NCBI RefSeq assembly: GCF_002163715.1
Contig: NZ_CP015698.1
Coordinates: 1,054,001-1,118,000, forward strand
Origin: Curvibacter sp. AEP1-3
GTDB lineage: Bacteria > Pseudomonadota > Gammaproteobacteria > Burkholderiales > Burkholderiaceae_C
DNA length: 64,000 nt
Direction: 5' to 3'
The position numbers and the translations under genes are program-made. The notes beneath the pieces are model-generated. The model saw nothing but the letters and a program-made list of their open reading frames with translations. It did no database searches and was not told the DNA's origin. Below are positions 1-64,000 of this stretch, in pieces (the stretch's first letter is position 1; every line of letters starts with the position of its first letter).

Positions 1-28
1 ACCCACCGCCGCTGACAGTTAAGCAGCG

Positions 29-829
29 CTAGCGGGTGATCTTCGGCAGGTATTTCTGCCGCAGCTGGTTGTAGCGCCCGTCCGCCTTGGACTTGAGCAA
101 GGCCTGATCCAGGCGCTTGGCAATCTCCGGCGAAATACCGGGATTCAAACCGAACCAATAGGCTGCCGAATCATCCAGCACCAAAGCGGGTACCAGCAAG
201 GCGGGATCCACGCCGGCGTTTTTGGCATTGTGCGCCGCAGCCCAGTCCAGCGACACCAGTAAGTCAAACCGTTTGGCGATGAACTTGCGCATGTTTGCCT
301 CGTCATTCACACCCAGCTCCAATCCGCCGCCGGCCGCATCCGTGGCGGGAATGGGCGCAAAACCCTGCTTTTCCAGCAACTTGGTGGACGCGGACTCAAG
401 GGTTGAGCCAATCCGGTAGGGCCGCGCATCATCCAATGTTTTGAGCACGATGTCATTGCGGTCTGCCCAGCGGTACAGCACCACACGGCGCGGACTGATG
501 GGCCCCACCCACCGGAACAAACTCTCCCGTTCGGGTGTGCGGACCATGGAGTAAATCAGGGTGTCACTCTGCCGCAGGGCACGGTCATAGGCACGGGCCC
601 ATGGCAGGGCTTGCTTGCGAACGGTTATGCCGGCGTCCGCTGCAATCATGTCCAGCAACTCACTGGAAAAACCCGTGACCTTGCCGTCCACTTCCATATT
701 CAGTGGCGGCAATTGCTCGGTGAGCGCCGTCAGTTCCACCGGCGGACCTGCGGATTGCGCCCCACCGGCCACGCCCACCAGGCAGGCCAACAAGGCGCCG
801 CGCAGGCATTGGGTCCATCTGTTTTTCAT
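29..829 (-). CDS. Periplasmic amino-acid-type solute-binding protein
   Basis: Solute-binding protein of the family that feeds polar amino-acid ABC importers (SBP family 3, HisJ/FliY type). Residues 1-27 look like a Sec signal peptide: a basic MKNRW start, a hydrophobic core ALLACLVGVAGG, and likely cleavage after AQSA. The mature part of about 240 residues fits the two-lobe fold, with a GFSSELLDMIAADAG segment near residues 53-67 and an FDLLVSLD strand in the second lobe. Length is normal for the family. No permease or ATPase gene lies in the window, so the ligand and partner are unknown and it may be an orphan. It is transcribed away from rpoD. The family is fairly sure; the substrate cannot be read from the sequence. 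Confidence 0.78.
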   Translation of the reverse strand: MKNRWTQCLRGALLACLVGVAGGAQSAGPPVELTALTEQLPPLNMEVDGKVTGFSSELLDMIAADAGITVRKQALPWARAYDRALRQSDTLIYSMVRTPERESLFRWVGPISPRRVVLYRWADRNDIVLKTLDDARPYRIGSTLESASTKLLEKQGFAPIPATDAAGGGLELGVNDEANMRKFIAKRFDLLVSLDWAAAHNAKNAGVDPALLVPALVLDDSAAYWFGLNPGISPEIAKRLDQALLKSKADGRYNQLRQKYLPKITR

Positions 830-1093
830 CCAACGACTCTTTATTTTTGAATCACAACTATAATGTCAGATTGTTTCGGCAAGAGCGACAGCAGCACCTC
901 CGGGCCAGGCCACCGTGAAACTCCACTCACAAACGGCCACCTTACCGCAAGGACTGCACTCCAAATGATCGCCCTCCCATCTTGCCAACGGGGAATCTGA
1001 TTCCCTGCCTTGCCACTACTTCGCATTTTGTGCGTAACGTAGCCGGCACCTGTCCTGTCGTTTGTTAGTTTTTTGTTGACCTGAGGTTTCTGC

Positions 1094-3397
<2,304 letters not shown>

Positions 3398-3420
3398 AGC
3401 TCTGCGGCTTTCAAGCCATT

Positions 3421-3470
3421 TAGCGCCCCAGCCCACATGCGATGTGCGCGGGGCGCTATTTTTTTGATAG
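3421..3470 (-). repeat. Dispersed palindromic repeat copy 1, acting as rpoD terminator
   Basis: A 9-bp stem (TAGCGCCCC pairing with GGGGCGCTA), with an inner CACAT-GCG-ATGTG hairpin, is followed by seven T residues, so it should stop rpoD transcription. Read on the minus strand it has the layout of the dispersed repeat: CTAT, an A-rich stretch, ATAGCGCC, CGCGCA and finally GGGGCGCTA. At 50 bases it is slightly longer than the other copies because of the inner hairpin. It lies between the rpoD stop codon and aroE. Confidence 0.85.
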
Positions 3471-3503
3471 TACCGATTTCACTTCCCGTTTATCCGACCT
3501 GTT

Positions 3504-4346
3504 ATGGCTAACGATCAACCGTACCGGCTTGCCGGTGTCATGGGCTGGCCTGTGGCCCACTCCCGCTCACCCGTCATTCACAACCACTGGATCGCCGAAC
3601 ACGGCCTGCGCGGTGCCTACGTGCTCTTGCCTGTACAACCCGAGAAGCTGGAGCAGGCCTTGCGCGCGCTACCTGTGCTGGGCATTGCCGGATGCAACCT
3701 CACTATCCCCCACAAAGTGGACGCGATGAACATCGTCGACCACGTGGATACTTTGGGGCAGCGCATCGGAGCGGTAAACACCATCGTGGTGAACGCGGAC
3801 TGCAGCTTGAGCGGGCGTAACACCGACGCGTTTGGCTTTATCCAGAGTCTGTACGAGGCCGGCAGCAGTTGGAAGCCGGCTGATGGGCCCGCTTGCGTGG
3901 TGGGCGCCGGTGGTGCTGCACGCGCCGTGATCGTCGGCTTGCTGGATGAGGGTGTGCCGGACATTCGCCTGACCAACCGCAGCGACCACAAAGCGGTGGA
4001 CATGGCACAAGAGTTCGGCCCCCGCGTGAAAGCGGTACCGTGGTCTGAACGACACGATGCTTTGGCCGGTACAGCCCTGTTGGTGAACACCACCAACCAG
4101 GGCATGCATGGTCAACCGGCGCTGGACCTGCGTTTGGACGCTTTGCCCGTGTCTGCGCTCGTGTCAGACATTGTGTATGTGCCGCTGGAGACCCCGCTGC
4201 TGGCAGCCGCTGCTGCAAGAGGTAACCCCACGGTGAATGGCTTGGGGATGCTTTTGCACCAGGCACGCCCAGCCTTTGAGGCTTGGTTCGGCCAGTTGCC
4301 CTCGGTGAGCCCTGCGCTGCTGCAAAAAGTGCTGGCGACTTTCTAG
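3504..4346 (+). CDS. aroE: Shikimate dehydrogenase (NADP+)
   Basis: Reduces 3-dehydroshikimate to shikimate with NADPH in the shikimate pathway to aromatic amino acids. The N-terminal substrate domain carries the VAHSRSP motif (about residues 17-23), the NLTIPHK catalytic-lysine motif (about 66-72), GAVNTI and GRNTDAFGF. The Rossmann cofactor domain starts with VVGAGGAARAV (near 132). NTTNQGM near 195 corresponds to the usual NATPLGM motif. At 280 aa the length is typical. It follows rpoD after a terminator, so it probably has its own promoter, although none is clear. The start ATG lies about 30 bases after the repeat. The paralogue ydiB/quinate dehydrogenase is a less likely alternative. Confidence 0.95.
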   Translation: MANDQPYRLAGVMGWPVAHSRSPVIHNHWIAEHGLRGAYVLLPVQPEKLEQALRALPVLGIAGCNLTIPHKVDAMNIVDHVDTLGQRIGAVNTIVVNADCSLSGRNTDAFGFIQSLYEAGSSWKPADGPACVVGAGGAARAVIVGLLDEGVPDIRLTNRSDHKAVDMAQEFGPRVKAVPWSERHDALAGTALLVNTTNQGMHGQPALDLRLDALPVSALVSDIVYVPLETPLLAAAAARGNPTVNGLGMLLHQARPAFEAWFGQLPSVSPALLQKVLATF

Positions 4347-4380
4347 GATGAAGGCAAGGCGCCAGCCTTGCCCGCGGGAT

Positions 4381-4668
4381 TTACGCCTCGGGTGCCGTCT
4401 TGGCGCTGCGCTCGCCCACGAAGCGAAACGCAAAAGAAAGCACTTCTTCGAGGGACAGCTCGATCGCCTGGCGCTCCTGCTCGGTCAGGTAGAACATCAT
4501 GTCCACATCGTGACGGACATAGCGGGCCGGTAGTCGGTTCAAGGCAACACAAGACACGTCGGCCAGCATGTCATTGGTGAACTCCGGGTACTGGGCTGCA
4601 CGCTGCACCACCTCTTCAAACACCAGCCGCTCGTAGTAGTTGTGAACCTGTTCAAAGTTGAAAGTCAT
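4381..4668 (-). CDS. ComFB-family protein (possible c-di-GMP receptor)
   Basis: Small 95 aa protein matching the late-competence ComFB family: an N-terminal NYYERLVFEEV helix, a central ALNRLPARYV segment (family ALNxLPPRYV) and a C-terminal SFAFRFVGERS helix. The zinc-type cysteines of Bacillus ComFB are absent, with one Cys only. The start is set at the ATG encoding MTFNFEQ because GGAGG sits 10 bases upstream; an upstream in-frame ATG would add ten residues but has no such site. Members in cyanobacteria have been reported to bind cyclic di-GMP; applying that here is inference. It converges on aroE and diverges from the HxlR gene. comEC is far away, so no competence operon is implied. Confidence 0.75.
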   Translation of the reverse strand: MTFNFEQVHNYYERLVFEEVVQRAAQYPEFTNDMLADVSCVALNRLPARYVRHDVDMMFYLTEQERQAIELSLEEVLSFAFRFVGERSAKTAPEA

Positions 4669-4821
4669 GGTGCGGCTGCCTCCGGAAAAGTCGATCACGC
4701 GATGCTAACCGGCAACCATAGCACCCGAGTCGCTGAGTGACAAGTACAGACACGACATAAACGCCACTTCGGCAATTTGTAGGGGTGACGCCCTGTTTAC
4801 ATGCGTTAACAGCTATGAAAC

Positions 4822-4850
4822 TTGTAGCAGCTGAAAAACTGCGCTATAGT
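4822..4850 (+). promoter_or_regulatory. Sigma-70 promoter for the HxlR-type regulator gene
   Basis: TTGTAG and TATAGT are separated by 17 bases, a good sigma-70 match. Transcription would begin near 4857, giving a leader of about 70 bases before the ATG at 4929. This supports the short start of the downstream gene over the longer open frame, whose first codons lie upstream of the promoter. Confidence 0.65.
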
Positions 4851-4928
4851 TTCTCCTCGATTTCGATTTGGTGGCCCGACGCCGCCGAACCGCCGGAACC
4901 AAAAGTACCAACAACAAAGGGCAAGGTA

Positions 4929-5240
4929 ATGAGTGCAAAAGAAACGGTCGCAGTGGGACAACTGTTGGAATTGCTGGAATCCCGTTATGCGATACGCGTT
5001 TTGTGGGCCTTGCGCGACGGCCATGCCCAGACCTTCCGCCTTTTGCAGGACAGCGTGGGCGGCATCACCCCCAACACCCTGAACACCCGTATCAAGGAAC
5101 TGCGCGAAGCAGGCCTCCTCACCCACGGCTCCGATGGCTACGTGGTCACCGCCGCAGGCGCTGACTTGCTCAAGCGTTTGGGCGACCTGCAGGCGTTTGC
5201 CGTGAAGTGGTCGACCGCACAAGCCAAAAAGACCAAATAA
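4929..5240 (+). CDS. HxlR-type winged-helix transcriptional regulator
   Basis: A 103 aa DNA-binding protein. After a short start (MSAKETVAVGQ) comes the HxlR-like core: LESRYAIRVLWALRDG resembles the family's GGKWxxxILxxL segment. The recognition region GGITPNTLNTRIKELREAGL is typical of MarR/HxlR winged helices, followed by the wing and a YVVTAAGADLLKRL helix. Length fits single-domain members. There is no sensor domain, and the Cys used by redox-sensing relatives such as YodB/HypR is missing. The ATG was chosen because a promoter lies just upstream and AAGGGCAAGG precedes it. The target genes are unknown. It is followed by its own terminator. Confidence 0.75.
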   Translation: MSAKETVAVGQLLELLESRYAIRVLWALRDGHAQTFRLLQDSVGGITPNTLNTRIKELREAGLLTHGSDGYVVTAAGADLLKRLGDLQAFAVKWSTAQAKKTK

Positions 5241-5276
5241 ACCCCGCCCGGCCGCATCGCGGCCTGTGCACCACAG

Positions 5277-5301
5277 GACAGGCTATGCCTGTCTTTTTTT
5301 T
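5277..5301 (+). terminator. Rho-independent terminator of the HxlR-type gene
   Basis: GACAGGC-TAT-GCCTGTC forms a 7-bp stem with a 3-base loop, followed by eight T residues. It lies about 35 bases after the stop codon and separates this gene from the FKBP gene. Confidence 0.85.
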
Positions 5302-5335
5302 GCGTGGGGCATAATTTAGGGTTTTTCCGGCCGCC

Positions 5336-5377
5336 GGCGCCCATCGCGCATGCGCGGCCAGCTCCTGTTTTTATAGC
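5336..5377 (-). repeat. Dispersed palindromic repeat copy 2
   Basis: On the minus strand it reads GCTATAAAAA, GGAGCTGGC, CGCGCATGCGCG and ATGGGCGCC. It lies in the leader of the FKBP gene and ends 14 bases before the start codon, immediately upstream of the ribosome-binding site. Confidence 0.75.
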
Positions 5378-5391
5378 AAAAGGATGTGACT

Positions 5392-5745
5392 ATGCCTACT
5401 ACTGCCAGCGGACTCCAGTTTGAAGACACGATTGAAGGTACCGGCGACGAAGCCAAAAAAGGCCAAAGCGTGACCGTGCACTACACCGGTTGGCTGTACA
5501 ACGATGGCGTTCAAGGTGCCAAGTTCGACTCCAGCAAAGACCGCAACGATCCGTTCGTGTTCCACCTGGGTGCCGGCATGGTGATCCGCGGTTGGGACGA
5601 AGGCGTGGCCGGCATGAAGGTCGGCGGTGCCCGCACCCTGATCATCCCCGCAGCATTGGGCTACGGCTCCCGGGGCGCAGGTGGCGTGATCCCTCCCAAT
5701 GCCACCCTGAAATTCGATGTGGAGTTGCTGGGCGTTCGCGGCTAA
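5392..5745 (+). CDS. FKBP-type peptidyl-prolyl cis-trans isomerase
   Basis: Folding catalyst that isomerises X-Pro bonds. It is a single FKBP domain of 117 aa without signal peptide, so cytoplasmic. Family landmarks are VTVHYTGWLYNDG, FDSSKDR, FHLGAGMVIRGWDEGVAGM, the LIIPAALGYGSRGAGG loop and the IPPNATLKFDVELL strand, all in order. The ATG was chosen over a GTG two codons earlier because AAAAGGA sits eight bases upstream of it. It sits just before grpE-dnaK-dnaJ, consistent with a role in protein folding, but a heat-shock promoter starts after it, so it need not be co-regulated. A dispersed repeat lies in its leader. Confidence 0.93.
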   Translation: MPTTASGLQFEDTIEGTGDEAKKGQSVTVHYTGWLYNDGVQGAKFDSSKDRNDPFVFHLGAGMVIRGWDEGVAGMKVGGARTLIIPAALGYGSRGAGGVIPPNATLKFDVELLGVRG

Positions 5746-5779
5746 TCCCGCCAACTTCTGCCTGCTTCAGTGAATTTGA

Positions 5780-5802
5780 CCGGATATCGCAAAGATATCC
5801 GG
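5780..5802. other. Perfect inverted repeat between FKBP gene and grpE
   Basis: CCGGATATC and GATATCCGG form a 9-bp perfect stem around a GCAAA loop. No T run follows, so it is a poor intrinsic terminator. It sits 9 bases upstream of the -35 box of the heat-shock promoter and could be a protein-binding site or an mRNA-end hairpin. It does not match the CIRCE/HrcA operator. Confidence 0.6.
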
Positions 5803-5811
5803 CTAGACCCC

Positions 5812-5841
5812 CTTGAAAACATGGTTATGCGTCGCCATTTA
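5812..5841 (+). promoter_or_regulatory. Sigma-32 heat-shock promoter of grpE
   Basis: CTTGAAA (preceded by CCC) and CGCCATTTA are 14 bases apart. This matches the RpoH consensus CTTGAAA / CCCCATNTA in all but one position and closely resembles E. coli dnaK P1 as I remember it. The grpE start codon lies about 33 bases after the -10 box. Confidence 0.85.
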
Positions 5842-5873
5842 GGGCGCAATCGCATTCAACCGGATTGAACCGT

Positions 5874-6434
5874 ATGTCAGATACTCCAAGCACCCCCAGC
5901 ACCCCGGCCACAGACGCCCCCCAAAGCCCCGAAGAAATTCTGGCGGCTGCGGCTGCCAACGAAGTCGACGCGCTGACCGCCGCGCAAGCTGAGCTGGCTA
6001 CCCTGAAAGCCAAGAGCGCCGAACTGGCCGACCAGTTCTTGCGCGCCAAAGCCGAAGCCGAAAACGCCCGCCGCCGCGCAGAGGACGAAATCTCCAAAGC
6101 CCGCAAGTTTGCCGTGGAAAGCTTTGCCGAGAGCATGCTGCCCGTGGCTGACAGCCTGGAAGCCGGTCTGGTAATTAAAGACGCTACCCCCGAGCAGATC
6201 CGCGAAGGCGCCCAAGCCACCCTGCGCCAATTGGTCGCGGCTCTTGAGCGCAACAAAGTGATCGCCATTGCGCCCGCTGCCGGCACCAAGTTCGACCCGC
6301 ATCAGCACCAGGCTATCAGCGTGGTGCCTTCCGAGCAGGAAGCCAACACCGTGGTCAATGTGTTGCAAAAGGGATATTCCATCGCCGACCGCGTGTTGCG
6401 CCCGGCCTTGGTCACCGTGTCTGCACCCAAGTAA
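5874..6434 (+). CDS. grpE: Nucleotide exchange factor GrpE
   Basis: Co-chaperone that releases ADP from DnaK; acts as a cytoplasmic dimer. The 186 aa protein has an N-terminal Pro/Ala-rich disordered part (residues 1-30), a long coiled-coil helix (about 35-90, including [21 protein letters not shown]) and a C-terminal beta-domain with the family signature [12 protein letters not shown] and [18 protein letters not shown]. The ATG encoding MSDTPST is preferred to a TTG three codons upstream. It is driven by the sigma-32-type promoter just upstream and is followed by dnaK after about 120 bases. Length and motifs are normal. Confidence 0.96.
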
Positions 6435-6491
6435 GTGCGACAGCGCACAACCAGCTGACCGGATTGATCGTATTTTTTGAGCTTGTGGGCA

Positions 6492-6517
6492 CTTGAAACG
6501 TTTTGAGTAGCCCACAC
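6492..6517 (+). promoter_or_regulatory. Possible second heat-shock promoter in front of dnaK
   Basis: A perfect CTTGAAA -35 box for sigma-32 is followed 12 bases later by CCCACAC, a poor match to CCCCATNT. The same TTGAAA could serve sigma-70 with CTTATC near 6518 as a weak -10. The element lies inside an inverted repeat TGTGGGC (6484-6490) / GCCCACA (6510-6516). It may let dnaK be made in excess of grpE. Confidence 0.4.
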
Positions 6518-6557
6518 CTTATCCACATCTGAATTTTTAGAGTTTTAGGAGTACACC

Positions 6558-8504
6558 ATGGGAAGAATCATCGGCATTGACTTGGGAACCACCAACAGCT
6601 GCGTCGCTGTGATGGAAGGCAACACGCCCAAAGTGATCGAAAACGCCGAAGGCGCACGCACCACCCCGTCCATCATTGCGTACCAAGAAGACGGTGAAGT
6701 ATTGGTGGGCGCATCCGCCAAGCGCCAGGCCGTGACCAACCCCAAAAATACCCTGTACGCGGTGAAGCGCCTGATCGGCCGCAAGTTCACTGAAAAAGAA
6801 GTCCAAAAAGACATCGACCTGATGCCTTACACCATTGCCGCTGCCGATAACGGCGACGCATGGGTGGAAGTGCGTGGCAACAAGCTGGCGCCCCAGCAAG
6901 TCAGCGCTGACGTGCTGCGCAAGATGAAGAAGACCGCCGAAGACTACCTCGGCGAAGAAGTCACCGAGGCCGTGATCACTGTGCCTGCGTACTTCAACGA
7001 CGCACAGCGTCAGGCCACCAAAGACGCTGGCCGCATTGCCGGTCTGGACGTCAAGCGCATCATCAACGAGCCTACCGCGGCTGCCTTGGCATTCGGTATG
7101 GACAAGAATGAAAAGGGTGACCGCAAGATCGCCGTGTACGACTTGGGTGGCGGCACGTTTGACGTGTCCATCATCGAAATCGCAGACGTCGATGGTGAAA
7201 AGCAGTTCGAAGTGTTGTCCACCAACGGCGACACCTTCCTGGGCGGTGAAGACTTTGACCAGCGCGTGATCGACTTCATCATCACCGAGTTCAAGAAAGA
7301 ACAAGGCGTCGACCTGTCCAAGGACGTGCTGGCCCTGCAACGCCTGAAGGAAGCCGCTGAAAAGGCCAAGATCGAACTTTCCAGCAGCTCGCAAACCGAC
7401 ATCAACCTGCCCTACATCACTGCAGATGCGTCCGGTCCCAAGCACCTAAACATCAAGCTGACCCGCGCTAAGCTGGAGTCCTTGGTGGAAGAGCTGATCG
7501 AGCGCACCATTGCGCCTATCCGCACCGCCCTGAAAGATGCCGGCGTATCTGCATCCGACATCCACGACGTGATTCTGGTCGGCGGTATGACCCGCATGCC
7601 CAAGGTGCAAGAGAAGGTCAAGGAATTGTTCGGCAAAGAGCCACGCAAGGACGTGAACCCTGACGAAGCCGTAGCCGTGGGCGCAGCGATTCAAGGCCAA
7701 GTGCTCTCCGGTGACCGCAAAGACGTGCTGCTGTTGGACGTGACTCCCCTGTCCCTGGGTATTGAAACCCTGGGCGGTGTCATGACCAAGATGATCACCA
7801 AGAACACCACCATCCCGACCAAGTTTGCGCAGACCTTCTCGACCGCAGAAGACAACCAGCCTGCAGTGACCATCAAGGTGTTCCAGGGTGAGCGCGAAAT
7901 CGCGGCGGTGAACAAGATGCTGGGCGAATTCAACCTCGAAGGCATTCCACCCGCAGCACGCGGCACTCCCCAGATCGAAGTGTCTTTTGACATTGACGCC
8001 AACGGCATCTTGCACGTGGGCGCCAAGGACAAGGGCACCGGCAAGGAAAACAAGATCACCATCAAGGCCAACTCCGGCTTGTCGGAAGAAGAAATTCAGC
8101 AAATGGTGAAAGACGCCGAGCTGAACGCCGCTGACGACAAGAAGAAGCTCGAACTGGTACAAGCCCGTAACGAAGCTGAGGCCAACGCTCACAGTGTCAA
8201 GAAGAGCCTGGGCGAGTATGGCGACAAGCTGGACGCCGGCGAGAAGGAAAAGATCGAAGCGGCCATCAAGGACGTGGAAGACAGCCTGAAGTCTGACGAC
8301 AAGGACGCCATCAAAGCCAAGAGCGAAGCGCTGATGGCAGCCAGCCAGAAGCTGGGCGAGAAGATGTACGCTGACATGCAAGCCAAGCAAGCCGCTGAAG
8401 GCGGTGAGCAGCCTGCTGCCGCGGAACAAAGCGCACAGGGCTCCAAGCCAGCGGACGATGACAACATCGTGGACGCTGAAGTCAAAGAAGTGAAAAAAGG
8501 CTAA
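6558..8504 (+). CDS. dnaK: Hsp70 chaperone DnaK
   Basis: ATP-dependent chaperone that binds exposed hydrophobic peptides, working with DnaJ and GrpE. The nucleotide-binding domain opens with [18 protein letters not shown] (residues 4-21), with [17 protein letters not shown] near 140 and [14 protein letters not shown] near 195. The substrate-binding domain covers about 390-505 and the helical lid about 510-610, followed by a flexible Ala/Gln-rich tail ending [15 protein letters not shown]. Length (648 aa) is standard. The start is supported by TAGGAG upstream. The GrpE-binding loop typical of proteobacterial DnaK (LIGRKF, near 74) is present. A terminator lies between it and dnaJ. Confidence 0.98.
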
Positions 8505-8531
8505 GCTGGCACACTAGCGCAGCACAAAGAT

Positions 8532-8569
8532 GCCGCGTTGAACGCCAATCGGGGTTCAACGCGGCTTTT
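8532..8569 (+). terminator. Terminator between dnaK and dnaJ
   Basis: GCCGCGTTGAAC pairs perfectly with GTTCAACGCGGC (12 bp) around a 10-base loop and is followed by TTTTCTGTT. Only 26 bases separate it from the dnaJ start, and no clear dnaJ promoter is visible. It may therefore act as a partial terminator that lowers DnaJ relative to DnaK. Confidence 0.8.
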
Positions 8570-8595
8570 CTGTTGTAACCAGGCAAAAGAGACAC

Positions 8596-9726
8596 ATGGC
8601 CAAACGCGACTATTACGAAATTCTGGGCATCGGAAAGACCGCTACAGAAGAAGAAATCAAAAAGGCCTATCGCAAACTGGCGATGAAGCACCACCCTGAC
8701 CGCAATCAGGGCGATGCCGCCAAAGCCGCTGAAGAGAAATTCAAAGAGGCCAAAGAGGCCTACGAGATGCTCTCTGACGCCCAGAAGCGCGCAGCCTATG
8801 ACCAGTATGGCCACGCCGGCGTGGACCCCAACCGGGGTGGCGGCGGCGGTGAGGGTTATGGCGGTTTTGCGGAAGCCTTCGGAGACATCTTCGGCGACAT
8901 GTTCGGCCAGCAGCGCGGCGGTGCACGGGGTGGACGTCAGGTCTACCGTGGCAGCGACTTGAGCTATGCCATGGAAGTCACGCTGGAAGAAGCGGCACGC
9001 GGCAAAGACGCCCAAATCCGCATCCCCAGCTGGGACAACTGCGACACCTGCAAAGGCACCGGCGCCAAGCCCGGCACCCAGGTCAAGACCTGTGGCACCT
9101 GCAACGGAGCCGGCTCCGTGCAGATGCGCCAAGGCTTCTTCAGCGTGCAGCAGACCTGCCCGACCTGCCGTGGAAACGGCAAGGTCATCCCCGACCCTTG
9201 CAATGCATGCAGTGGCCAGGGCAAGATCAAGCGCCAGAAAACCCTGGAAGTCAAAATCCCGGCGGGTATCGACGGCGGCATGCGCATCCGCAGCGCGGGC
9301 AACGGCGAACCCGGCACCAATGGCGGCCCGCCCGGGGACCTGTACATCGAGATCCGGCTCAAGAAGCACGACATTTTCGAGCGTGATGGCGATGACATCC
9401 ATTGCTCGGTGCCCATCAGCTTCATCACCGCCGCTTTGGGTGGCGAAATCGATGTGCCGACGCTGGCGGGTAAAGCAGCGATCGACATCCCCGAAGGCAC
9501 CCAGACCGGCAAGCAGTTCCGACTACGCGGCAAAGGTATCAAGGGTGTTCGCTCCAGCTACCCCGGCGATCTGTATTGCCACATCACCGTGGAAACACCG
9601 GTCAAGCTCACGGAGCACCAGCGCAAGCTGCTCAAAGAACTGGATGAATCGTTCAAAAAAGGCGGCAGCAAGCATTCGCCGTCCGGTGACAGCTGGACCG
9701 ATCGTTTGAAGAGCTTTTTCAGCTGA
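8596..9726 (+). CDS. dnaJ: Chaperone DnaJ (Hsp40, type I)
   Basis: Co-chaperone that delivers clients to DnaK and stimulates its ATPase. The J-domain fills residues 1-70 with the essential HPD motif ([11 protein letters not shown], near 34-36). A Gly-rich G/F segment follows (about 75-100). Four zinc-binding CxxC units appear: [24 protein letters not shown] and CNACSGQG (about 150-210). The two client-binding beta-barrels and the dimer end (LLKELDESF) complete the 376 aa protein, all typical of full-length type I DnaJ. It lies downstream of dnaK beyond a hairpin terminator and probably depends on read-through. Confidence 0.97.
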
Positions 9727-9764
9727 TTTTCAAGTCCGGAGGGCTTGCCCCCCAGCCTGAAATC

Positions 9765-9797
9765 AAGCCGCCGGCACTCCCCAGTCCGGCGGCTTTT
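9765..9797 (+). terminator. Terminator after dnaJ
   Basis: AAGCCGCCGG and CCGGCGGCTT form a 10-bp stem with an 11-base loop, followed by TTTTG. It ends the heat-shock cluster. Confidence 0.85.
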
Positions 9798-9834
9798 GTT
9801 ATGGTGAGATCGCCTCTGAAGGCACAATGACGAT

Positions 9835-10776
9835 ATGTCCCAACCTGTTTACCTGACCGCCGCTTTTTACAAGTTTGTTGACCTGCCGGACTACGCCGAG
9901 CGCAAGGCGCCCCTGCTGGCGTTTTGTGAAAGCCGCAAGGTCAAAGGCATGATTCTGCTGGCCCGTGAAGGCATCAACAGCACGATTGCAGGCATGCCGG
10001 ACGATGTCTATGCCGTCTTGGCTTACCTGCGTGCGGACCCACTGCTGGCCGATCTTCAGCACAAAGAATCTTTCTCTGAAAAAGCCCCCTTCTACCGGAT
10101 GAAAGTGCGCTTGAAAAAAGAGATTGTCACCATGCAGGTGCCCGGCATCAGCCCCACCAAAATGGCCGGCACCTATGTCAAGCCGGAAGACTGGAACGCC
10201 TTGATCTCCGACCCCGATGTCGTGGTCGTGGACACCCGCAACGACTACGAGGTGGAGATCGGCACCTTTACGGGCGCCATTGATCCCCGCATCAAGAGCT
10301 TTGCAGAATTGCCCGCGTGGGTCGAGCAATCCGAGCCGCTGGGGCGCTCCGGCAAGAAGCCCAAAGTGGCCATGTTTTGCACGGGCGGTATCCGCTGCGA
10401 AAAGTCCACCGCCTACATGCGCGAGCAAGGCTATGACGAGGTCTATCACCTCGAGGGTGGCATCCTCAAATACCTTGAAACCATTCCCCCGGAACAAAGC
10501 CTCTGGCAAGGCGAGTGCTTTGTTTTTGACGAGCGCGTCTCAGTAGGACATGGGCTGGTTCCGGGGCCGCATGGTCTGTGCCGTTCGTGCCGCTACCCTC
10601 TGGAGGCAGGTGCCACCGATTCCCCGCTGTATGAAGCCGGTGTCAGCTGCCCCCGCTGCCACGGGCACACCACCGACACGCAAAAGGCCAGCGCACGCGA
10701 ACGCCAGCGCCAATGGGAACTGGCCAAGGCACGGCAACAGGTGCATATCGGCGCCGTCATGCCCCACGCGGACTGA
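9835..10776 (+). CDS. trhO: tRNA uridine(34) hydroxylase TrhO (rhodanese-family)
   Basis: Oxygen-dependent enzyme that makes 5-hydroxyuridine at the wobble position of tRNA (YceA/TrhO, UPF0176). The N-terminal ferredoxin-like part includes KGMILLAREGINSTIAG (about 41-58). The rhodanese domain (about 120-225) has VVDTRNDYEVEIGTF and the catalytic-cysteine loop CTGGIRCEKSTAY (Cys near 182). The C-terminal segment carries four further cysteines, GLCRSCRYPL and VSCPRCHG, typical of the family and possibly metal-binding. Length of 313 aa is normal. The next gene starts 18 bases downstream in the same direction, so the two may be co-transcribed. Confidence 0.9.
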   Translation: MSQPVYLTAAFYKFVDLPDYAERKAPLLAFCESRKVKGMILLAREGINSTIAGMPDDVYAVLAYLRADPLLADLQHKESFSEKAPFYRMKVRLKKEIVTMQVPGISPTKMAGTYVKPEDWNALISDPDVVVVDTRNDYEVEIGTFTGAIDPRIKSFAELPAWVEQSEPLGRSGKKPKVAMFCTGGIRCEKSTAYMREQGYDEVYHLEGGILKYLETIPPEQSLWQGECFVFDERVSVGHGLVPGPHGLCRSCRYPLEAGATDSPLYEAGVSCPRCHGHTTDTQKASARERQRQWELAKARQQVHIGAVMPHAD

Positions 10777-10794
10777 CGCTGCCGGCATGAAGCC

Positions 10795-11445
10795 ATGACT
10801 GAGCCGGTTCTATATTCTTTCCGCCGCTGCCCCTACGCCATGCGCGCTCGCTTGGCCCTGTTGGCCAGCGGCACGCGCGTCCAGTTGCGGGAAGTGGTAC
10901 TCAAGGACAAGCCTGCAGCCCTGCTGGCCGCGTCCCCTAAGGGCACCGTACCGGTCATGGTGTTGGCAGGGGGTGAAGTCATAGACCAGAGCCTGAACAT
11001 CATGCTCAAAGTATTGCGTGACCATGACCCTTTGATGTGGCTGCCCACCACAGAGGACGCACTGGCGCGCAGCCTGAATCTCATCGCCCGTTGCGATGGG
11101 GAGTTCAAACCACACCTTGACCGCTACAAATACCCGCATCGTTTCAATCTGATTGACGGGCTTGAAAATCGTGCGCAAGGCGCTATATTTTTAATAGCAA
11201 TCAATGAGGTACTTAGCGTGCAGGATTTCTTGCATGGACCGCATTGGGGCTTGGCAGATGCTGCCATTGCTCCCTTCGTGCGGCAATTCGCACACACCGA
11301 TGCAGTTTGGTTTTCCGCGCAACCCTGGAACGGCCTGCAAGGCTGGTTGCAGGCCTTTGAGGCGTCTGAAACCTTTGCCCGCTGCATGCAAAAAATGCCT
11401 GCTTGGAGAGAAGGAGATGCGCTGACCTGGTTCCCCGCCAGCTGA
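10795..11445 (+). CDS. Glutathione S-transferase-like protein
   Basis: A 216 aa protein with a thioredoxin-fold N-terminal domain of the GST family: LYSFRRCPYAMRARLAL (residues 6-22) carries the CPYA/CPxA active-site motif. KGTVPVMVLAGGEVIDQSLNI (about 50-70) has the cis-Pro and the Ser that binds the glutathione gamma-glutamyl group. The C-terminal all-helical part is less conserved. It resembles the SspA/YibF group; substrate unknown. It follows trhO closely and may be co-transcribed. Codons for GAIFLIAINEVLS (about 130-142) match the first half of the dispersed repeat seen elsewhere in the window, so this stretch may be an in-frame repeat remnant. Confidence 0.8.
   Translation: MTEPVLYSFRRCPYAMRARLALLASGTRVQLREVVLKDKPAALLAASPKGTVPVMVLAGGEVIDQSLNIMLKVLRDHDPLMWLPTTEDALARSLNLIARCDGEFKPHLDRYKYPHRFNLIDGLENRAQGAIFLIAINEVLSVQDFLHGPHWGLADAAIAPFVRQFAHTDAVWFSAQPWNGLQGWLQAFEASETFARCMQKMPAWREGDALTWFPAS
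11182..11219 (+). repeat. Degenerate dispersed repeat inside the GST-like gene
   Basis: GCTATATTTTTAATAGC matches the first hairpin of the repeat exactly in layout, but the second half (CAATGAGGTACTTAGCG) has drifted. It is read in the same frame as the other plus-oriented intragenic copies. Doubtful member. Confidence 0.4.
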
Positions 11446-11490
11446 GCTTTTCCGCAAAGCGGTAAGCAATTACAACTGGTTACCAGAAAT

Positions 11491-11632
11491 CATGGTCCGG
11501 CAAGGCCGGAGGACCTCAAACCGCCTGCCGCCCCCTGCCCTACACGGCGGGTCCATGCGATCATTCCCACTCAGACAAAACCCAGATAAATGTGCGTGGG
11601 GGTCGGTTCCGTTACCCCCACGCCAACGTTGG
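11491..11632 (+). promoter_or_regulatory. Hairpin-rich leader upstream of the DUF1631 gene
   Basis: The 190-base gap before the DUF1631 gene holds three self-complementary parts. GGTCC-GGC-AAG-GCC ends in GGAGGACC (11494-11514). GCGTGGGGG and CCCCCACGC form a 9-bp stem with a 12-base loop (11594-11623). The 10-base palindrome CCAACGTTGG ends three bases before the ATG and overlaps where a ribosome-binding site should be. I recognise no known riboswitch family. The open frame also runs through this segment, so some of it might be coding. Confidence 0.4.
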
Positions 11633-11635
11633 TCC

Positions 11636-14035
11636 ATGAGCGCCTTCCAGTCATTACATGCCGGCAACAGCACGCCCGAGACACGCGCCCGGGCGCAACG
11701 TCTGGTGCGCGCCATGGTCGGCAAGACGCTGGGTTATTTTGAAGAACGCGACGCGGAGCAAATCAAGCATCTGCGCGGACATCTGCTGGATCTGGCGGAT
11801 GGCAAAGTGCCCATGATGCACGGGCAGAACTTGCGCGCTGCTTCCATGCTGCTGGACCGCCAATCCGATCGCTTCCTCAAGAACTACCGCCTTGAGTTGC
11901 AACGGTCCTTGCATGAAGACATAGCCCAGGTGTGGCCGGGCATGTCCCAGCTTTCCGCCCCCGTGCAGGCGCAAGGTCAAACTCTGGACGGCATGTCGCT
12001 CAGCCTCATTGATGTGGATGAAGTCCACCGCATCTTGTTGCTGGACCGGGTCGCCCAGCGCTTTAACAACCGGTTTGAACCCCTTTTGACCTCGCTGAGC
12101 ACCAAGCTGGCTGCCTTGGTCGGGAATGAAACCGTGTCCCTGTCCGAGAACCCGTTCCGCCCCTTGGTACTGCTCAAGGGATTCATGCTGGGATGGGAGA
12201 AGAGCGAGTTGGATCCCCAAGTCACGGAACATCTGGTTGACGCGCTGGAGCCCGGTCACTTCATCGACCTCGAGCCGCTGTACGCCGACCTGAATTCCAT
12301 GCTGACCCAGGCGGGTGTGCAAGCCACCACCGTGCACCGCATCCGCAAGGCGCCAAGTTCACCTTCCAATTTCGCCCCTTTGTCTGCGCCCGCACCCTTG
12401 GGAGCGGCCCATCAGGCAACTCCGACCGGAACACAAGAAAACGGCAGCCCAGTCGCAGCCGGACCATCGGCCGGGTCCGGAGCTGGGGCCGTTGCGCCTC
12501 CAAATTCCGGCAACCGCCCCGCTTGGGCCGCGTTGGCGCCCACAGGGCAACAGATCGTCCAGCAAGTACGCAACTTCCTGCAGCGCTTGGGTGTAGGCCG
12601 CGCCCCTGCGGCCGGCGCGGAAGGGTTTGAAATGTCCGGCGAGGACGGCGATGCACCGGGTCATGGTTCGAGCATCGCCATTCCGGCGGACCCCGCTTTG
12701 CTGCAATACCTGGGCGCCATGCAAGCAGGTGCAGGACGTGGCTCGCAGTTCCAGTTTTTGCAGGACGACCAGCCAGAAGGCGAACCGGCTCCGCACCGCA
12801 ACGTGTTGCGCCAACTCCGGGCCCAACCCGCTTTTCAGGACGCCCAGGAGCTGGACCGCGGCACTGTGGATGCACTGGCCGAGGTGTTTGACTACGTGTT
12901 TGCGGATGGGGCTATTCCGGCAGAGCTCAAAGTCATCATCGGGCGCCTGCAGATTCCGGTGCTGCGCGCAGCCATGATGGACCGCGACTTCTTCTTGAGC
13001 ACGGAACACCCGGCCCGCAAACTGGTGGACACCTTGGCGTCAGCCTCTGTCACTTGGACACCTGAAAAAGGCGAACACGATCCTCTCTACCTGCGGATTG
13101 AAAGCACCGTTCAGCGGGTGTTGCACGAGTTTGATGACGACTTGGCACTCTTTACCGTGCTGCTGGCGGAGTTCACCGAATTCCTGTTCGAGTGCGAACA
13201 GCAGGTGGATGTGCACATTGAGCCCGTCACCCAGAAAGAAAACAACCAGGAACAGCTCAACGCAGCACTGGCCCATGCGGACGAGATCGTGCATGCACGC
13301 ATTACTGCCCTGCCGGCCCATTTGCCACTGGCGCCCTTTCTCAAGCCTTTCCTGGCCATGCAGTGGCGGCAGGTGATTGCTCTGGCCTGGATGACCGAAG
13401 ACAGCCATGCAGGCCACTGGAACCACACACTGGACATCATGGACCAGCTGATCTGGAGCACGCAGCCCAAAACCACCAGCGAGGAGCGGCAGAAACTCGT
13501 CGCCCTGCTGCCTGAGCTGGTCCGTACCCTGAACACGGAGCTGGACAGCATCCACTGGGAAGGCGAAGACCGTGGCAACTTCACACGCCGCTTGATCGCC
13601 ACCCACATGCTGGCCATCCGCATGAAGGCCGCTGCGCCCTTGGACACCCAAGGTGCGGCACTGGAAGAAAGTGCGGGCGAGGAAGCCATGCAGGCGCTGG
13701 ATGAGCGGCGCGCCATCAAGCTGGCGGAGCAGGATCAGAGCCAGATGGATGAGTTCGACGCCAACGCGCAGTTGCTGACCCGTGGCGTGTGGTTTGAAAA
13801 GGTGTCTCCTGACACCCCGCCCTTCCGCTGCCGCCTGAGCTGGGTCAGCCCGATGCGAACCCGCTTTTTGTTCACCAACCGCGAAGGCTTCGACGCCTTC
13901 GTGCTGTCCGAGCGGGAGGTCGCGGCCATGCTGCGCCGCCAGGAGCTGCAGATGCTCGATCAGGCGCCTATCGTGGAACGCGCATTGAACCGACTCATGG
14001 CAGACAACGAACCCGAGCTGCGTCTGCAAGCCTGA
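11636..14035 (+). CDS. DUF1631-family protein of unknown function
   Basis: A large cytoplasmic protein (799 aa from the chosen ATG, MSAFQSLHAGNS) matching the DUF1631 family of beta- and gammaproteobacteria. The N-terminal half is helical (for example FRPLVLLKGFMLGWEKSELD near 185-205). A Pro/Ala/Gly-rich linker spans roughly 250-330, and a second helical domain holds ALAWMTEDSHAGHWNHTLDIMDQL. The C-terminal ~90 residues, with RCRLSWVSPMRTRFLFTNREG, resemble a small beta domain like those in PilZ-type proteins; that likeness is only suggestive. The frame stays open 48 codons further upstream, but that part looks like a structured leader, not protein. No signal peptide or membrane segment. No function can be assigned. 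Confidence 0.8.
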   Translation: MSAFQSLHAGNSTPETRARAQRLVRAMVGKTLGYFEERDAEQIKHLRGHLLDLADGKVPMMHGQNLRAASMLLDRQSDRFLKNYRLELQRSLHEDIAQVWPGMSQLSAPVQAQGQTLDGMSLSLIDVDEVHRILLLDRVAQRFNNRFEPLLTSLSTKLAALVGNETVSLSENPFRPLVLLKGFMLGWEKSELDPQVTEHLVDALEPGHFIDLEPLYADLNSMLTQAGVQATTVHRIRKAPSSPSNFAPLSAPAPLGAAHQATPTGTQENGSPVAAGPSAGSGAGAVAPPNSGNRPAWAALAPTGQQIVQQVRNFLQRLGVGRAPAAGAEGFEMSGEDGDAPGHGSSIAIPADPALLQYLGAMQAGAGRGSQFQFLQDDQPEGEPAPHRNVLRQLRAQPAFQDAQELDRGTVDALAEVFDYVFADGAIPAELKVIIGRLQIPVLRAAMMDRDFFLSTEHPARKLVDTLASASVTWTPEKGEHDPLYLRIESTVQRVLHEFDDDLALFTVLLAEFTEFLFECEQQVDVHIEPVTQKENNQEQLNAALAHADEIVHARITALPAHLPLAPFLKPFLAMQWRQVIALAWMTEDSHAGHWNHTLDIMDQLIWSTQPKTTSEERQKLVALLPELVRTLNTELDSIHWEGEDRGNFTRRLIATHMLAIRMKAAAPLDTQGAALEESAGEEAMQALDERRAIKLAEQDQSQMDEFDANAQLLTRGVWFEKVSPDTPPFRCRLSWVSPMRTRFLFTNREGFDAFVLSEREVAAMLRRQELQMLDQAPIVERALNRLMADNEPELRLQA

Positions 14036-14069
14036 GCGTCACGAGGCATTGCCAGGCCCGACGTTCCGC

Positions 14070-14112
14070 ACTATCAAAAAAATAGCGCCTCGCGCATGTA
14101 GCGCGGGCGCCA
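14070..14112 (+). repeat. Dispersed palindromic repeat copy 3
   Basis: ACTATC, seven A residues, TAGCGCC, TCGCGCATGTAGC and GCGGGCGCC in order. It lies between the convergent DUF1631 and nitronate monooxygenase genes. GCTATTTTTTTGATAG on the minus strand could terminate the latter. Confidence 0.85.
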
Positions 14113-14132
14113 ATGGACTAAATGCTTAAAAA

Positions 14133-15098
14133 TCAGGCGTAATTGCGCGCCAGCAGTTCGGCCTTGGCAGCGGCGTACTCCCGCTTGAGCTGGGCCACAA
14201 ACTCGCCTGCAGGTTGAATTTTGTCGACGGCGCCAATGCCCTGCCCGCAGCCCCAGATGTCTTTCCACGCTTTGGCCGATGCGCCACCAAAGTTCATCTT
14301 GCTCGGGTCGCTCTCCGGCAGATTGGCAGGGTCCAGGCCCGCCGCGCGGATGCTGGGCGCCAGGTAGTTGCCGTGCACACCGGTGAAGAGGTTGCTATAC
14401 ACAATCTCATCCGAGTTGTTGTCCACGATGGCCTGCTTGTATTCCTGCGCAGCGCGGGCTTCTTCGGTCGCAATAAAGGCCGAGCCGATGTAAGCGAAGT
14501 CTGCCCCCATGGCTTGCGCCGCCAGCACCGAGGCACCCGTGGCAATGGAGCCGGACAAGGCCAATGGGCCATCGAACCACTGGCGGATTTCCTGCACCAG
14601 GGCAAACGGGCTCTTCACACCCGCATGACCACCCGCACCTGCGGCCACGGCGATCAGGCCGTCCGCGCCTTTTTCAATGGCTTTGTGCGCGTGCTTGTTG
14701 TTGATGATGTCATGCAACACCACACCGCCGTAGGAGTGAGCTGCGGCATTGATGTCTTCGCGCGCGCCCAGCGAGGTGATGATGATCGGCACCTTGTACT
14801 TCACGCACAGAGCCATGTCGTGCTCCAGACGGTCGTTGCTCTTGTGCACGATCTGGTTGATGGCAAAAGGCGCGGCGGGCCTGTCCGGATGGGCCGCGTT
14901 GTGGGCCGCCAACGCCTCGGTGAACTCTTTCAGCCAGTCCTCCAGCAACTCGGCCGGACGCGCATTGAGTGCCGGCATGGAGCCCACTACACCCGCAATG
15001 CATTGGGCAATCACCAGCTTCGGGTTGCTGATGATGAACAAGGGAGAGCCGATCACCGGAAATGGCAGCTTATCCAGCGGTGCAGGCAGTTTGGACAT
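14133..15098 (-). CDS. Nitronate monooxygenase (FMN-dependent)
   Basis: TIM-barrel flavoprotein of the nitronate monooxygenase / 2-nitropropane dioxygenase family, which oxidises alkyl nitronates such as propionate-3-nitronate. Motifs in order: VIGSPLFIISNP (about 15-26), FAINQIVHKSN, PIIITSLGA, the flavin-phosphate loop AVAAGAGGHAG (about 150-160) and LSGSIATGASVLAAQAMGADFAYIGSAF (about 185-212, a second FMN-binding stretch). At 321 aa it is like class I enzymes, which have a His in the GGHAG loop as seen here. A strong GAGGAG ribosome-binding site supports the start. It stands alone between two repeat copies. Substrate is unproven; some family members act as enoyl reductases. Confidence 0.88.
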   Translation of the reverse strand: MSKLPAPLDKLPFPVIGSPLFIISNPKLVIAQCIAGVVGSMPALNARPAELLEDWLKEFTEALAAHNAAHPDRPAAPFAINQIVHKSNDRLEHDMALCVKYKVPIIITSLGAREDINAAAHSYGGVVLHDIINNKHAHKAIEKGADGLIAVAAGAGGHAGVKSPFALVQEIRQWFDGPLALSGSIATGASVLAAQAMGADFAYIGSAFIATEEARAAQEYKQAIVDNNSDEIVYSNLFTGVHGNYLAPSIRAAGLDPANLPESDPSKMNFGGASAKAWKDIWGCGQGIGAVDKIQPAGEFVAQLKREYAAAKAELLARNYA

Positions 15099-15136
15099 GG
15101 GGTCTCCTCGGGTACTATTTATGTGAGAAATTGACT

Positions 15137-15181
15137 GGTAGCGCCCGCTGCATATGCGCGGGCAGCTACCAAATCTATAGC
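15137..15181 (-). repeat. Dispersed palindromic repeat copy 4
   Basis: On the minus strand it reads GCTATAGATTTGGTAGCTGC, CCGCGCATATGCA and GCGGGCGCTACC. It lies between the acyl-CoA dehydrogenase stop codon and the nitronate monooxygenase start, in the leader of the latter. Confidence 0.9.
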
Positions 15182-15212
15182 ATCAACTTTGCCGGCATCG
15201 CCGGCAAGCCCA

Positions 15213-17003
15213 TCAGAAAGCGTCGAGCGGCAAGGCGGTGACGCTGTCGGCACCTTCCACAATGCTGTCGCGCAGGCCACCGGCCTTGCTCAACAAGTGA
15301 TCGGCATAGAAGCGTGCGGTGGTGATCTTGGCCTGCATGAAGGCCACATCCTCACCAGCAGCAATCGCCTTTTCAGCCACCAGCAGCGAGCGGGCCAATT
15401 GCCAGCCGGCCATCAAGTTGCCTGCGAGCATCAGGTAAGGCACGCTACCGGCGAACACCGCGTTCGGACTGGCCTTGGTGTTACCAGCCACGAATTCGAC
15501 CACGTCGATGAACGCCAAACGTGCTGCCTTCAGGCGCTTGGCAACCGCCAGCGCATGCGCGGAGCCGCTGGCCAGCAAATCGGCTTCGGTCGCTTCCACT
15601 TGGCAGGCTATACCCTTGGCAATCTGGCCACCGTCGCGGGAGGTCTTGCGCCCCACGAGGTCATTGGCCTGAATGGCTGTGGTGCCCTCATAAATGGTGA
15701 GGATCTTGGCGTCGCGGTAGTACTGGGCCGCGCCGGTTTCTTCGATGAAGCCCATGCCGCCGTGCACCTGCACACCCAGCGAAGTGACTTCCAGGCTCAT
15801 TTCGGTGCTGTAGCCTTTGACCAGCGGCACCATGAACTCATAGAAGGCCTGGTTCTGCTTGCGGGCCTCAGTGTCGGTGTGGTGGTGCGCTGCGTCGTAG
15901 GCGCTGGCAGCCACGCTGGCCAACGCACGGCAGCCTTCGGTGTAAGCGCGCATGGTCATCAACATGCGGCGCACATCAGGGTGGTGAATGATGGGGGCGC
16001 TGCCGGGTGTAGATCCATCCACCGGGCGGCTTTGCACGCGGTCTTTGGAGAATTGCACCGCCTTCTGGTAAGCCCGCTCTGCAATCGCAATGCCCTGCAC
16101 ACCTACGCCATAGCGGGCCGCGTTCATCATGATGAACATGTACTCCAGCCCCCGGTTTTCCTGTCCCACGAGGTACCCGATGGCACCACCGTTGTCGCCG
16201 TACTGCAGCACTGCAGTCGGGCTGGCTTTGATGCCCATTTTGTGCTCGATGGAGACGCAGTGCACATCGTTGCGGGCGCCCAGAGTGCCATCTTTGTTCA
16301 CCATGAATTTGGGCACCACAAACAGGCTGATACCTTTGACGCCTTCGGGTGCGCCGCTGACACGGGCCAACACCAGGTGGACGATGTTCTCGGCCATATC
16401 GTGCTCACCCCATGTGATGAAGATTTTGGTACCGAAGACTTTGTAAGTGCCGTCCGGCTGGGGCTCAGCACGGCTGCGCACCAGGGCCAGATCGGAACCC
16501 GCTTGGGGCTCGGTCAGGTTCATGGTGCCTGTCCATTTGCCGCTCACTAGGTTTTCGAGGTAGGTGGCTTTGAGTTCATCAGACCCGGCTGTCAGCAAAG
16601 CTTCGATGGCGCCGTCCGACAACAGAGGGCACAAGGCAAAGCTCATGTTGGCGCTATTGACCATTTCGCCGCAAGCGGCACCAATCGTTTTGGGCAGGCC
16701 TTGGCCGCCGAAGTCGGTAGGGTGCTGCAGGCCTTGCCAGCCACCGTCGGTGAATTGCTTGAACGCATCCTTGAAACCCGGAGTGGCGGTGACGACGCCG
16801 TCTTTCAGGCTGGAGGGGTTTTTGTCCCCTTCCCAATTCAGGGGCGCCAGAACGCCTTCGGTGAACTTGGCGGACTCTTCCAGCACGGCCTGGGCGGTGT
16901 CGAGGCCGGCATCTTCAAAGCCGGGCAGTTGGGCGATCTGTTCGATGTTGGCCAGGTGCTGAATGTTGAACAGCATGTCCTTGACGGGTGCGACGTAACT
17001 CAT
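15213..17003 (-). CDS. Acyl-CoA dehydrogenase, DmdC-like (about 600 aa type)
   Basis: FAD-dependent alpha,beta-dehydrogenase of acyl-CoA thioesters, passing electrons to the ETF encoded just upstream. At 596 aa it belongs to the long subgroup that includes 3-methylmercaptopropionyl-CoA dehydrogenase DmdC. Landmarks are an N-terminal helical part, GTMNLTEPQAGSDLALVR (about 158-175, flavin/substrate loop), KIFITWGEHDMAENIVHLVLAR, GVQVHGGMGFIEETGAAQYYRD and IYEGTTAIQANDLVGRK (about 430-446). A C-terminal extension found in DmdC-like proteins follows. The ATG with GGAG eight bases upstream (MSYVAPVKDML) is preferred to one 23 codons earlier. Dimethylsulfoniopropionate use cannot be claimed; many members act on medium or long acyl-CoAs. 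Confidence 0.88.
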   Translation of the reverse strand: MSYVAPVKDMLFNIQHLANIEQIAQLPGFEDAGLDTAQAVLEESAKFTEGVLAPLNWEGDKNPSSLKDGVVTATPGFKDAFKQFTDGGWQGLQHPTDFGGQGLPKTIGAACGEMVNSANMSFALCPLLSDGAIEALLTAGSDELKATYLENLVSGKWTGTMNLTEPQAGSDLALVRSRAEPQPDGTYKVFGTKIFITWGEHDMAENIVHLVLARVSGAPEGVKGISLFVVPKFMVNKDGTLGARNDVHCVSIEHKMGIKASPTAVLQYGDNGGAIGYLVGQENRGLEYMFIMMNAARYGVGVQGIAIAERAYQKAVQFSKDRVQSRPVDGSTPGSAPIIHHPDVRRMLMTMRAYTEGCRALASVAASAYDAAHHHTDTEARKQNQAFYEFMVPLVKGYSTEMSLEVTSLGVQVHGGMGFIEETGAAQYYRDAKILTIYEGTTAIQANDLVGRKTSRDGGQIAKGIACQVEATEADLLASGSAHALAVAKRLKAARLAFIDVVEFVAGNTKASPNAVFAGSVPYLMLAGNLMAGWQLARSLLVAEKAIAAGEDVAFMQAKITTARFYADHLLSKAGGLRDSIVEGADSVTALPLDAF

Positions 17004-17058
17004 GGTGAGTCTCCAGTTATTGTTGGGGTTACAGACAGGGTAGGTAACGGGCAGGACC

Positions 17059-17093
17059 AAAAAAAAGGGCACCGCGTGCGATGCCCCTTTTTC
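17059..17093 (-). terminator. Terminator after etfA
   Basis: A run of eight A, then GGGCA, a 10-base loop and TGCCC followed by C and five T. On the minus strand this stops etfBA transcription before the acyl-CoA dehydrogenase gene, which would then need read-through or its own promoter. Confidence 0.75.
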
Positions 17094-17102
17094 GGACCGG
17101 CA

Positions 17103-18035
17103 TCAGAGTGCCGCAATCAGTTCCGGCACAGCAGTGAAGAGGTCGGCTTCCAGACCGAAATCCGCCACGCTGAAAATGGGGGCTTCAGGGTCCTTGTTGA
17201 TGGCGACGATGACCTTGGAATCCTTCATGCCGGCCAAGTGCTGGATGGCACCGCTGATACCGCAAGCCACATACAGCTGGGGTGCCACGATCTTGCCAGT
17301 CTGGCCCACTTGCCAGTCGTTGGGCGCGTAACCCGCGTCCACTGCGGCGCGGGATGCACCCAAGGCAGCCCCCAGCTTGTCAGCCAGGGGCGTCATGACC
17401 TCAGTGAACTTTTCAGAAGAGCCCAGCGCACGACCACCGGAAACGATGATCTTGGCAGCTGTCAGCTCAGGGCGGTCGTTCTTAGCAATTTCGGAACCCA
17501 CAAAAGTCACGGCTGCGCTAGTGGCTGCAGCTGTCACGGTCTCTACCGCTGCACTGCCACCCGTAGCCGCTGCAGGATCGAAACCGGTGGTGCGCACGGT
17601 CAACACTTTCACGGCGTCAGTGGCTTGCACAGTGGCGATAGCGTTGCCGGCATAAATGGGGCGCTCGAAGGTGTCGGCGCTCACCACTTTGGTGATGTCA
17701 GACACTTGGCCCACATCCAGCTTGGCCGCCACACGGGGAGCGATGTTCTTGCCGGAGGCAGTAGCCGGGAAAACGATGTGGCTGTAGGCAGCGGCGATGG
17801 CCAACACCTGGGCTGCCACGTTTTCAGCCAAACCATGCTCGAAAGCAGCGCTGTCGGCATGGATCACTTTGGTCACACCGGCGATTTGCGCAGCAGCGGC
17901 AGCAGCGGCACCCGCATTGCTGCCGGCAACCAGCACGTGCACATCACCGCCCGCTTGGGCGGCAGCAGTCACGGTGTTCAGGGTGGCACCCTTGACGGAT
18001 GCGTTGTCGTGTTCGGCGATAACAAGAGCGGTCAT
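17103..18035 (-). CDS. etfA: Electron transfer flavoprotein subunit alpha
   Basis: FAD-binding subunit of the ETF heterodimer, which carries electrons from acyl-CoA dehydrogenases to ETF-quinone oxidoreductase. The N-terminal half is Ala-rich ([13 protein letters not shown] start). The C-terminal FAD domain shows [20 protein letters not shown] (about 200-219), [41 protein letters not shown] and [20 protein letters not shown], the ETF-alpha signature series. Length of 310 aa is normal. It starts two bases after the etfB stop, so the two are translationally coupled. The operator-like sites upstream of etfB presumably govern both. Confidence 0.97.
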
Positions 18036-18037
18036 GA

Positions 18038-18787
18038 TCAGATTACCTTTGCAACATTCTTCAGTTTGTCCACCAGGGTCGCCACATCGGGCACCTTGAT
18101 ACCGGCGCTGCGCTTGGCAGGTTCAGCCACGCTCAGGGTCTTGATGCGGGGAGCCACATTCACGCCGAGGTCTTCAGGCTTGAAGGTGTCGAGTTGCTTC
18201 TTCTTGGCCTTCATGATGTTGGGCAAGGTCACGTAGCGGGGCTCGTTCAGACGCAAGTCGGTGGTGATGATGGCCGGCAGGGTTACCGCCAGAGTTTCCA
18301 GGCCGCCGTCCACTTCACGGGTCACGTGGGCCTTGCCGTCCACTACTTCAACCTTGGAGGCAAACGTGGCCTGGGGCAGATCAGCCAGGGCAGCCAACAT
18401 CTGCCCGGTCTGGTTGCAATCGTCGTCAATGGCTTGCTTGCCCAGAATCACGAGGCCGGGCTGCTCTTTGTCGACCAGCGCCTTGAGCAACTTGGCCACG
18501 GCCAAGGGTTGCAACTCTTCAGTCGTTTCCACCAGAATGCCGCGGTCGGCACCAATGGCCATGGCAGTACGCAGGGTTTCCTGGCATTGGGCCACGCCGC
18601 AGGACACGGCGATCACTTCAGTGACCACGCCCTTTTCCTTGAGGCGCACGGCTTCTTCCACGGCGATCTCGTCAAAGGGGTTCATGCTCATCTTGACGTT
18701 GGCGATGTCTACACCCGTGTTGTCCGACTTGACGCGAACCTTCACGTTGTAGTCCACCACACGTTTGACGGGTACCAGGACTTTCAT
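18038..18787 (-). CDS. etfB: Electron transfer flavoprotein subunit beta
   Basis: AMP-binding partner of EtfA. Landmarks: [17 protein letters not shown] start, [19 protein letters not shown] (about 36-54), [49 protein letters not shown] (about 120-140) and the beta-subunit signature [43 protein letters not shown], whose parts all appear in order. The 249 aa length is typical. GGAG precedes the ATG. It is the first gene of etfBA; the next downstream gene beyond a terminator is an acyl-CoA dehydrogenase, an expected client. Control probably involves the two palindromes in the upstream gap. Confidence 0.97.
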
Positions 18788-18826
18788 TGCTGCGACTCCA
18801 GATAGTTAGAAATTTGGTCGTTTTAG

Positions 18827-18842
18827 TTGACGTGCACGTCAA
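18827..18842. promoter_or_regulatory. 16-bp perfect palindrome upstream of etfB (LiuR-like operator)
   Basis: TTGACGTGCACGTCAA is perfectly self-complementary and lies about 40 bases upstream of the etfB start. Sites of the ACGT-N2-ACGT type are known for MerR-family LiuR regulators of branched-chain amino-acid and fatty-acid breakdown in proteobacteria. No such regulator gene is in the window; the assignment is by likeness only. Confidence 0.6.
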
Positions 18843-18913
18843 TCATCAGATTCTATGCCGGACTGCCTGCTCCCTGCGAAATGAGGGAACCGGCAAGCCG
18901 AAATAGATAAAAT

Positions 18914-18941
18914 AGAACGATCGTGCTTTTTTGCGATTATA
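18914..18941 (-). promoter_or_regulatory. Second operator-like site with overlapping -10 box upstream of etfB
   Basis: AGAACGATCGTGCT is palindromic at all but one pair and resembles TetR-type operators. On the minus strand a TATAAT (18936-18941) lies 8 bases before it, so the palindrome would sit at the transcription start and could block it. No good -35 box is visible. Confidence 0.45.
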
Positions 18942-19004
18942 GCGGGGCCCGCCGGTCTGTGCAGACTTGTCCCGCTAACTTTTAGGGCGGGGACTCAGAA
19001 ACCG

Positions 19005-20291
19005 TCAATGCACCTTGGTATGCACGACCCGTTGGGGATAGGGAATGTCAATGCCGTGCTCGCGCAGGGTCTTGAGAATGGCGAGGTTGATTTCTGAACG
19101 CAGATTGCCTTGCCCGTTTTCCAGATCGTCAATCCAGTAAGCCACAGAAAACTCCAGCCCATCTGCCCCGAAGTTGGCCAATTGCACCGCCGGCGCCGGC
19201 TCCCGCAAAACGCGCGGCTGACTCAGTGCCGCCTCCAGCAGCAAGACCATAACCTGCTCCACTTGGCTGTCATAACCCACGGTCACCGACACACTCTGGT
19301 TCACCTTGGGGTCAGCCAATGAGAGGTTTTCCACACGCTGGGTAATCAGCATTTCATTCGGCACGATGGACTCGCGCCCGGTCTGGCTGCGCACCACGGT
19401 GTAGCGGGCGTTGATCTGGGTGATCTGCCCCTCAAACCCGTCGACCCGCACCACATCACCAATGCGCATGCTGCGCTCCGTCAGAATCACAAAGCCCGAT
19501 ACATAGTTGGCCGCCAGCTTCTGCAAGCCCAGACCGATACCCACGCCCACTGCCCCGCCCAGCACCGAGAGAGCAGTGAGATCAATGCCCACGGCTGAGA
19601 GCGCCATCATCAAACCCACGAACATCAGCACCGCGCGAACGGCATTGCTGGCCGCCTTGCGCAGCGAGAGTTCGCCGCCGGTGGCTGAGCGCAGCAAGCG
19701 GGATTCAATGCCGGCCGATATCCACAGCGTGATGATGAGCACCGCGCCCGCAGTCACCATGCCTTCGAGAATGTTGCGCACCGACAGCGTGGTTCCACCC
19801 ACCTTCCAGGTGATCAGGTCCAGCTCATTGAGAATGACAGGCAACAAGCCGCTCACCCACAGCACCATGGCCATCCAGGCGACCCATGAAATAGTCTGTT
19901 CCAAAGGCTTGATCCAGCGCGACTCCGCAAACGTCGCCTGCAAGACCTTGACGCCCACCCGGATCACTACCAGCGAGATCAACACCGGTATCACGACCCG
20001 GAATACCGCGATGTTTACAAAGTGGCTCAGCAGCTCCAGCGCCACATAGCCCAAGCACAAAAGTACCAAGGGGAACAAAACCCCGTCGATCACCCGCCGG
20101 CCGAACCAGATCGATTTTTCTTCCTGCTGCCCCAGCGCTTTGCGCAAGGCAGCCACCAGCCCCCAGGCGGCAAGCACGCTCACGCCCAATGCCGCCAACT
20201 CCAGCAAAACTGTCGCTTGGGTAAATGCATCCAGCCAGCCGGCAAAGTCGTCTATCGGCTGGGGTGCGGGAATGTGTTTCAAAGAAGCCAT
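19005..20291 (-). CDS. MscS-family mechanosensitive channel
   Basis: Inner-membrane protein (428 aa) of the small-conductance mechanosensitive channel family, which releases solutes on osmotic downshock. Five or so hydrophobic segments precede the pore-lining helix, which merges into LSVLGGAVGVGIGLGLQKLAANYVSG (about 245-270), the conserved MscS TM3/beta-domain junction. The cytoplasmic beta domain follows with GDVVRVDGFEGQITQINARYTVVR and IVPNEMLITQRVENLS, then a C-terminal alpha/beta part ending in DIPYPQRVV. Start: an ATG (MASLKHI) and a GTG three codons earlier are both possible. It begins about 20 bases after the deacetylase gene and may be co-transcribed with it. Confidence 0.9.
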   Translation of the reverse strand: MASLKHIPAPQPIDDFAGWLDAFTQATVLLELAALGVSVLAAWGLVAALRKALGQQEEKSIWFGRRVIDGVLFPLVLLCLGYVALELLSHFVNIAVFRVVIPVLISLVVIRVGVKVLQATFAESRWIKPLEQTISWVAWMAMVLWVSGLLPVILNELDLITWKVGGTTLSVRNILEGMVTAGAVLIITLWISAGIESRLLRSATGGELSLRKAASNAVRAVLMFVGLMMALSAVGIDLTALSVLGGAVGVGIGLGLQKLAANYVSGFVILTERSMRIGDVVRVDGFEGQITQINARYTVVRSQTGRESIVPNEMLITQRVENLSLADPKVNQSVSVTVGYDSQVEQVMVLLLEAALSQPRVLREPAPAVQLANFGADGLEFSVAYWIDDLENGQGNLRSEINLAILKTLREHGIDIPYPQRVVHTKVH

Positions 20292-20310
20292 CGGTTTCAC
20301 AAAATATCAA

Positions 20311-21264
20311 TTACAAATCTGCCAGCACACGCACATGGGCTTCCACGCTGCGCGCCAAGGCGTCGAGGTTATACCCGCCCTCCAGGCAAGAAACGATGCG
20401 TCCCTGCGCATGCCGGTCCGCCACCGCCTTGATCTGCCGCGTCATCCACGCGTAGTCGTCTTCCAACAAGCCCATCTGGCCTAGGTCGTCGTCTCGATGA
20501 GCATCAAAGCCGGCGCTGACAAAAATCATCTCCGGGCGATACGCCTCCAAGCGCGGCAGCCACTGTTCCTTCACCAGATCCCGAATGGCATCGCCCCGGG
20601 TATAGGCCGGCACGGGCACATTCAACAGATTGCTGGCATGCGACTGGGCGCCCCCATAGGGGTAAAACGGATGTTGGAAAAAACCCAGCATCAATATGCG
20701 CTGGTCGCCGGCGACGATGTTTTCTGTGCCATTGCCGTGGTGCACATCAAAGTCCACGATGGCCACACGCTGCAAGCCGTGACGCTCCAGCGCGTAACGC
20801 GCAGCCACTGCCACATTGTTGAAAATGCAAAAGCCCATACCTTCGCTTTTGCAGGCGTGGTGCCCGGGCGGGCGCACCGAGCAAAACGCATTCTCCAATT
20901 CCCCCGCTATGACAGCGTCGGTGGCGGCCAATGCGGCACCTGTCGCACGCAAAGCCGCATCCCATGTGTGGATATTCATGGAGGTATCGGGATCCACCTG
21001 GGCATGGGTCGGACCACCCGCCGCAACATCGTCCCGCAGGGCGTCGGTGAGTCCACGGACTGAGGCCACGTACATGCGGCTGTGGGCCAACTCCAAATCT
21101 GCCAGCGGCGCCAGTGGCGGCTCCCGGCGATCCAGCGCATCCATTACGCCGGCGGCAAGCAGCCTGTCGTCGATCGCACTCAAGCGTTCGGGGCATTCCG
21201 GATGGCCGCGGCCCATCTCGTGCAAGTGGCAATCGCGGTGCGTAAAGTATCCGGTCTTCTTCAC
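20311..21264 (-). CDS. Histone-deacetylase-family hydrolase (AcuC/acetylpolyamine amidohydrolase type)
   Basis: Zinc-dependent amidohydrolase of the class II deacetylase-like group. Starting at GTG (VKKTGYFTHRDCHLHEMG) it has 317 residues. Zinc and catalytic motifs: RPPGHHACKSEGMGFCIFNN (about 129-148, the His-His pair), VDFDVHHGNGTEN (about 169-181, zinc ligands Asp and His) and SAGFDAHRDDDLGQ (about 247-260, third ligand Asp). The frame runs upstream to codons that would overlap the divergent moxR gene; family members usually begin near TGYFTH, hence the GTG choice, though its ribosome-binding site is weak. Natural substrates of such bacterial enzymes include acetylpolyamines and acetylated proteins; which applies here is unknown. 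Confidence 0.85.
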   Translation of the reverse strand: MKKTGYFTHRDCHLHEMGRGHPECPERLSAIDDRLLAAGVMDALDRREPPLAPLADLELAHSRMYVASVRGLTDALRDDVAAGGPTHAQVDPDTSMNIHTWDAALRATGAALAATDAVIAGELENAFCSVRPPGHHACKSEGMGFCIFNNVAVAARYALERHGLQRVAIVDFDVHHGNGTENIVAGDQRILMLGFFQHPFYPYGGAQSHASNLLNVPVPAYTRGDAIRDLVKEQWLPRLEAYRPEMIFVSAGFDAHRDDDLGQMGLLEDDYAWMTRQIKAVADRHAQGRIVSCLEGGYNLDALARSVEAHVRVLADL

Positions 21265-21304
21265 CTGTGTCTCGGCTTTTTTGATTTTCGGGTAAGGTCT
21301 CTTT

Positions 21305-22225
21305 ATGGACATCCAAGACAAACTCAGATCCCTGCTCAACCAGCTTAACACGGTGATTGTGGGTAAACCCGATCAGATCCGCGACTGCGTGGCCTGCCTC
21401 TTGGCCGGTGGTCACCTGCTGATTGACGACGTACCCGGCGTGGGCAAAACCACCTTGGCCCACGCGCTGTCGCGCACCTTCGGCTTGCAGTTTTCGCGGG
21501 TGCAGTTCACCTCCGACCTGATGCCCAGCGATCTGACCGGCGTGTCGGTGTACGAGCGCGGCAAAGAAGCTTTTGTATTCCACCCCGGCCCCTTGTTTGC
21601 CCAGGTGCTACTGGCCGATGAAATCAACCGCGCCAGCCCCAAGACCCAGAGCGCCCTGCTCGAAGCCATGGAAGAAAAGCAGGTCACCGTAGAAGGTGAA
21701 ACCCGCGCCCTGCCCCGCCCTTTCTTCGTCATCGCCACCCAGAACCCCTTGGACCAGCTCGGCACCTACGCGCTGCCCGAATCCCAGCTGGACCGCTTTC
21801 TGATGCGCATCTCCCTGGGCTACCCGGACCGTGCGGCTGAGCGCGCCTTGCTCGCAGGCGTTGACCGCCGCGCCATGGTCGACCACCTGCCCAGCCTGTT
21901 GCAAGGAGATGAGCTGGATCGCCTGCAGCAGGCGGTGCAAGCCGTGCATGCAGCCGACCCGCTGCTGGACTATGTGCAAGACCTGATCACCGCGACCCGA
22001 AGCGGCCGCTGGTTCCTGCAAGGCCTGTCGCCCCGCGCCGGTATTGCGTTGCTGCGAGCCGCCAAAGCCCAGGCCCTGATCAGCGGCCGTGACTACGTGG
22101 CACCCGACGATGTGCAGGCCGTGCTGCCGCAAACCATTGCGCACCGGCTGATTCCGGTAGGTGACGCGGGGCGCGGTGCCGAAGAGCAGGTGCGCGCGAT
22201 GTTGCAATCGGTTCCGCTGCCCTGA
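21305..22225 (+). CDS. MoxR-family AAA+ ATPase
   Basis: Chaperone-like AAA+ ATPase (306 aa) of the MoxR family. Walker A is VPGVGKTTLAHAL (about 44-56), Walker B is LLADEINRASPKTQSALLEAMEE (about 103-125), sensor 1 is FVIATQNPLDQLGTY, and the arginine-finger/sensor 2 region contains SPRAGIALLRAAKA. It starts an operon: its stop codon overlaps the ATG of a DUF58 gene, and a TgpA transglutaminase gene follows. This MoxR-DUF58-TgpA order is a very common conserved trio. Its role is unclear; a part in cofactor insertion or envelope assembly with von Willebrand-like DUF58 proteins is generally suspected. Confidence 0.93.
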   Translation: MDIQDKLRSLLNQLNTVIVGKPDQIRDCVACLLAGGHLLIDDVPGVGKTTLAHALSRTFGLQFSRVQFTSDLMPSDLTGVSVYERGKEAFVFHPGPLFAQVLLADEINRASPKTQSALLEAMEEKQVTVEGETRALPRPFFVIATQNPLDQLGTYALPESQLDRFLMRISLGYPDRAAERALLAGVDRRAMVDHLPSLLQGDELDRLQQAVQAVHAADPLLDYVQDLITATRSGRWFLQGLSPRAGIALLRAAKAQALISGRDYVAPDDVQAVLPQTIAHRLIPVGDAGRGAEEQVRAMLQSVPLP

Positions 22226-23292
22226 TGGCCCCCCCACTAAGCGCCCTTGGCGCCTCCCCCCCAGGGGGGCGCACCCGGTGGACCGGTGGAGCCGGATCCA
22301 CGGGTGCTCTGACTTGGAATCCGTTCACCCTTGTGCGGTGGCGCTTTCAAGCCTGGTGGCAAGCGCGCTTGCCACTCAAGGACAGCACCACCCTCACCCA
22401 GCGCAATGTGTACATCCTGCCCACGCGGCCGGGTTTTATGCTGGGGCTCACGCTGCTGGTGCTGCTGGTGGCCAGCATCAACTACCAGCTCAATCTGGGT
22501 TATCTGCTGACCTTCATGCTGACCGGGGCTGCCATCATTGGCGTACATGTGTGCCACGGGACGCTCAGTGGCCTCACTATGCATTTGATAGCGCCTGACG
22601 CACATTTCGCGGGCGCCAGCGTGCCATTGGGCATACAACTCAACAACCCGTCCAAACGCAACCGTTACGGCATCGGCCTGGCTGTTCTGGGCAGCGGACA
22701 CTGGAGCTGGACCGACGTGGGCCCGCAAGGCAGCGCCAAGGTGCAGATCAGCTTTCCCGCCACGGTGCGTGGGCTGCAGCCCCTGCCGGCCCTGACCGCA
22801 GAAACCCGCTTTCCGCTAGGGACCTTCCGGGTCTGGACCGTGTGGCGCCCGGCCTCCAAGGTGCTGGTATACCCCGCGCCGGAATTGAATCCACCCCCCT
22901 TACCACCGGGTGAGCCGCGCAGCGGCGGCACCCAAACCGCCCAGCGCCACACCACCGGCGAGTTCGATGGTGTACGTGCCTACCGCCGGGGCGACCCGCT
23001 CAAACTCGTGGTCTGGAAGAAGGCCGCCAAGAGCGACGAACTGGTCAGCCGCGATGCCCAACAAGCCCAGCGACTGGAGCTGTGGCTGGACTTGGGCGCT
23101 GTGGAAAACCAGCTCCGCAGCCGCGCTGCCAGTGGCGTGCGAGAGCTGGCCCTCTCTCGCCTGTGTGCCTGGGTGCTGCAAGCCGAAACCCGTGGCCTGC
23201 GCTACGGTTTGCGTTTGGGCTGGCACGAGTTGGCGCCCGATAGCGGACCGGCCCACCAAAAGAACTGCTTGCAAGCCCTGGCGCTGGCCTGA
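22225..23292 (+). CDS. DUF58-domain membrane protein
   Basis: A 355 aa protein whose ATG overlaps the moxR stop (TGATG). After about 60 residues, two adjacent membrane segments appear (FMLGLTLLVLLVASINY, LGYLLTFMLTGAAIIGVHV, about 72-110). The C-terminal half holds the DUF58 core: EFDGVRAYRRGDPLKLVVWKKAAKSDELVSRD (about 248-279), in which RxYRxGDxxxxIxWKxxA is the family signature. DUF58 proteins look like von Willebrand-factor A relatives and pair with MoxR ATPases. Codons for LIAPDAHFAGAS near 122-134 coincide with an in-frame copy of the dispersed repeat. Function beyond the operon link is not known. Confidence 0.88.
   Translation: MAPPLSALGASPPGGRTRWTGGAGSTGALTWNPFTLVRWRFQAWWQARLPLKDSTTLTQRNVYILPTRPGFMLGLTLLVLLVASINYQLNLGYLLTFMLTGAAIIGVHVCHGTLSGLTMHLIAPDAHFAGASVPLGIQLNNPSKRNRYGIGLAVLGSGHWSWTDVGPQGSAKVQISFPATVRGLQPLPALTAETRFPLGTFRVWTVWRPASKVLVYPAPELNPPPLPPGEPRSGGTQTAQRHTTGEFDGVRAYRRGDPLKLVVWKKAAKSDELVSRDAQQAQRLELWLDLGAVENQLRSRAASGVRELALSRLCAWVLQAETRGLRYGLRLGWHELAPDSGPAHQKNCLQALALA
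22576..22619 (+). repeat. Dispersed palindromic repeat copy 5, inside the DUF58 gene
   Basis: ACTATGCATTTGATAGC, GCCTGACGCACATTTC and GCGGGCGCCAG in order, fully within the reading frame, where it encodes TMHLIAPDAHFAGAS. Confidence 0.75.
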
Positions 23293-23316
23293 GCCCACCG
23301 AACCCCGACCGCCGCC

Positions 23317-25323
23317 ATGCTGCAACGCCTTCAAACCCTGCCCCGTGAGGCCCGCGACACCCTGTTTTTGCTGGGGGTGATTGCCTGGGTCATCCTGCCG
23401 CAGCTGGACCGCCTGCCCTGGTGGTGCAGCGCGATGGCAGGCGCAGTGCTGCTGTGGCGCGGCGTGCTGGCCTGGGGCAGCCGCCCCCTGCCTTCGCGCT
23501 GGTGGCTGTTGGCCTTGCTGGCGCTGGCCACGGCCGGCACCTGGTTCAGCTACCGCACCCTGCTCGGGCGGGATGCCGGGGTCACCTTCATCGTGGTGCT
23601 GCTGGCACTCAAAACCCTGGAGATGCGGGCAAGGCGCGATGCCTTCGTCATCTTCTTTCTGGGCTTTTTCACCATGCTCAGCAACTTCTTTTTCTCGCAA
23701 AGCCTGCTGACTGCGGGGGCCATGGTGATCGCCCTGCTGGGCCTGCTGACGGCGCTGGTCAACAGCCACATGCCGGTCGGCCGCCCGCCCCTGATGCAGG
23801 CCGCACGCATGGCGGGGTGGATGGCGCTGGCCGGCGCCCCCATCATGGCGGCACTGTTCATGCTGTTCCCCCGCATCGCTCCGCTGTGGGGCTTGCCGGG
23901 CGACGCGATGAGCGGGCGCAGCGGCCTCTCCGGCCAAATGCAGGTAGGCACGATTGCCAGCCTCGCACTGGACGACAGCATTGCCATGCGTATCAAGTTT
24001 GACGGCCCGCCGCCGCCCCAGGATCAGATGTATTTCCGCGGCCCGGTGTTCTCCACCTTTGACGGACGCGAATGGAAACCGCTGCGCTCGGCTTTCCCCT
24101 CCCGCGTCCAGCTGCAGCCCGAACTCGCGGTGCGCGGCAACCCCGTGAGCTACCAAGTCACCCTGGCGGCTAACAACCGCCCGTGGCTCATGGTGTTGGA
24201 CGCCACACCACAGGCACCCGAGATCGTGGGCTACAGCGTGAGCATGGGGCCCGACCTGCAATGGCAAGCCGACCAGCCGATTGCTGATCTTGTGCGCTAC
24301 CGCGCTACCAGCTACCCTGACTTCCGGCATGGCCCCAACCGCTTGGCCGTGGGCCTGCAGGACTACCTAGACCTCCCTCCGGGCTTCAACCCCCGTACCC
24401 TGCAACTGGCCGCCAACCTGCGCAGCCAGCCAGCGTTGGCCAATGCCGACGCCCAAACGCTGGTGGATGCCTTGCTGCGCAAACTCCGCAGAGACGGCTA
24501 CGAATACACCCTGGAGCCCGGCGTCTATGGCACCCATACGGCCGACGAGTTCTGGTTCGACCGCAAGGCCGGTTTTTGCGAACACATTGCGTCGAGCTTT
24601 GTCATCCTGATGCGCGCTTTGGATATACCCGCCCGTGTCGTCACCGGTTACCAGGGTGGGCAGGTCAACACTGTGGATGGTTTCTGGACCGTACGGCAAA
24701 GCGATGCCCACGCGTGGGCTGAAGTCTGGATGGCCGGCCGCGGCTGGGTGCGGGTGGACCCGACATCGGCCGTCTCGCCGGGCCGGGTGGGTATAGGCAC
24801 CTACACCCGCTTGCAACCCCAACCCAATGTGTTTACCCAAGCCCTCAACACCGTGAGCCCAGGCTTCTCGGTGAACCTGCGCGCGATCTGGGAAGCCACC
24901 AACAACCGTTGGAACCAGTGGGTGCTGAACTACAGCCAGGCCAAGCAAATGGATTTGCTGCGCAACATGGGCTTCAGCGCGCCGGACTGGCAGGACCTGA
25001 GCACTGTGCTGATCGGCCTGATCGTCACTGCCAGCCTGGCGGGCGCTGGCTGGAACTGGTGGGAGCGGCAACGCCAGGACCCCTGGCTGCGTTTGCTACA
25101 AGGTGCGAGGCAGCGCCTGCGTGCACTGGGCCTGCCGGTGCCGGAGGATGGGACGCCACGTGCACTGGCGAACTTGCTTCAGGGTGACGCGCGGGCCACG
25201 CCCGAGGCTATCGCTTGGCTCATGCGCTTGGAAGCGTGGCGCTATGCCAAACAGAAGGGCAACGCCGCGGATTTGCGCAACTTGCGCCGCGAACTGAACA
25301 CCCTGCGCTGGTTCCAGGCCTGA
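23317..25323 (+). CDS. TgpA-type membrane transglutaminase-like protein (DUF3488)
   Basis: A 668 aa membrane protein. The first ~190 residues contain about six hydrophobic segments (DUF3488). A large periplasmic region follows, ending in a papain-like transglutaminase core: KAGFCEHIASSFVILMRAL (Cys near 424), SDAHAWAEVWMAGRGW (His near 468) and VRVDPTSAVSPGRV (Asp near 484). One more membrane helix (VLIGLIVTASLAGAGW) and a DUF4129-like helical tail complete it. The Cys-His-Asp triad is intact, so peptide cleavage or cross-linking is possible. It is the third gene of the moxR-DUF58-tgpA operon. Pseudomonas TgpA (PA2873) is reported essential; that may not hold here. Confidence 0.92.
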   Translation: MLQRLQTLPREARDTLFLLGVIAWVILPQLDRLPWWCSAMAGAVLLWRGVLAWGSRPLPSRWWLLALLALATAGTWFSYRTLLGRDAGVTFIVVLLALKTLEMRARRDAFVIFFLGFFTMLSNFFFSQSLLTAGAMVIALLGLLTALVNSHMPVGRPPLMQAARMAGWMALAGAPIMAALFMLFPRIAPLWGLPGDAMSGRSGLSGQMQVGTIASLALDDSIAMRIKFDGPPPPQDQMYFRGPVFSTFDGREWKPLRSAFPSRVQLQPELAVRGNPVSYQVTLAANNRPWLMVLDATPQAPEIVGYSVSMGPDLQWQADQPIADLVRYRATSYPDFRHGPNRLAVGLQDYLDLPPGFNPRTLQLAANLRSQPALANADAQTLVDALLRKLRRDGYEYTLEPGVYGTHTADEFWFDRKAGFCEHIASSFVILMRALDIPARVVTGYQGGQVNTVDGFWTVRQSDAHAWAEVWMAGRGWVRVDPTSAVSPGRVGIGTYTRLQPQPNVFTQALNTVSPGFSVNLRAIWEATNNRWNQWVLNYSQAKQMDLLRNMGFSAPDWQDLSTVLIGLIVTASLAGAGWNWWERQRQDPWLRLLQGARQRLRALGLPVPEDGTPRALANLLQGDARATPEAIAWLMRLEAWRYAKQKGNAADLRNLRRELNTLRWFQA

Positions 25324-25327
25324 GGGC

Positions 25328-26686
25328 TCAGGAGGCCGGTGCGGAGGGGGAAGCCGCAGGCGCTTCTGAAGGCGCCACTGCGGGCAGTTCCTCCTCGGGC
25401 AGTGCCAAACTCTCACCCGCCAGGAACGCTTTGATCCAGGCATCCAGTTTCTGGAGACCCAGTTGAACCATGGCGCCATCCAGCGTTTTGCCGCTAACCT
25501 TCAGGATGCCGGCGCCGTACTCAAAGCCGGCTTGCACCCCATCAGGTACTTCATTCGCGTACCCGGTGGACAAGGCGAATGCCTTTTGCTCAGGCTGCAT
25601 GAGCTTGCCCTTGATATTGATGTGCCCGCTGCTGGAGAGCTGGCTGGCGAGCAGCACCTCGTCGCCCTGCGCGGGGGCCACAGTCAGCACCAGATTGCCA
25701 TCCAGACCGCCCTCATTGCCGCTGCCCTGCAGCTTGGGGATACCCACACTGAACCCGGCGAGCAGCAGCTTCTTCAGGGCAGTGCGCATTTGTAGCTTCT
25801 CGTCGGCCGTCGCGTTTTGCAGGCCGCAACTCTCACTGAACACTTTGCTCAGTGTCTGCACGCTGGCGGTATGCAGGCCTTTGACTTCGGCCTCCAGCAC
25901 CAGGTCTTTGAGGTTTTGCCCCAGAAACTGCGCACTGCGTACCGACTCGGTGACCCTGGAGTCCAGTCGGTCACCGCGCTCGGTCGTTTCGCTGCTGACG
26001 CGAAGGCCTTGCAGGGTCACGTCGGTGGTACTCATGCTTTCAATGTCCAAGGCCGCGCGGCCCGTACCTACCGTCCGGTTTTTCAGATCCAGGCTCAGAG
26101 TGATGTGTTTGGCCTCCAGGGCATTGCCATTGCCGCGCAATGCCATGCGTTCAAAGACCCAGTCAAAGCGCAAGGCCGTTTTCCCAAGCTCCATGCGCCC
26201 GCCGGAGGGCGTCACCTGCAGAGTTTCGCCGTTGGCCACCATGCCCAGCTCAGGCAGTTGCATCTCGGTACTGAAAGTGCCATCGAAGCCCGCGTGACCG
26301 GTTCCGGTGAGCTTGCCCCCGCGCAGCAGTTGTTGCACACCGGTAGCTGCCTCGCCCGCCGGCGCTGCAGACCAGTCAAAGCGCGTCAGGCCCTTCCAAT
26401 CCGGCACATGGCGGGCGCGGTACTCCAGATGCACTACGGTCGGCCCCTCGGCGTCTTCGGCACATTGGTTATGCCATTCCAGATCCAGTGCTCCGGAAGA
26501 ACTCAGCCAACCGGCTTCGTGCGCCAGATTTCGGATGCGCAAGTCGCCCTTGGAGTGCTCGAGCGCCAGCTCCTGCAAGCCGGCCGCCAACATGCGCGAG
26601 CTGTACCACGGGACCGCCAGAGCGCCTGCAGTGATAACAAGGGCACTGCCCGCCAGGGCAATACGGATTCGGGGCGATAAGCTCAT
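25328..26686 (-). CDS. DUF945 (YdgA-like) protein
   Basis: A 452 aa protein of the DUF945 family, related to E. coli YdgA. An N-terminal uncleaved signal anchor is seen (IALAGSALVITAGALAVPWY, about 9-28), and the rest is predicted periplasmic. The body has repeated beta-type segments (for example LSLDLKNRTVGTGRAALDI), typical of these large lipid-transfer-like or AsmA-like proteins. The C-terminus is Ala/Pro/Ser-rich (EELPAVAPSEAPAASPSAPAS). It converges on tgpA with four bases between the stop codons and no hairpin. Function is not established for the family; YdgA was linked to swarming and membrane properties in enteric bacteria. Confidence 0.75.
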   Translation of the reverse strand: MSLSPRIRIALAGSALVITAGALAVPWYSSRMLAAGLQELALEHSKGDLRIRNLAHEAGWLSSSGALDLEWHNQCAEDAEGPTVVHLEYRARHVPDWKGLTRFDWSAAPAGEAATGVQQLLRGGKLTGTGHAGFDGTFSTEMQLPELGMVANGETLQVTPSGGRMELGKTALRFDWVFERMALRGNGNALEAKHITLSLDLKNRTVGTGRAALDIESMSTTDVTLQGLRVSSETTERGDRLDSRVTESVRSAQFLGQNLKDLVLEAEVKGLHTASVQTLSKVFSESCGLQNATADEKLQMRTALKKLLLAGFSVGIPKLQGSGNEGGLDGNLVLTVAPAQGDEVLLASQLSSSGHINIKGKLMQPEQKAFALSTGYANEVPDGVQAGFEYGAGILKVSGKTLDGAMVQLGLQKLDAWIKAFLAGESLALPEEELPAVAPSEAPAASPSAPAS

Positions 26687-26860
26687 GAGTTAATTTGATT
26701 ATTTAAAACAAATAATGTGCGTTTTGCACAAATTAAGCAAAATCATACCCGCCATTGCAGCGGGGCTGAAAGACTCGACGCATCTTGTGACTGGCTACAC
26801 TGCCAGCCATGTGCCCGCACGTGCCTGATAACCGGCACCCACCCTTTGCAAGACTCTGTT

Positions 26861-27964
26861 GTGTCCCTGAAAAAAACTCTGTTTACTCTCGTTTTGATAG
26901 CAGCTTGCGCAAATTCCATGGGCGCTACCGGCAAAAAACACGCTAAATCCAAAGCCGTAACCAAGGCCTCAGCGGCAGCTACCGAAGGGACACCCTACGG
27001 CGACCGGGAAGACGTCATGCGCATGGCAGACGACATCGCCCAGCGCCGCAACTTGGACCCCGCCTGGGTCCGTGCCACCTTGTCGAAGGCCCGTATGGTT
27101 CCTTCCGTGGTGCGGGCGATCACGCCACCTGCGGTAGGCACCCCTAAAAACTGGGCCCTTTACCGCAGCCGTTTCGTGGAGCCCATCCGCATCAGGGCAG
27201 GGGTTAAATTCTGGCTCGCCAACCAAGAAACGCTGGCCCGCGCCGAAGCCCAGACCGGTGTACCGGCCAGCATCATCGTCGGCATCATCGGTGTCGAGAC
27301 CATTTACGGCCAGCAACTCGGCAACTACCGCGTCATTGACGCATTGACCACCCTGAGTTTTGATTTTCCGGACGCGCACCCGCGTAAGGCTGCACGGGCT
27401 GCCTACTTTTTGACCGAACTCGAGGCCTACCTCAGCCTCACCCAACGCACTGGCACCGACCCCATGGCCCTGCGCGGCAGCTACGCCGGCGCCATGGGCT
27501 GGCCACAGTTCATGCCCTCGAGTTGGGCCAAGTACGGTATCGACTTTGACGCGGACAGCCGGGTAGACCTGTTCCACAGCCAGGCCGATGTAATCGGCTC
27601 AGTGGCCAATTACTTCCAGGCATTCAAGTGGCAACGGGGCATGCCCACCCACTACCCGGTGCAGTTCGACATGGCACGCCTGGACCAGGCGGCCTTGATG
27701 GCCCCGGACATCGTGCCGACCTTCAGCCCCCCCACCATGCAGGACAAAGGTGTGGTGCTGGATGCCGCAGGCCAGGCGCACGCCGGCTTGCTGGCCCTGA
27801 TCGAGCTGCAAAACGGAGCCGAGCCCCCGACCTATGTGGCAGGCACCGAGAACTTTTACGTCATTACCCGCTACAACTGGAGCAGCTACTACGCCATGGC
27901 GGTCATTGATCTCGGACAGGCCGTGGCCCAAGCAGTACAAGCCCAGACAGGCATGCCAAAATAA
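26861..27964 (+). CDS. mltB: Membrane-bound lytic murein transglycosylase B-like lipoprotein
   Basis: Cleaves the MurNAc-GlcNAc bond of peptidoglycan with 1,6-anhydro products. From a GTG start the first 15 residues (VSLKKTLFTLVLIAA) precede Cys16; LIAAC is a good lipobox, so this is probably an outer-membrane lipoprotein. The family core follows: KFWLANQETLARAEAQTGVP, the catalytic-Glu motif IVGIIGVETIYGQQLG (Glu near 145), LRGSYAGAMGWPQFMPSSW and the C-terminal NFYVITRYNWSSYYAMAV, which is diagnostic for MltB. The frame stays open 48 codons upstream, but those codons lack protein-like character. The lipobox is encoded by a copy of the dispersed repeat. A SPOR-domain gene starts three bases downstream. 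Confidence 0.92.
   Translation: MSLKKTLFTLVLIAACANSMGATGKKHAKSKAVTKASAAATEGTPYGDREDVMRMADDIAQRRNLDPAWVRATLSKARMVPSVVRAITPPAVGTPKNWALYRSRFVEPIRIRAGVKFWLANQETLARAEAQTGVPASIIVGIIGVETIYGQQLGNYRVIDALTTLSFDFPDAHPRKAARAAYFLTELEAYLSLTQRTGTDPMALRGSYAGAMGWPQFMPSSWAKYGIDFDADSRVDLFHSQADVIGSVANYFQAFKWQRGMPTHYPVQFDMARLDQAALMAPDIVPTFSPPTMQDKGVVLDAAGQAHAGLLALIELQNGAEPPTYVAGTENFYVITRYNWSSYYAMAVIDLGQAVAQAVQAQTGMPK
26885..26927 (+). repeat. Dispersed palindromic repeat copy 6, encoding the MltB lipobox
   Basis: ACTCTCGTTTTGATAGC, AGCTTGCGCAAATTCC and ATGGGCGCTA in order. Within the frame it encodes TLVLIAACANSMGAT, that is, the hydrophobic core end, the lipobox LIAAC and the first mature residues. Confidence 0.75.
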
Positions 27965-27967
27965 GCC

Positions 27968-29383
27968 ATGGCCACCGCCCCCACCACCGCACTGGACAAC
28001 ACGGACGAGCACTCCACCACCGCGCTCTACCGTGCGGCCATCGGTGACATCAGCAACGGCTACTACCTGCCCCGCTTTACGCGGTTCGAGGCGGCAGACC
28101 GCCCAGGGCTGAGTTGGAACTGGGCTGCTGCGCTCAACACCCTGAACTGGCTGATGTTCCGCCAGCTCTGGCATGCAGCCCTGGTGTACAGCGGCAGCAT
28201 CGTGGCATTGGCCTTGTTGTTGTTCGGCATCGGCAAGCTGGTGTTCCAGTTTTCGGAAGGCACCCAGTGGGGCCTGCTGGCAGCTTTGGTGGGCTTGGCC
28301 TTTGCAGTGCCCGGCTTGGGTGGCAACGCGCTTTACTACCTGGCCACTCGCCAACGGGTGCAAAACGCCCTCGCCAAAAATCAGACCGTGCCGGAGGCCT
28401 GCGCCCAACTCAGCAAACAGGCCGGTACCCGCAAAGGTTTGATCATCATTGCAGCCTGCAACTTGGCAGTAGCCGCCATCGCTGCCCAGTCGTACGCCAT
28501 GTTTTCCGGCTTTGAGCCCCTGCCGGCGGGCACGCCCGTGGCGGTAATTGCAGCGCCTGAAGGGCGCAATGTGGCGAGTGGCCGGGCGGTAGACGCCACG
28601 GCGGCGGACAGCGCCAAAGCCTCTGCTTCGGTACCTTCGGTGGCGTCATCTGCAGCGGCGCCGGCCAGCTCAACCGCAACGCCTGCAGCCCCTGCGACCA
28701 GTTCCGCTGTAATTGCCGCGAAGCCGCCCACCGAAGCGGCTTCTTCACCCGCAGCCAAGCCCGGGCAGACTGCAGCCAGTGCGCCCGTCCCCGCCGCATC
28801 GACCCCGGCCAGATTGCCCGCTGCCGCAGCCTCTGCAACAGCCGCAAAAGCCCCGGTATCCGCAGCTGCGCCTGCCGTCGCGAACAAGCCTGCGGCCTCC
28901 GCGAGTGCCGTGACTCCTGTACGCCCCGCTCCAACCGCCGCAGCATCTGCCCCGGCCCCGGCCCCGGCGCCAGCCAAGTCCTCCGGTGAAAAAGCTGCCC
29001 CAAAACCATCCGGGCCGGCACCGGTGGCTTTGCGCTCTGCTGCTGCTGAGTCCGCTGCGCGCGAAGTGGCTGCATCCCTGGGACAGTCAGCTCCCGTGGC
29101 ACCAGCCACTCCACGCCCAGCAGCGAGTGCGCCTGCCGAAACGCCGGCTGCGGGTCGCTTCGTGGTGAATGTGGGGCTGTTTGGCGATGCCAACAACGCA
29201 CGCAATGCGCTGGTCAAACTTATGGATGCGGAACTGCCGGTAGTGAGCAAAGAGATCCGCTTCCCCAAAGGCAACCGCACCCGCATCCAGGTGGGTCCGT
29301 TTGATACTTTGGCCGAGGCCGACGCTGCGGCCGACAAGGTGCGCGCTTTGGAGCTGGAAGCCCGCGTCGCCCCCCTGCCCTGA
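27968..29383 (+). CDS. SPOR-domain membrane protein with long Ala/Pro linker
   Basis: A 471 aa protein. The N-terminal ~180 residues are DUF2628-like, with three hydrophobic segments (AALVYSGSIVALALLLFGI; LLAALVGLAFAVPGLGGNALYYL; LIIIAACNLAVAAIAA). A linker of about 200 residues, almost entirely Ala, Pro, Ser and Thr, should span the periplasm. The last ~75 residues form a SPOR domain (RFVVNVGLFGDANNARNALV ... RIQVGPFDTLAEADAAADKV), known to bind denuded glycan strands at division sites. It starts three bases after the transglycosylase gene, which fits a peptidoglycan role because lytic transglycosylases create denuded strands. A partner in septal wall processing is plausible but unproven. 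Confidence 0.82.
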   Translation: MATAPTTALDNTDEHSTTALYRAAIGDISNGYYLPRFTRFEAADRPGLSWNWAAALNTLNWLMFRQLWHAALVYSGSIVALALLLFGIGKLVFQFSEGTQWGLLAALVGLAFAVPGLGGNALYYLATRQRVQNALAKNQTVPEACAQLSKQAGTRKGLIIIAACNLAVAAIAAQSYAMFSGFEPLPAGTPVAVIAAPEGRNVASGRAVDATAADSAKASASVPSVASSAAAPASSTATPAAPATSSAVIAAKPPTEAASSPAAKPGQTAASAPVPAASTPARLPAAAASATAAKAPVSAAAPAVANKPAASASAVTPVRPAPTAAASAPAPAPAPAKSSGEKAAPKPSGPAPVALRSAAAESAAREVAASLGQSAPVAPATPRPAASAPAETPAAGRFVVNVGLFGDANNARNALVKLMDAELPVVSKEIRFPKGNRTRIQVGPFDTLAEADAAADKVRALELEARVAPLP

Positions 29384-29407
29384 GCTCACAGGCAGAGTCC
29401 CTGATTT

Positions 29408-30277
29408 TCAGAAACCGGCAGGGCCGGTGAACTGCTCATGCAGAGCATCCGACCAGTGCTCGATCTCTTCGTCGCTGACGTGCAGGAAGGCCAGACACTC
29501 CGCCCCGTGCAGCTCCCACTCGCGGTTTTCCCGGGACCCTTCATGCAGGGCGACCAGATGTTCCGCGAGCAAGGCCATGGCAACGAGGGTGCGGACCGTG
29601 GATGGAATGTTGTCGTCTTTGAGCACCGTGAAGTCGTGGTGCAGTCGCACGGCGTGGGCCACATCGGGAGAGAGGCGCCACGTCTTGGCGACGATAGCCC
29701 CCACCACCGCATGGTCGGTACGGTGCGCTTCGTTCTCCACCTCGGTTCCGGTTTTTTCCGTCTGCGCCAAGGCATGGGCCAGCGTGGCCTCGTAGCCCTT
29801 GATGCCTTGCAGCATCACCGGGATGCCCACATTGCAAAACAATCCGCAGGTATGGGCAATGTCAGCATTCACGCCATACATCTGCCTCGCGATGTACCCC
29901 ATGGCATAGGCCCGCCGGGTCGACGTTTCCCAAAAGTGTTCGAGCAAGGGCGACTTGACCCGTATGGTCTCGCGCAACAGAAAGCCCGTCAGGATGGACA
30001 CCGTCTGCGAAATCCCTAGTAGCGCCACTGCTTCGGCCACAGTGGCGGCCGGGCGGGACCGGGCATAAATGGGGCTGTTGGCCACCTTGATGAGCGCTGC
30101 CGCCATGGCCACATCGCGCGAAGCAATGCGGGCAATCGTGGCGGGCTCCGGGTCCTCACGGTTCACCTCGACCCGCAAGTCGGACAGCAGCGCCGGGCAG
30201 GGCTGGATGACGATGTCTTTCAGGGGCCCTTCGGCCCGCGCTGTCTCAATTTCGCGGTCAATATCGGCTACGCGCAT
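29408..30277 (-). CDS. HDOD-domain protein
   Basis: A 289 aa cytoplasmic protein with an HDOD domain, a degenerate HD-type fold used in signalling. Seen here are an N-terminal ~30 residue segment, PATIARIASRDVAMAAALIKVANSPIY (about 44-70), TVAEAVALLGISQTVSILTG (about 78-97) and ETSTRRAYAMGYIARQM, with DIAHTCGLFCNVGIPVML replacing the HD-type metal centre. The second half (DHAVVGAIVAKTWRLSPDVAHAVRLHHD) keeps the helical bundle. No receiver, GGDEF or EAL domain is fused. Members often act in motility, biofilm or stress pathways; no target can be named. It is the last gene of a minus-strand series but lies beyond a terminator. Confidence 0.88.
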   Translation of the reverse strand: MRVADIDREIETARAEGPLKDIVIQPCPALLSDLRVEVNREDPEPATIARIASRDVAMAAALIKVANSPIYARSRPAATVAEAVALLGISQTVSILTGFLLRETIRVKSPLLEHFWETSTRRAYAMGYIARQMYGVNADIAHTCGLFCNVGIPVMLQGIKGYEATLAHALAQTEKTGTEVENEAHRTDHAVVGAIVAKTWRLSPDVAHAVRLHHDFTVLKDDNIPSTVRTLVAMALLAEHLVALHEGSRENREWELHGAECLAFLHVSDEEIEHWSDALHEQFTGPAGF

Positions 30278-30318
30278 AGGTGCTCCTTGGTCTGAACATT
30301 ATGCTCAGGACACCCCAT

Positions 30319-30346
30319 AAAAAACGGCCCTCGCGGGCCGTTTTTT
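30319..30346 (-). terminator. Terminator after the alpha-E gene
   Basis: Six A, CGGCCC, a TCGC loop, GGGCCG and six T: a symmetric hairpin that works in either direction. On the minus strand it ends the ATP-grasp/alpha-E transcript before the HDOD gene. Confidence 0.88.
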
Positions 30347-30367
30347 CTATGGGTTTGTCCTATTGCT

Positions 30368-31324
30368 TCAGGTCACTGGAACCAGAAACTCGCGGCTGAT
30401 ATGCGCGCCGAGGTCATTGACCCGGTCCAGGAACTGGGTCAGGTAAGCATGCAGGCCGGTCGCCAGAATTTCGTCGATGCGGCCGTATTGCAACTCAGAG
30501 CGCAGCTTGCCGGCTCGGCGCAAGGTTTCGCTCGCCGGGTTGCTGGCCACGAGGGCAAGGTTACCCACCACTTCATTCAGGCTGGCGTGCAAGGAGCGGG
30601 GCATATCGGATTTGAGAATCAGCAACTCCGCCACGCGCTCAGGCTTGATGACATCGCGGTACACCTTGCGGTAGATCTCAAACGCCGACACGCTGCGCAA
30701 GATGGCGCTCCAGTGGTAGAAGTCGTACTCTTGGTCCTTCTCGCTGGCAGCACCGAAAAAATCACTTTGCACGGCATGGAACTTCACATCCACCAAACGC
30801 GCGGTATTGTCGGCCCGCTCCAGGAAGGTGCCCAAGCGCATGAAGTGCAGGGACTCGTCCATCAGCATGGTGCCCACCGTGACGCCGCGAGAGAGGTGGG
30901 AGCGGAACTTTACCCACTCAAAAAACTGCGAAGGGTCTTTTTCAAAGTCTCCGCTCTTGATCATGCGTTTGACTTCGAGCCAGGTGGTGTTTTGCGTTTC
31001 CCACACCTCGGTGGTCAGCGCTCCGCGCACCGCACGGGCGTTCTCGCGCGCAGCGCTCAGACAAGACATGATGGAAGACGGATTGCTCTCATCCTTGACC
31101 ATGAAGTCCATCACTTCGCGGGCCTGAATTTCGCCATGCCGCTCTTTGTAGGAGTAGAGCAATTCACTGATGGATAGCAAGCCTTGCCAACCCATCTGGG
31201 CCACGGCTTGTGATTGGGGCAGCAGCGATGTCTGGTAGTTCACATCCAGCATGCGCGCAGTATTTTCGGCCCGCTCGGTGTAGCGGGACATCCAGAAAAG
31301 GTGGTCAGCGGTGCGTGACAACAT
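30368..31324 (-). CDS. Alpha-E domain protein (DUF403)
   Basis: A 318 aa all-helical protein of the alpha-E family. The signature MLSRTADHLFWMSRYTERAENTARMLDV opens it (residues 1-28). Family helices include SLHFMRLGTFLERADNTARLVDVKF (about 164-188), SAILRSVSAFEIYRKVY and a C-terminal LHAYLTQFLDRVNDLGAHISREF. It starts 18 bases after the circularly permuted ATP-grasp gene on the same strand, the pairing expected for this family. Comparative genomics has proposed that alpha-E proteins work with ATP-grasp ligases and transglutaminases in a peptide-forming or peptide-tagging system. No activity of its own is known. A paralogue of this domain is fused to an ATP-grasp at about 43.9-44.8 kb. Confidence 0.9.
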   Translation of the reverse strand: MLSRTADHLFWMSRYTERAENTARMLDVNYQTSLLPQSQAVAQMGWQGLLSISELLYSYKERHGEIQAREVMDFMVKDESNPSSIMSCLSAARENARAVRGALTTEVWETQNTTWLEVKRMIKSGDFEKDPSQFFEWVKFRSHLSRGVTVGTMLMDESLHFMRLGTFLERADNTARLVDVKFHAVQSDFFGAASEKDQEYDFYHWSAILRSVSAFEIYRKVYRDVIKPERVAELLILKSDMPRSLHASLNEVVGNLALVASNPASETLRRAGKLRSELQYGRIDEILATGLHAYLTQFLDRVNDLGAHISREFLVPVT

Positions 31325-31342
31325 AGAAAGGTTTCCTCGTCC

Positions 31343-32851
31343 TTAAGCTGACTGTGTTTGCGTCTGGGTAGCGGCTGCAGTGGGTGCAGGCACGTCTTCT
31401 TCCAGAATCCAGGTGTCTTTGGTGCCGCCGCCCTGGCTGCTGTTGACGACCAGCGAGCCTTCTTTCAGCGCTACGCGGGTGAGCCCACCGGGCACCATTT
31501 GCACGGTCTTGCCCGATAGCACATAGGGGCGCAAATCGATGTGGCGTGGGGCAATACCACTCTCCACAAAGGTGGGGCAGCTCGACAAGCTGAGGGTGGG
31601 CTGGGCGATATAGCCGGCGGGGTTAGCCAGCACGGCCTTGCGGAAGTCTTCAATCTCGGCCTTGGTGGCAGCAGGCCCCACCAACATGCCGTAGCCACCG
31701 GCACCGTGCACTTCTTTCACCACCAGGTCTTTCAGGTTGGCCAAGGTGTACGCCAGGTCATCCTTGTTGCGGCACATGTAGGTGGGCACGTTGTTCAGGA
31801 TGGGTTTCTCACCGAGGTAGAACTCGATCATCTTGGGAACGTAGGGGTAAATGGACTTGTCGTCCGCAATGCCGGTACCCACCGCGTTGCAGATAGTCAC
31901 ATTGCCTGCACGGTAGGCATTGATGAGCCCAGCGCAACCCAGCGTGGAGCTGGGACGGAAGACGGTGGGGTCCAGGAAGTCGTCATCCACACGGCGGTAG
32001 ATCACATCCACACGGCGTGGGCCGCGGGTGGTGCGCATGTAGACAAAGTTGTCTTTGACAAACAAGTCTTGCCCCTCGACCAATTCCACCCCCATCTGCT
32101 GGGCGAGGAAGGCGTGCTCAAAGTAAGCACTGTTGTACATGCCGGGCGTGAGCACCACCACGGTGGGCTCGGCGGTGGTGGCAGGGCTGCTCTGGCGCAG
32201 GGTTTCCAGCAGCAAGTCGGGGTAATGGGCCACGGGCGCCACACGGTGGGCTGAAAAAAGATCGGGGAAGAGCCGCATCATCATCTTGCGGTCTTCCAGC
32301 ATGTAGCTCACACCGCTGGGTACGCGCAGGTTGTCTTCGAGCACGTAGTACTCGCCGTTGCCCTTGGCGTCCGGCGCACGCACGATGTCGATGCCGGAAA
32401 TGTGAGAGTAAATCTGGTGCGGCACATCCACCCCCACCATCTCGGGGCGGAACTGAGCGTTGCCCTCAATCTGGTCACGCGGCACGACGCCGGCCTTCAG
32501 AATTTCCTGGTCGTGGTAGATGTCGTGAATGAAGCGGTTGAGCGCATTGACGCGCTGCACCAGCCCCTTTTCCATGCTGGACCACTCGTGGGCCGGAATG
32601 ATGCGGGGAATCAGGTCAAACGGGATCAGGCGCTCGGTGCCCGAGCCGTCCTCGTCTTTTTCGCCGTACACGGCGAAGGTGATGCCCACTCGGCGGAAGA
32701 TCATCTCCGCTTCTTCACGGCGTTTGGCCATCATGTCGCCGGGCTGGCGAGCGAGCCATTCGTCGTAAATCTTGTAGTGGTCTCTTATCTGGCTGCCCTT
32801 GCTGAAAAATTCATAAGGGAGCTGGGTGTACATCTCGTCGAATTTCTGCAT
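31343..32851 (-). CDS. Circularly permuted ATP-grasp protein, split form
   Basis: A 502 aa cytoplasmic protein of the circularly permuted type 2 ATP-grasp family (DUF404/DUF407), predicted to form amide bonds using ATP. Motifs: YHDQEILKAGVVPRDQIEGN (about 113-132), ISGIDIVRAPDAKGNGEYYVLEDNLRVPSGVSYML (about 152-186, in which the EDNLRxPSGVSY piece is diagnostic), VDVIYRRVDDDFLDP, STLGCAGLINAYRAGNV and LVVKEVHGAGGYGMLVGP (about 382-399), the phosphate-binding Gly-rich loop. All look intact. It is followed by an alpha-E gene and lies 60 bases downstream of comEC on the same strand. The divergent large transglutaminase gene completes the usual module. The acceptor substrate is unknown. Confidence 0.92.
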   Translation of the reverse strand: MQKFDEMYTQLPYEFFSKGSQIRDHYKIYDEWLARQPGDMMAKRREEAEMIFRRVGITFAVYGEKDEDGSGTERLIPFDLIPRIIPAHEWSSMEKGLVQRVNALNRFIHDIYHDQEILKAGVVPRDQIEGNAQFRPEMVGVDVPHQIYSHISGIDIVRAPDAKGNGEYYVLEDNLRVPSGVSYMLEDRKMMMRLFPDLFSAHRVAPVAHYPDLLLETLRQSSPATTAEPTVVVLTPGMYNSAYFEHAFLAQQMGVELVEGQDLFVKDNFVYMRTTRGPRRVDVIYRRVDDDFLDPTVFRPSSTLGCAGLINAYRAGNVTICNAVGTGIADDKSIYPYVPKMIEFYLGEKPILNNVPTYMCRNKDDLAYTLANLKDLVVKEVHGAGGYGMLVGPAATKAEIEDFRKAVLANPAGYIAQPTLSLSSCPTFVESGIAPRHIDLRPYVLSGKTVQMVPGGLTRVALKEGSLVVNSSQGGGTKDTWILEEDVPAPTAAATQTQTQSA

Positions 32852-32910
32852 GTAAAAGACCTCTCTGATTACCTCTTATGCAAACTTCGGGCCACAGCGC
32901 CGATGCACCA

Positions 32911-35415
32911 CTATGGCACATCATGAGCCCAATAATGCCGCTCGTCTTCCCGCATACACGCCACATTTTGGGGCTCTGCAGAGCGCCAGCGAGCCGCACC
33001 ACAACGGGGCGACAACACCAAATGGGTGCTCAGAGCCGCATAGCGCTCCAGCACCGGCGCGGCCGGGTGGCCGTAGCGGTTGCGATAGCCCGCCTGCACC
33101 AGCGCATGGCGTGGCTGCACCGCCTGCAGGAACTCGGGCGTGCTTGATGTTTTGCTGCCGTGGTGCGGCACCAACAGCACATCGGCTCGCAGCTTGGAAG
33201 CCGTGTGCGGGTCGCCCAACATCTGGAGCTCCTGGGGTGCCTCAATGTCTCCGGTGAGCAAGGCCGTCTGCCTGCCGTTGCTGATGCGCAGCACGCAGGA
33301 CAAGGCATTGGATTTGGGCGGCGGTTGCTGCTCATACGCACCGGCCGGCGGCTGCAGCACCTCGAAGTCCACCCCATCCCACACCCAGCGTTGGCCCGCT
33401 TCACAACGGCTGGACTGGCGCAGTTGCTGCAAGGCATGCTGCGGGTCGATGGAGCTCAGCAGGGCGGCTTGCGGCTGCATCATCAGCACGGCGGCAGCGC
33501 CACCCACATGGTCGGTATCGCGGTGGCTGAGCACCACGGTATCCAGCTGCACATCCAGCGCCTTGAGCAAGGGCAGCAGCACGCGATTACCCGCATCACT
33601 CTCCAGGCTGTAGCGCGGGCCGGCATCGAACAGCAAGGCATGCCTGGCTGTTTGCACCAAGACCGCGTTGCCCTGCCCGATATCCGCCGCCAACAGCGAA
33701 AACTCGCCCTCCGCCGGCAGCGGCGGCCGCCAGAGTAGGCAAGCCAGCACCGGCATCACCCCCATAGCCCGCACTGCCCAAGGCAGGGGCAACACCAGCA
33801 GCACGCCGCCCGCCACCGCCCAGATACCCAATGCGAGGGGCGGCAGGGGAAGATTGAGCGTGGCCCACGGCAAGGCGGCCAATCCATCGAGCGCCGCATA
33901 CAGCAGCGCTACGGCTCCGGTGGCCGCTGTCCACACCTCCGACCACAACACGCCGGCCAGGGACAAAGGAGTGATCACCAACGTGACCCAGGGAATGGCA
34001 AATGCATTCGCCACCAGACCCACCAAGGACACCTGTCCGAACCACAGCAAGACCAACGGCGCCAGCGCGAGGGTGATCACCCACTGCTCGCGCCACATTC
34101 CGCAAACGGAGTGCAGAAATTGGGCCCACGCCCTCTGCGGGGCTGCTATTCCGGATTCGTGGCCATTTTGACCTCTGGCGCCCGTGGAATCTGCGCGAGC
34201 AGCTCCTGAATTCGTAGCAACAGAGCTGACGAACAAGATGCCTACCGCCACAAAACTCAACCAGAAACCGGCCTGCAACATAGCCCAAGGGTCCCACATC
34301 AGCACCACCACCGCCGTCCACAGCGCAACCCACGGCCACGGCCAGCGCACGCCCAATACACGCAGGAAAACCACCATGGCCAGCATCAGACACGTGCGCT
34401 GCGCCGGCACACCCCAGCCCGAAATCAGCGCGTAGGCACTTGCGAGGGCCACGCCCAGCAGCCAACCGGCATGGGCTGCAGGCAAGCGGTTACACAGCCA
34501 AGTCGAGCGCCGCCACCAACGGCCTGCCAGCAGGGTAGCCGCCCACGCAAACATGGTGATGTGCATGCCCGAAATGCTGACCAAGTGCGACACCCCGGTC
34601 GCCCGGAACACATCCCAGTCATTGCGATCTATGGCCCGCTGGTCGCCCACCACCAGCGCTGCCAGCAATCCGGCAGAGCGGGCATCGGCCACATGGGTGA
34701 GGATGCGCTCCCGCGTCCATTGGCGGGCCAGTGCGACCGGCGCCTGCCAAGTCTGCCCCAGCAACTGCGGCACCGGCGCGCTGGCAGTGGCGCGCACATA
34801 ACCTGTAGCCTGCACGCCCTGCTCCCACAAATAAAGCTCGTAGTCAAACCCATGGGGGTTGGCGCTACCATGCGGCGCTTTCAAGCGAAGTTGCATGCGC
34901 CAGCGCTGGCCGGCCCGCACGTCCACCGGCGGGCGCTGCAGCTCCGGAAGCTGGGCTTGCGCGTTGTAGGCACTGGTGTACCAGCCCAGATCCAACAAAG
35001 CCGGAAGGCGCACGATCTGCCCGTCCAATGTCGCCTCCTCAGGCGCGAAGCGGAAGCGCACCCCCGCCTCGGTGGTCTGCGGCATGTCAGCCACCACCCC
35101 GGTCACCCACACATCGCGCCCTTCGAGCGCCGGATTCAGGGCTTGGCTCACAAACACCACCGCCCGCACACCGGTGAGGCCCCAGGCAAACGCAAGCCCA
35201 GCGATCAGCACTAGGCATTGCACCCTTATGTTTGCTATTTTTTTGGTAGCTACCCGCGCATAGAGTACGGGCGCTAGCAGTACAAATGCGGCATAAACCC
35301 ACCATGCTGCCAATGCGGCCTGCTGCAGCTGCAAAGCGATGCCGGCCAACAGGCCCGCACCAAGCGCGAGGCCGGTGCGGGACCCTCCAGCCAGTCGGGG
35401 TGCCGCTGCATACAT
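32911..35415 (-). CDS. comEC: ComEC/Rec2 competence DNA channel protein
   Basis: Inner-membrane channel for single-stranded DNA uptake in natural transformation (834 aa). N-terminal hydrophobic segments and a DUF4131-like OB region (RGQ-type KAPHGSANPHGFDYELYLW near 205-225) come first. The Competence domain follows with the typical VSHLVSISGMHITMFAW (near 280) and SGWGVPAQRTCLMLAMVV. The C-terminal metallo-beta-lactamase-like domain has GQGNAVLVQTARHALLFDAG and VVLSHRDTDHVGGAAAVL (HxDxDH) plus LLVPHHGSKTSSTPEFL, so its metal ligands look intact. A dispersed repeat lies in frame near residues 46-61. It precedes the ATP-grasp and alpha-E genes on the same strand; no other transformation gene is adjacent. 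Confidence 0.93.
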   Translation of the reverse strand: MYAAAPRLAGGSRTGLALGAGLLAGIALQLQQAALAAWWVYAAFVLLAPVLYARVATKKIANIRVQCLVLIAGLAFAWGLTGVRAVVFVSQALNPALEGRDVWVTGVVADMPQTTEAGVRFRFAPEEATLDGQIVRLPALLDLGWYTSAYNAQAQLPELQRPPVDVRAGQRWRMQLRLKAPHGSANPHGFDYELYLWEQGVQATGYVRATASAPVPQLLGQTWQAPVALARQWTRERILTHVADARSAGLLAALVVGDQRAIDRNDWDVFRATGVSHLVSISGMHITMFAWAATLLAGRWWRRSTWLCNRLPAAHAGWLLGVALASAYALISGWGVPAQRTCLMLAMVVFLRVLGVRWPWPWVALWTAVVVLMWDPWAMLQAGFWLSFVAVGILFVSSVATNSGAARADSTGARGQNGHESGIAAPQRAWAQFLHSVCGMWREQWVITLALAPLVLLWFGQVSLVGLVANAFAIPWVTLVITPLSLAGVLWSEVWTAATGAVALLYAALDGLAALPWATLNLPLPPLALGIWAVAGGVLLVLPLPWAVRAMGVMPVLACLLWRPPLPAEGEFSLLAADIGQGNAVLVQTARHALLFDAGPRYSLESDAGNRVLLPLLKALDVQLDTVVLSHRDTDHVGGAAAVLMMQPQAALLSSIDPQHALQQLRQSSRCEAGQRWVWDGVDFEVLQPPAGAYEQQPPPKSNALSCVLRISNGRQTALLTGDIEAPQELQMLGDPHTASKLRADVLLVPHHGSKTSSTPEFLQAVQPRHALVQAGYRNRYGHPAAPVLERYAALSTHLVLSPRCGAARWRSAEPQNVACMREDERHYWAHDVP
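35234..35277 (+). repeat. Dispersed palindromic repeat copy 7, inside comEC
   Basis: GCTATTTTTTTGGTAGCTAC, CCGCGCATAGAGTA and CGGGCGCTAG in order: an excellent match to intergenic copies. comEC runs on the opposite strand and reads it as LAPVLYARVATKKIA near its N-terminus, inside a hydrophobic region. Confidence 0.9.
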
Positions 35416-35572
35416 GCCTTCATGCTAACGCCAGCCACATTGTGGTGTGAAGCACACACAAGGCCCATGGCGCGGACCTTGCTTGGAAAGCCTGTCAAAC
35501 CCGATTGTTAGTATGGGGGCCGTGCTGCAACCGCTGCACGGCGTCCCCTGTGAGATCTACCGAGACCGGCCC

Positions 35573-38500
35573 ATGTCCATTCACGCAGCGCTGAACCACG
35601 TTACCCATTACTCGTACGACCGTCTGGTCAACCTCGGTCCCCAAGTCATCCGCCTGCGCCCTGCCCCGCACTGCCGCAGCAAAATCATTTCCTACTCGCT
35701 CAAAGTCGAGCCCAGCACCCACTTCATCAACTGGCAGCAGGACCCGTTTGCCAATTACCAGGCCCGCCTGGTGTTCCCCGAAAAAACCAAGGAGTTCAAA
35801 GTCACAGTCGACCTGGTGGTCGAAATGGCGGTGTACAACCCCTTTGACTTCTTCCTGGAACCCACGGCCGAGAACTTCCCGTTTAAGTACGACAAGCTGC
35901 TGGGCCAGGAGCTCGCTCCTTATTTGGTGGCAGAGCCGCTGACGCCGGCATTCAAAAAGTTCCTGGACGCCATCGATCTTAAGGAACGCCGCACCATCGA
36001 CTTTCTGGTGTACATCAACCAGCTGGTGCACAAGGCCGTGAGCTACACCATCCGCATGGAACCCGGTGTGCAAACGCCGGAAGAAACCCTGACGCTGGCC
36101 AGCGGGTCGTGTCGCGACTCCGGCTGGCTGCTGGTGCAACTGCTGCGCCACTGCGGCTTGGCCGCACGATTTGTGTCGGGCTATCTGATTCAGCTGGCCC
36201 CGGACGTCAAATCCCTGGACGGCCCCAGCGGAACCGAAGTCGACTTCACCGATCTGCACGCCTGGTGCGAGGTCTATCTCCCCGGCGCAGGCTGGATCGG
36301 GCTGGACGCGACCAGCGGCTTGCTGGCCGGCGAGGGCCACATCCCGCTGGCCTGCACCCCGCAGCCCAGCGGCGCAGCCCCGATCGAAGGCGGCGTGGAC
36401 AAGTGCGAAGTGGAATTTGCCCACCACATGCAAGTCACCCGCATGTACGAATCCCCCCGCGTCACCAAGCCTTACACGCCCGAGCAGTGGGCCGAAGTCA
36501 TGACCCTGGGCGACGCGGTAGACGCAGAACTCGTGGCCGGCGACGTGCGCCTGACCATGGGTGGCGAGCCCACCTTTGTGGCGGTGAACGACCGTGACGC
36601 GCCCGAATGGAACACTGACGCCCTGGGCCCCACCAAGCGCGGCTTCGCCACCGAGCTGGTGCACAAACTGCGCGACGAATACGGCCAGGGCGGCTTTCTG
36701 CACTTCGGCCAGGGCAAGTGGTATCCCGGCGAGCAGCTGCCGCGATGGGCGCTCAATATTTACTGGCGTGCCGACAAACAAAAGGTGTGGAACAACCCCG
36801 CCCTTTTCACCGACGAGCGCAAGCCCACCCACTACACCGCAGAAGACGCGGGCTACTTCATCCGCACCCTGGCGGGCAAGCTGGGCCTGACCGACAAGTA
36901 CGTGCAGGCCGGCTATGAAGACACTTGGTACTACCTGTGGCGCGAGCGCCGGCTGCCGGTCAATGTGGACCCCTTCAACAGCAAGCTCGACGACGAGATG
37001 GAGCGCGCCCGCCTGCGCCGCGTCTTCGAGCAGAAGCTGGACTCCGTGGTGGGCTATGTGCTGCCGCTCAAGGTGGGCGATGGCCCGCGCCTCACAGGCC
37101 CGAGCTGGACTACCGGCCCCTGGTTCTTCCGCGATGAACGCATGTACCTCATGCCAGGCGACTCGCCCATGGGCCTGCGACTGCCGCTGGATTCCCTGCC
37201 CTGGGTCAGCCAAGGCGACTACCCCTATTTGGTGGAACGCGACCCGACTGTAGACCGCGGCGCACTGCCCCCGCACGCAGCCTTTGCGCAGCGCTATTCG
37301 CCCAACGCAACCACGGTCACGACGACCGCCAATGCTGGCGCCGCCGGGGCCGCAGGTGCAGGATCAGTTGCTGCCAACGGCGTGCCCTACCTGGCCGGCA
37401 ACCTCGCCGTGCCGGAAGCCGGTCGCAAGATGCAAACCGCCAAGGGTACCGGCGACACCAGCATTGCCACCAACGCCCAAAGCGCCAAGCAGCCTGAGCC
37501 GGCGATGTACGCACAGGCTCCGAACCGCTTTGAGTCCGCCCACTGGATCACCCGCACTGCGTTGTGCGTGGAAGTACGCGACCCACGCCGCGCCAGTGGC
37601 CCCAAGGCCGAGGCTGTGGGCTCCAAATCGGGCGTGATGTATGTGTTCATGCCGCCTCTGGAGCGTCTGGAAGACTACCTGGACCTGCTGGCCGCCATCG
37701 AGGCCACGGCCACCGAGCTCAAGATGCAAGTCGTGCTGGAAGGCTACCCGCCCCCCCGCGACCCACGCTTGAAGCTCCTGCAAGTCACCCCGGACCCGGG
37801 CGTGATCGAGGTCAACGTGCACCCCGTCACCAACTGGAAAGAACTGGTCTACAACACCGAGTTTTTGTACAACGCAGCGTTCGAGTCGCGCCTGAGTGCC
37901 GAGAAGTTCATGACCGATGGCCGCCACACCGGCACCGGCGGCGGCAACCACTTTGTGATGGGCGGTGCCACCCCGGCCGACAGCCCCTTCCTGCGCAAGC
38001 CGGAGTTGCTGGCCAGCCTGCTGCTGTACTGGCACAACCACCCGTCCTTGAGCTACCTGTTCAGCGGCATGTTTGTGGGCCCGACCAGCCAGGCCCCGCG
38101 CGTGGACGAAGCCCGCAACGACCAGCTTTATGAGTTGGAAATTGCCATCGAGCAGATCTACAAAAACCGCGAGTTGTATGGCCAGAGCATGCCGCCCTGG
38201 TTGGTGGACCGCACGCTGCGCAACATCCTGATCGACGTGACCGGCAACACCCACCGCAGCGAGTTCTCCATCGACAAGATGTACTCGCCGGACTCGTCCA
38301 CAGGTCGCCTGGGCTTGTTGGAACTGCGCGCCTTCGAGATGCCACCGCACCCCCATATGAGCAGCGTACAGCAGCTCCTGCTGCGCGCGCTGGTGGCACG
38401 CTTCTGGAAGTCACCGTACAAGGCCCCGGTCACACGCTGGGGCACCGAGCTGCACGACCGCTACATGCTGCCCACCTTCATCAAAATGGACTTTGATGAT

Positions 38501-39124
38501 GTGATCGCAGACATGAGCGCGGCCGGCTACGCGTTCGACACCAGCTGGTTCGCCCCGCACTACGAGTTCCGCTTCCCGATGGTGGGCTCGGTCAAGAGCA
38601 TGGGCGTGGAGATGACCCTGCGCAACGCTTTGGAGCCTTGGCATGTGATGGGCGAAGAAAGCTCCGCCGGCGGTACCGCCCGCTATGTGGACTCCAGCCT
38701 GGAACGCCTGGAAGTGCGTGTCACCGGGCTGAATGAGAGCCGCTACGTGGTTACCTGCAATGGCGAAGCCCTGCCCATGACCAGCACCGGCACGGTGGGT
38801 GAGTTCGTAGCCGCCGTGCGCTACAAGGCCTGGAACCCGCCCAGCAGCCTGCACCCCACCATCGGTGTACATGCCCCGCTGACCTTTGACATTGTGGATA
38901 CCTGGATGAAGCGCTCGCTGGGCGGTTGCCAGTACTTTGTGGCCCACCCCGGCGGCCGCAATTACGACACCTTCCCGGTGAACAGCTACGAGGCCGAAAG
39001 CCGCCGCCTCTCGCGATTCAGTCCCTTGGGCCACACCCCGGGCATGCTGGTGGTGCCACCCGCCACCATCCATGTGCCGGGCAGCAAAGAGTTCCCGTTC
39101 ACCAAAGACATGCGCAGGAACTGA
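35573..39124 (+). CDS. Giant transglutaminase-like protein with DUF2126
   Basis: A 1183 aa cytoplasmic protein. The first ~300 residues are an N-terminal transglutaminase-family module: an IHAALNHVTHYSYDRLVNLGPQ start, LASGSCRDSGWLLVQLLRHCGL (Cys near 180), DLHAWCEVYLPGAGWIGLD (His near 227; Asp near 240). The triad is complete. The remainder is DUF2126, including GGEPTFVAVNDRDAPEWN (about 333-350), VNVHPVTNWKELVYNTEFLYN, GRHTGTGGGNHFVMGGATP and HEYR-like LELRAFEMPPHPHMSSVQQLL; these resemble glutamine-synthetase-type ligase motifs. A low-complexity linker (~577-645) interrupts DUF2126. The ATG encoding MSIHAALN is favoured over codons upstream. It is divergent from comEC and belongs with the ATP-grasp/alpha-E pair. 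Confidence 0.92.
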   Translation: MSIHAALNHVTHYSYDRLVNLGPQVIRLRPAPHCRSKIISYSLKVEPSTHFINWQQDPFANYQARLVFPEKTKEFKVTVDLVVEMAVYNPFDFFLEPTAENFPFKYDKLLGQELAPYLVAEPLTPAFKKFLDAIDLKERRTIDFLVYINQLVHKAVSYTIRMEPGVQTPEETLTLASGSCRDSGWLLVQLLRHCGLAARFVSGYLIQLAPDVKSLDGPSGTEVDFTDLHAWCEVYLPGAGWIGLDATSGLLAGEGHIPLACTPQPSGAAPIEGGVDKCEVEFAHHMQVTRMYESPRVTKPYTPEQWAEVMTLGDAVDAELVAGDVRLTMGGEPTFVAVNDRDAPEWNTDALGPTKRGFATELVHKLRDEYGQGGFLHFGQGKWYPGEQLPRWALNIYWRADKQKVWNNPALFTDERKPTHYTAEDAGYFIRTLAGKLGLTDKYVQAGYEDTWYYLWRERRLPVNVDPFNSKLDDEMERARLRRVFEQKLDSVVGYVLPLKVGDGPRLTGPSWTTGPWFFRDERMYLMPGDSPMGLRLPLDSLPWVSQGDYPYLVERDPTVDRGALPPHAAFAQRYSPNATTVTTTANAGAAGAAGAGSVAANGVPYLAGNLAVPEAGRKMQTAKGTGDTSIATNAQSAKQPEPAMYAQAPNRFESAHWITRTALCVEVRDPRRASGPKAEAVGSKSGVMYVFMPPLERLEDYLDLLAAIEATATELKMQVVLEGYPPPRDPRLKLLQVTPDPGVIEVNVHPVTNWKELVYNTEFLYNAAFESRLSAEKFMTDGRHTGTGGGNHFVMGGATPADSPFLRKPELLASLLLYWHNHPSLSYLFSGMFVGPTSQAPRVDEARNDQLYELEIAIEQIYKNRELYGQSMPPWLVDRTLRNILIDVTGNTHRSEFSIDKMYSPDSSTGRLGLLELRAFEMPPHPHMSSVQQLLLRALVARFWKSPYKAPVTRWGTELHDRYMLPTFIKMDFDDVIADMSAAGYAFDTSWFAPHYEFRFPMVGSVKSMGVEMTLRNALEPWHVMGEESSAGGTARYVDSSLERLEVRVTGLNESRYVVTCNGEALPMTSTGTVGEFVAAVRYKAWNPPSSLHPTIGVHAPLTFDIVDTWMKRSLGGCQYFVAHPGGRNYDTFPVNSYEAESRRLSRFSPLGHTPGMLVVPPATIHVPGSKEFPFTKDMRRN

Positions 39125-39160
39125 TCTGAAGCGTCATACGGTTCGCATCTAATCCAGCAG

Positions 39161-40258
39161 ATGCGAATGTCTTTCCTCCGCCTGCAGCCCCGGCTGCACG
39201 GGCCTGCGCTACTGCTCGGCAGTGCCTTGGCCAGTGCAGCCTTTTTGCTCATGGGCGTGCCTGCGGGCATGTTGCTGGGTTGCATGCTGGCTGCCGTCCT
39301 GCTTGCCACGCAGGACATGGACGTGCAGGTGCCAGCCCCTTTGTTTGCCATTGGCCAGTCGGTGATCGCCTGCCTGATGGCCCGCAGCCTGCATTTCGAG
39401 GTGCTGCATCGCGTGGCCGGCGAATGGCCGCTGTTTCTGGGGATTGCGTTTTCCGTCATGGCGGCCAGTGCGCTGCTGGGTTACTGGCTGATGCGCAGCG
39501 GTTTGCTGCCGGGCAGCACCGCCATCTGGGGCCTGGCACCGGGCGCGGCCTCTGCCATGGTGCTCGTGGCGGGCGATTTCGGTGCAGACACCCGGCTGGT
39601 GGCATTCATGCAGTACCTGCGGGTCGCCCTGGTCACCGCGATTGCTTCGCTGGTGGCTCACTTTGCAACAGGCGTTGCGGCCTCCCCCGAACACGTCGCA
39701 CCCGGTTGGGATGTCCAGCTGGCCCATTGGCTGCACATCCAGAACCCGGTGCATGCCGGCCTGACCCTCGCGCTGGTGCTCGCCGCCGCTTGGTTGGGCC
39801 GCACCCTCACCTTCCCCGGGGGCCCTTTGTTAATCCCCATGATGCTGGGACTGGCGATGGACAACCTCAGCCCCTGGAAGCTGGAGCTGCCGGGTCCCCT
39901 GCTGGCGCTGGCGTATGCCGCGCTGGGGTGGGGCATAGGTCTGCGCTTCAACCGCGCGATTCTGGAGCACGCCTGGCGGGTGTTACCGCGGGTGCTGGTC
40001 GCCATCGCTGCGCTGATCGTTCTCGGATTGGTGATTGCCAGCAGCCTCATGTTTTTTGCGGACGTAGCCCCCCTCACTGCCTACCTGGCCACCAGCCCCG
40101 GCGGTGCGGACTCGGTGGCCGTAATTGCTGTGGGCAGCGCCGTGGATGCGGGTTTTGTGATGGCCATGCAGATGGTCCGTTTTTTCATGGTGTTGCTGCT
40201 GGGCCCGCGCCTTTCGCGCTGGCTGGTGCAACGTCTGTCAGGGCGCAATGCGGCCTGA
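39161..40258 (+). CDS. AbrB-family membrane protein (AmoA/DUF886 type)
   Basis: A 365 aa integral membrane protein with ten or so hydrophobic helices arranged as two similar halves, each with a Gly-rich turn (MGVPAGMLLGCMLAAVLLA near 27-45; FPGGPLLIPMMLGLAMDNL near 221-240). LWGLAPGAASAMVLVAGDFGADTRLVAFMQYLRV (as IWGLAPGAASAMV..., about 124-150) and LATSPGGADSVAVIAVGSAVDAGFVMAMQMVR (about 303-335) match the family. Despite the name it is unrelated to the Bacillus AbrB DNA-binding protein. Some relatives are linked to ammonia-monooxygenase-labelled genes by old misannotation. Transport substrate unknown. It starts 36 bases after the transglutaminase gene and may be read with it. Confidence 0.85.
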   Translation: MRMSFLRLQPRLHGPALLLGSALASAAFLLMGVPAGMLLGCMLAAVLLATQDMDVQVPAPLFAIGQSVIACLMARSLHFEVLHRVAGEWPLFLGIAFSVMAASALLGYWLMRSGLLPGSTAIWGLAPGAASAMVLVAGDFGADTRLVAFMQYLRVALVTAIASLVAHFATGVAASPEHVAPGWDVQLAHWLHIQNPVHAGLTLALVLAAAWLGRTLTFPGGPLLIPMMLGLAMDNLSPWKLELPGPLLALAYAALGWGIGLRFNRAILEHAWRVLPRVLVAIAALIVLGLVIASSLMFFADVAPLTAYLATSPGGADSVAVIAVGSAVDAGFVMAMQMVRFFMVLLLGPRLSRWLVQRLSGRNAA

Positions 40259-40292
40259 AGCCTTTCTTCTTTTCAACTCAAACAGGATATTT

Positions 40293-41000
40293 ATGCCCTC
40301 TATCAACTTCATCGGTGGCGAAAAAGGCGGCGTCGGCAAATCAGTGGTTGCCCGCCTGCTGGCCCAGCACTTCATTGACAAGGGACGCGCATTTACCGGC
40401 TTTGACACCGATCGCTCGCACACCTCTTTTACCCGCTTTTATGCCGACTACGCCTCCCCCGTGGTGGTGGACACCTACGAGGGCCTGGACCTGATTGCTG
40501 CGGTGTTTGAGGAAGAGCCTGCAGAAGGCCCTCTTCCCAACGTAATCGTCGATCTGGCAGCCCAGACCGCCGCGCCGCTGGCCCGTTGGGTGAAGGACTC
40601 CGACCTTGTCTCGCTGATGGCCAGCTTGGGCATCACCGTGAACTTCTGGCATGTGGCCGATGCGGGCAAAGACTCGGTGGACTTGCTGGACCGCTTGGTG
40701 GCCACTTATGGCGCAGGCCCCAACTACATCGTGGTGAAAAACCTGGGCCGGGGCAGCGACTTCTCGCAGCTCGAAGACTCTGCTGCGCTCAAGAAAGCCG
40801 TGGCACTGGGCGGTCACGTCATCAGCCTACCCCAATTGCATGAAGCCAGCATGCGCAAAATCGACCGCCAGAACGCCAGCTTCTGGGCAGCGGTCAACCG
40901 CAAAGACGGTGACGATGCGCTGGGCATGCTGGAGCGGCAGCGGGTCAAAACCTGGCTCAAGAGCTGTTACGCCACGCTGGACGCGCTGCCCTTGGGCTAA
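40293..41000 (+). CDS. Orphan ParA/MinD-superfamily P-loop ATPase
   Basis: A 235 aa soluble protein. The deviant Walker A motif GGEKGGVGKSVVARLLAQHF lies at residues 6-25 and the Walker B-type strand is NVIVDLAAQTAAPLARWV (near 87). TFxGFDTDRSHTSF-like wording at about 32-45 replaces the usual DxDPQ. No ParB partner, parS-like site or DNA-binding domain is near, and the C-terminal third (KIDRQNASFWAAVNRKDGDDALG) is unlike chromosomal ParA. It resembles proteins labelled mobilisation or nucleotide-binding proteins in related genomes. ACAGGA before the ATG supports this start over an in-frame ATG 15 codons upstream. It may position or activate a partner, but nothing here says which. Confidence 0.75.
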   Translation: MPSINFIGGEKGGVGKSVVARLLAQHFIDKGRAFTGFDTDRSHTSFTRFYADYASPVVVDTYEGLDLIAAVFEEEPAEGPLPNVIVDLAAQTAAPLARWVKDSDLVSLMASLGITVNFWHVADAGKDSVDLLDRLVATYGAGPNYIVVKNLGRGSDFSQLEDSAALKKAVALGGHVISLPQLHEASMRKIDRQNASFWAAVNRKDGDDALGMLERQRVKTWLKSCYATLDALPLG

Positions 41001-41044
41001 GCGGTGACCCGGCCGGCACAACACTGGAGTGCTTTAGCCGGGTA

Positions 41045-41058
41045 TTGATCAGGATCAA
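41045..41058. promoter_or_regulatory. Perfect FNR/Anr box upstream of the HiPIP gene
   Basis: TTGATCAGGATCAA matches the FNR consensus TTGAT-N4-ATCAA at all ten fixed positions. Its centre lies 29 bases upstream of the centre of a CATAAC -10-like box (41078-41083). The start of transcription would then fall about 40 bases after the box centre, the spacing of class II FNR-activated promoters. Confidence 0.8.
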
Positions 41059-41140
41059 GGGGCTCCGGCGGTCTTTTCATAACAATGCACACCAAACCCG
41101 CTATCCTGCGGGCTCGATTTTCACCTTAGGAAACCAAGCC

Positions 41141-41446
41141 ATGACACAACGTCGCACATTCATGCTTCAAGTCGCGCTCGGCAGCACTGCGCTGCTGGCA
41201 AGCCAGGTACACGCAGCCGCCCCCATGGTCGACGAAAAAGACCCACAAGCGGGTGCATTGGGCTACAAGGCAGATGCCACCAAGGTGGACAAGACCAAGT
41301 TCCCCAAATATGCCGCAGGCCAGGCATGTTCCAACTGCGCGCTCTACCAAGGCAAAGCTGCAGACGCCGCCGGCGGCTGCCCCCTGTTTGCCGGCAAACA
41401 AGTGGCCGGCAAAGGCTGGTGCAGCGCCTACGCCAAGAAGGCCTGA
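41141..41446 (+). CDS. High-potential iron-sulfur protein (HiPIP), Tat-exported
   Basis: Small periplasmic [4Fe-4S] electron carrier of 101 aa. A twin-arginine signal opens it (TQRRTFMLQVALGSTALLAS, residues 2-21) with cleavage likely after VHA (residue ~26). The mature protein has the four cluster cysteines: CSNC, then 13 residues to GGC, then 13 residues to GWC. The final CSAY and the CALYQGK stretch are typical of HiPIP. These proteins carry electrons from the cytochrome bc1 complex to terminal or photosynthetic acceptors in Rhodoferax relatives. The ATG follows TAGGAA. An FNR box upstream indicates induction under low oxygen. A terminator follows, so it is monocistronic. Confidence 0.93.
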   Translation: MTQRRTFMLQVALGSTALLASQVHAAAPMVDEKDPQAGALGYKADATKVDKTKFPKYAAGQACSNCALYQGKAADAAGGCPLFAGKQVAGKGWCSAYAKKA

Positions 41447-41471
41447 TGACCATGGGGCGCAAGCCCCACGC

Positions 41472-41509
41472 AAAAGCCACCGCAGTAGCCGCTGCCGGTG
41501 GCTTTTTTT
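41472..41509. terminator. Terminator between HiPIP and flavin reductase genes
   Basis: AAAAGCCACCG and CGGTGGCTTTT form an 11-bp stem with a 13-base loop, followed by further T residues. It serves HiPIP and, read backwards, the convergent flavin reductase gene, whose stop codon touches it. Confidence 0.82.
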
Positions 41510-42128
41510 ATTGGGGGCGGAATAGCCGGAACAGTTGCTCAGGCCCGATGGTGAAGTAGTCACCCGGCCCGCCACCGCGCAGCACATGGCCGGCAGCAGC
41601 GGTGTCATACACACCGTTCACCAGCAAAGAGGTGTCAATATGCACCCCGACAACTTCGCCCAGTACCAACCAACTGGACACCGTGGAACCCGCTGCCGTC
41701 TGCAATTGCACGATCTGGGTGCAACGGCATTCGAAACTGACAGGGCTCTCCAGCACCCGGGGCGGAGCCACCAGCCTGGAAGCCACCGGCGTCAGGCCGG
41801 CCAAGGCAAACTCATCAACTTCCGGCCCCACCGCAGCGCAGGTCTGGTTCATGGCTTCGGCCAGAGGCCGGGTCACCAGATTCCAGACAAACTCGCCGGT
41901 CGCCTCCACATTGCGCGCCGTGTCCTTGTATCCGATGCTGGAAAAGCCCACGATGGGCGGCACGTAATTAAAGGCGTTGAAAAAGCTGTATGGCGCAAGG
42001 TTGAGCGCGCCTTGGGCGTTTCGGGTGGAAATCCAGCCTATGGGGCGGGGACCCACGATCGCGTTAAAGGGGTCGTGCGCCAGGCCGTGACCCAGCCGGG
42101 GTTCATAAAAATGCTGCGTGGGGGACAT
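41508..42128 (-). CDS. Flavin reductase-like FMN-binding protein
   Basis: A 206 aa protein of the flavin reductase-like split-barrel family. From the ATG encoding MSPTQHFYEPRLGHGL (GAAGG upstream) the core is visible: NAIVGPRPIGWISTRNAQGALNLAPYSFFNAFNYVPPIVGFSS (about 22-64 in parts), DTARNVEATGEFVWNLVT, SFECRCTQIVQLQ and VLGEVVGVHIDTSLLVNG. IVGPRPIGWIST with the downstream NLAPYS segment is diagnostic for the FMN-binding subgroup annotated as DIM6/NTAB. It probably reduces or binds FMN for an unknown partner. It diverges from the fused ATP-grasp gene with under 100 bases between starts. Confidence 0.88.
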   Translation of the reverse strand: MSPTQHFYEPRLGHGLAHDPFNAIVGPRPIGWISTRNAQGALNLAPYSFFNAFNYVPPIVGFSSIGYKDTARNVEATGEFVWNLVTRPLAEAMNQTCAAVGPEVDEFALAGLTPVASRLVAPPRVLESPVSFECRCTQIVQLQTAAGSTVSSWLVLGEVVGVHIDTSLLVNGVYDTAAAGHVLRGGGPGDYFTIGPEQLFRLFRPQ

Positions 42129-42225
42129 GGTGCCGGCCTTCAGTGCGGAGAGGCCTCTAGTATTACCGGCACGGCGGTTGCTTGCGCACATACAGCCCGT
42201 GCTCGGGCTGGCATACTCTCATTCA

Positions 42226-44847
42226 GTGACACAAGCCGACGAATCCCCCCCTGACCGCCCGGAAGAAGCTGCCGCAGATGTGCTGCGCTACGCGCGCGCC
42301 TGCGCTGCAGCCAGCGGCCACTTTGACGAGTTGCGGGGCGCTATCAATTCCGAAGCTGCCGACGCATATCTGACGGGCGTTTGGCGCCAATTTTTTAACA
42401 ACATGGAAGGCGGCAGCGAAGCGGCCCTCGAACAGCATGTTGCCAGCCTCCAGCGACAAATCCGTGACAACGGCGTCACCTACAACGTGTATGCCGATGC
42501 GGAAGGGCCGCAGCGCCCCTGGTCGCTGGACCTGTTCCCGCTGATTGTGGACGCCCCAGATTGGGCCCACATCGAAGCGGGCGTGCAGCAGCGCATGCGC
42601 TTGCTGGACGCCGTCATGGCGGATGTTTACGGTCCCCAGGATCTGTTGCGCCGCGGCCTGCTTCCGCCTGCCTTGGTGCAGGGTCACCCCGGCTACCTGC
42701 GCCCCATGGCGGGCGTGCAACCGGTGGGGGGCGTACACCTGCATGTGGCCGCCTTTGACCTGGCCCGTGGGCCGGATGGCAACTGGTGGGTGGTCGGCCA
42801 GCGCTGCCAGGCACCCAGCGGCTTGGGCTACCTGCTGGAAAACCGGCTGGCGGTGTCCCGGCAGTTTCCACAAGCATTTCAGGCTCTCAAGGTGCAGCGC
42901 CTGGCCAGTACCTACCGGGCGCTGATGGACAGCCTCAAAACAGCCAGCCCGGCCGGTGCCCAGGCGCACATTGCCCTGCTCACGCCCGGCCCGTACAACG
43001 AAACCTATTTCGAGCACGCTTACCTCGCGCGCTACCTCGGCCTCACGCTGGTAGAGGGCAGCGACCTCATCGTGCGTGATGAGCGCCTGTTCCTTAAGAC
43101 CCTGCGAGGCCTGGTGCCGGTACACGGGCTGCTCAAGCGGGTGGATGACCAGTACCTGGACCCGCTGGAGCTGCGGCCGGACTCCACGCTGGGCGTGCCC
43201 GGCTTGTTGCAAGCCATCCGCGCCGGCAACGTGCTGGTGGCCAACACTCCGGGTTCGGCGTTTCTGGAGTCGCCCGCTTTACTGGGCTTTCTGCCGGCCA
43301 TTGCCCAGGCTTTGCTGGGCGAAAGTTTGAGTCTGCCGGCCCTGCCGACCTGGTGGTGCGGTGAGCGCAGTGCCATGGAAGCAGCGCTGCCGCTGCTCGG
43401 CGAGCGCACTATCAAACCCACCTATCCCGGCTCCAGCATCCACCCCAGCTTTGAGGCGGTGCTGGGCCACACCATGCAACAAAGCGCCCTGGACCGCTTG
43501 GCCGGACGCATCGTGCGTCAGAGTGAAGAGCACACGGTGCAAGCCTATATGCCCCTGTCGCAAATGCCCACGTGGCGCAGCGATGCGGACGGCAAGGGCA
43601 ACGCTGCCATGGAAGCCCGCTCCGTCATGTTGCGGGTGTTCGCCGTATCCGACGGGCGTGACGCTGCCGGACAACCTAAGTGGCAGGTGCTCCCCGGCGG
43701 CCTGGCACGCGTAGCAGGTGCCAGCGCGGACATCGCCTCCATGCAGCGCGGCGGCAGCAGCGCTGACGTCTGGGCCCTCACCCGTGGCGAAGTGGACACC
43801 ACCACCCTGCTGCCCACCACACTGACACCGGCCGTGCTGGCCCAACGCAAACGCTTGGTCACCAGCCGTGCCGCAGAAAACCTTTACTGGCTGGGCCGCT
43901 ACACCGAGCGCGCTGACAACACCATCCGACTGGCCCGCTTGGCGCTGGAGTACCTGGGCGGTGAAGAACAGTCCAGCGCGCCTTTGCTGCAGTGGCTCAC
44001 GCAGCTGGCCCAGATCAACACCCTGGTGCTCCCCGGCGTGCCATCCGCTGTGCAGGCGCGACGGGTCTTCGAGCGCTCCATCATCGCCAGCCTGGCTTCG
44101 CCTGACGGGGCCACCAGCGTGGGCTACAACATGCGGGCCCTGAAGATGGCAGCCGCTACCGTGCGCGAGCGCCTGTCACAAGAACACTGGAGCACCATCG
44201 TCCGGGCAGAAGAAGAGATGTTCCAGCGCTGTGCCCAGTTGGCCGCCCAGGGTGACTACGCGCCCAACCAGGCTCTGCGCATCCTCAAAGACGCCAGTGA
44301 CCACCTGGCCGCGATTACCGGTGCCCAAACCGATCGCATGACCCGCGACGATGGCTGGCGCCTGCTCAGCATTGGCCGCCACGTAGAGCGGCTGAACTTT
44401 TTGGCTACTGCGCTGGACCAGTCCTTTGACACGGGCGCAGTGGACACCGATGGCGGATTTGAAGCCTTGCTGGGCCTGTTCGACAGCACCATTACCTTCC
44501 ACGCCCAGTACCAGCAAAGCCGCGATGTCGCTGCGCTAATAGACCTGCTGGTGCTGGACCGCGACAACCCCCGCTCCCTGGCTTGGGTAGCACACACCCT
44601 GCGCGGTCGCCTGGCGAAACTGGCCCTGAGCCCGGCCAACGAGCTAAGCCCCATGAGCCTGCAAGTGCCTGCCCCCGACAGCTGGGATCTGGCTGCCCTG
44701 TGCGAAAGCCCTGCCGGCGAGCCGGTGATGCAGCCGCTGCGCAGCCTGCTCGCGTCGCTGTGCACTGCGGCGTACACGGTGTCCGAAGACATCAGCACCA
44801 CCTATTTCACCCACTCCGGGGAAACCAAGCAAAGCGTAGGCACCTGA
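42226..44847 (+). CDS. Fused circularly permuted ATP-grasp / alpha-E protein
   Basis: An 873 aa cytoplasmic protein. Residues ~20-490 are a circularly permuted ATP-grasp (YNVYADAEGPQRPWSLDLFPLI; QRCQAPSGLGYLLENRLAVS, in place of EDNxRxPSG; STLGVPGLLQAIRAGNV; RTIKPTYPGSSIHPSF). Residues ~545-860 are an alpha-E domain (SRAAENLYWLGRYTERADNTIRL near 546-568; LLSIGRHVERLNFLATALDQSFD). The Gly-rich phosphate loop of the split paralogue (GAGGYGMLVG) is not conserved here. The start is uncertain; GTG (VTQADESPPD) fits family length, while the frame stays open 36 codons upstream. The repeat lies in frame near residues 38-52. The stop codon overlaps the next gene's ATG, so it is coupled to a transglutaminase. 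Confidence 0.88.
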   Translation: MTQADESPPDRPEEAAADVLRYARACAAASGHFDELRGAINSEAADAYLTGVWRQFFNNMEGGSEAALEQHVASLQRQIRDNGVTYNVYADAEGPQRPWSLDLFPLIVDAPDWAHIEAGVQQRMRLLDAVMADVYGPQDLLRRGLLPPALVQGHPGYLRPMAGVQPVGGVHLHVAAFDLARGPDGNWWVVGQRCQAPSGLGYLLENRLAVSRQFPQAFQALKVQRLASTYRALMDSLKTASPAGAQAHIALLTPGPYNETYFEHAYLARYLGLTLVEGSDLIVRDERLFLKTLRGLVPVHGLLKRVDDQYLDPLELRPDSTLGVPGLLQAIRAGNVLVANTPGSAFLESPALLGFLPAIAQALLGESLSLPALPTWWCGERSAMEAALPLLGERTIKPTYPGSSIHPSFEAVLGHTMQQSALDRLAGRIVRQSEEHTVQAYMPLSQMPTWRSDADGKGNAAMEARSVMLRVFAVSDGRDAAGQPKWQVLPGGLARVAGASADIASMQRGGSSADVWALTRGEVDTTTLLPTTLTPAVLAQRKRLVTSRAAENLYWLGRYTERADNTIRLARLALEYLGGEEQSSAPLLQWLTQLAQINTLVLPGVPSAVQARRVFERSIIASLASPDGATSVGYNMRALKMAAATVRERLSQEHWSTIVRAEEEMFQRCAQLAAQGDYAPNQALRILKDASDHLAAITGAQTDRMTRDDGWRLLSIGRHVERLNFLATALDQSFDTGAVDTDGGFEALLGLFDSTITFHAQYQQSRDVAALIDLLVLDRDNPRSLAWVAHTLRGRLAKLALSPANELSPMSLQVPAPDSWDLAALCESPAGEPVMQPLRSLLASLCTAAYTVSEDISTTYFTHSGETKQSVGT
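42340..42383 (+). repeat. Dispersed palindromic repeat copy 8, inside the fused ATP-grasp gene
   Basis: GCTATCAATTCCGAAGCTGC, CGACGCATATCTGA and CGGGCGTTTG in order. The frame reads GAINSEAADAYLTGVW. It lies near the N-terminus of the protein. Confidence 0.7.
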
Positions 44848-45842
44848 TGCTGCTGCAAGTGACCCACGAAACGCGGTACGACTACCAGCCCGCCGTAGAA
44901 ACCGCCCAGCATGTGGCCTACCTGGAGCCCCGCGCCCACGGCAGCCAGAACGTGCTGAGCCACAGCCTGCTGATCAACCCGCAACCCGCCCAGCAGCGCA
45001 GCGCACCCGATGTGTTCGGCAACCACCGCTGCTTCTTTTCCCTCCAGGTGCCCCATGGCATTTTGCAGGTACGGGCCTGCAGCCTGGTATCCACCCGCGA
45101 GGCCGAAAAGCCGGCTAGCAGCCTGCCGTGGGAAACCCTGCGCGACCGCTTACGCTACCAGGCCGGCACCGTTTACGAGCCTGCCGCCGAATTTGTGTTT
45201 GCCAGCGCCTTTGTGCCCCGTCAGCTGGAGTTCGCAGGCTATGCGCGCCCCAGCTTTGTGGCGGGCGCCGATGGGCTGAGCGTAGCCCGCGATTTGATGG
45301 AGCGGATTCACACCGACTTCACCTACGAGACCAACAGCACCCAGATCAACACCCCGGCCCTGCAGGCGCTGGAACAACGCAAGGGCGTGTGCCAGGACTT
45401 TGCCCACATCATGCTGGCCTGCTGGCGCAGCATGGGCTTGCCCGCACGTTATGTCAGTGGCTACCTGCTGACCCGTCCGCCACCGGGCCAGGTCAAGCTG
45501 ATCGGGAGCGATGCTTCGCACGCCTGGGTCAGCATTTATGTACCCGACTTGCCGGAGGGCGAGCGCTGGGTCGACTTTGACCCCACCAACAATCGCTGGG
45601 GTTGGCACGCGCCTGGTGTGGACTACGTGACGGTGGCGACCGGCAGGGATTTTGGCGATGTCTCCCCCCTGCGGGGTGTGATCCACGGAGGCTCGCGGCA
45701 TACCTTAACCGTGGGCGTAACAGTGGAAGAAATCGGCATGGAGGCACAGGTCGCGCCGGTGCCTGACCATAATGACGCACCGGTGCGGATGGAAGCCGCC
45801 CCTGTGGCAACGCAAAGCCAATCTCAGTCCCAATCGGGCTGA
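44847..45842 (+). CDS. Transglutaminase-family protein
   Basis: A 331 aa cytoplasmic protein whose ATG overlaps the stop of the fused ATP-grasp/alpha-E gene. The N-terminal beta region (LLQVTHETRYDYQPAVETAQH) is the bacterial transglutaminase N-domain. The papain-like core has KGVCQDFAHIMLACWRSMGL (Cys near 184), GSDASHAWVSIYVPDLPEG (His near 225) and WVDFDPTNNRWG (Asp near 245), so the triad is complete. A short Gln/Ser-rich tail ends it. This ATP-grasp/alpha-E plus transglutaminase order is a conserved operon in many bacteria. It might cut or trim a peptide made by the ligase; that is inference. A dispersed repeat follows. Confidence 0.92.
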   Translation: MLLQVTHETRYDYQPAVETAQHVAYLEPRAHGSQNVLSHSLLINPQPAQQRSAPDVFGNHRCFFSLQVPHGILQVRACSLVSTREAEKPASSLPWETLRDRLRYQAGTVYEPAAEFVFASAFVPRQLEFAGYARPSFVAGADGLSVARDLMERIHTDFTYETNSTQINTPALQALEQRKGVCQDFAHIMLACWRSMGLPARYVSGYLLTRPPPGQVKLIGSDASHAWVSIYVPDLPEGERWVDFDPTNNRWGWHAPGVDYVTVATGRDFGDVSPLRGVIHGGSRHTLTVGVTVEEIGMEAQVAPVPDHNDAPVRMEAAPVATQSQSQSQSG

Positions 45843-45862
45843 GTCCGGGCGAGCGGCCATTT

Positions 45863-45906
45863 GCTATTATTTTCATAGCTACTTGCGCACATTCCATGCG
45901 CGCCAG
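45863..45906 (+). repeat. Dispersed palindromic repeat copy 9
   Basis: GCTATTATTTTCATAGCTAC, TTGCGCACATTCCA and TGCGCGCCAG in order. It lies between the transglutaminase stop and ridA, just ahead of the ridA ribosome-binding region. Confidence 0.88.
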
Positions 45907-45943
45907 CAGCACTTTTCATCTATAAACTTTTGAGATAAACGCC

Positions 45944-46402
45944 ATGAGCATTTACGACAAACTCGCTGAACTCCAGATCACCCTGCCCCCTGTGGCCATC
46001 CCTGCTGCAGCCTACGTGCCTTTTGTACAGACCGGCAACCTGGTGTTTTTGAGTGGCCACATCGCCAAAAAAGATGGCGCTGTCTGGGCCGGCCAGCTGG
46101 GTAAAAACATCAGCACCGAAGAAGGCAAGGCAGCGGCCCGCGCCATCGCCATCGACCTGCTGGGCACACTGCACGCGGCCGTGGGTGACCTCAACAAAGT
46201 CAAGCGCATCGTGAAGGTCATGTCACTGGTGAACTCCGCCGGCGACTTCACCGAACAACACCTGGTGACCAACGGCGCGAGCGAATTGTTTGGCCAGGTC
46301 TTCGGCCCCCAGGTGGGCGCCCATGCCCGCAGCGCCTTCGGCGTGGCGCAGATCCCCATGGGTGCCTGCGTGGAAATCGAGCTGATCGCTGAAGTCGCCT
46401 GA
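45944..46402 (+). CDS. RidA-family protein
   Basis: A 152 aa cytoplasmic protein of the RidA/YjgF/YER057c/UK114 superfamily, trimeric enamine/imine deaminases that remove reactive 2-aminoacrylate. Landmarks: AAAYVPFVQTGNLVFLSGHIAKKDG (about 21-45), AARAIAIDLLGTLHAAVGDLNKVKRIVKVMSLVNSAGDF (about 67-105) and ARSAFGVAQIPMGACVEIELIAEV (about 127-150). The catalytic Arg of true RidA is at the RSAFGVAQIP position here, so activity is possible. It belongs to the longer YjgH-like/RidA subgroup; such members may lack deaminase activity. It has its own terminator and converges on the chemoreceptor gene. Confidence 0.88.
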   Translation: MSIYDKLAELQITLPPVAIPAAAYVPFVQTGNLVFLSGHIAKKDGAVWAGQLGKNISTEEGKAAARAIAIDLLGTLHAAVGDLNKVKRIVKVMSLVNSAGDFTEQHLVTNGASELFGQVFGPQVGAHARSAFGVAQIPMGACVEIELIAEVA

Positions 46403-46421
46403 AGCTTCTTCATCCGCCAAC

Positions 46422-46450
46422 AAAAAAGCGCTGCCAGGCAGCGCTTTTTT
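46422..46450. terminator. Bidirectional terminator between ridA and the chemoreceptor gene
   Basis: Six A, GCGCTGC, a short CAG-type loop, GCAGCGC and six T. It is symmetric, so it serves both convergent genes. Confidence 0.88.
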
Positions 46451-46489
46451 TATGGGTCAACGGGTCACGAAAACCACCCGAAACTCCGC

Positions 46490-48088
46490 TCAGCGCAACA
46501 TCAACGGCGCTTGATGCCCCTGCAACTGGCGCGCTGCAGATGCCGACGCATCCACCTTGAACACCGAGACTGCTTGCGCCAGCTGTGCGGCCTGATCGCG
46601 CAGGCTTTCCGCTGCGGCGGCGCTCTCTTCGACCAAGGCCGCATTCTGCTGGGTCATCTGGTCGAGATTGGAAATGGCGTGGTTCACATCGGCAATGCCG
46701 CCACTTTGTTCACTGGAAGCGGCAGTGATTTCGTTGATCACATCCACCACGCGGCGCACGCTTTGCACAATCTCTTGCATCGTAGATCCCGCATTGGTGA
46801 CCAGCTGGGTGCCGGACTCCACCTTGTCGACCGAGGTGCCTATGAGCGCCTTGATTTCTTTGGCGGCCTCCGCACTGCGGCCAGCCAGCGAGCGCACTTC
46901 AGACGCCACCACCGCAAAGCCCCGGCCCTGCTCGCCGGCGCGGGCGGCTTCCACCGCTGCATTCAAGGCGAGGATGTTGGTCTGGAAGGCAATGCCATCA
47001 ATGACGCTGATGATGTCGGCAATCTTTTTGCTGCTGGCGTCAATCTCCTGCATGGTCCGCACCACCTGTGTCACTACCTCGCCACCGCGCTGGGCCACGC
47101 TGGACGCATTGGCCGCCAGAGTACCCGCCTGATGGGCGTTCTCAGAACTCAGTCGCACCGCTTGGGTGAGGCTGTCCATGCTCGATGCCGTGGAGGCAAG
47201 ATTGCTGGAGGTTTCCTCGGTACGGTGGGCCAGATCGTTATTGCCGGTGGCGATCTCCGTGCTGGCGGTCGCAATGCTGTCGGTGCTTTGCCGGACCTGC
47301 GCGACCATGAGGGACAAGGCGCGGTTCATGGCGCCCAAGGAGCGCATCAGGTCGCCGAATTCGTCAGATCGGGACTCGTCCACCACACTGGTCAGGTCAC
47401 CTTCGGCGATCCGGGATGCCAGCTGGTTGGCCTGGACCAAAGGGCGCTTGATGGAGCGAATCAAAAATGCAGCCCCCACCAGAATGCCGCAAATCACCAG
47501 CACCAGCCCACTGGTGGACAGCATGATGAGCTTGCGCCCCTCTGCTTCAAAGGTCTGGCGAGTCTGTTCGCTTTCGGTGTCCTGCATGGCTACAAACTCG
47601 GCATGGGCCCGTTGCAATGCCTGCACAGCGGGTCGGTATTGCGTTTCCACAAAGGCCGGCATGTCCCCGGGCTTGGTGACTTTGAGCAGCGCGGTCTGGC
47701 TGGTCAGGTCTTGCAGCTTTTTGCGCAGGTCCGTGATCTTGGTGATTTGTTGCCGGTCCTGCTCTGTCGGGCTGGCGGATTCGATCAGTTTTTGAAATTC
47801 TTCAATCCGGCTATTGCTGGCTGCGATTTCGTCCTTGAACGCATTGGCCACACCGGGGTCTATGGACACGACCACCGCATAAGCCCGGGTGGCGTTCACG
47901 TCTTCGAGGGCGGCCCATTGATTGGCTTGCTTGATTTGGGTCGCCAAGGCGGTATTCAGCGCGCCATAAGCCTCGCGGGACTTGCGGGATTGCCAGGCGG
48001 TCAGCGCGATGATGATTCCCAACGACACCACCATCAGCACCATGGCAGACCACAGCTTGGTGGCCAGCCGCATCCGGTTGAACTGCAT
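46490..48088 (-). CDS. Methyl-accepting chemotaxis protein
   Basis: A 532 aa transmembrane chemoreceptor. TM1 is about residues 13-29 (WSAMVLMVVSLGIIIAL). A periplasmic four-helix-bundle ligand domain of about 150 residues follows, then TM2 (LSTSGLVLVICGILVGAAFLI, about 193-213). A HAMP domain has IKRPLVQANQLASRIAEGDL (about 216-235). The signalling hairpin carries the highly conserved tip IDGIAFQTNILALNAAVEAARAGEQGRGFAVVA (about 369-401). No C-terminal CheR-binding pentapeptide is present (the end is QAPLMLR). A strong AAAGGAG site precedes the ATG. The ligand is unknown. No other chemotaxis gene is adjacent; it lies downstream of folK on the same strand. Confidence 0.95.
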   Translation of the reverse strand: MQFNRMRLATKLWSAMVLMVVSLGIIIALTAWQSRKSREAYGALNTALATQIKQANQWAALEDVNATRAYAVVVSIDPGVANAFKDEIAASNSRIEEFQKLIESASPTEQDRQQITKITDLRKKLQDLTSQTALLKVTKPGDMPAFVETQYRPAVQALQRAHAEFVAMQDTESEQTRQTFEAEGRKLIMLSTSGLVLVICGILVGAAFLIRSIKRPLVQANQLASRIAEGDLTSVVDESRSDEFGDLMRSLGAMNRALSLMVAQVRQSTDSIATASTEIATGNNDLAHRTEETSSNLASTASSMDSLTQAVRLSSENAHQAGTLAANASSVAQRGGEVVTQVVRTMQEIDASSKKIADIISVIDGIAFQTNILALNAAVEAARAGEQGRGFAVVASEVRSLAGRSAEAAKEIKALIGTSVDKVESGTQLVTNAGSTMQEIVQSVRRVVDVINEITAASSEQSGGIADVNHAISNLDQMTQQNAALVEESAAAAESLRDQAAQLAQAVSVFKVDASASAARQLQGHQAPLMLR

Positions 48089-48159
48089 TCCAATCTCCTT
48101 TAATTATTCTGTAATTTAAACACGCCGTACCCGGTTACAGAATGGAGAAAAGACCGGAT

Positions 48160-48636
48160 TTACCCTGCCAACCTCCAGATGCCCTGGTCGCGCACGGCGT
48201 CCAGTTCGGCGGGCGTAACCCGTTCGGGATCGAGCTCGGCCAAAGGCATCAACACAAAGGCACGTTCCCTCATGCGGGGGTGGGGAACGGTCAGTGCAGG
48301 ACTGACTATGCGTGCACTACCGTAGAGCAAGATATCCAGGTCCAGGGTTCGCGGGGCATTGCGGTAGGGGCGCTCACGCCCGGCCTGCAATTCTTGCTGT
48401 TGCAACGCAGACAAAAGGTCCGGCGCGCTCAGGCAGGTGCTAATCTCAGCCACCGCGTTCACATAGTCCGGCCCGGTGGAGTCCACCGGCTTGCTTCCGT
48501 AGAAACCGGAGGCACGCACCAGACGGCTGGCGGGTAGCCGCTCCAGCTCTTCCAGCGCGGTGCGCAAAGCAACCATGGGGTCACCCAGATTGGCTCCCAG
48601 GCCGATGTAGGCGCGGACCGGATCGCGCAGGATCAT
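48160..48636 (-). CDS. folK: 2-amino-4-hydroxy-6-hydroxymethyldihydropteridine pyrophosphokinase
   Basis: Transfers pyrophosphate from ATP to the pterin precursor in folate synthesis. The 158 aa protein shows RAYIGLGANLGDPMVAL (residues 8-24), SGFYGSKPVD, DYVNAVAEIST, the Mg/ATP signature RTLDLDILLYG (about 95-105) and VPHPRMRERAFVLMPLAEL (about 117-135), the complete HPPK motif series with both catalytic Asp residues. It starts three bases after the pcnB stop, so it is translationally coupled to pcnB, an arrangement seen in many beta- and gammaproteobacteria. The chemoreceptor gene follows after about 70 bases. Confidence 0.96.
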   Translation of the reverse strand: MILRDPVRAYIGLGANLGDPMVALRTALEELERLPASRLVRASGFYGSKPVDSTGPDYVNAVAEISTCLSAPDLLSALQQQELQAGRERPYRNAPRTLDLDILLYGSARIVSPALTVPHPRMRERAFVLMPLAELDPERVTPAELDAVRDQGIWRLAG

Positions 48637-48639
48637 GGC

Positions 48640-50235
48640 TTACTCGGCCGAGGGGGCTGATCCGCCCTCACCCGCGCCACGGGCAGCGCCACCGCGGCGA
48701 CGGCGGCGACGCTTGCGCGGCGCATCCCCGGTCGAGTCAGCAGCAGATTCCGGAAACTCCGGCTCGGATGACTCGTCACCGGACTGGCTGCCAGTCGGGA
48801 TCGGCCGCGGGTCACGCGCCGGCTTGGCCGCACGCGGGCCTTTGGGAGCCTGCTTGCGCTGTTGCTGTTGTTCCGCGCGCACCTGGTCCACCATGTCCTG
48901 GCGCACTTCGTCACTGGCCATGCTGAACTCTTGCCACCAGTCGGCCAGGGTTTCGTCAATCTCCCCCGCATCTGCACGCAAGCGCATGAAGTCGAAGGAG
49001 GCGCGGAAGCGGGGTTGCTCCACCATGCCAAAAGGTGTGCTGCCCACACGCTTGTCAAAGCGGGGTTGCATCAGCCAGATCTCGCGCATGTCGCCGGCCA
49101 ACTTGCCGCGGCCGGACACGTCCCCGATGCGGGCATTGAAGACGTCTTCAATTGCGTCCTGCAAAGCCGGATGGCTGTGCTGACCGCTCTTGAGGCGCTG
49201 GGCCCAACCGTCGCGCACATCGGCCCACAACACACAGGCCAGCAGGAAACTCGGCGCCACCGGCTTGCCCTCGCCCACGCGACGGTCGGTATCTTTGAGG
49301 GCTGCGGCCACAAAAGGCTGCTCGCCCCGCTCGACCACCACATCCAACAGCGGGTAGATGCCGGTCGCCAAACCCAAGACCTTGAGCTGCTCGATGGAGG
49401 CCAACGCGTGGCCGGTTTGCAGCAGTTTGAGCATTTCGTCGAACAAGCGGCTCTGCGGCACGTCGTTCAAGAGCTTCTGGCTCTTGACCAGGGGGCCTGC
49501 AGTTTTGGGCTCCAGCTTGAAACCCAGAGGGCTCAGCTTGGCGGCAAAACGTACGGCGCGGATGATGCGCACCGGGTCTTCGCGGTAGCGGGTGGCGGCG
49601 TCGCCGATCATGCGAAGGGTGCGGCTCTTGGAGTCCTTCAGGCCATTGTGATAGTCGACCACGATCTGGGTTTCGGGGTCGTAGTACATGGCGTTGATGG
49701 TGAAGTCACGGCGCACCGCGTCTTCTTCCTGGGGGCCCCATACGTTGTCGCGCAAGACGCGGCCGGTGCTGTCTACCGCGTGCTTCATGCCGGCCAGTTC
49801 GCTCTTGCTGGTGCGCTCATTCCCGGCCACTTGCTCAGCGGCGGCGTTATCCAGATACGCGCGGAAGGTCGAAACTTCAATCACCTCATGTTCGCGCCCG
49901 CGGCCGTACACCACGTGCACGATGCGGAATCGCCGCCCGATGATGAATGCACGGCGGAACAGGCCCTTGACCTGCTCGGGGGTGGCGTTGGTCGCCACAT
50001 CAAAATCTTTGGGGCGCAAACCGACCAGCAGGTCACGCACCGCACCACCCACCACATAGGCCTCAAAACCGGCCTGTTTGAGCGTGCGCACTACGTTGAT
50101 GGCGCGCTCGTCTACCAGGCTGGGGTCTATGCCGTGCACCGACACGGGAATCTCCACCCTTTTGCCGAACTGCGGCTTTTTGCTGGTACCTGCGGGGCTC
50201 TTACCCAGCAATTTGTCGATAAATTTTTTGATCAA
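48640..50235 (-). CDS. pcnB: Poly(A) polymerase I
   Basis: Adds 3' poly(A) tails that mark RNA for decay. The 531 aa protein starts with a variable Lys-rich piece. The nucleotidyltransferase head holds YVVGGAVRDLLVGLRPKDFDVATNATP (about 56-82, with the catalytic DFD) and RRFRIVHVVYGRGREHEVIEV. DAVRRDFTINAMYYDP (near 169-184) and IGDAATRYREDPVRIIRAVRFAAKL (about 211-235) are class II tRNA-nucleotidyltransferase-type motifs; the length and basic tail mark PcnB rather than Cca. The C-terminal ~70 residues are Arg/Gly/Ser-rich (RKRRRRRRGG) and likely bind RNA. It overlaps the conserved HAD/hda/folK neighbourhood. Confidence 0.94.
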   Translation of the reverse strand: MIKKFIDKLLGKSPAGTSKKPQFGKRVEIPVSVHGIDPSLVDERAINVVRTLKQAGFEAYVVGGAVRDLLVGLRPKDFDVATNATPEQVKGLFRRAFIIGRRFRIVHVVYGRGREHEVIEVSTFRAYLDNAAAEQVAGNERTSKSELAGMKHAVDSTGRVLRDNVWGPQEEDAVRRDFTINAMYYDPETQIVVDYHNGLKDSKSRTLRMIGDAATRYREDPVRIIRAVRFAAKLSPLGFKLEPKTAGPLVKSQKLLNDVPQSRLFDEMLKLLQTGHALASIEQLKVLGLATGIYPLLDVVVERGEQPFVAAALKDTDRRVGEGKPVAPSFLLACVLWADVRDGWAQRLKSGQHSHPALQDAIEDVFNARIGDVSGRGKLAGDMREIWLMQPRFDKRVGSTPFGMVEQPRFRASFDFMRLRADAGEIDETLADWWQEFSMASDEVRQDMVDQVRAEQQQQRKQAPKGPRAAKPARDPRPIPTGSQSGDESSEPEFPESAADSTGDAPRKRRRRRRGGAARGAGEGGSAPSAE

Positions 50236-50265
50236 GTTCTTGTTCCTAGCGGTCCTGCCCGGGGG

Positions 50266-50952
50266 TCAGGAGAAGAGCTCGAGTATGCGCCATCCACGCT
50301 GCTCGGCCAGTGTGCGCAAGCGCGGGTCTGGGTTGGTGGCGACCGCCACATCGGCTTTTTCCATGAGAGGGACGTCGTTGATGGAGTCTGAATAAAAGGT
50401 GGTGTGCACCGTCTCCCAGCTCCAGCCCCGGTCCGTCAGCCACTGGTTCACCCGGGTGACTTTGCCCTCGCGGAACGAGGGTACGCCGGCAATCTCGCCG
50501 GTGTACCAGCCGGTGCCGCCGGGGGCTTCGTCCTTCACCAGATCCACAGCTATCAGGTCTTCCACGCCGAATGCAGTGGCAATCGGGCGGGTCACAAAGG
50601 CGTTGGTTGCGGTCACGATGATGACTGTGTCGCCCGCAGCCTGGTGGTCCTTCACCAACTTCAGGGCTTGGGGTTGAATGGCTTTTTGGATGATGGCGCT
50701 CATGAAATCTGCGTGAGCAGATATCGATTTAGTAGCGCCCTCACGGATGACTGCTGCAGTAGCAAACCGGATGTACGCGTGGATATCGAGCGTGCCTGCT
50801 TTGTAGTGTTCGTAGAACTCCTGGTTCTTCTGCTTGAAGAGTTCGGCATCGGTCCAACCCAGCGCGGTGGTGAACTCGCCCCAGGCGTAGTCGGAGTCCA
50901 GCGGGATCAGGGTGTGATCCAGGTCGAACAGGGCAATCTTTTTGACGGTCAT
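50266..50952 (-). CDS. HAD-IB family phosphatase (SerB-like)
   Basis: A 228 aa hydrolase of the haloacid dehalogenase superfamily, subfamily IB. Motif I is ALFDLDHTLIPLDSDYAWG (about 7-25; nucleophile Asp10 and acid/base Asp12). Motif II is VIIVTATNAFVTRPIA (about 112-127) and motif III-IV is TTFYSDSINDVPLMEKADVAVATNPD (about 183-208). Family members include phosphoserine phosphatases and lysophospholipid or nucleotide phosphatases; the true substrate is unknown. Its ATG overlaps the hda stop codon (ATGA), and pcnB follows, a gene order conserved across Burkholderiales. A dispersed repeat lies in frame near residues 73-87, between the nucleophile and motif II. Confidence 0.9.
   Translation of the reverse strand: MTVKKIALFDLDHTLIPLDSDYAWGEFTTALGWTDAELFKQKNQEFYEHYKAGTLDIHAYIRFATAAVIREGATKSISAHADFMSAIIQKAIQPQALKLVKDHQAAGDTVIIVTATNAFVTRPIATAFGVEDLIAVDLVKDEAPGGTGWYTGEIAGVPSFREGKVTRVNQWLTDRGWSWETVHTTFYSDSINDVPLMEKADVAVATNPDPRLRTLAEQRGWRILELFS
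50693..50736 (-). repeat. Dispersed palindromic repeat copy 10, inside the HAD phosphatase gene
   Basis: On the minus strand GCTACTAAATCGATATC, TGCTCACGCAGATTTC and ATGAGCGCCAT in order. The gene reads it as GATKSISAHADFMSA. Confidence 0.65.
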
Positions 50953-51632
50953 GTGTTTTCCAGCATGGATTTGATCAGTGGAATGGTGATGGCACGCTGG
51001 GTCTGCAGGGCGTAGCCGTCCATCAGGTCGAGCAGCTCCATCAGGCTGCCCAGATCGCGGCTGAACCGGTTGAGCATGAAATCCATGACTTCATCGCCCA
51101 GAAAAACACCTCGAGCGTCAGCCGCTTTCCGCAATACGCTGCGACGCTCGGGTTCGCTCAGGAGCTGCAAGCCAAAGATATGGCCCCAGCCCAGGCGGGT
51201 GCGCAAGTCATCGCGCAGCTTGAGCTCCACCGGAGCAAATTCTCCGGCAGCCAAGACCGGCTTGTGGTGCGTCTGGGCGTTCACAAACCAGTTGAATGCC
51301 GCGTGTTGTTGCTCCGCCGTGAACAAATGCACATCGTCCAGCACCACAGCGGCCCAGGTATCGTCGAACTCCGAGGGCTCATCATTGGGCCCCAGCCAGC
51401 CGACGCGGGCGCCCTGCTCGCGCAGGCCTTCACGGGCGGCTTTGAGCAAGTGGGTTTTGCCACTCCCTTCCGGACCCCACAGATACGTAGGCACCGGCGA
51501 GCGGCTGGAGGCGCTGCTTTTATCTCCGATCCAGAGCACCAGATGCTTGAGGGCTGCTTCGTTGGGGCCGGCAAAAAAGTTGGCCACCGTGGGGCCGGTG
51601 GACAAGCCGATGTCCAACGCGATCTGTTTCAT
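50949..51632 (-). CDS. hda: DnaA regulatory inactivator Hda
   Basis: AAA+ protein that, bound to the sliding clamp, makes DnaA hydrolyse ATP and so prevents re-initiation. The 227 aa protein begins MKQIALDIGL, which holds the clamp-binding QxxL-type peptide. Walker A is LWGPEGSGKTHLLKAA (about 50-65), Walker B is AVVLDDVHLF (about 97-106), and the C-terminal lid includes DEVMDFMLNRFSRDLGSLMELLDLMDGYALQ. It lacks the DnaA DNA-binding domain. The ATG is preferred over a TTG two codons upstream. It lies nine bases after the AI-2E transporter gene, and its stop overlaps the HAD start; this order is conserved in betaproteobacteria. Confidence 0.95.
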   Translation of the reverse strand: MKQIALDIGLSTGPTVANFFAGPNEAALKHLVLWIGDKSSASSRSPVPTYLWGPEGSGKTHLLKAAREGLREQGARVGWLGPNDEPSEFDDTWAAVVLDDVHLFTAEQQHAAFNWFVNAQTHHKPVLAAGEFAPVELKLRDDLRTRLGWGHIFGLQLLSEPERRSVLRKAADARGVFLGDEVMDFMLNRFSRDLGSLMELLDLMDGYALQTQRAITIPLIKSMLENT

Positions 51633-51641
51633 ACGCAAAAA

Positions 51642-52724
51642 TCAACCAAGGTACAAGCGGCTGGACAGGTAACCCGCACGGACGCGGCGTATTGCTACCA
51701 GCAGCACTGCGCTGGCGGGCAACGCCACCAGCACACCCACAAAGCCGAACAGCTGGCCGAATGCCAGCAAGGCAAAAATCACCGCCAGCGGGTGCAAGCC
51801 GATGCGCTCACCCACCAGGCGCGGTGTGAGCAAAAAGCTCTCGACGACTTGCCCCAGGCCATACACCACGGCCACCATGACCAGGGGGTAGCCGATGCCA
51901 TGCGAAGACGAAAACTCCAGCAGTCCCGCAAACAAGGCCAGCACCAGCCCTACGCCGAAGCCCAGATAAGGCACAAAAATCGCCAGGCCCGTGAAGATGC
52001 CGATAGGCAATGCCAGGTCCAAGCCGAAGAGTGCAAGACCGATGCTGTAGGCCGCAGCCAGAATCACCATCACGAGTAACTGGCCGCGCAGGTACTGGCC
52101 CAACACCTCGTCAGACTCCCGCAGAAAACTGTCCGTGGGCGCCCGCAGGCGGGGTGGAACCATCTGGCGCAACTGGCCCATGAACCGGCTCCAGTCCATC
52201 AGCATGTAAAACAAGGCTACCGGGATCAGGATGGCGTTGCCGATAAGCGCAAACGCGACGCTGCCGCCCAATTTGACGGACGCCAGCACTGAGCCGAACG
52301 CGTCCTCCACATTGGCGTTCAGGTACTTCATGACAAAGCCCTTGATGCTGGCCACATCGAGGTTGAGCTTGATGCCCCATTGAGCCAGCAAAGGTTTGAG
52401 GGCTTCGTTCAGACTGTCCAGCAACACCGGGAACTGCTCGCGCATGAGTGGCAGCTCTTTGGCCAGAATGGGCACGATCAAAAGCAACACACTCAGCAAC
52501 GCGACCAGGAACAGCACCTCGACGAGCACCACCGCCACTACGCGGGGGATACGCCCCAGGCCCACATCGTCAATCCAATCGACCACCGGCGTGAGCGCAT
52601 AAGCCAGCACGGCCGCCACCGCGAAGGGTGCCAACACAGGCGCCAGCAGCCACAGCGCAAGCACGGCAAACAGCGCAATGAGGGCCCAGGCGAGGAATCT
52701 TTTTTGGGTGGGGGTGAATTGCAT
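51642..52724 (-). CDS. AI-2E family transporter (PerM-like permease)
   Basis: A 360 aa membrane protein of the AI-2E/PerM family. It has about eight hydrophobic helices: a pair near the N-terminus ([32 protein letters not shown], about 14-45), one near 62-85, and a cluster from 190 to 345 with [22 protein letters not shown]. The EKxLxKPxx-like [33 protein letters not shown] segment near 305-335 is the best-conserved family part. Members are proposed to export autoinducer-2 or act as Na+/H+ antiporters; neither is shown here. It starts the minus-strand run transporter-hda-HAD-pcnB-folK and is divergent from purM. Confidence 0.9.
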
Positions 52725-52808
52725 TCGGGAAAGAGAAGGGGCAAACCCTTAAAATCTAGGCAAATTCTATCGGGGTCTGCCTCTGCTCCACCCCAAAAGC
52801 TACTTCCC

Positions 52809-53858
52809 ATGACCCAATCTTCTGCTTCCACTCCCCTTTCTTACAAAGACGCCGGTGTCGATATCGTTGCCGGTGACGCGCTGGTTGAACGCATCAAGCC
52901 TTTGGCGAAAAAGACCATGCGCGAAGGCGTGCTGGCCGGCATCGGCGGTTTCGGTGCCTTGTTTGAAGTGCCCAAGCGCTACAAAGAACCCGTGCTGGTG
53001 AGCGGCACCGACGGCGTAGGCACCAAGCTGAAACTGGCCTTTGAGTGGAATATGCATGACACCGTGGGCATCGACCTGGTGGCCATGAGCGTGAACGACG
53101 TGTTGGTGCAAGGCGCTGAGCCTCTGTTCTTTCTGGACTACTTCGCCTGCGGCAAGCTGGACGTGGACACCGCTGCTGCTGTCGTGGGCGGCATTGCCAA
53201 GGGCTGTGAGCTCTCCGGTTGCGCACTGATCGGCGGCGAAACCGCTGAGATGCCCGGCATGTACCCCGCAGGTGAATACGACCTGGCCGGCTTTGCCGTG
53301 GGCGCCGTTGAAAAATCCAAAATCTTGACCGGCGCCGACGTGAAAGCCGGCGACGTGGTGCTGGGCCTGGCCTCTGCCGGCGTGCACTCCAACGGATTCA
53401 GCCTGGTGCGCAAGTGCATAGAGCGCGCGGAAGCCGCAGGCACTGTCCCCGCCACGCTGGACGGCAAGCCCTTCAAGCAAGCCATCATGGAACCCACCCG
53501 CTTGTATGTGCTGAACGTATTGGCTGCGTTGGCAAAGCACCCCATCAAGGCGCTGGCCCACATCACCGGTGGCGGCCTGCTGGAAAACATTCCCCGTGTG
53601 CTGCCCGAAGGCTTGGCGGCGCATCTGGTCAAGGGCAGCTGGCCCCAGACCGAGTTGTTTGCCTGGCTGCAGAAAACCGCCGGTATTGACGATATCGAGA
53701 TGAACCGCACCTTCAACAACGGCATCGGCATGGTGGTGGTGGTAGACGCAGCCAACGCAGAAGCCACTGCAGCGACCCTGCGCGCCAGCGGCGAAACCGT
53801 GTACACCGTGGGCGTGATTGCAGCCCAAGGCGCAGGCGAACAAGTCGTCGTCGCCTGA
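52809..53858 (+). CDS. purM: Phosphoribosylformylglycinamidine cyclo-ligase (AIR synthetase)
   Basis: Fifth step of purine synthesis: ATP-dependent ring closure of FGAM to AIR. The 349 aa protein shows the PurM series: [20 protein letters not shown] (about 10-29), [29 protein letters not shown] (about 50-78), [55 protein letters not shown] (about 142-166) and [15 protein letters not shown] (about 253-267). Length is standard. It is divergent from the AI-2E transporter gene; purM next to this block is common in Burkholderiales. The gap between them is only about 84 bases and holds no clear PurR-like operator. Confidence 0.97.
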
Positions 53859-53906
53859 TCCTGGCGCCCTCCGGAGTCGCCGGCAGCGGCTCCGAATCCT
53901 CTATCT

Positions 53907-53950
53907 GCTAGTAAATTTATAGCTGCTCGCGCACAGCAGCTGTGGACTTT
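53907..53950 (+). repeat. Dispersed palindromic repeat copy 11
   Basis: GCTAGTAAATTTATAGCTGC and TCGCGCACAGCAGC match the family; the final GGGCGC part is degraded to TTTTGGGC. It lies in the gap between purM and the ParA-like gene. Confidence 0.7.
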
Positions 53951-54001
53951 TGGGCTTTTTAGGCTCAAACTGGAGGCATCGTTGGCTCCGGGGTAGTGTG
54001 T

Positions 54002-54868
54002 ATGCCGGTTATTGCAGTCATCAACCGCAAAGGTGGCAGTGGAAAAAGCACCATGGCCACCCATTTGGCCGCGTGGCTTTCCAATCAGAAAATTGCCGTC
54101 ATGCTGGGCGATGTCGACCGGCAGCAATCCACCCGCACCTGGCTCAAGCGGCGACCTCCGCAGCTCGCTCCCATTGCGGGTTGGGCGGTAGACCAGAAAA
54201 ACACCCTCAAGGCACCTGCCGGCATCACCCATGTGGTGCTGGATACCCCCGGCGGCATGCACGGATTTGAACTCGCCAAGGTGATCATGTCGACCGATAC
54301 CGTGCTGATGCCGGTGTGCAACTCCCTCTTCGACCGTGAATCCGCCAGCGCCTGCCTGCAGGAACTGCGTGCCCTGCCCCGCATCGCCTCCGGCCGTTGC
54401 CGTGTGGGGGTGGTGGGCATGCGGCTGGATGCCCGCACCAAAGGCGCCGAAACGCTGCGTGCCTGGGCTGAGGCACATGCGGTGGAGTTTGTGGGGGTCC
54501 TGCGTGAAACCCAGGTGTATGTGCGCAGCTTGGAGAGCGGCTTCACAATCTTCGACCCGCACAAGCCCCTGCAAACGGCCGACATTGCGCAGTGGGAACC
54601 CATTCTGAACTGGACGATGAACAAGGTTGCAGCTCCATCGACCCTTACTCAAGAAGTAGCGCAGGTGCCTGCCGAAAAGCGCACTATTGCTGCGCCACGC
54701 GCGCCCAGCCTGATGCCTGCCCAGGAGTCCATGGTGCACGGCAGCCGCCTGACCGTTTTTGCTCACAGCCCCAAGCCGGCGAATGAGGACCACCCTCCGG
54801 CTTCACCGGTGAGAGCAGCGGGCTCCCAAGCCTTGCCGCAATACCTGCTGCGCCAACCTGCCGCCTGA
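54002..54868 (+). CDS. Second orphan ParA-family ATPase
   Basis: A 288 aa soluble protein. Residues 2-20 hold PVIAVINRKGGSGKSTMAT, a classic deviant Walker A. VMLGDVDRQQSTRTWLKRR (about 33-51) corresponds to the DxDPQxS switch, and VVLDTPGGMHGFELAKVI (about 77-94) to Walker B. The last ~85 residues are Pro/Ala-rich and probably disordered. No ParB gene, parS site or plasmid functions are near. Similar short ATPases position chemoreceptor clusters or storage granules in other proteobacteria (for example PpfA-type); that is one option only. The ATG is preferred to a GTG two codons earlier. It follows purM after a repeat and converges on sirB1. Confidence 0.8.
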   Translation: MPVIAVINRKGGSGKSTMATHLAAWLSNQKIAVMLGDVDRQQSTRTWLKRRPPQLAPIAGWAVDQKNTLKAPAGITHVVLDTPGGMHGFELAKVIMSTDTVLMPVCNSLFDRESASACLQELRALPRIASGRCRVGVVGMRLDARTKGAETLRAWAEAHAVEFVGVLRETQVYVRSLESGFTIFDPHKPLQTADIAQWEPILNWTMNKVAAPSTLTQEVAQVPAEKRTIAAPRAPSLMPAQESMVHGSRLTVFAHSPKPANEDHPPASPVRAAGSQALPQYLLRQPAA

Positions 54869-54894
54869 AAATCTCTGCCGTCAGGCGGGGACTC

Positions 54895-55749
54895 TCAAAG
54901 ACCGGTTTGTGTCCGGATGGCTTTAACCTGATCGACCACCTGGTCCACATCGACAACTTTGTCGGCATGCTCCAGATAGAGCTCCAGGTCCGCCAAGGCT
55001 TCGCGGTGATGCCCAAGCTCCGCATGGGCCAAGCCGCGATCCCGGTACTCAGACCAGGACTCCGGCAGCAGTACGACCAAGCGCTCTTGCACCGCCAACA
55101 AGCGCTGCCAGTCTTGCTGGGATCGGTAAATTTCCTTGAGGTTGCGCAACATGCGGGCCACGATATCCCGCGGAGTGGCTGATTGCAGGTACAAGCCCAA
55201 AGGTGCTTCAAACTCATCCACCAACCCGCTACGACGACGGTACGGCTCCAGCAACTCAGACAACTCTTCCCGGCTGAGTGACCGGCCGGACATGGGGTCG
55301 ATCACCGCCTGCCCCATAGGCAGGCTGACCTTCACCATGAAATGCCCGGGGAAACTCACTCCGTGTGCATCCAGATTCAGGCCCTGGGCCAGCTCCATCC
55401 ACAGCACGGCCAAAGAAATTGGAATGCCCCGGCGGGTGCGCAGCATGACCGGCACAAAGCTGTTGTCGGGGTCGTAATAGTTGTTGACGTTGCCGGCAAA
55501 TCCCAGATCGGTAAAGAAAAACTGGTTCAGCACCCGCACGCGCTGGAGGGCAGAAGCATCGTCTGCCAAGCGCCGGCGCAGCCGGGCCAGCAATTGATCC
55601 ACTTCGCCCATGCTGGCTTGCATATCGAGATCGGGGTATTCATCCTGCGCCAGCGAGAGCGCGGCTTCAAACAACGCAAAATCGTCGTCGTCCTGCACCA
55701 GGCTGGCGAAGTACTCCAGCGGAGAAGGTAGGGACATATCCAGCTTCAT
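54895..55749 (-). CDS. SirB1-family protein (transglutaminase-like fold with TPR)
   Basis: A 284 aa cytoplasmic protein of the SirB1 family. The N-terminal two thirds form the transglutaminase-like core 2 domain: LFEAALSLAQDEYPDLD, FFTDLGFAGNVNNYYDPDNSFVPVMLRTRRGIPISLAVLWMELAQGL (parts about 72-120) and LDAHGVSFPGHFMVKV. The catalytic Cys is replaced (SLAVLW), as is usual for SirB1 proteins, so it is unlikely to be an enzyme. A tetratricopeptide-like tail follows (QQDWQRLLAVQERLVVLLPESW; GLAHAELGHHREALADLELYL). It starts 15 bases after murJ on the same strand. Role unknown; despite its name it is not shown to regulate virulence. Confidence 0.88.
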   Translation of the reverse strand: MKLDMSLPSPLEYFASLVQDDDDFALFEAALSLAQDEYPDLDMQASMGEVDQLLARLRRRLADDASALQRVRVLNQFFFTDLGFAGNVNNYYDPDNSFVPVMLRTRRGIPISLAVLWMELAQGLNLDAHGVSFPGHFMVKVSLPMGQAVIDPMSGRSLSREELSELLEPYRRRSGLVDEFEAPLGLYLQSATPRDIVARMLRNLKEIYRSQQDWQRLLAVQERLVVLLPESWSEYRDRGLAHAELGHHREALADLELYLEHADKVVDVDQVVDQVKAIRTQTGL

Positions 55750-55764
55750 GGCTCACCTCCCGGT

Positions 55765-57351
55765 TCAGCGCCGCAAAAACTGGCGCACATTCAGACCCGC
55801 TGCCCACAAGGCGCCGAAATACACCACCCCGGCACCACCCATCAACAAAGTCAACCAGCCGATACGCAGCCATGGCTGGGCGCGAAGCGCCACCCAGTCC
55901 ACCAGACCTGCGGCCCACAACAAGTACACCACCAAGACCGCAGCCGCGGCAAGCACCTGAAGCAAAAACCGTCCCCAACCTGCCAGCGGCTGAAAACTGC
56001 CCCGACGCATCAAGCCTACCAGCAGCCAACCTGCATTCAGCATGGCACCCAAGCTGATGGACAAAGACAAGCCGGCCTGTTTAAAGATGGGCACCAGGGC
56101 GAGATTCATCAGCTGGGTGGCAATGAGCACCACCACGGCAATCCGGACAGGGGTTTTGATGTCCTGGCTTGCGTAATAGCCGGGTGCCAACACTTTGATG
56201 GCCACAATGCCCACCAAGCCAGCGCCCCAACCCATCAGCGCCCAGGTCGTTTGCTGCACATCGGTCGCCGAAAACGCACCATAGTGGTACAGCACTGACA
56301 CGATGGGCTTGGAAAACGTCAGCAAGCCGATGGAACATGGCACAGCCAACAGCACCACGATCCTCAGGCCCCAGTCGAGCAAGGCGGAATAGCCGGCGGC
56401 ATCGTCCTTGGCGCGGGCACCGGCCAGCTGCGGCATCAGCACCACGCCCAGTGCCACACCCAGCATCGCGGTGGGGAACTCCATCAAGCGGTCTGCATAG
56501 GTCAACCAGCTCACACTGCCTGTGGGCAAGTGGGATGCAATCTGGGTGTTGATCAGCAAGGAGATCTGGGCCACGCTCACCCCCAACAGGGCCGGCAGCA
56601 TGAGCTTGCCGATGCGTCGGGTCTCAGGATCGGCCGCGGCTTCCCGCAACGCGGCCCAAGTGAGCCCGAAGCGCGGCAGCATGCCGATACGGTTCAGGGC
56701 CGGAATCTGCACCAGCAGCTGGAGCAACCCGCCCACCATGACACCCACCGCCATCGCGTAAATCGGTTGAATACCCTGCTCCCGGAACCAGGGCACCAGC
56801 AGCCAGGCAGCCGCAATGGAACTGATATTGAGCAGTACCGGCGTTGCGGCGGGAACCGCGAAGCGCTTCCAGGTATTGAGAACGCCGGACGACAAGGCCA
56901 CTAGCGACATGAAGCCGATGTAGGGGAACATGAAGCGCGTCATGAACACCGCTGCGTCGTATCCGGCGGGGTCTTTTTGCAAGCCACTGGCCATGGCCCA
57001 AACCAGCAAGGGGGCAGCGGCTACCCCGACGATGCAAGTAAGCACCAATGCAAGCGCCAGAAGCGAAGCAACCTTGTCCACCAATAGCTTGGTCGCATCT
57101 TCCCCATGACGCGCTTTGCTGGCTGCCAGCACCGGCACGAAGGCCTGGCTGAAAGCCCCTTCAGCAAACAGGCGGCGAAACAGGTTGGGAATACGGAAGG
57201 CGACGTTGAATGCGTCCGTCATGGCGCTGGCGCCGAAGGCGGCAGCCACCAACAACTCACGTGCCAGGCCGGTCACCCGGGAGGCCAGTGTCCACAGGGA
57301 CACGGTAGAAACTGATTTGATAAGGCTCACCGGCGGGAGTGTAGCCGCCAT
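55765..57351 (-). CDS. murJ: Lipid II flippase MurJ (MviN)
   Basis: Flips the peptidoglycan precursor lipid II across the inner membrane. The 528 aa protein has about 14 hydrophobic helices. Family landmarks are SLIKSVSTVSLWTLASRVTGLARE (about 9-32, with the essential Arg), AFNVAFRIPNLFRRLFAEGAFSQAFVPVLA (about 47-76, the RRLFAEGAFSxAFVP signature), ASHLPTGSVSWLTYADRLMEFPTAMLGVALGVVLMPQL and APGYYASQDIKTPVRIAV (about 384-401). Length is standard. It is the leading gene of a minus-strand pair with sirB1 and is divergent from rpsT, as in many betaproteobacteria. Confidence 0.97.
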   Translation of the reverse strand: MAATLPPVSLIKSVSTVSLWTLASRVTGLARELLVAAAFGASAMTDAFNVAFRIPNLFRRLFAEGAFSQAFVPVLAASKARHGEDATKLLVDKVASLLALALVLTCIVGVAAAPLLVWAMASGLQKDPAGYDAAVFMTRFMFPYIGFMSLVALSSGVLNTWKRFAVPAATPVLLNISSIAAAWLLVPWFREQGIQPIYAMAVGVMVGGLLQLLVQIPALNRIGMLPRFGLTWAALREAAADPETRRIGKLMLPALLGVSVAQISLLINTQIASHLPTGSVSWLTYADRLMEFPTAMLGVALGVVLMPQLAGARAKDDAAGYSALLDWGLRIVVLLAVPCSIGLLTFSKPIVSVLYHYGAFSATDVQQTTWALMGWGAGLVGIVAIKVLAPGYYASQDIKTPVRIAVVVLIATQLMNLALVPIFKQAGLSLSISLGAMLNAGWLLVGLMRRGSFQPLAGWGRFLLQVLAAAAVLVVYLLWAAGLVDWVALRAQPWLRIGWLTLLMGGAGVVYFGALWAAGLNVRQFLRR

Positions 57352-57409
57352 CCACTGGCCCTGAACTGCCGCCCAAACCGAGCCACTGGTCGCCTTGGAC
57401 GGCGCGGTA

Positions 57410-57415
57410 TATAAT
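57410..57415 (+). promoter_or_regulatory. Likely -10 box of rpsT
   Basis: A perfect TATAAT lies 46 bases before the rpsT start. The best -35 candidate is CTGGTC at 57386-57391 (18-base spacing), a weak match. A GC-rich discriminator-like GGC follows, as expected for ribosomal protein genes. Confidence 0.5.
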
Positions 57416-57460
57416 CATCGGCTTTGCTGACAACATCCTCCAACACAAGGAATATTAATC

Positions 57461-57760
57461 ATGGCATCTGGTAAACCCAAGAAAAAGAACCCGCGCCTGG
57501 CGTCGGGCCGTAAACGCGTCCGTCAGGACATCAAGATCAACGCAGCAAACACTTCTTTGCGTTCCAAGTACCGCACCGCGGTGAAGAACGTGGAAAAGGC
57601 AGTTGTGGCCGGTGACAAGACCAAAGCCGCAGAATTGTTTGCCAAGATGCAAGCCGTGGTGGACACCGTGGCTGACAAGGGCATCTTCCACAAGAACAAG
57701 GCAGCACGCGACAAGAGCCGTTTGGCTTCCAAGGTGAAAGCCTTGGCACTCGCAGCCTAA
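57461..57760 (+). CDS. rpsT: 30S ribosomal protein S20
   Basis: Binds 16S rRNA in the 30S body early in assembly. The 99 aa protein is Lys/Arg/Ala-rich with the S20 landmarks [21 protein letters not shown] (parts, residues 2-22), [19 protein letters not shown] (about 30-48) and [22 protein letters not shown] (about 74-95). It is a little longer than the 87 aa E. coli protein, as usual in this order. AAGGAATATTA precedes the ATG. It has its own TATAAT -10 box and terminator, and is transcribed away from murJ. Confidence 0.97.
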
Positions 57761-57830
57761 TCACTTAGGCAATCGCACGGACCTTGGCAACAAGGTTCGC
57801 CGTTTGTTAGGGTGCGCTGTCAGCAAAAGC

Positions 57831-57860
57831 AAAAAAGCCGTTCATCTGAACGGCTTTTTT
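57831..57860. terminator. Bidirectional terminator between rpsT and the DUF3579 gene
   Basis: AAAAAAGCCGTTC, loop ATCT and GAACGGCTTTTTT: a 13-bp perfect palindromic stem with A and T runs on both sides, serving both convergent genes. A small CCTTG-GCAA-CAAGG hairpin lies about 40 bases upstream of it. Confidence 0.92.
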
Positions 57861-57883
57861 GTTTCTGTCGTCAGGACAAAAAA

Positions 57884-58222
57884 TTATTCGGAAGCCGCCG
57901 GACGGGCGGCGGGCGCAGCAGGCGCCTCAGGACGGGTCTCACTGACCTGCAGTTCGTTGTCACGGGCGAAGTTGAGGCAGAAGTCCCAAGCCATGACGTC
58001 GTAGTCCCGCAGGTCGGGGTGCACGATGACGCACTTCACCTGCCCGATCGAGGTAGGCACACACCACGGCGAGTAGCCGAGGTGGCTGCCACGGGTAGCG
58101 CCACCGGGGCGGAACTGGCTCATCACACCGGCCAGACGCTCTGCCCAGTCACTGGGGCGAAAGGTCTTGCCTTGCCGCGTGATTCCCAGGATGTAGAGTT
58201 CTTTTGGAGGAGTGGTGGCCAT
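57884..58222 (-). CDS. DUF3579-family protein
   Basis: A 112 aa protein (from MATTPPKELYILG) matching a small betaproteobacterial family of unknown function, DUF3579. Family landmarks are KELYILGITRQGKTFRPSDWAERLAGVMSQF (parts, about 7-37), LGYSPWCVPTSIGQVKCVIV (about 47-66) and MAWDFCLNFARDNEL (about 75-89). The last ~20 residues are a Pro/Ala-rich tail. It has no signal peptide or membrane segment. In several relatives it sits near murJ, rpsT and arg genes, as here. The open frame extends 20 codons upstream, but family members begin near this Met. No function can be proposed. Confidence 0.78.
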   Translation of the reverse strand: MATTPPKELYILGITRQGKTFRPSDWAERLAGVMSQFRPGGATRGSHLGYSPWCVPTSIGQVKCVIVHPDLRDYDVMAWDFCLNFARDNELQVSETRPEAPAAPAARPAASE

Positions 58223-58401
58223 CAGTACGTGCGAAATTTCGGGGTGCACGCTGCACCGTAAAAAGCCGGTGCTGCGCCGCACAAGAATTCTACCCGCTCC
58301 GCTGTCATGGAGATGACAAACCAGCTATGCGAGTGCGCATCAGTGTGATGTGGATTTGTCACGAAACCGCCATGCCCAGTGCGCCTAAAATCAGGCTTCA
58401 A

Positions 58402-58433
58402 CGGCCCGACTGGCCTTTGCAGCAGTCGGGCCG
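58402..58433 (+). other. 11-bp hairpin in the argD leader
   Basis: CGGCCCGACTG pairs perfectly with CAGTCGGGCCG around a 10-base loop; ATCTGTTTTG follows. It lies 32 bases before the argD ATG. If a TAAAAT at 58386-58391 is a -10 box, the hairpin would form at the very 5' end of the mRNA. It could stabilise the message, or act as a weak terminator/attenuator. Confidence 0.5.
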
Positions 58434-58465
58434 ATCTGTTTTGTAGCCAACCCCGGAGTTATGAC

Positions 58466-59683
58466 ATGACCGCCGCCACCGTTACCACGCCGTCTTCACC
58501 CCACGTGATGAACACCTACGGCCGATTGCCCATCGCCCTGAGCCATGGACAAGGCTGCCGCGTGTGGGACGTGAACGGCAAGGAATACCTGGACGCCCTG
58601 GGCGGCATCGCAGTCAACACCCTGGGCCACAACCACCCCCAGCTCGTGCCCGCGCTGCAAGACCAGCTCACCAAGCTGATCCACACCTCCAACTACTACC
58701 ACATCCCCCTGCAGGAAGAGCTGGCCAAACTGCTGGTGGAACGCTCCGGCATGAGCAATGTGTTTTTCTGCTCCACCGGCCTGGAAGCCAACGAAGCCGC
58801 CCTGAAGCTGGCCCGCAAGTTCGGCCACGACAAGGGCATAGCCCGCCCCGAGGTCGTGGTGTTCGAAAAAGCGTTCCACGGCCGCTCCATCGCCACGCTC
58901 AGCGCCACCGGCAACCCCAAAGTGCAAGCCGGTTTCGGCCCGCTGGTGGAAGGCTTTATCCGCGTGCCGGTGAACAACATTGACGCACTCAAAGCAGCGA
59001 CCGAAGGCAACCCGAATGTCGTGGCCGTGTTTTTTGAAGCCATCCAGGGCGAAGGCGGCGTGAACCCCATGCACATGGACTACTTGCGCGATGTGCGTGC
59101 CCTGTGCGACCAGCGCGACTGGCTGTTGATGATTGACGAAGTGCAGTGCGGCATGGGCCGCACCGGCAAGTGGTTTGCCCACCAGTGGGCGGGCATTCAG
59201 CCCGACGTGATGCCCTTGGCCAAGGGCCTGGGCTCCGGCGTGCCGGTGGGCGCTGTGGTGGTGGGCCCCAAAGCCGCCACCATCTTCCAACCCGGCAACC
59301 ACGGCTCCACCTTCGGCGGCAACCCGCTGTCCATGCGCGCCGGGGTCGAAACCATCCGCATCATGGAAGCGGAAGGTCTGCTGGCCAATGCCGAGAAGGT
59401 GGGCGCCCACCTGAAAGCTGGGCTGGAAGCCGCTCTCAAAGCCGAGATAGCCAACGGCGGGGTGAAAGAAGTGCGCGGCCAGGGCCTGATGATGGGCGTG
59501 GACCTGACCAAGCCCTGCGGCGCCCTGGTGCAACGGGCTGCCGATGCAGGTTTGCTGATCAGCGTGACGGCTGACAGCGTGGTCCGCCTGGTGCCCCCCC
59601 TGATTTTGAGCGTGGCCGAGGCCGACGAGATCGTCGCCATCCTCGCGCCCCTGATTGCTGCCTTTTTGAAAGAAACCGCATGA
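58466..59683 (+). CDS. argD: Acetylornithine aminotransferase
   Basis: PLP enzyme converting N-acetylglutamate semialdehyde to N-acetylornithine in arginine synthesis. The 405 aa protein is a class III aminotransferase: PIALSHGQGCRVWDVNGKEYLDALGGIAVNTLGH (parts, about 21-54), FFCSTGLEANEAALKLARKF (about 98-117), EAIQGEGGVNPM (about 193-204), DEVQCGMGRTGKWFAHQW and the PLP-lysine segment LAKGLGSGVPVGA (Lys near 253). STFGGNPL follows. The ATG with GGAG eight bases upstream is preferred; an out-of-frame ATGACATGA overlaps it. argF starts within its stop codon, which supports the arginine role over succinylornithine or GABA transaminases. Confidence 0.92.
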   Translation: MTAATVTTPSSPHVMNTYGRLPIALSHGQGCRVWDVNGKEYLDALGGIAVNTLGHNHPQLVPALQDQLTKLIHTSNYYHIPLQEELAKLLVERSGMSNVFFCSTGLEANEAALKLARKFGHDKGIARPEVVVFEKAFHGRSIATLSATGNPKVQAGFGPLVEGFIRVPVNNIDALKAATEGNPNVVAVFFEAIQGEGGVNPMHMDYLRDVRALCDQRDWLLMIDEVQCGMGRTGKWFAHQWAGIQPDVMPLAKGLGSGVPVGAVVVGPKAATIFQPGNHGSTFGGNPLSMRAGVETIRIMEAEGLLANAEKVGAHLKAGLEAALKAEIANGGVKEVRGQGLMMGVDLTKPCGALVQRAADAGLLISVTADSVVRLVPPLILSVAEADEIVAILAPLIAAFLKETA

Positions 59684-60651
59684 GCCTCTCCAGCAACGCC
59701 GTCCCCAGCACCCTGCCCCAAGGCGCGCCGCCAGTGCGGCACTACCTGCAGTTCGACGACTTCAGCGCCGACGAATACGCCTACCTGCTGGAGCGCGCGG
59801 CCTTCATCAAGCGCAAGTTCAAGACCTTTGAGCGCCACCACACCCTCGTCGACCGCACGCTGGCCATGATCTTCGAGAAGGCTTCCACCCGAACCCGCGT
59901 AAGCTTTGAGGCCGGCATGTACCAATTGGGCGGCAGCGTGGTGCACCTGACCACCGGCGACAGCCAGCTCGGCCGCTCCGAGCCGATTGAGGACAGCGCC
60001 AAGGTCATCAGCCGCATGACGGACATCGTGATGATCCGCACCTACGAGCAAACCAAGCTGCAAGCTTTTGCCGCCAACTCGCGGGTGCCCGTCATCAACG
60101 GCCTGACCAACGAATTCCACCCCTGCCAGATCCTGGCGGACATCTTCACCTACATCGAGCACCGCGGCCCTATCCAGGGCAAGACTGTGACCTGGGTGGG
60201 TGACGGCAACAACATGGCCAACACCTGGCTGCAGGCTGCTGCCAAGCTGGGCTTCCACTTGCGCGTATCCACACCCAGCGGCTACGAAGTCAATGAGAAA
60301 TTGGCCGCCAGCGCCGGCGGAATGGGCGCGGGCAGCTATAAAACCTATAGCAATCCGATGGAAGCCTGCCAGGACGCCGACCTGATCACCACCGATGTGT
60401 GGACCAGCATGGGCTTCGAGGCCGAAAACGAAGTCCGCCGTAAGGCCTTTGCCGCCTGGTGCGTGGACCGCAAGATGATGGCGGTGGCCGCGCCCAACGC
60501 CATCTTCATGCACTGCTTGCCCGCCCACCGTGGCGAAGAGGTGGAAGCCGAAGTCATCGACGGCCCGCAAAGCGTGGTCTGGGACGAAGCCGAAAACCGC
60601 ATGCACGTGCAGAAGGCGCTCATGGAGTACCTGCTGCTGGGCCAGCTCTAA
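59680..60651 (+). CDS. argF: Ornithine carbamoyltransferase
   Basis: Makes citrulline from ornithine and carbamoyl phosphate. The 323 aa protein has the carbamoyl-phosphate loop EKASTRTRVSFEAGM (about 66-80, STRTR), the hinge NGLTNEFHPCQILADI (about 140-155, HPxQxxxD), WVGDGNNMANTWLQAA and the ornithine-binding Cys motif MHCLPAHRGEEV (about 277-288). All active-site elements are in place. It overlaps argD by the ATGA sequence, so the two are co-translated. A minus-oriented copy of the dispersed repeat lies in frame near residues 210-224, replacing part of the loop before WTSMG. The anaerobic or catabolic enzyme is a less likely reading given the argD neighbour. Confidence 0.96.
   Translation: MSLSSNAVPSTLPQGAPPVRHYLQFDDFSADEYAYLLERAAFIKRKFKTFERHHTLVDRTLAMIFEKASTRTRVSFEAGMYQLGGSVVHLTTGDSQLGRSEPIEDSAKVISRMTDIVMIRTYEQTKLQAFAANSRVPVINGLTNEFHPCQILADIFTYIEHRGPIQGKTVTWVGDGNNMANTWLQAAAKLGFHLRVSTPSGYEVNEKLAASAGGMGAGSYKTYSNPMEACQDADLITTDVWTSMGFEAENEVRRKAFAAWCVDRKMMAVAAPNAIFMHCLPAHRGEEVEAEVIDGPQSVVWDEAENRMHVQKALMEYLLLGQL
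60308..60351 (-). repeat. Dispersed palindromic repeat copy 12, inside argF
   Basis: On the minus strand GCTATAGGTTTTATAGCTGC, CCGCGCCCATTCCG and CCGGCGCTGG in order. argF reads it on the plus strand as ASAGGMGAGSYKTYS. Confidence 0.75.
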
Positions 60652-60656
60652 CTCCC

Positions 60657-60692
60657 GCGACGGCGTGCACCTTCGCGGGTGCATGCCGTCGC
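60657..60692. terminator. Long hairpin between convergent argF and the RcnB-like gene
   Basis: GCGACGGCGTGCACC and GGTGCATGCCGTCGC pair over 15 positions (one G-T pair) around a 6-base loop. No T run follows in either direction, so it may end transcripts poorly or protect mRNA ends. Confidence 0.55.
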
Positions 60693-60701
60693 TGTGAGGC
60701 A

Positions 60702-61193
60702 TCAACGCATCAGATCTTCAATGGCGTCCACGACGATGCTGGTGCCGATGGCAATGAGCAGAATGTCGTTGGCTACACGCACGTACTTGTAGCCGGCCGG
60801 CGGCAAGCCGATACGCACCGAGATGTCCCGCGGCAGCGGGTAGAAAACCACATCGCGCGGAAGCGGCTGGCCACGCAACCACTTCTTGGCCTGGCCGGGT
60901 GGCTGACATCCATTGTTCTTTTTGGCCAAGCCGGGCGGGCATTTGCCCTTGGCCTGCTGGGCGCCGTAATAGTCCTGCGCGGTGCGGCGTTGGTCATCGC
61001 CAAAGTAGCCTCCGACCCGGATCTCTACCGACCCACCTTGCGCTTGGGCGTGTGACTCCTCCGAGTGCTTGTTTTTGCCCTTACCCGCCCAGTCGGGCTT
61101 GTTGGCCAAAGCCGCGCCACTCAGCAGCAAACAAGCCACTCCACTGACGAGTGCACGTGCATGCAGCGGAAAAGAAAAATGGCTTAGTTTCAT
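60702..61193 (-). CDS. RcnB/CigR-like exported protein
   Basis: A 163 aa exported protein. Residues ~1-31 form a signal peptide (HARALVSGVACLLLSGAALA, cleavage before NKPDW). The middle is Lys/Gly/Gln-rich and contains a PGLAKKNNGCQPPGQAKKW segment. The C-terminal ~55 residues match the RcnB domain: PLPRDISVRIGLPPAGYKYVRVANDILLIAIGTSIVVDAIEDL in pieces, in which LPPxGYxYVRV and LxIxTxxVVDxI are typical. RcnB is a periplasmic nickel/cobalt homeostasis factor in E. coli; the longer CigR proteins were reported as Salmonella antivirulence factors. The present length and Gly/Lys middle recall CigR. Neither role is shown. It is convergent with argF and stands alone. Confidence 0.7.
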   Translation of the reverse strand: MKLSHFSFPLHARALVSGVACLLLSGAALANKPDWAGKGKNKHSEESHAQAQGGSVEIRVGGYFGDDQRRTAQDYYGAQQAKGKCPPGLAKKNNGCQPPGQAKKWLRGQPLPRDVVFYPLPRDISVRIGLPPAGYKYVRVANDILLIAIGTSIVVDAIEDLMR

Positions 61194-61247
61194 GGCGAGT
61201 CCGGTTGTTGAGAGCTACTGCATTGTGAACCGTTTGAAATCTGGCGC

Positions 61248-61724
61248 TCAGTCCAGAGGAACCGGCAGATCCGCCATCTGCCCCTTGAACTCCTGCAGCG
61301 AGAAATGCGACTGCACTTGCCGCACACCCGGCAGGCGGTGCAACTTGCGTTGCAACAACTCGGAATAGTGGTCCAGGTCACGCGCCACCAGCCCCACCAA
61401 AAAGTCGGCCTGCCCTGAGATGGCGTGGAACTGCACCACCTCCGGAATCTCGGACACTGCCTGCACAAAGGCCTGTGATGAAGCCTCGTTCTGGTGGTCA
61501 ATGCCGATCAGCACAAACGCCAGCACGCTGTAGCCCAGCGCGCGCCGGTCCAGCGCGGCGTGGTAGCCCTTGATGGTGCCCGCTTCCTCCAGCTGCTTGA
61601 CGCGCCGCCAGGTGGGCGACTGCGACAAATGGGCCATCTGCGCCAGCTCACCGGAAGTGAGGCGCGCGTTGTCTTGCAAGGCCCGCAGCAGCAGGCGGTC
61701 GGCTTTATCGGTGACTTGCTGCAT
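61248..61724 (-). CDS. kynR: Lrp/AsnC-family regulator, probable KynR
   Basis: A 158 aa regulator. The N-terminal helix-turn-helix (LLLRALQDNARLTSGELAQM then LSQSPTWRRVKQLEEAGTI, about 10-51) recognises DNA. The C-terminal RAM domain (ALGYSVLAFVLIGIDHQ; EVVQFHAISGQADFLVGLVARDLDHYSELLQRKL in pieces) binds a small-molecule effector and oligomerises. Length is typical. It is divergent from kynUA, the position of KynR in Pseudomonas and Burkholderia, where an Lrp-type protein activates kyn genes in response to kynurenine. That analogy is the basis of the symbol. The gap between the two genes contains two inverted repeats that could be its binding sites. Confidence 0.85.
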   Translation of the reverse strand: MQQVTDKADRLLLRALQDNARLTSGELAQMAHLSQSPTWRRVKQLEEAGTIKGYHAALDRRALGYSVLAFVLIGIDHQNEASSQAFVQAVSEIPEVVQFHAISGQADFLVGLVARDLDHYSELLQRKLHRLPGVRQVQSHFSLQEFKGQMADLPVPLD

Positions 61725-61741
61725 AAATTTTTCTCCAAACG

Positions 61742-61784
61742 ATCTTCAAAGACTAACTTAGTCCATTTTTTGAATACTGAAGAT
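61742..61784. promoter_or_regulatory. Candidate KynR operator between kynR and kynU
   Basis: A perfect 13-base palindrome GACTAACTTAGTC (61751-61763) sits inside a wider inverted repeat, ATCTTCA (61742-61748) with TGAAGAT (61778-61784). It is AT-rich, as expected for Lrp-family sites, and lies 20-60 bases ahead of the kynR start and 65-105 ahead of the kynU start. Confidence 0.5.
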
Positions 61785-61847
61785 TAGATATCAACATTTC
61801 AAAGCCCTCAACACATAATTTCGCAAATCCACCCTCCTTGAGACACC

Positions 61848-63158
61848 ATGAGCACTACGCCCTTGACCCTGAACGACTGCCGCGCCCGTGATGCGGCCGA
61901 CACCCTGCGCCCGCTGCGCGACCTGTTCGACATTCCCGAAGGCGTGATCTACCTCGACGGCAACTCCCTGGGCGTGATGCCCAAAACCGCCGCTGCCCGC
62001 GCTGCTGAAGTCGTCACTCAAGAATGGGGCCAAGGCCTGATCCGCTCCTGGAATACGGCCGGTTGGTTCAGCCTGCCGCAGCGTTTGGGTAACCGCATTG
62101 CCCCGTTGATTGGAGCGGATGCGGATGAAGTGGTGGCCACCGATAGCACGTCTATCAACCTGTTCAAGGTGCTGTCTGCCGCCTTGTCCATTGCCGCGCA
62201 GGACTCGCCTGAACGCAAGCTCATCGTGAGCGAGCGCAGCAACTTCCCCACCGACCTGTACATCGCCGAAGGCCTGTGCAAAGAGCGCGGCTACACCCTG
62301 AAGCTGGTGGAGCCCGAAGAGATTGCCGCCGCACTGACTGCCGACGTGGCCGTGCTGATGCTCACCCATGTGAACTACCGCACCGGCGCCATGCACGACA
62401 TGCTCGCCGTGACCGTTGCCGCCCACTCCGCTGGTGCTTTGATGATTTGGGACCTGGCCCACAGCGCGGGCGCGGTGCCAGTAACCCTCAAGGCCTCGGG
62501 CGCCGACTTCTCAGTGGGCTGCGGCTACAAGTACCTGAACGGCGGCCCCGGCGCACCGGCCTTTGTGTGGGTACACCCCAAACACGCCGACCGCTTCTGG
62601 CAGCCCCTGGCCGGCTGGTGGGGCCACGCGGCACCCTTTGCCTTCACCCCCGATTACCAACCCGCCCCCGGCATCACCCGCTACCTGTGCGGCACCCAGC
62701 CCATCGTCAGCATGTCGCTCCTGGGCTGCGGGCTGGAGGGCTTTGAGGCCGCTGAAAAGCTGGGCGGCATGACGGCCCTGCGCGCCAAATCACTGGCATT
62801 GACAGACCTGTTCATCCAGCTGGTGGAAGAGCGTTGCCAAGGCTACGGTCTGGGCTTGGCGACTCCGCGTGAGCACGCCCAGCGCGGCTCGCAGGTCTGC
62901 CTGACGCGTGAGCACACGGCCGGTGGCGCCTTGGGCTCCGGTGCCTTTGCCATCGTGCAAGCGCTGATTGCACGCGGAGTGATTGGCGACTACCGCGCGG
63001 GCGATGGCGGCATCCACAAAGACATCTTGCGCTTTGGGTTTACGCCGCTGTACATCGGGTTTGAAGATGTGTGGAACGCGGTGGAGCACTTGCGCCAAGT
63101 CTTGGAAACTGGCGAGTGGCAAAAGCCCGAGTTCAACCAAAAGCACGCGGTGACCTGA
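61848..63158 (+). CDS. kynU: Kynureninase
   Basis: PLP enzyme that cleaves kynurenine to anthranilate and alanine. The 436 aa protein shows [19 protein letters not shown] (about 28-46), [14 protein letters not shown] (about 101-114), [29 protein letters not shown] (about 165-182), [14 protein letters not shown] (about 202-215, Asp for the PLP pyridine nitrogen) and the lysine motif [17 protein letters not shown] (Lys near 227). [15 protein letters not shown] follows. All match kynureninase. It starts the kynUA operon, with kynA two bases behind its stop. kynB (formamidase) is not in the usual place upstream. Divergent kynR probably controls it. Confidence 0.96.
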
Positions 63159-63159
63159 T

Positions 63160-64000
63160 ATGAGCAACACCACCTCTGGCTGCCCGATGCACGGCGGGGG
63201 CGCCCCCACCGCGGGCGAATCGATCGTCGCCGAAGAAAAAGCCCAGCTCGACTTCAGCAACTCCATGAGCTACGGCGACTACCTGCAGATCGACACCATC
63301 TTGGGTGCGCAAAAGCCGCTGTCCCCCACGCATGACGAGCTACTCTTCATCATCCAGCACCAGACCAGCGAGCTGTGGATGAAGCTCATGCTGCACGAGC
63401 TCACCGCCGCTATTGCGCACATCGCCCAAGACGACCTGCCGCCCGCCTTCAAGATGCTGGCGCGCGTGAGCAAGATCATGGAGCAGCTGGTGCATGCCTG
63501 GGATGTGCTGGCCACCATGACGCCGCCCGAGTACACCGCCATGCGACCCTACCTGGGTCAGAGTAGTGGCTTCCAGAGCTTTCAGTACCGCTGCATCGAG
63601 TTCTCGCTGGGCAACAAAAACGCCGCCATGCTCAAGCCTCACGCCCACGCGCCCGAGCGCCTGGCGTTGGTGCAAGCGGCGTATGAAGCGCCGTCTTTGT
63701 ATGACGAAGCCCTCAAGCTCATGGCCCGCCGCGGCATTGCCGTGCCCGCCAGCCACCTGCAGCGGGACTGGACCCAACCCTACACCGCCAGCCCCGAAGT
63801 CGAAGCCGCTTGGCTGCAGGTCTATCGCGACCCCAAGGCCCACTGGGACCTGTACCAACTGGCCGAAGAGCTGACCGACCTGGAAGACGCCTTCCGCCTC
63901 TGGCGCTTCCGCCACGTCACCACGGTGGAGCGCGTCATCGGCTTCAAGCGCGGCACCGGGGGAACCGGCGGCGTGAGCTACCTGCGCAAGATGCTGGACG
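63160..64000 (+). CDS. kynA: Tryptophan 2,3-dioxygenase (partial, runs off window)
   Basis: Haem enzyme that opens the indole ring of tryptophan to N-formylkynurenine. The visible 280 residues carry [20 protein letters not shown] (about 36-55), [19 protein letters not shown] (about 57-75, including the conserved haem-region His), [26 protein letters not shown] (pieces, about 119-145), and near the window edge [22 protein letters not shown], in which the His of FRHVTTV is the axial haem ligand. Only the last few residues are missing. It starts two bases after kynU, so the two are one operon. The N-terminal 35 residues are variable and contain SGCPMHGGG. Confidence 0.95.

What the first reader, a model, noticed from the sequence alone, without database searches (positions are those of the whole stretch)
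3421..60351. Twelve copies of one 43-44 bp palindromic repeat, half of them inside genes
Aligning intergenic and intragenic segments by eye gives one layout: GCTAT, 7-8 AT-rich bases, ATAGCTGC, two bases, GCGCA, about nine bases, then GGGCGCTAG. Clear copies start at 3421, 5336, 14070, 15137, 22576, 26885, 35234, 42340, 45863, 50693, 53907 and 60308, with a doubtful one at 11182. That is about one per 5 kb, in both orientations. The layout holds two nested inverted repeats, so each copy can fold. Similar sequences are, to my recollection, common in Rhodoferax and relatives, but I know of no mechanism for their spread.
Basis: seen in the sequence. Interest (0 to 1): 0.72.

Follow-up and report, generated by a model that had tools for sequence, protein, structure and literature searches.

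The report
Genome-wide 65-base DNA recognition motif
Hundreds of copies of one 65-base DNA motif lie across this water bacterium's genome, and the copies inside genes that could be checked look as if they arose in place through the choice of DNA letters rather than by jumping in, which points to an unknown protein that reads them, perhaps in DNA uptake.

Summary
The 43-bp core belongs to a ~65-bp motif: a 17-bp dyad (GCTAY-N7-RTAGC), a GC-rich dyad (TGCTCGCGC-N11-GCGCYAG) and a T-rich tail. The window holds 13 copies; 187 lie in 1.45 sampled Mb, implying over 500 per genome; reversed DNA gives none. A mobile reading is not supported: 33-38 of 36-42 mappable copies sit at the same site in relatives 85-94% identical, and none of 15 intragenic copies compared with homologues (of 83) shows a 22-residue insert. 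Codon choice makes the motif: redrawing synonymous codons in all genes leaves 2-7 sites instead of 83, and motif-core codons are conserved beyond neighbouring codons. No tested stem covaries. One relative (G009) shares a homogeneous dialect of the second dyad at 6 of 7 shared sites. The REP-type transposase gene does not track the motif. Against this, some sites without the motif are 35-87 bases shorter, and in another genus a third of comparable sites lack it. Best explanation: a DNA-recognition motif evolving in place, kept by selection or molecular drive; an uptake-sequence-like role is my committed, unproven mechanism. Ten paper searches found no description of it.

The parts
3406..3471 (-). 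motif copy, 49.1 bits, intergenic after rpoD; on the + strand a GC-rich inverted repeat followed by T7
   Evidence: shared with two relatives
5312..5377 (-). motif copy, 52.0 bits, intergenic
14070..14135 (+). motif copy, 52.1 bits, overlaps the 3' end of the gene 14133-15098 (-) by 3 bases; missing in relative G001 with surrounding bases
15116..15181 (-). motif copy, 67.0 bits, intergenic; missing in G001, present with its own dialect in G009
22576..22641 (+). motif copy, 48.0 bits, inside gene 22333-23292 (+), same strand; G009 has a same-length protein stretch without the motif
26885..26950 (+). motif copy, 61.7 bits, at the start of mltB; would encode LVLIAACANSMGA if an upstream start is used
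35234..35299 (+). motif copy, 55.6 bits, inside comEC, opposite strand
42340..42405 (+). motif copy, 43.1 bits, inside a circularly permuted ATP-grasp gene; native LTxxWxxFF is kept within the motif
45863..45928 (+). motif copy, 70.1 bits, intergenic; no motif at this site in G018, where the spacer is shorter
50671..50736 (-). motif copy, 53.8 bits, inside a HAD-family gene; ungapped over the motif against 3fvv
53907..53972 (+). motif copy, 35.0 bits, intergenic
60286..60351 (-). motif copy, 53.0 bits, inside an ornithine carbamoyltransferase gene, opposite strand; 3-residue indel against 4f2g
4763..4828 (-). marginal copy, 17.2 bits

Best explanation
The repeat is not an active mobile element but a composite DNA-recognition motif of about 65 bp that arises and is maintained in place. 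Its modules are a 17-bp dyad made of two independently drawn half-sites (RTAGC or CAGGAGC) around an AT-rich centre, a GC-rich dyad and a T-rich tail, at fixed spacing. A protein or complex reads it as double-stranded DNA in either orientation. Shown here: abundance, specificity, lack of a whole-element insert in the 15 intragenic copies compared, constraint on synonymous sites, conserved sites among close relatives, genome-specific dialects. Inferred: that a protein binds it. Committed but unproven: that it works like the DNA uptake sequences of Neisseriaceae and Pasteurellaceae, so that biased uptake and recombination of kin DNA keeps copies near consensus, and a change in receptor specificity drags all sites to a new dialect.
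For: 187 copies in 1.45 Mb against 0 in reversed DNA; in genes 83 against 0 (codon order shuffled) and 2, 6, 7 (same proteins, synonymous codons redrawn). Length in G000 minus solved homologue over the motif: OTC +3, HAD 0, ManC-like +2, MutL -2, ABC +1, YbiB -4. In 15 comparisons of 10 intragenic copies with homologues lacking the motif, six differ by at most 1 residue and none by the -20 to -24 an insert predicts. Each of 83 intragenic copies exceeds its own synonymous redraws by z 3.0 or more (copies were chosen by score, so one search is the fairer control). Where the residue is unchanged, the codon is identical in 96.1% of motif-core against 83.5% of flank codons (G007, 24 copies, p 7e-7) and 88.4% against 63.0% (G001, 22 copies, p 5e-11). 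Same sites in relatives. CTCCCGCACTA in 15 of 17 G009 copies and 6 of its 7 copies orthologous to G000 ones, 0 of 120 orthologues in six other genomes, 0 of 189 in G000. Half-sites independent (Fisher p 0.53), no tested stem covaries. Depleted inside genes, enriched between genes and at gene ends; one preferred frame per orientation, as reported for uptake sequences (PMC2346458, abstract).
Against: No protein, binding or uptake was tested. 65 positions and 55.5 bits are far more than the 10-12 bp of known uptake sequences (recalled), and 1.29 per 10 kb is far sparser. Scores are bimodal: 17 sites between 0 and 25 bits (reversed 3), the mass at 30-75, which slow stepwise origin would not predict. 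Copies are not depleted in DNA without a G007 counterpart (8 copies not flanked by aligned DNA on both sides, 22.7 kb unaligned, against 41 in 238 kb; the 8 include edge cases), unlike uptake sequences (PMC2397512, passage). Length does change at some motif-free sites: intergenic 45863 is 74 bases shorter in G074 and 35 in G018; a G001 copy has no counterpart in G000 and G007, which are 87 bases shorter there; parB of another genus differs by 42 bases; ComEC linkers by 9-10 residues. In that other genus 25 of 77 comparisons with both flanks mapped lack the motif. Concerted change is clear only in G009; in the other six genomes orthologues exceed paralogues of that genome.
Confidence: 0.45

Rival explanations
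1. The motif is a binding site for a chromosome-structure, replication or repair protein, maintained by selection at each site rather than by uptake.
For: Present in all sampled 0.4-Mb bins at 0.58-1.75 per 10 kb, both orientations, DNA-level constraint inside genes, two dyads at fixed spacing.
Against: No clear ori/ter or strand pattern; G018 and G074 appear to lack the family, so it is dispensable; selection on over 500 sites at once must be explained.
Confidence: 0.25
2. An old palindromic mobile element (like Rickettsia palindromic elements, REP or MITE) that spread in the family ancestor, no longer moves, and decays slowly.
For: Discrete score class; linker copies encode the element's own peptide, as in comEC; frame bias; motif-free sites shorter by 35, 42, 74 and 87 bases; 25 of 77 comparisons lack it in another genus; possible decayed same-length copies.
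Against: No precise insertion or target duplication found; conserved proteins keep native residues and nearly native length; of nine usable printed motif-free alignments in the other genus four keep length within one base; synonymous constraint; transposase gene does not track it.
Confidence: 0.23
3. An RNA element or bidirectional transcription terminator that works as a hairpin.
For: The copy after rpoD is a GC-rich inverted repeat followed by T7; four of six copies folded have z of -2.3 or lower; enrichment at gene ends.
Against: No covariation at any tested stem pair in 187 copies; 43 of 83 intragenic copies lie on the strand opposite to the gene; no Rfam family at gathering score in the window.
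Confidence: 0.05

Closest known systems
DNA uptake sequences of Neisseriaceae (DUS) and Pasteurellaceae (USS)
   Same: Abundant, dispersed, overlies coding sequence, frame-biased, more conserved than surroundings at orthologous sites, species dialects, absent from some members of the group (PMC3630211 and PMC2397512, passages; PMC2346458, abstract).
   Different: About 65 bp with two dyads instead of 10-12 bp (recalled); much sparser; not depleted in strain-specific DNA; uptake untested.
Rickettsia palindromic elements (RPE)
   Same: Palindromic, many copies inside genes in frame (PMC10969869, passages).
   Different: RPE are in-frame insertions of ~150 bp; here the compared genes lack a matching insert and conserved ones keep native residues.
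REP/BIME with REP-associated tyrosine transposases (RAYT), GTAG-tagged palindromes
   Same: GC-rich dyad preceded by RTAG or GGAG; a Y1-type transposase gene exists in the genome; intragenic copies are known for REPs too (PMC3733652, passages).
   Different: No flanking association, no co-distribution, no insertion seen; Comamonadaceae genera searched for were not found in the main text of PMC2817692 or (Rhodoferax, Polaromonas, Acidovorax, Variovorax) PMC3733652.
BRE, Betaproteobacterial repeat element (PMC3110155)
   Same: Reported in Rhodoferax, Polaromonas, Acidovorax, Delftia; some copies within genes.
   Different: About 90 bp full length, 69% GC in Bordetella, some in tandem; copies here are 51% GC and the nearest two in the sample start 432 bp apart. 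BRE letters are in a figure, so sequence identity was not tested.

Membership tests
DNA uptake sequence (DUS/USS) | motif raises DNA uptake and transformation | not testable with these tools
   needs a competent strain
DNA uptake sequence (DUS/USS) | overlies genes without whole-motif insertion | tested here: met
   15 of 83 intragenic copies compared:
DNA uptake sequence (DUS/USS) | strongly conserved at orthologous sites at DNA level | tested here: met
   left arms 98.9% vs flanks 92.9% (G007), 93.0% vs 79.8% (G001); codons. Loop and tail are no better conserved than flanks
DNA uptake sequence (DUS/USS) | species dialects | tested here: met
   clear concerted change only in G009
DNA uptake sequence (DUS/USS) | short (10-12 bp) motif, about one per kb (recalled) | tested here: not met
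   66 positions, 55.5 bits, 1.29 per 10 kb
DNA uptake sequence (DUS/USS) | depleted in recently acquired DNA | tested here: not met
   8 copies for 22.7 kb unaligned vs 41 for 238 kb aligned to G007; age of that DNA unknown
REP/RAYT | copies flank the transposase gene | tested here: not met
   of 30 Y1_Tnp loci of about 2-3.4 kb (L001, L097-L125), 5 held a match above 14 bits; two of these are a degenerate copy just after the G000 and G007 genes
REP/RAYT | transposase distribution follows the repeat | tested here: not met
   gene at E 1e-20 in 96 of 103 genomes, motif pattern in 45 of 103
Rickettsia palindromic element / MITE | insertion relative to homologues, target duplication | tested here: inconclusive
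   no precise insert or duplication, but motif-free sites shorter by 35-87 bases at four places
Rickettsia palindromic element / MITE | present inside genes in one frame | tested here: met
   same strand phase 0 33 of 40; opposite strand phase 2 36 of 43
BRE | ~90 bp, high GC, tandem copies | tested here: not met
   sequence identity to BRE itself not tested

The most novel reading that the evidence does not exclude
A third, independent uptake-signal-like system: a composite 65-bp signal in Comamonadaceae, read by an unknown complex, whose dialect can be rewritten genome-wide in place (seen in G009), making DNA exchange self-selective among freshwater betaproteobacteria.
Probability: 0.28. Interest if true: 0.87.

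Novelty: new variant of a known kind. Interest (0 to 1): 0.7.

Why it matters
A 55-bit motif kept at probably more than 500 sites, even within MutL, PutA and ornithine carbamoyltransferase, by synonymous codon choice means that a strong genome-wide force acts on DNA in a common freshwater group. The known patterns nearest to this are uptake sequences and chromosome-organising sites. The motif makes its reader findable by pull-down and the uptake idea directly testable, and it warns against reading such repeats as mobile palindromes. Genus members differ widely: by one dialect-bound pattern 45 of 103 have matches; that pattern misses some carriers, such as G023, which has nine model matches.

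Tried and rejected
Flip-flop of the left 17-bp module: five exact reverse-complement pairs of modules suggested hairpin inversion as in parvovirus ends (recalled); rejected because left and right half-site types are independent and no orthologous pair printed shows the exchange.

Excision and re-insertion of the central dyad at a fixed left module: rejected, since solitary left modules looked mostly like reverse complements of full copies (judged by eye from 40 listed of 172).

RAYT mobilisation. Terminator or RNA fold. Strand bias by replichore: no clear pattern, not tested formally. Concerted evolution as a general rule: only G009 meets the paralogue-over-orthologue test for positions 18-48 (0.69 against 0.53, 7 pairs); in G003 and G013 the orthologue value (0.62, 0.60) is above that genome's paralogues (0.56, 0.45) but just below those of G000 (0.64, 0.62). 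In G001 there are recurrent same-direction changes: position 39 C to G in 11 of 33 pairs, position 42 C to T in 11 of 33. A right-half matrix that drifted to the reverse complement was discarded. In one search lower-case flanks of minus-strand copies were reversed without complementing, so those printed alignments were not used.

Dropped or filtered: one search left out hits near locus ends; searches use only copies whose relative also scored above 18 (38 of 42 mapped for G007, 33 of 36 for G001; 17 and 23 of 59 could not be mapped); one 'absent' copy (26885 in G007) was a mapping miss and is shared. 'Orthologous' rests on one or both flanks within 130 bp; the seventh G009 pair looks doubtful. 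In one search only alignments with a gap under 150 were printed, and one of ten was a mis-mapping. Two solved-structure searches had no hit. On rechecking I lowered the best explanation from 0.50 to 0.45, the novel case from 0.30 to 0.28, and raised the relic rival from 0.20 to 0.23, because of the shorter motif-free sites and the absences.
Full report
WHAT IS THERE. The window is bases 1,054,001-1,118,000 of a 4.38-Mb genome. Its genus includes Comamonadaceae bacterium OS-4 (relative G001: contig length 3,763,024 equals AP026970.1); carriers of the exact core named include Rhodoferax bucti and Rhodoferax sp. TS-BS-61-7. A covariance model of 15 window copies gave 150 matches in the genome, all E 1.9e-7 or better, from 2583 first-look candidates, of which the tool scored only 150. 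A 66-position weight matrix found 187 copies above 18 bits in 1,448,001 sampled bases, 13 of them in the window. Controls: reversed DNA 0; codon-order-shuffled genes 0 in three runs; same proteins with redrawn synonymous codons 2, 6 and 7 against 83 real; 68.5 kb of two genus members without the family 0.

ANATOMY. Aligned copies are conserved from position 0 to about 65, with random flanks. Consensus: GCTATnaAtTtagTAGC TGCTCGCGCAnAttccaCGgGCGCtAGnGgC cnaTTTgactcnnAAncn, 55.5 bits in all: 20.5, 26.9 and 8.1 in the three parts (the matrix is ungapped, so copies with shifted spacing would be missed). The left part is a dyad with two half-site types, RTAGC and CAGGAGC: 24 of 31 GGAGC right arms follow CA, 8 of 15 GCTCC left arms precede TG. 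The halves are independent (2 of 187 with both, Fisher p 0.53), which explains why whole modules occur in both orientations. None of the stem pairs tested covaries in 187 copies, although several vary. Dyads read by protein fit better than a fold.

CONTEXT. With a gene finder written here (90% coding in the 316-kb contig), 83 of 187 copies lie inside genes, 37 over 3' ends, 17 over 5' ends, 50 between genes. Random placement gives 78.9, 4.2, 4.8 and 12.2%. Inside genes one frame per orientation dominates: 33 of 40 on the coding strand (peptide like A-I-K-S-I-A-A-R-A-D-S-T-G-A) and 36 of 43 on the other. Frame openness alone predicts less bias: in 50 intergenic copies those frames are open in 30 and 27, while frames open in 16 and 20 are used 2 and 5 times.

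NOT A WHOLE-ELEMENT INSERTION. Fifteen of the 83 intragenic copies could be compared. Against solved homologues, G000 differs over the motif by +3 residues in OTC (4f2g), 0 in a HAD protein (3fvv), +2 in a mannose-1-phosphate guanylyltransferase-like protein (2x5s), -2 in MutL (7p8v), +1 in an ABC transporter (9nfi) and -4 in YbiB (7y3p). Against relatives lacking the motif at the site, 15 comparisons of 10 copies give (relative minus G000) -10, -9, -8, -1, -1, 0, 0, 0, +1, +4, +4, +4, +11, +11, +41; an insert predicts about -22. The -1 cases include PutA (named). In MutL the protein around the motif is nearly identical in G074, which scores -11 against 36.7 here. Redrawing synonymous codons drops the mean intragenic score from 51.1 to -2.6 bits, z 3.0 or more in each of 83. 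Where the residue is unchanged the codon is identical in 96.1% of motif-core against 83.5% of flank codons for G007 (24 copies) and 88.4% against 63.0% for G001 (22 copies). Core positions were chosen by me from the consensus; loop and tail are not better conserved than flanks.

LENGTH CHANGES THAT SPEAK AGAINST. At the intergenic site 45863 the flanks lie 74 bases closer in G074 and 35 in G018 than here. A G001 copy (its position 211085) has no counterpart in G000 or G007, which are 87 bases shorter there. In another genus of the family, 25 of 77 comparisons with both flanks mapped lack the motif; of nine usable printed alignments four keep length within one base, the others are shorter by 3, 3, 8, 42 and 42. 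The 42-base cases are a parB gene. So gain or loss with length change does occur, without a precise edge or duplication seen.

HISTORY. G007 is 94% and G001 85% identical over most of a 19.9-kb part of the window. In syntenic stretches of 268-316 kb, 59 G000 copies gave 42 mapped in G007: 38 with an orthologous copy, two same-length sites below threshold, one mapping miss that is shared, one in a variable region. In G001 36 mapped: 33 orthologous, one same-length, two lost with surrounding bases on both sides of one gene; G009 carries copies at both. In six of seven genomes compared, positions 18-48 are more alike between orthologues (0.60-0.89) than among that genome's own copies (0.45-0.61); in G009 it is 0.53 against 0.69. 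CTCCCGCACTA occurs in 15 of 17 G009 copies, 6 of 7 orthologous ones, 0 of 189 in G000 and 0 of 120 orthologues in six other genomes. At the comEC site the left dyad reads GCTAC...AGGAGC in eight genomes, to which protein constraint may contribute. G018 and G074 show no copies in 68.5 kb and no pattern match; their ComEC linker shares little beyond ATD and G.

DISTRIBUTION. RTAGCTGCTYGCGCN11GSGCYAGMGGC with up to one mismatch occurs in 71 of 299 genomes and 37 of 126 genera of the family, most in G131 (157 matches), with one match to the reversed control pattern in all. A left-dyad pattern ending in CTC occurs in 45 of 103 genus members, with six control matches in all; it misses other dialects, for example G023, which has nine model matches. 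Sixteen genomes of other families had no model match.

MECHANISM. In-place origin, codon-level constraint, frame bias, gene-end enrichment, orthologous conservation, dialects and absence in some relatives together resemble what is described for uptake sequences: dialects and genomes without them (PMC3630211, passages), 97% identity at orthologous sites and appearance by recombination (PMC2397512, passages), frame bias and, in Pasteurellaceae, bias to gene termini (PMC2346458, abstract). I commit to an uptake-like drive as the likeliest single mechanism, a little under one in three; that it is a non-mobile protein-recognition motif of some kind I hold at about seven in ten. Against the uptake reading stand length, density, bimodal scores and the lack of depletion in unaligned DNA. 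A chromosome-organising site is the main rival.

LITERATURE. Ten searches, some aimed at related families, listed no paper that describes this motif; the search for core letters listed one unrelated paper. BRE (PMC3110155: abstract, passages and one section read) is the nearest named repeat in these genera, but its letters are in a figure. PMC2817692, PMC3733652 and PMC10969869 were seen as passages. Only openly licensed papers are held, so absence from print is not shown.

Noticed in passing
L001:1414-2109 (G000 C1:3624736-3625428): A RAYT-like Y1 transposase of 231 aa, found in 96 of 103 genus members, mostly as one copy: looks domesticated. A degenerate motif copy follows its stop in both G000 and G007.
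   Followed up: partly
window 3398-3421; contig positions 68890, 70522, 106363, 107474 (window position scale): Breaks of synteny with G007 fall at motif copies more than expected: 4 of 44 alignment ends within 12 bp of a copy end, 0.39 expected by shifting (1 of 2000 shifts as high); for G001 3 of 75 against 0.71 (63 of 2000). One copy ends exactly where alignment to both relatives ends. Alignment extension may bias this; it could mean recombination at the motif.
   Followed up: partly
window 3406-3480: The copy after rpoD reads on the + strand as a GC-rich inverted repeat followed by T7, a plausible terminator.
   Followed up: no
window 26885; L077:18393; L069:9179; L080:17372: Several copies sit at gene starts where they encode signal-peptide-like stretches (IAACA, LIAARA).
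   Followed up: no
L048:8974 and L048:18148: Two copies are preceded by the same bases (CAGTCTCACGACTGCGGGGCTTT), a second short repeat or terminator.
   Followed up: no
L229 about 3303 (G248), L230 (G239), L231 (G338): parB differs by 42 bases between genomes with and without the motif: a candidate for a real length change.
   Followed up: partly
G000 C1:1160298 and C1:1161443: Two copies 1.1 kb apart share the same near-perfect left dyad GCTCCTGATTCAGGAGC; the second lies in DNA without a counterpart in the G007 and G001 stretches.
   Followed up: no
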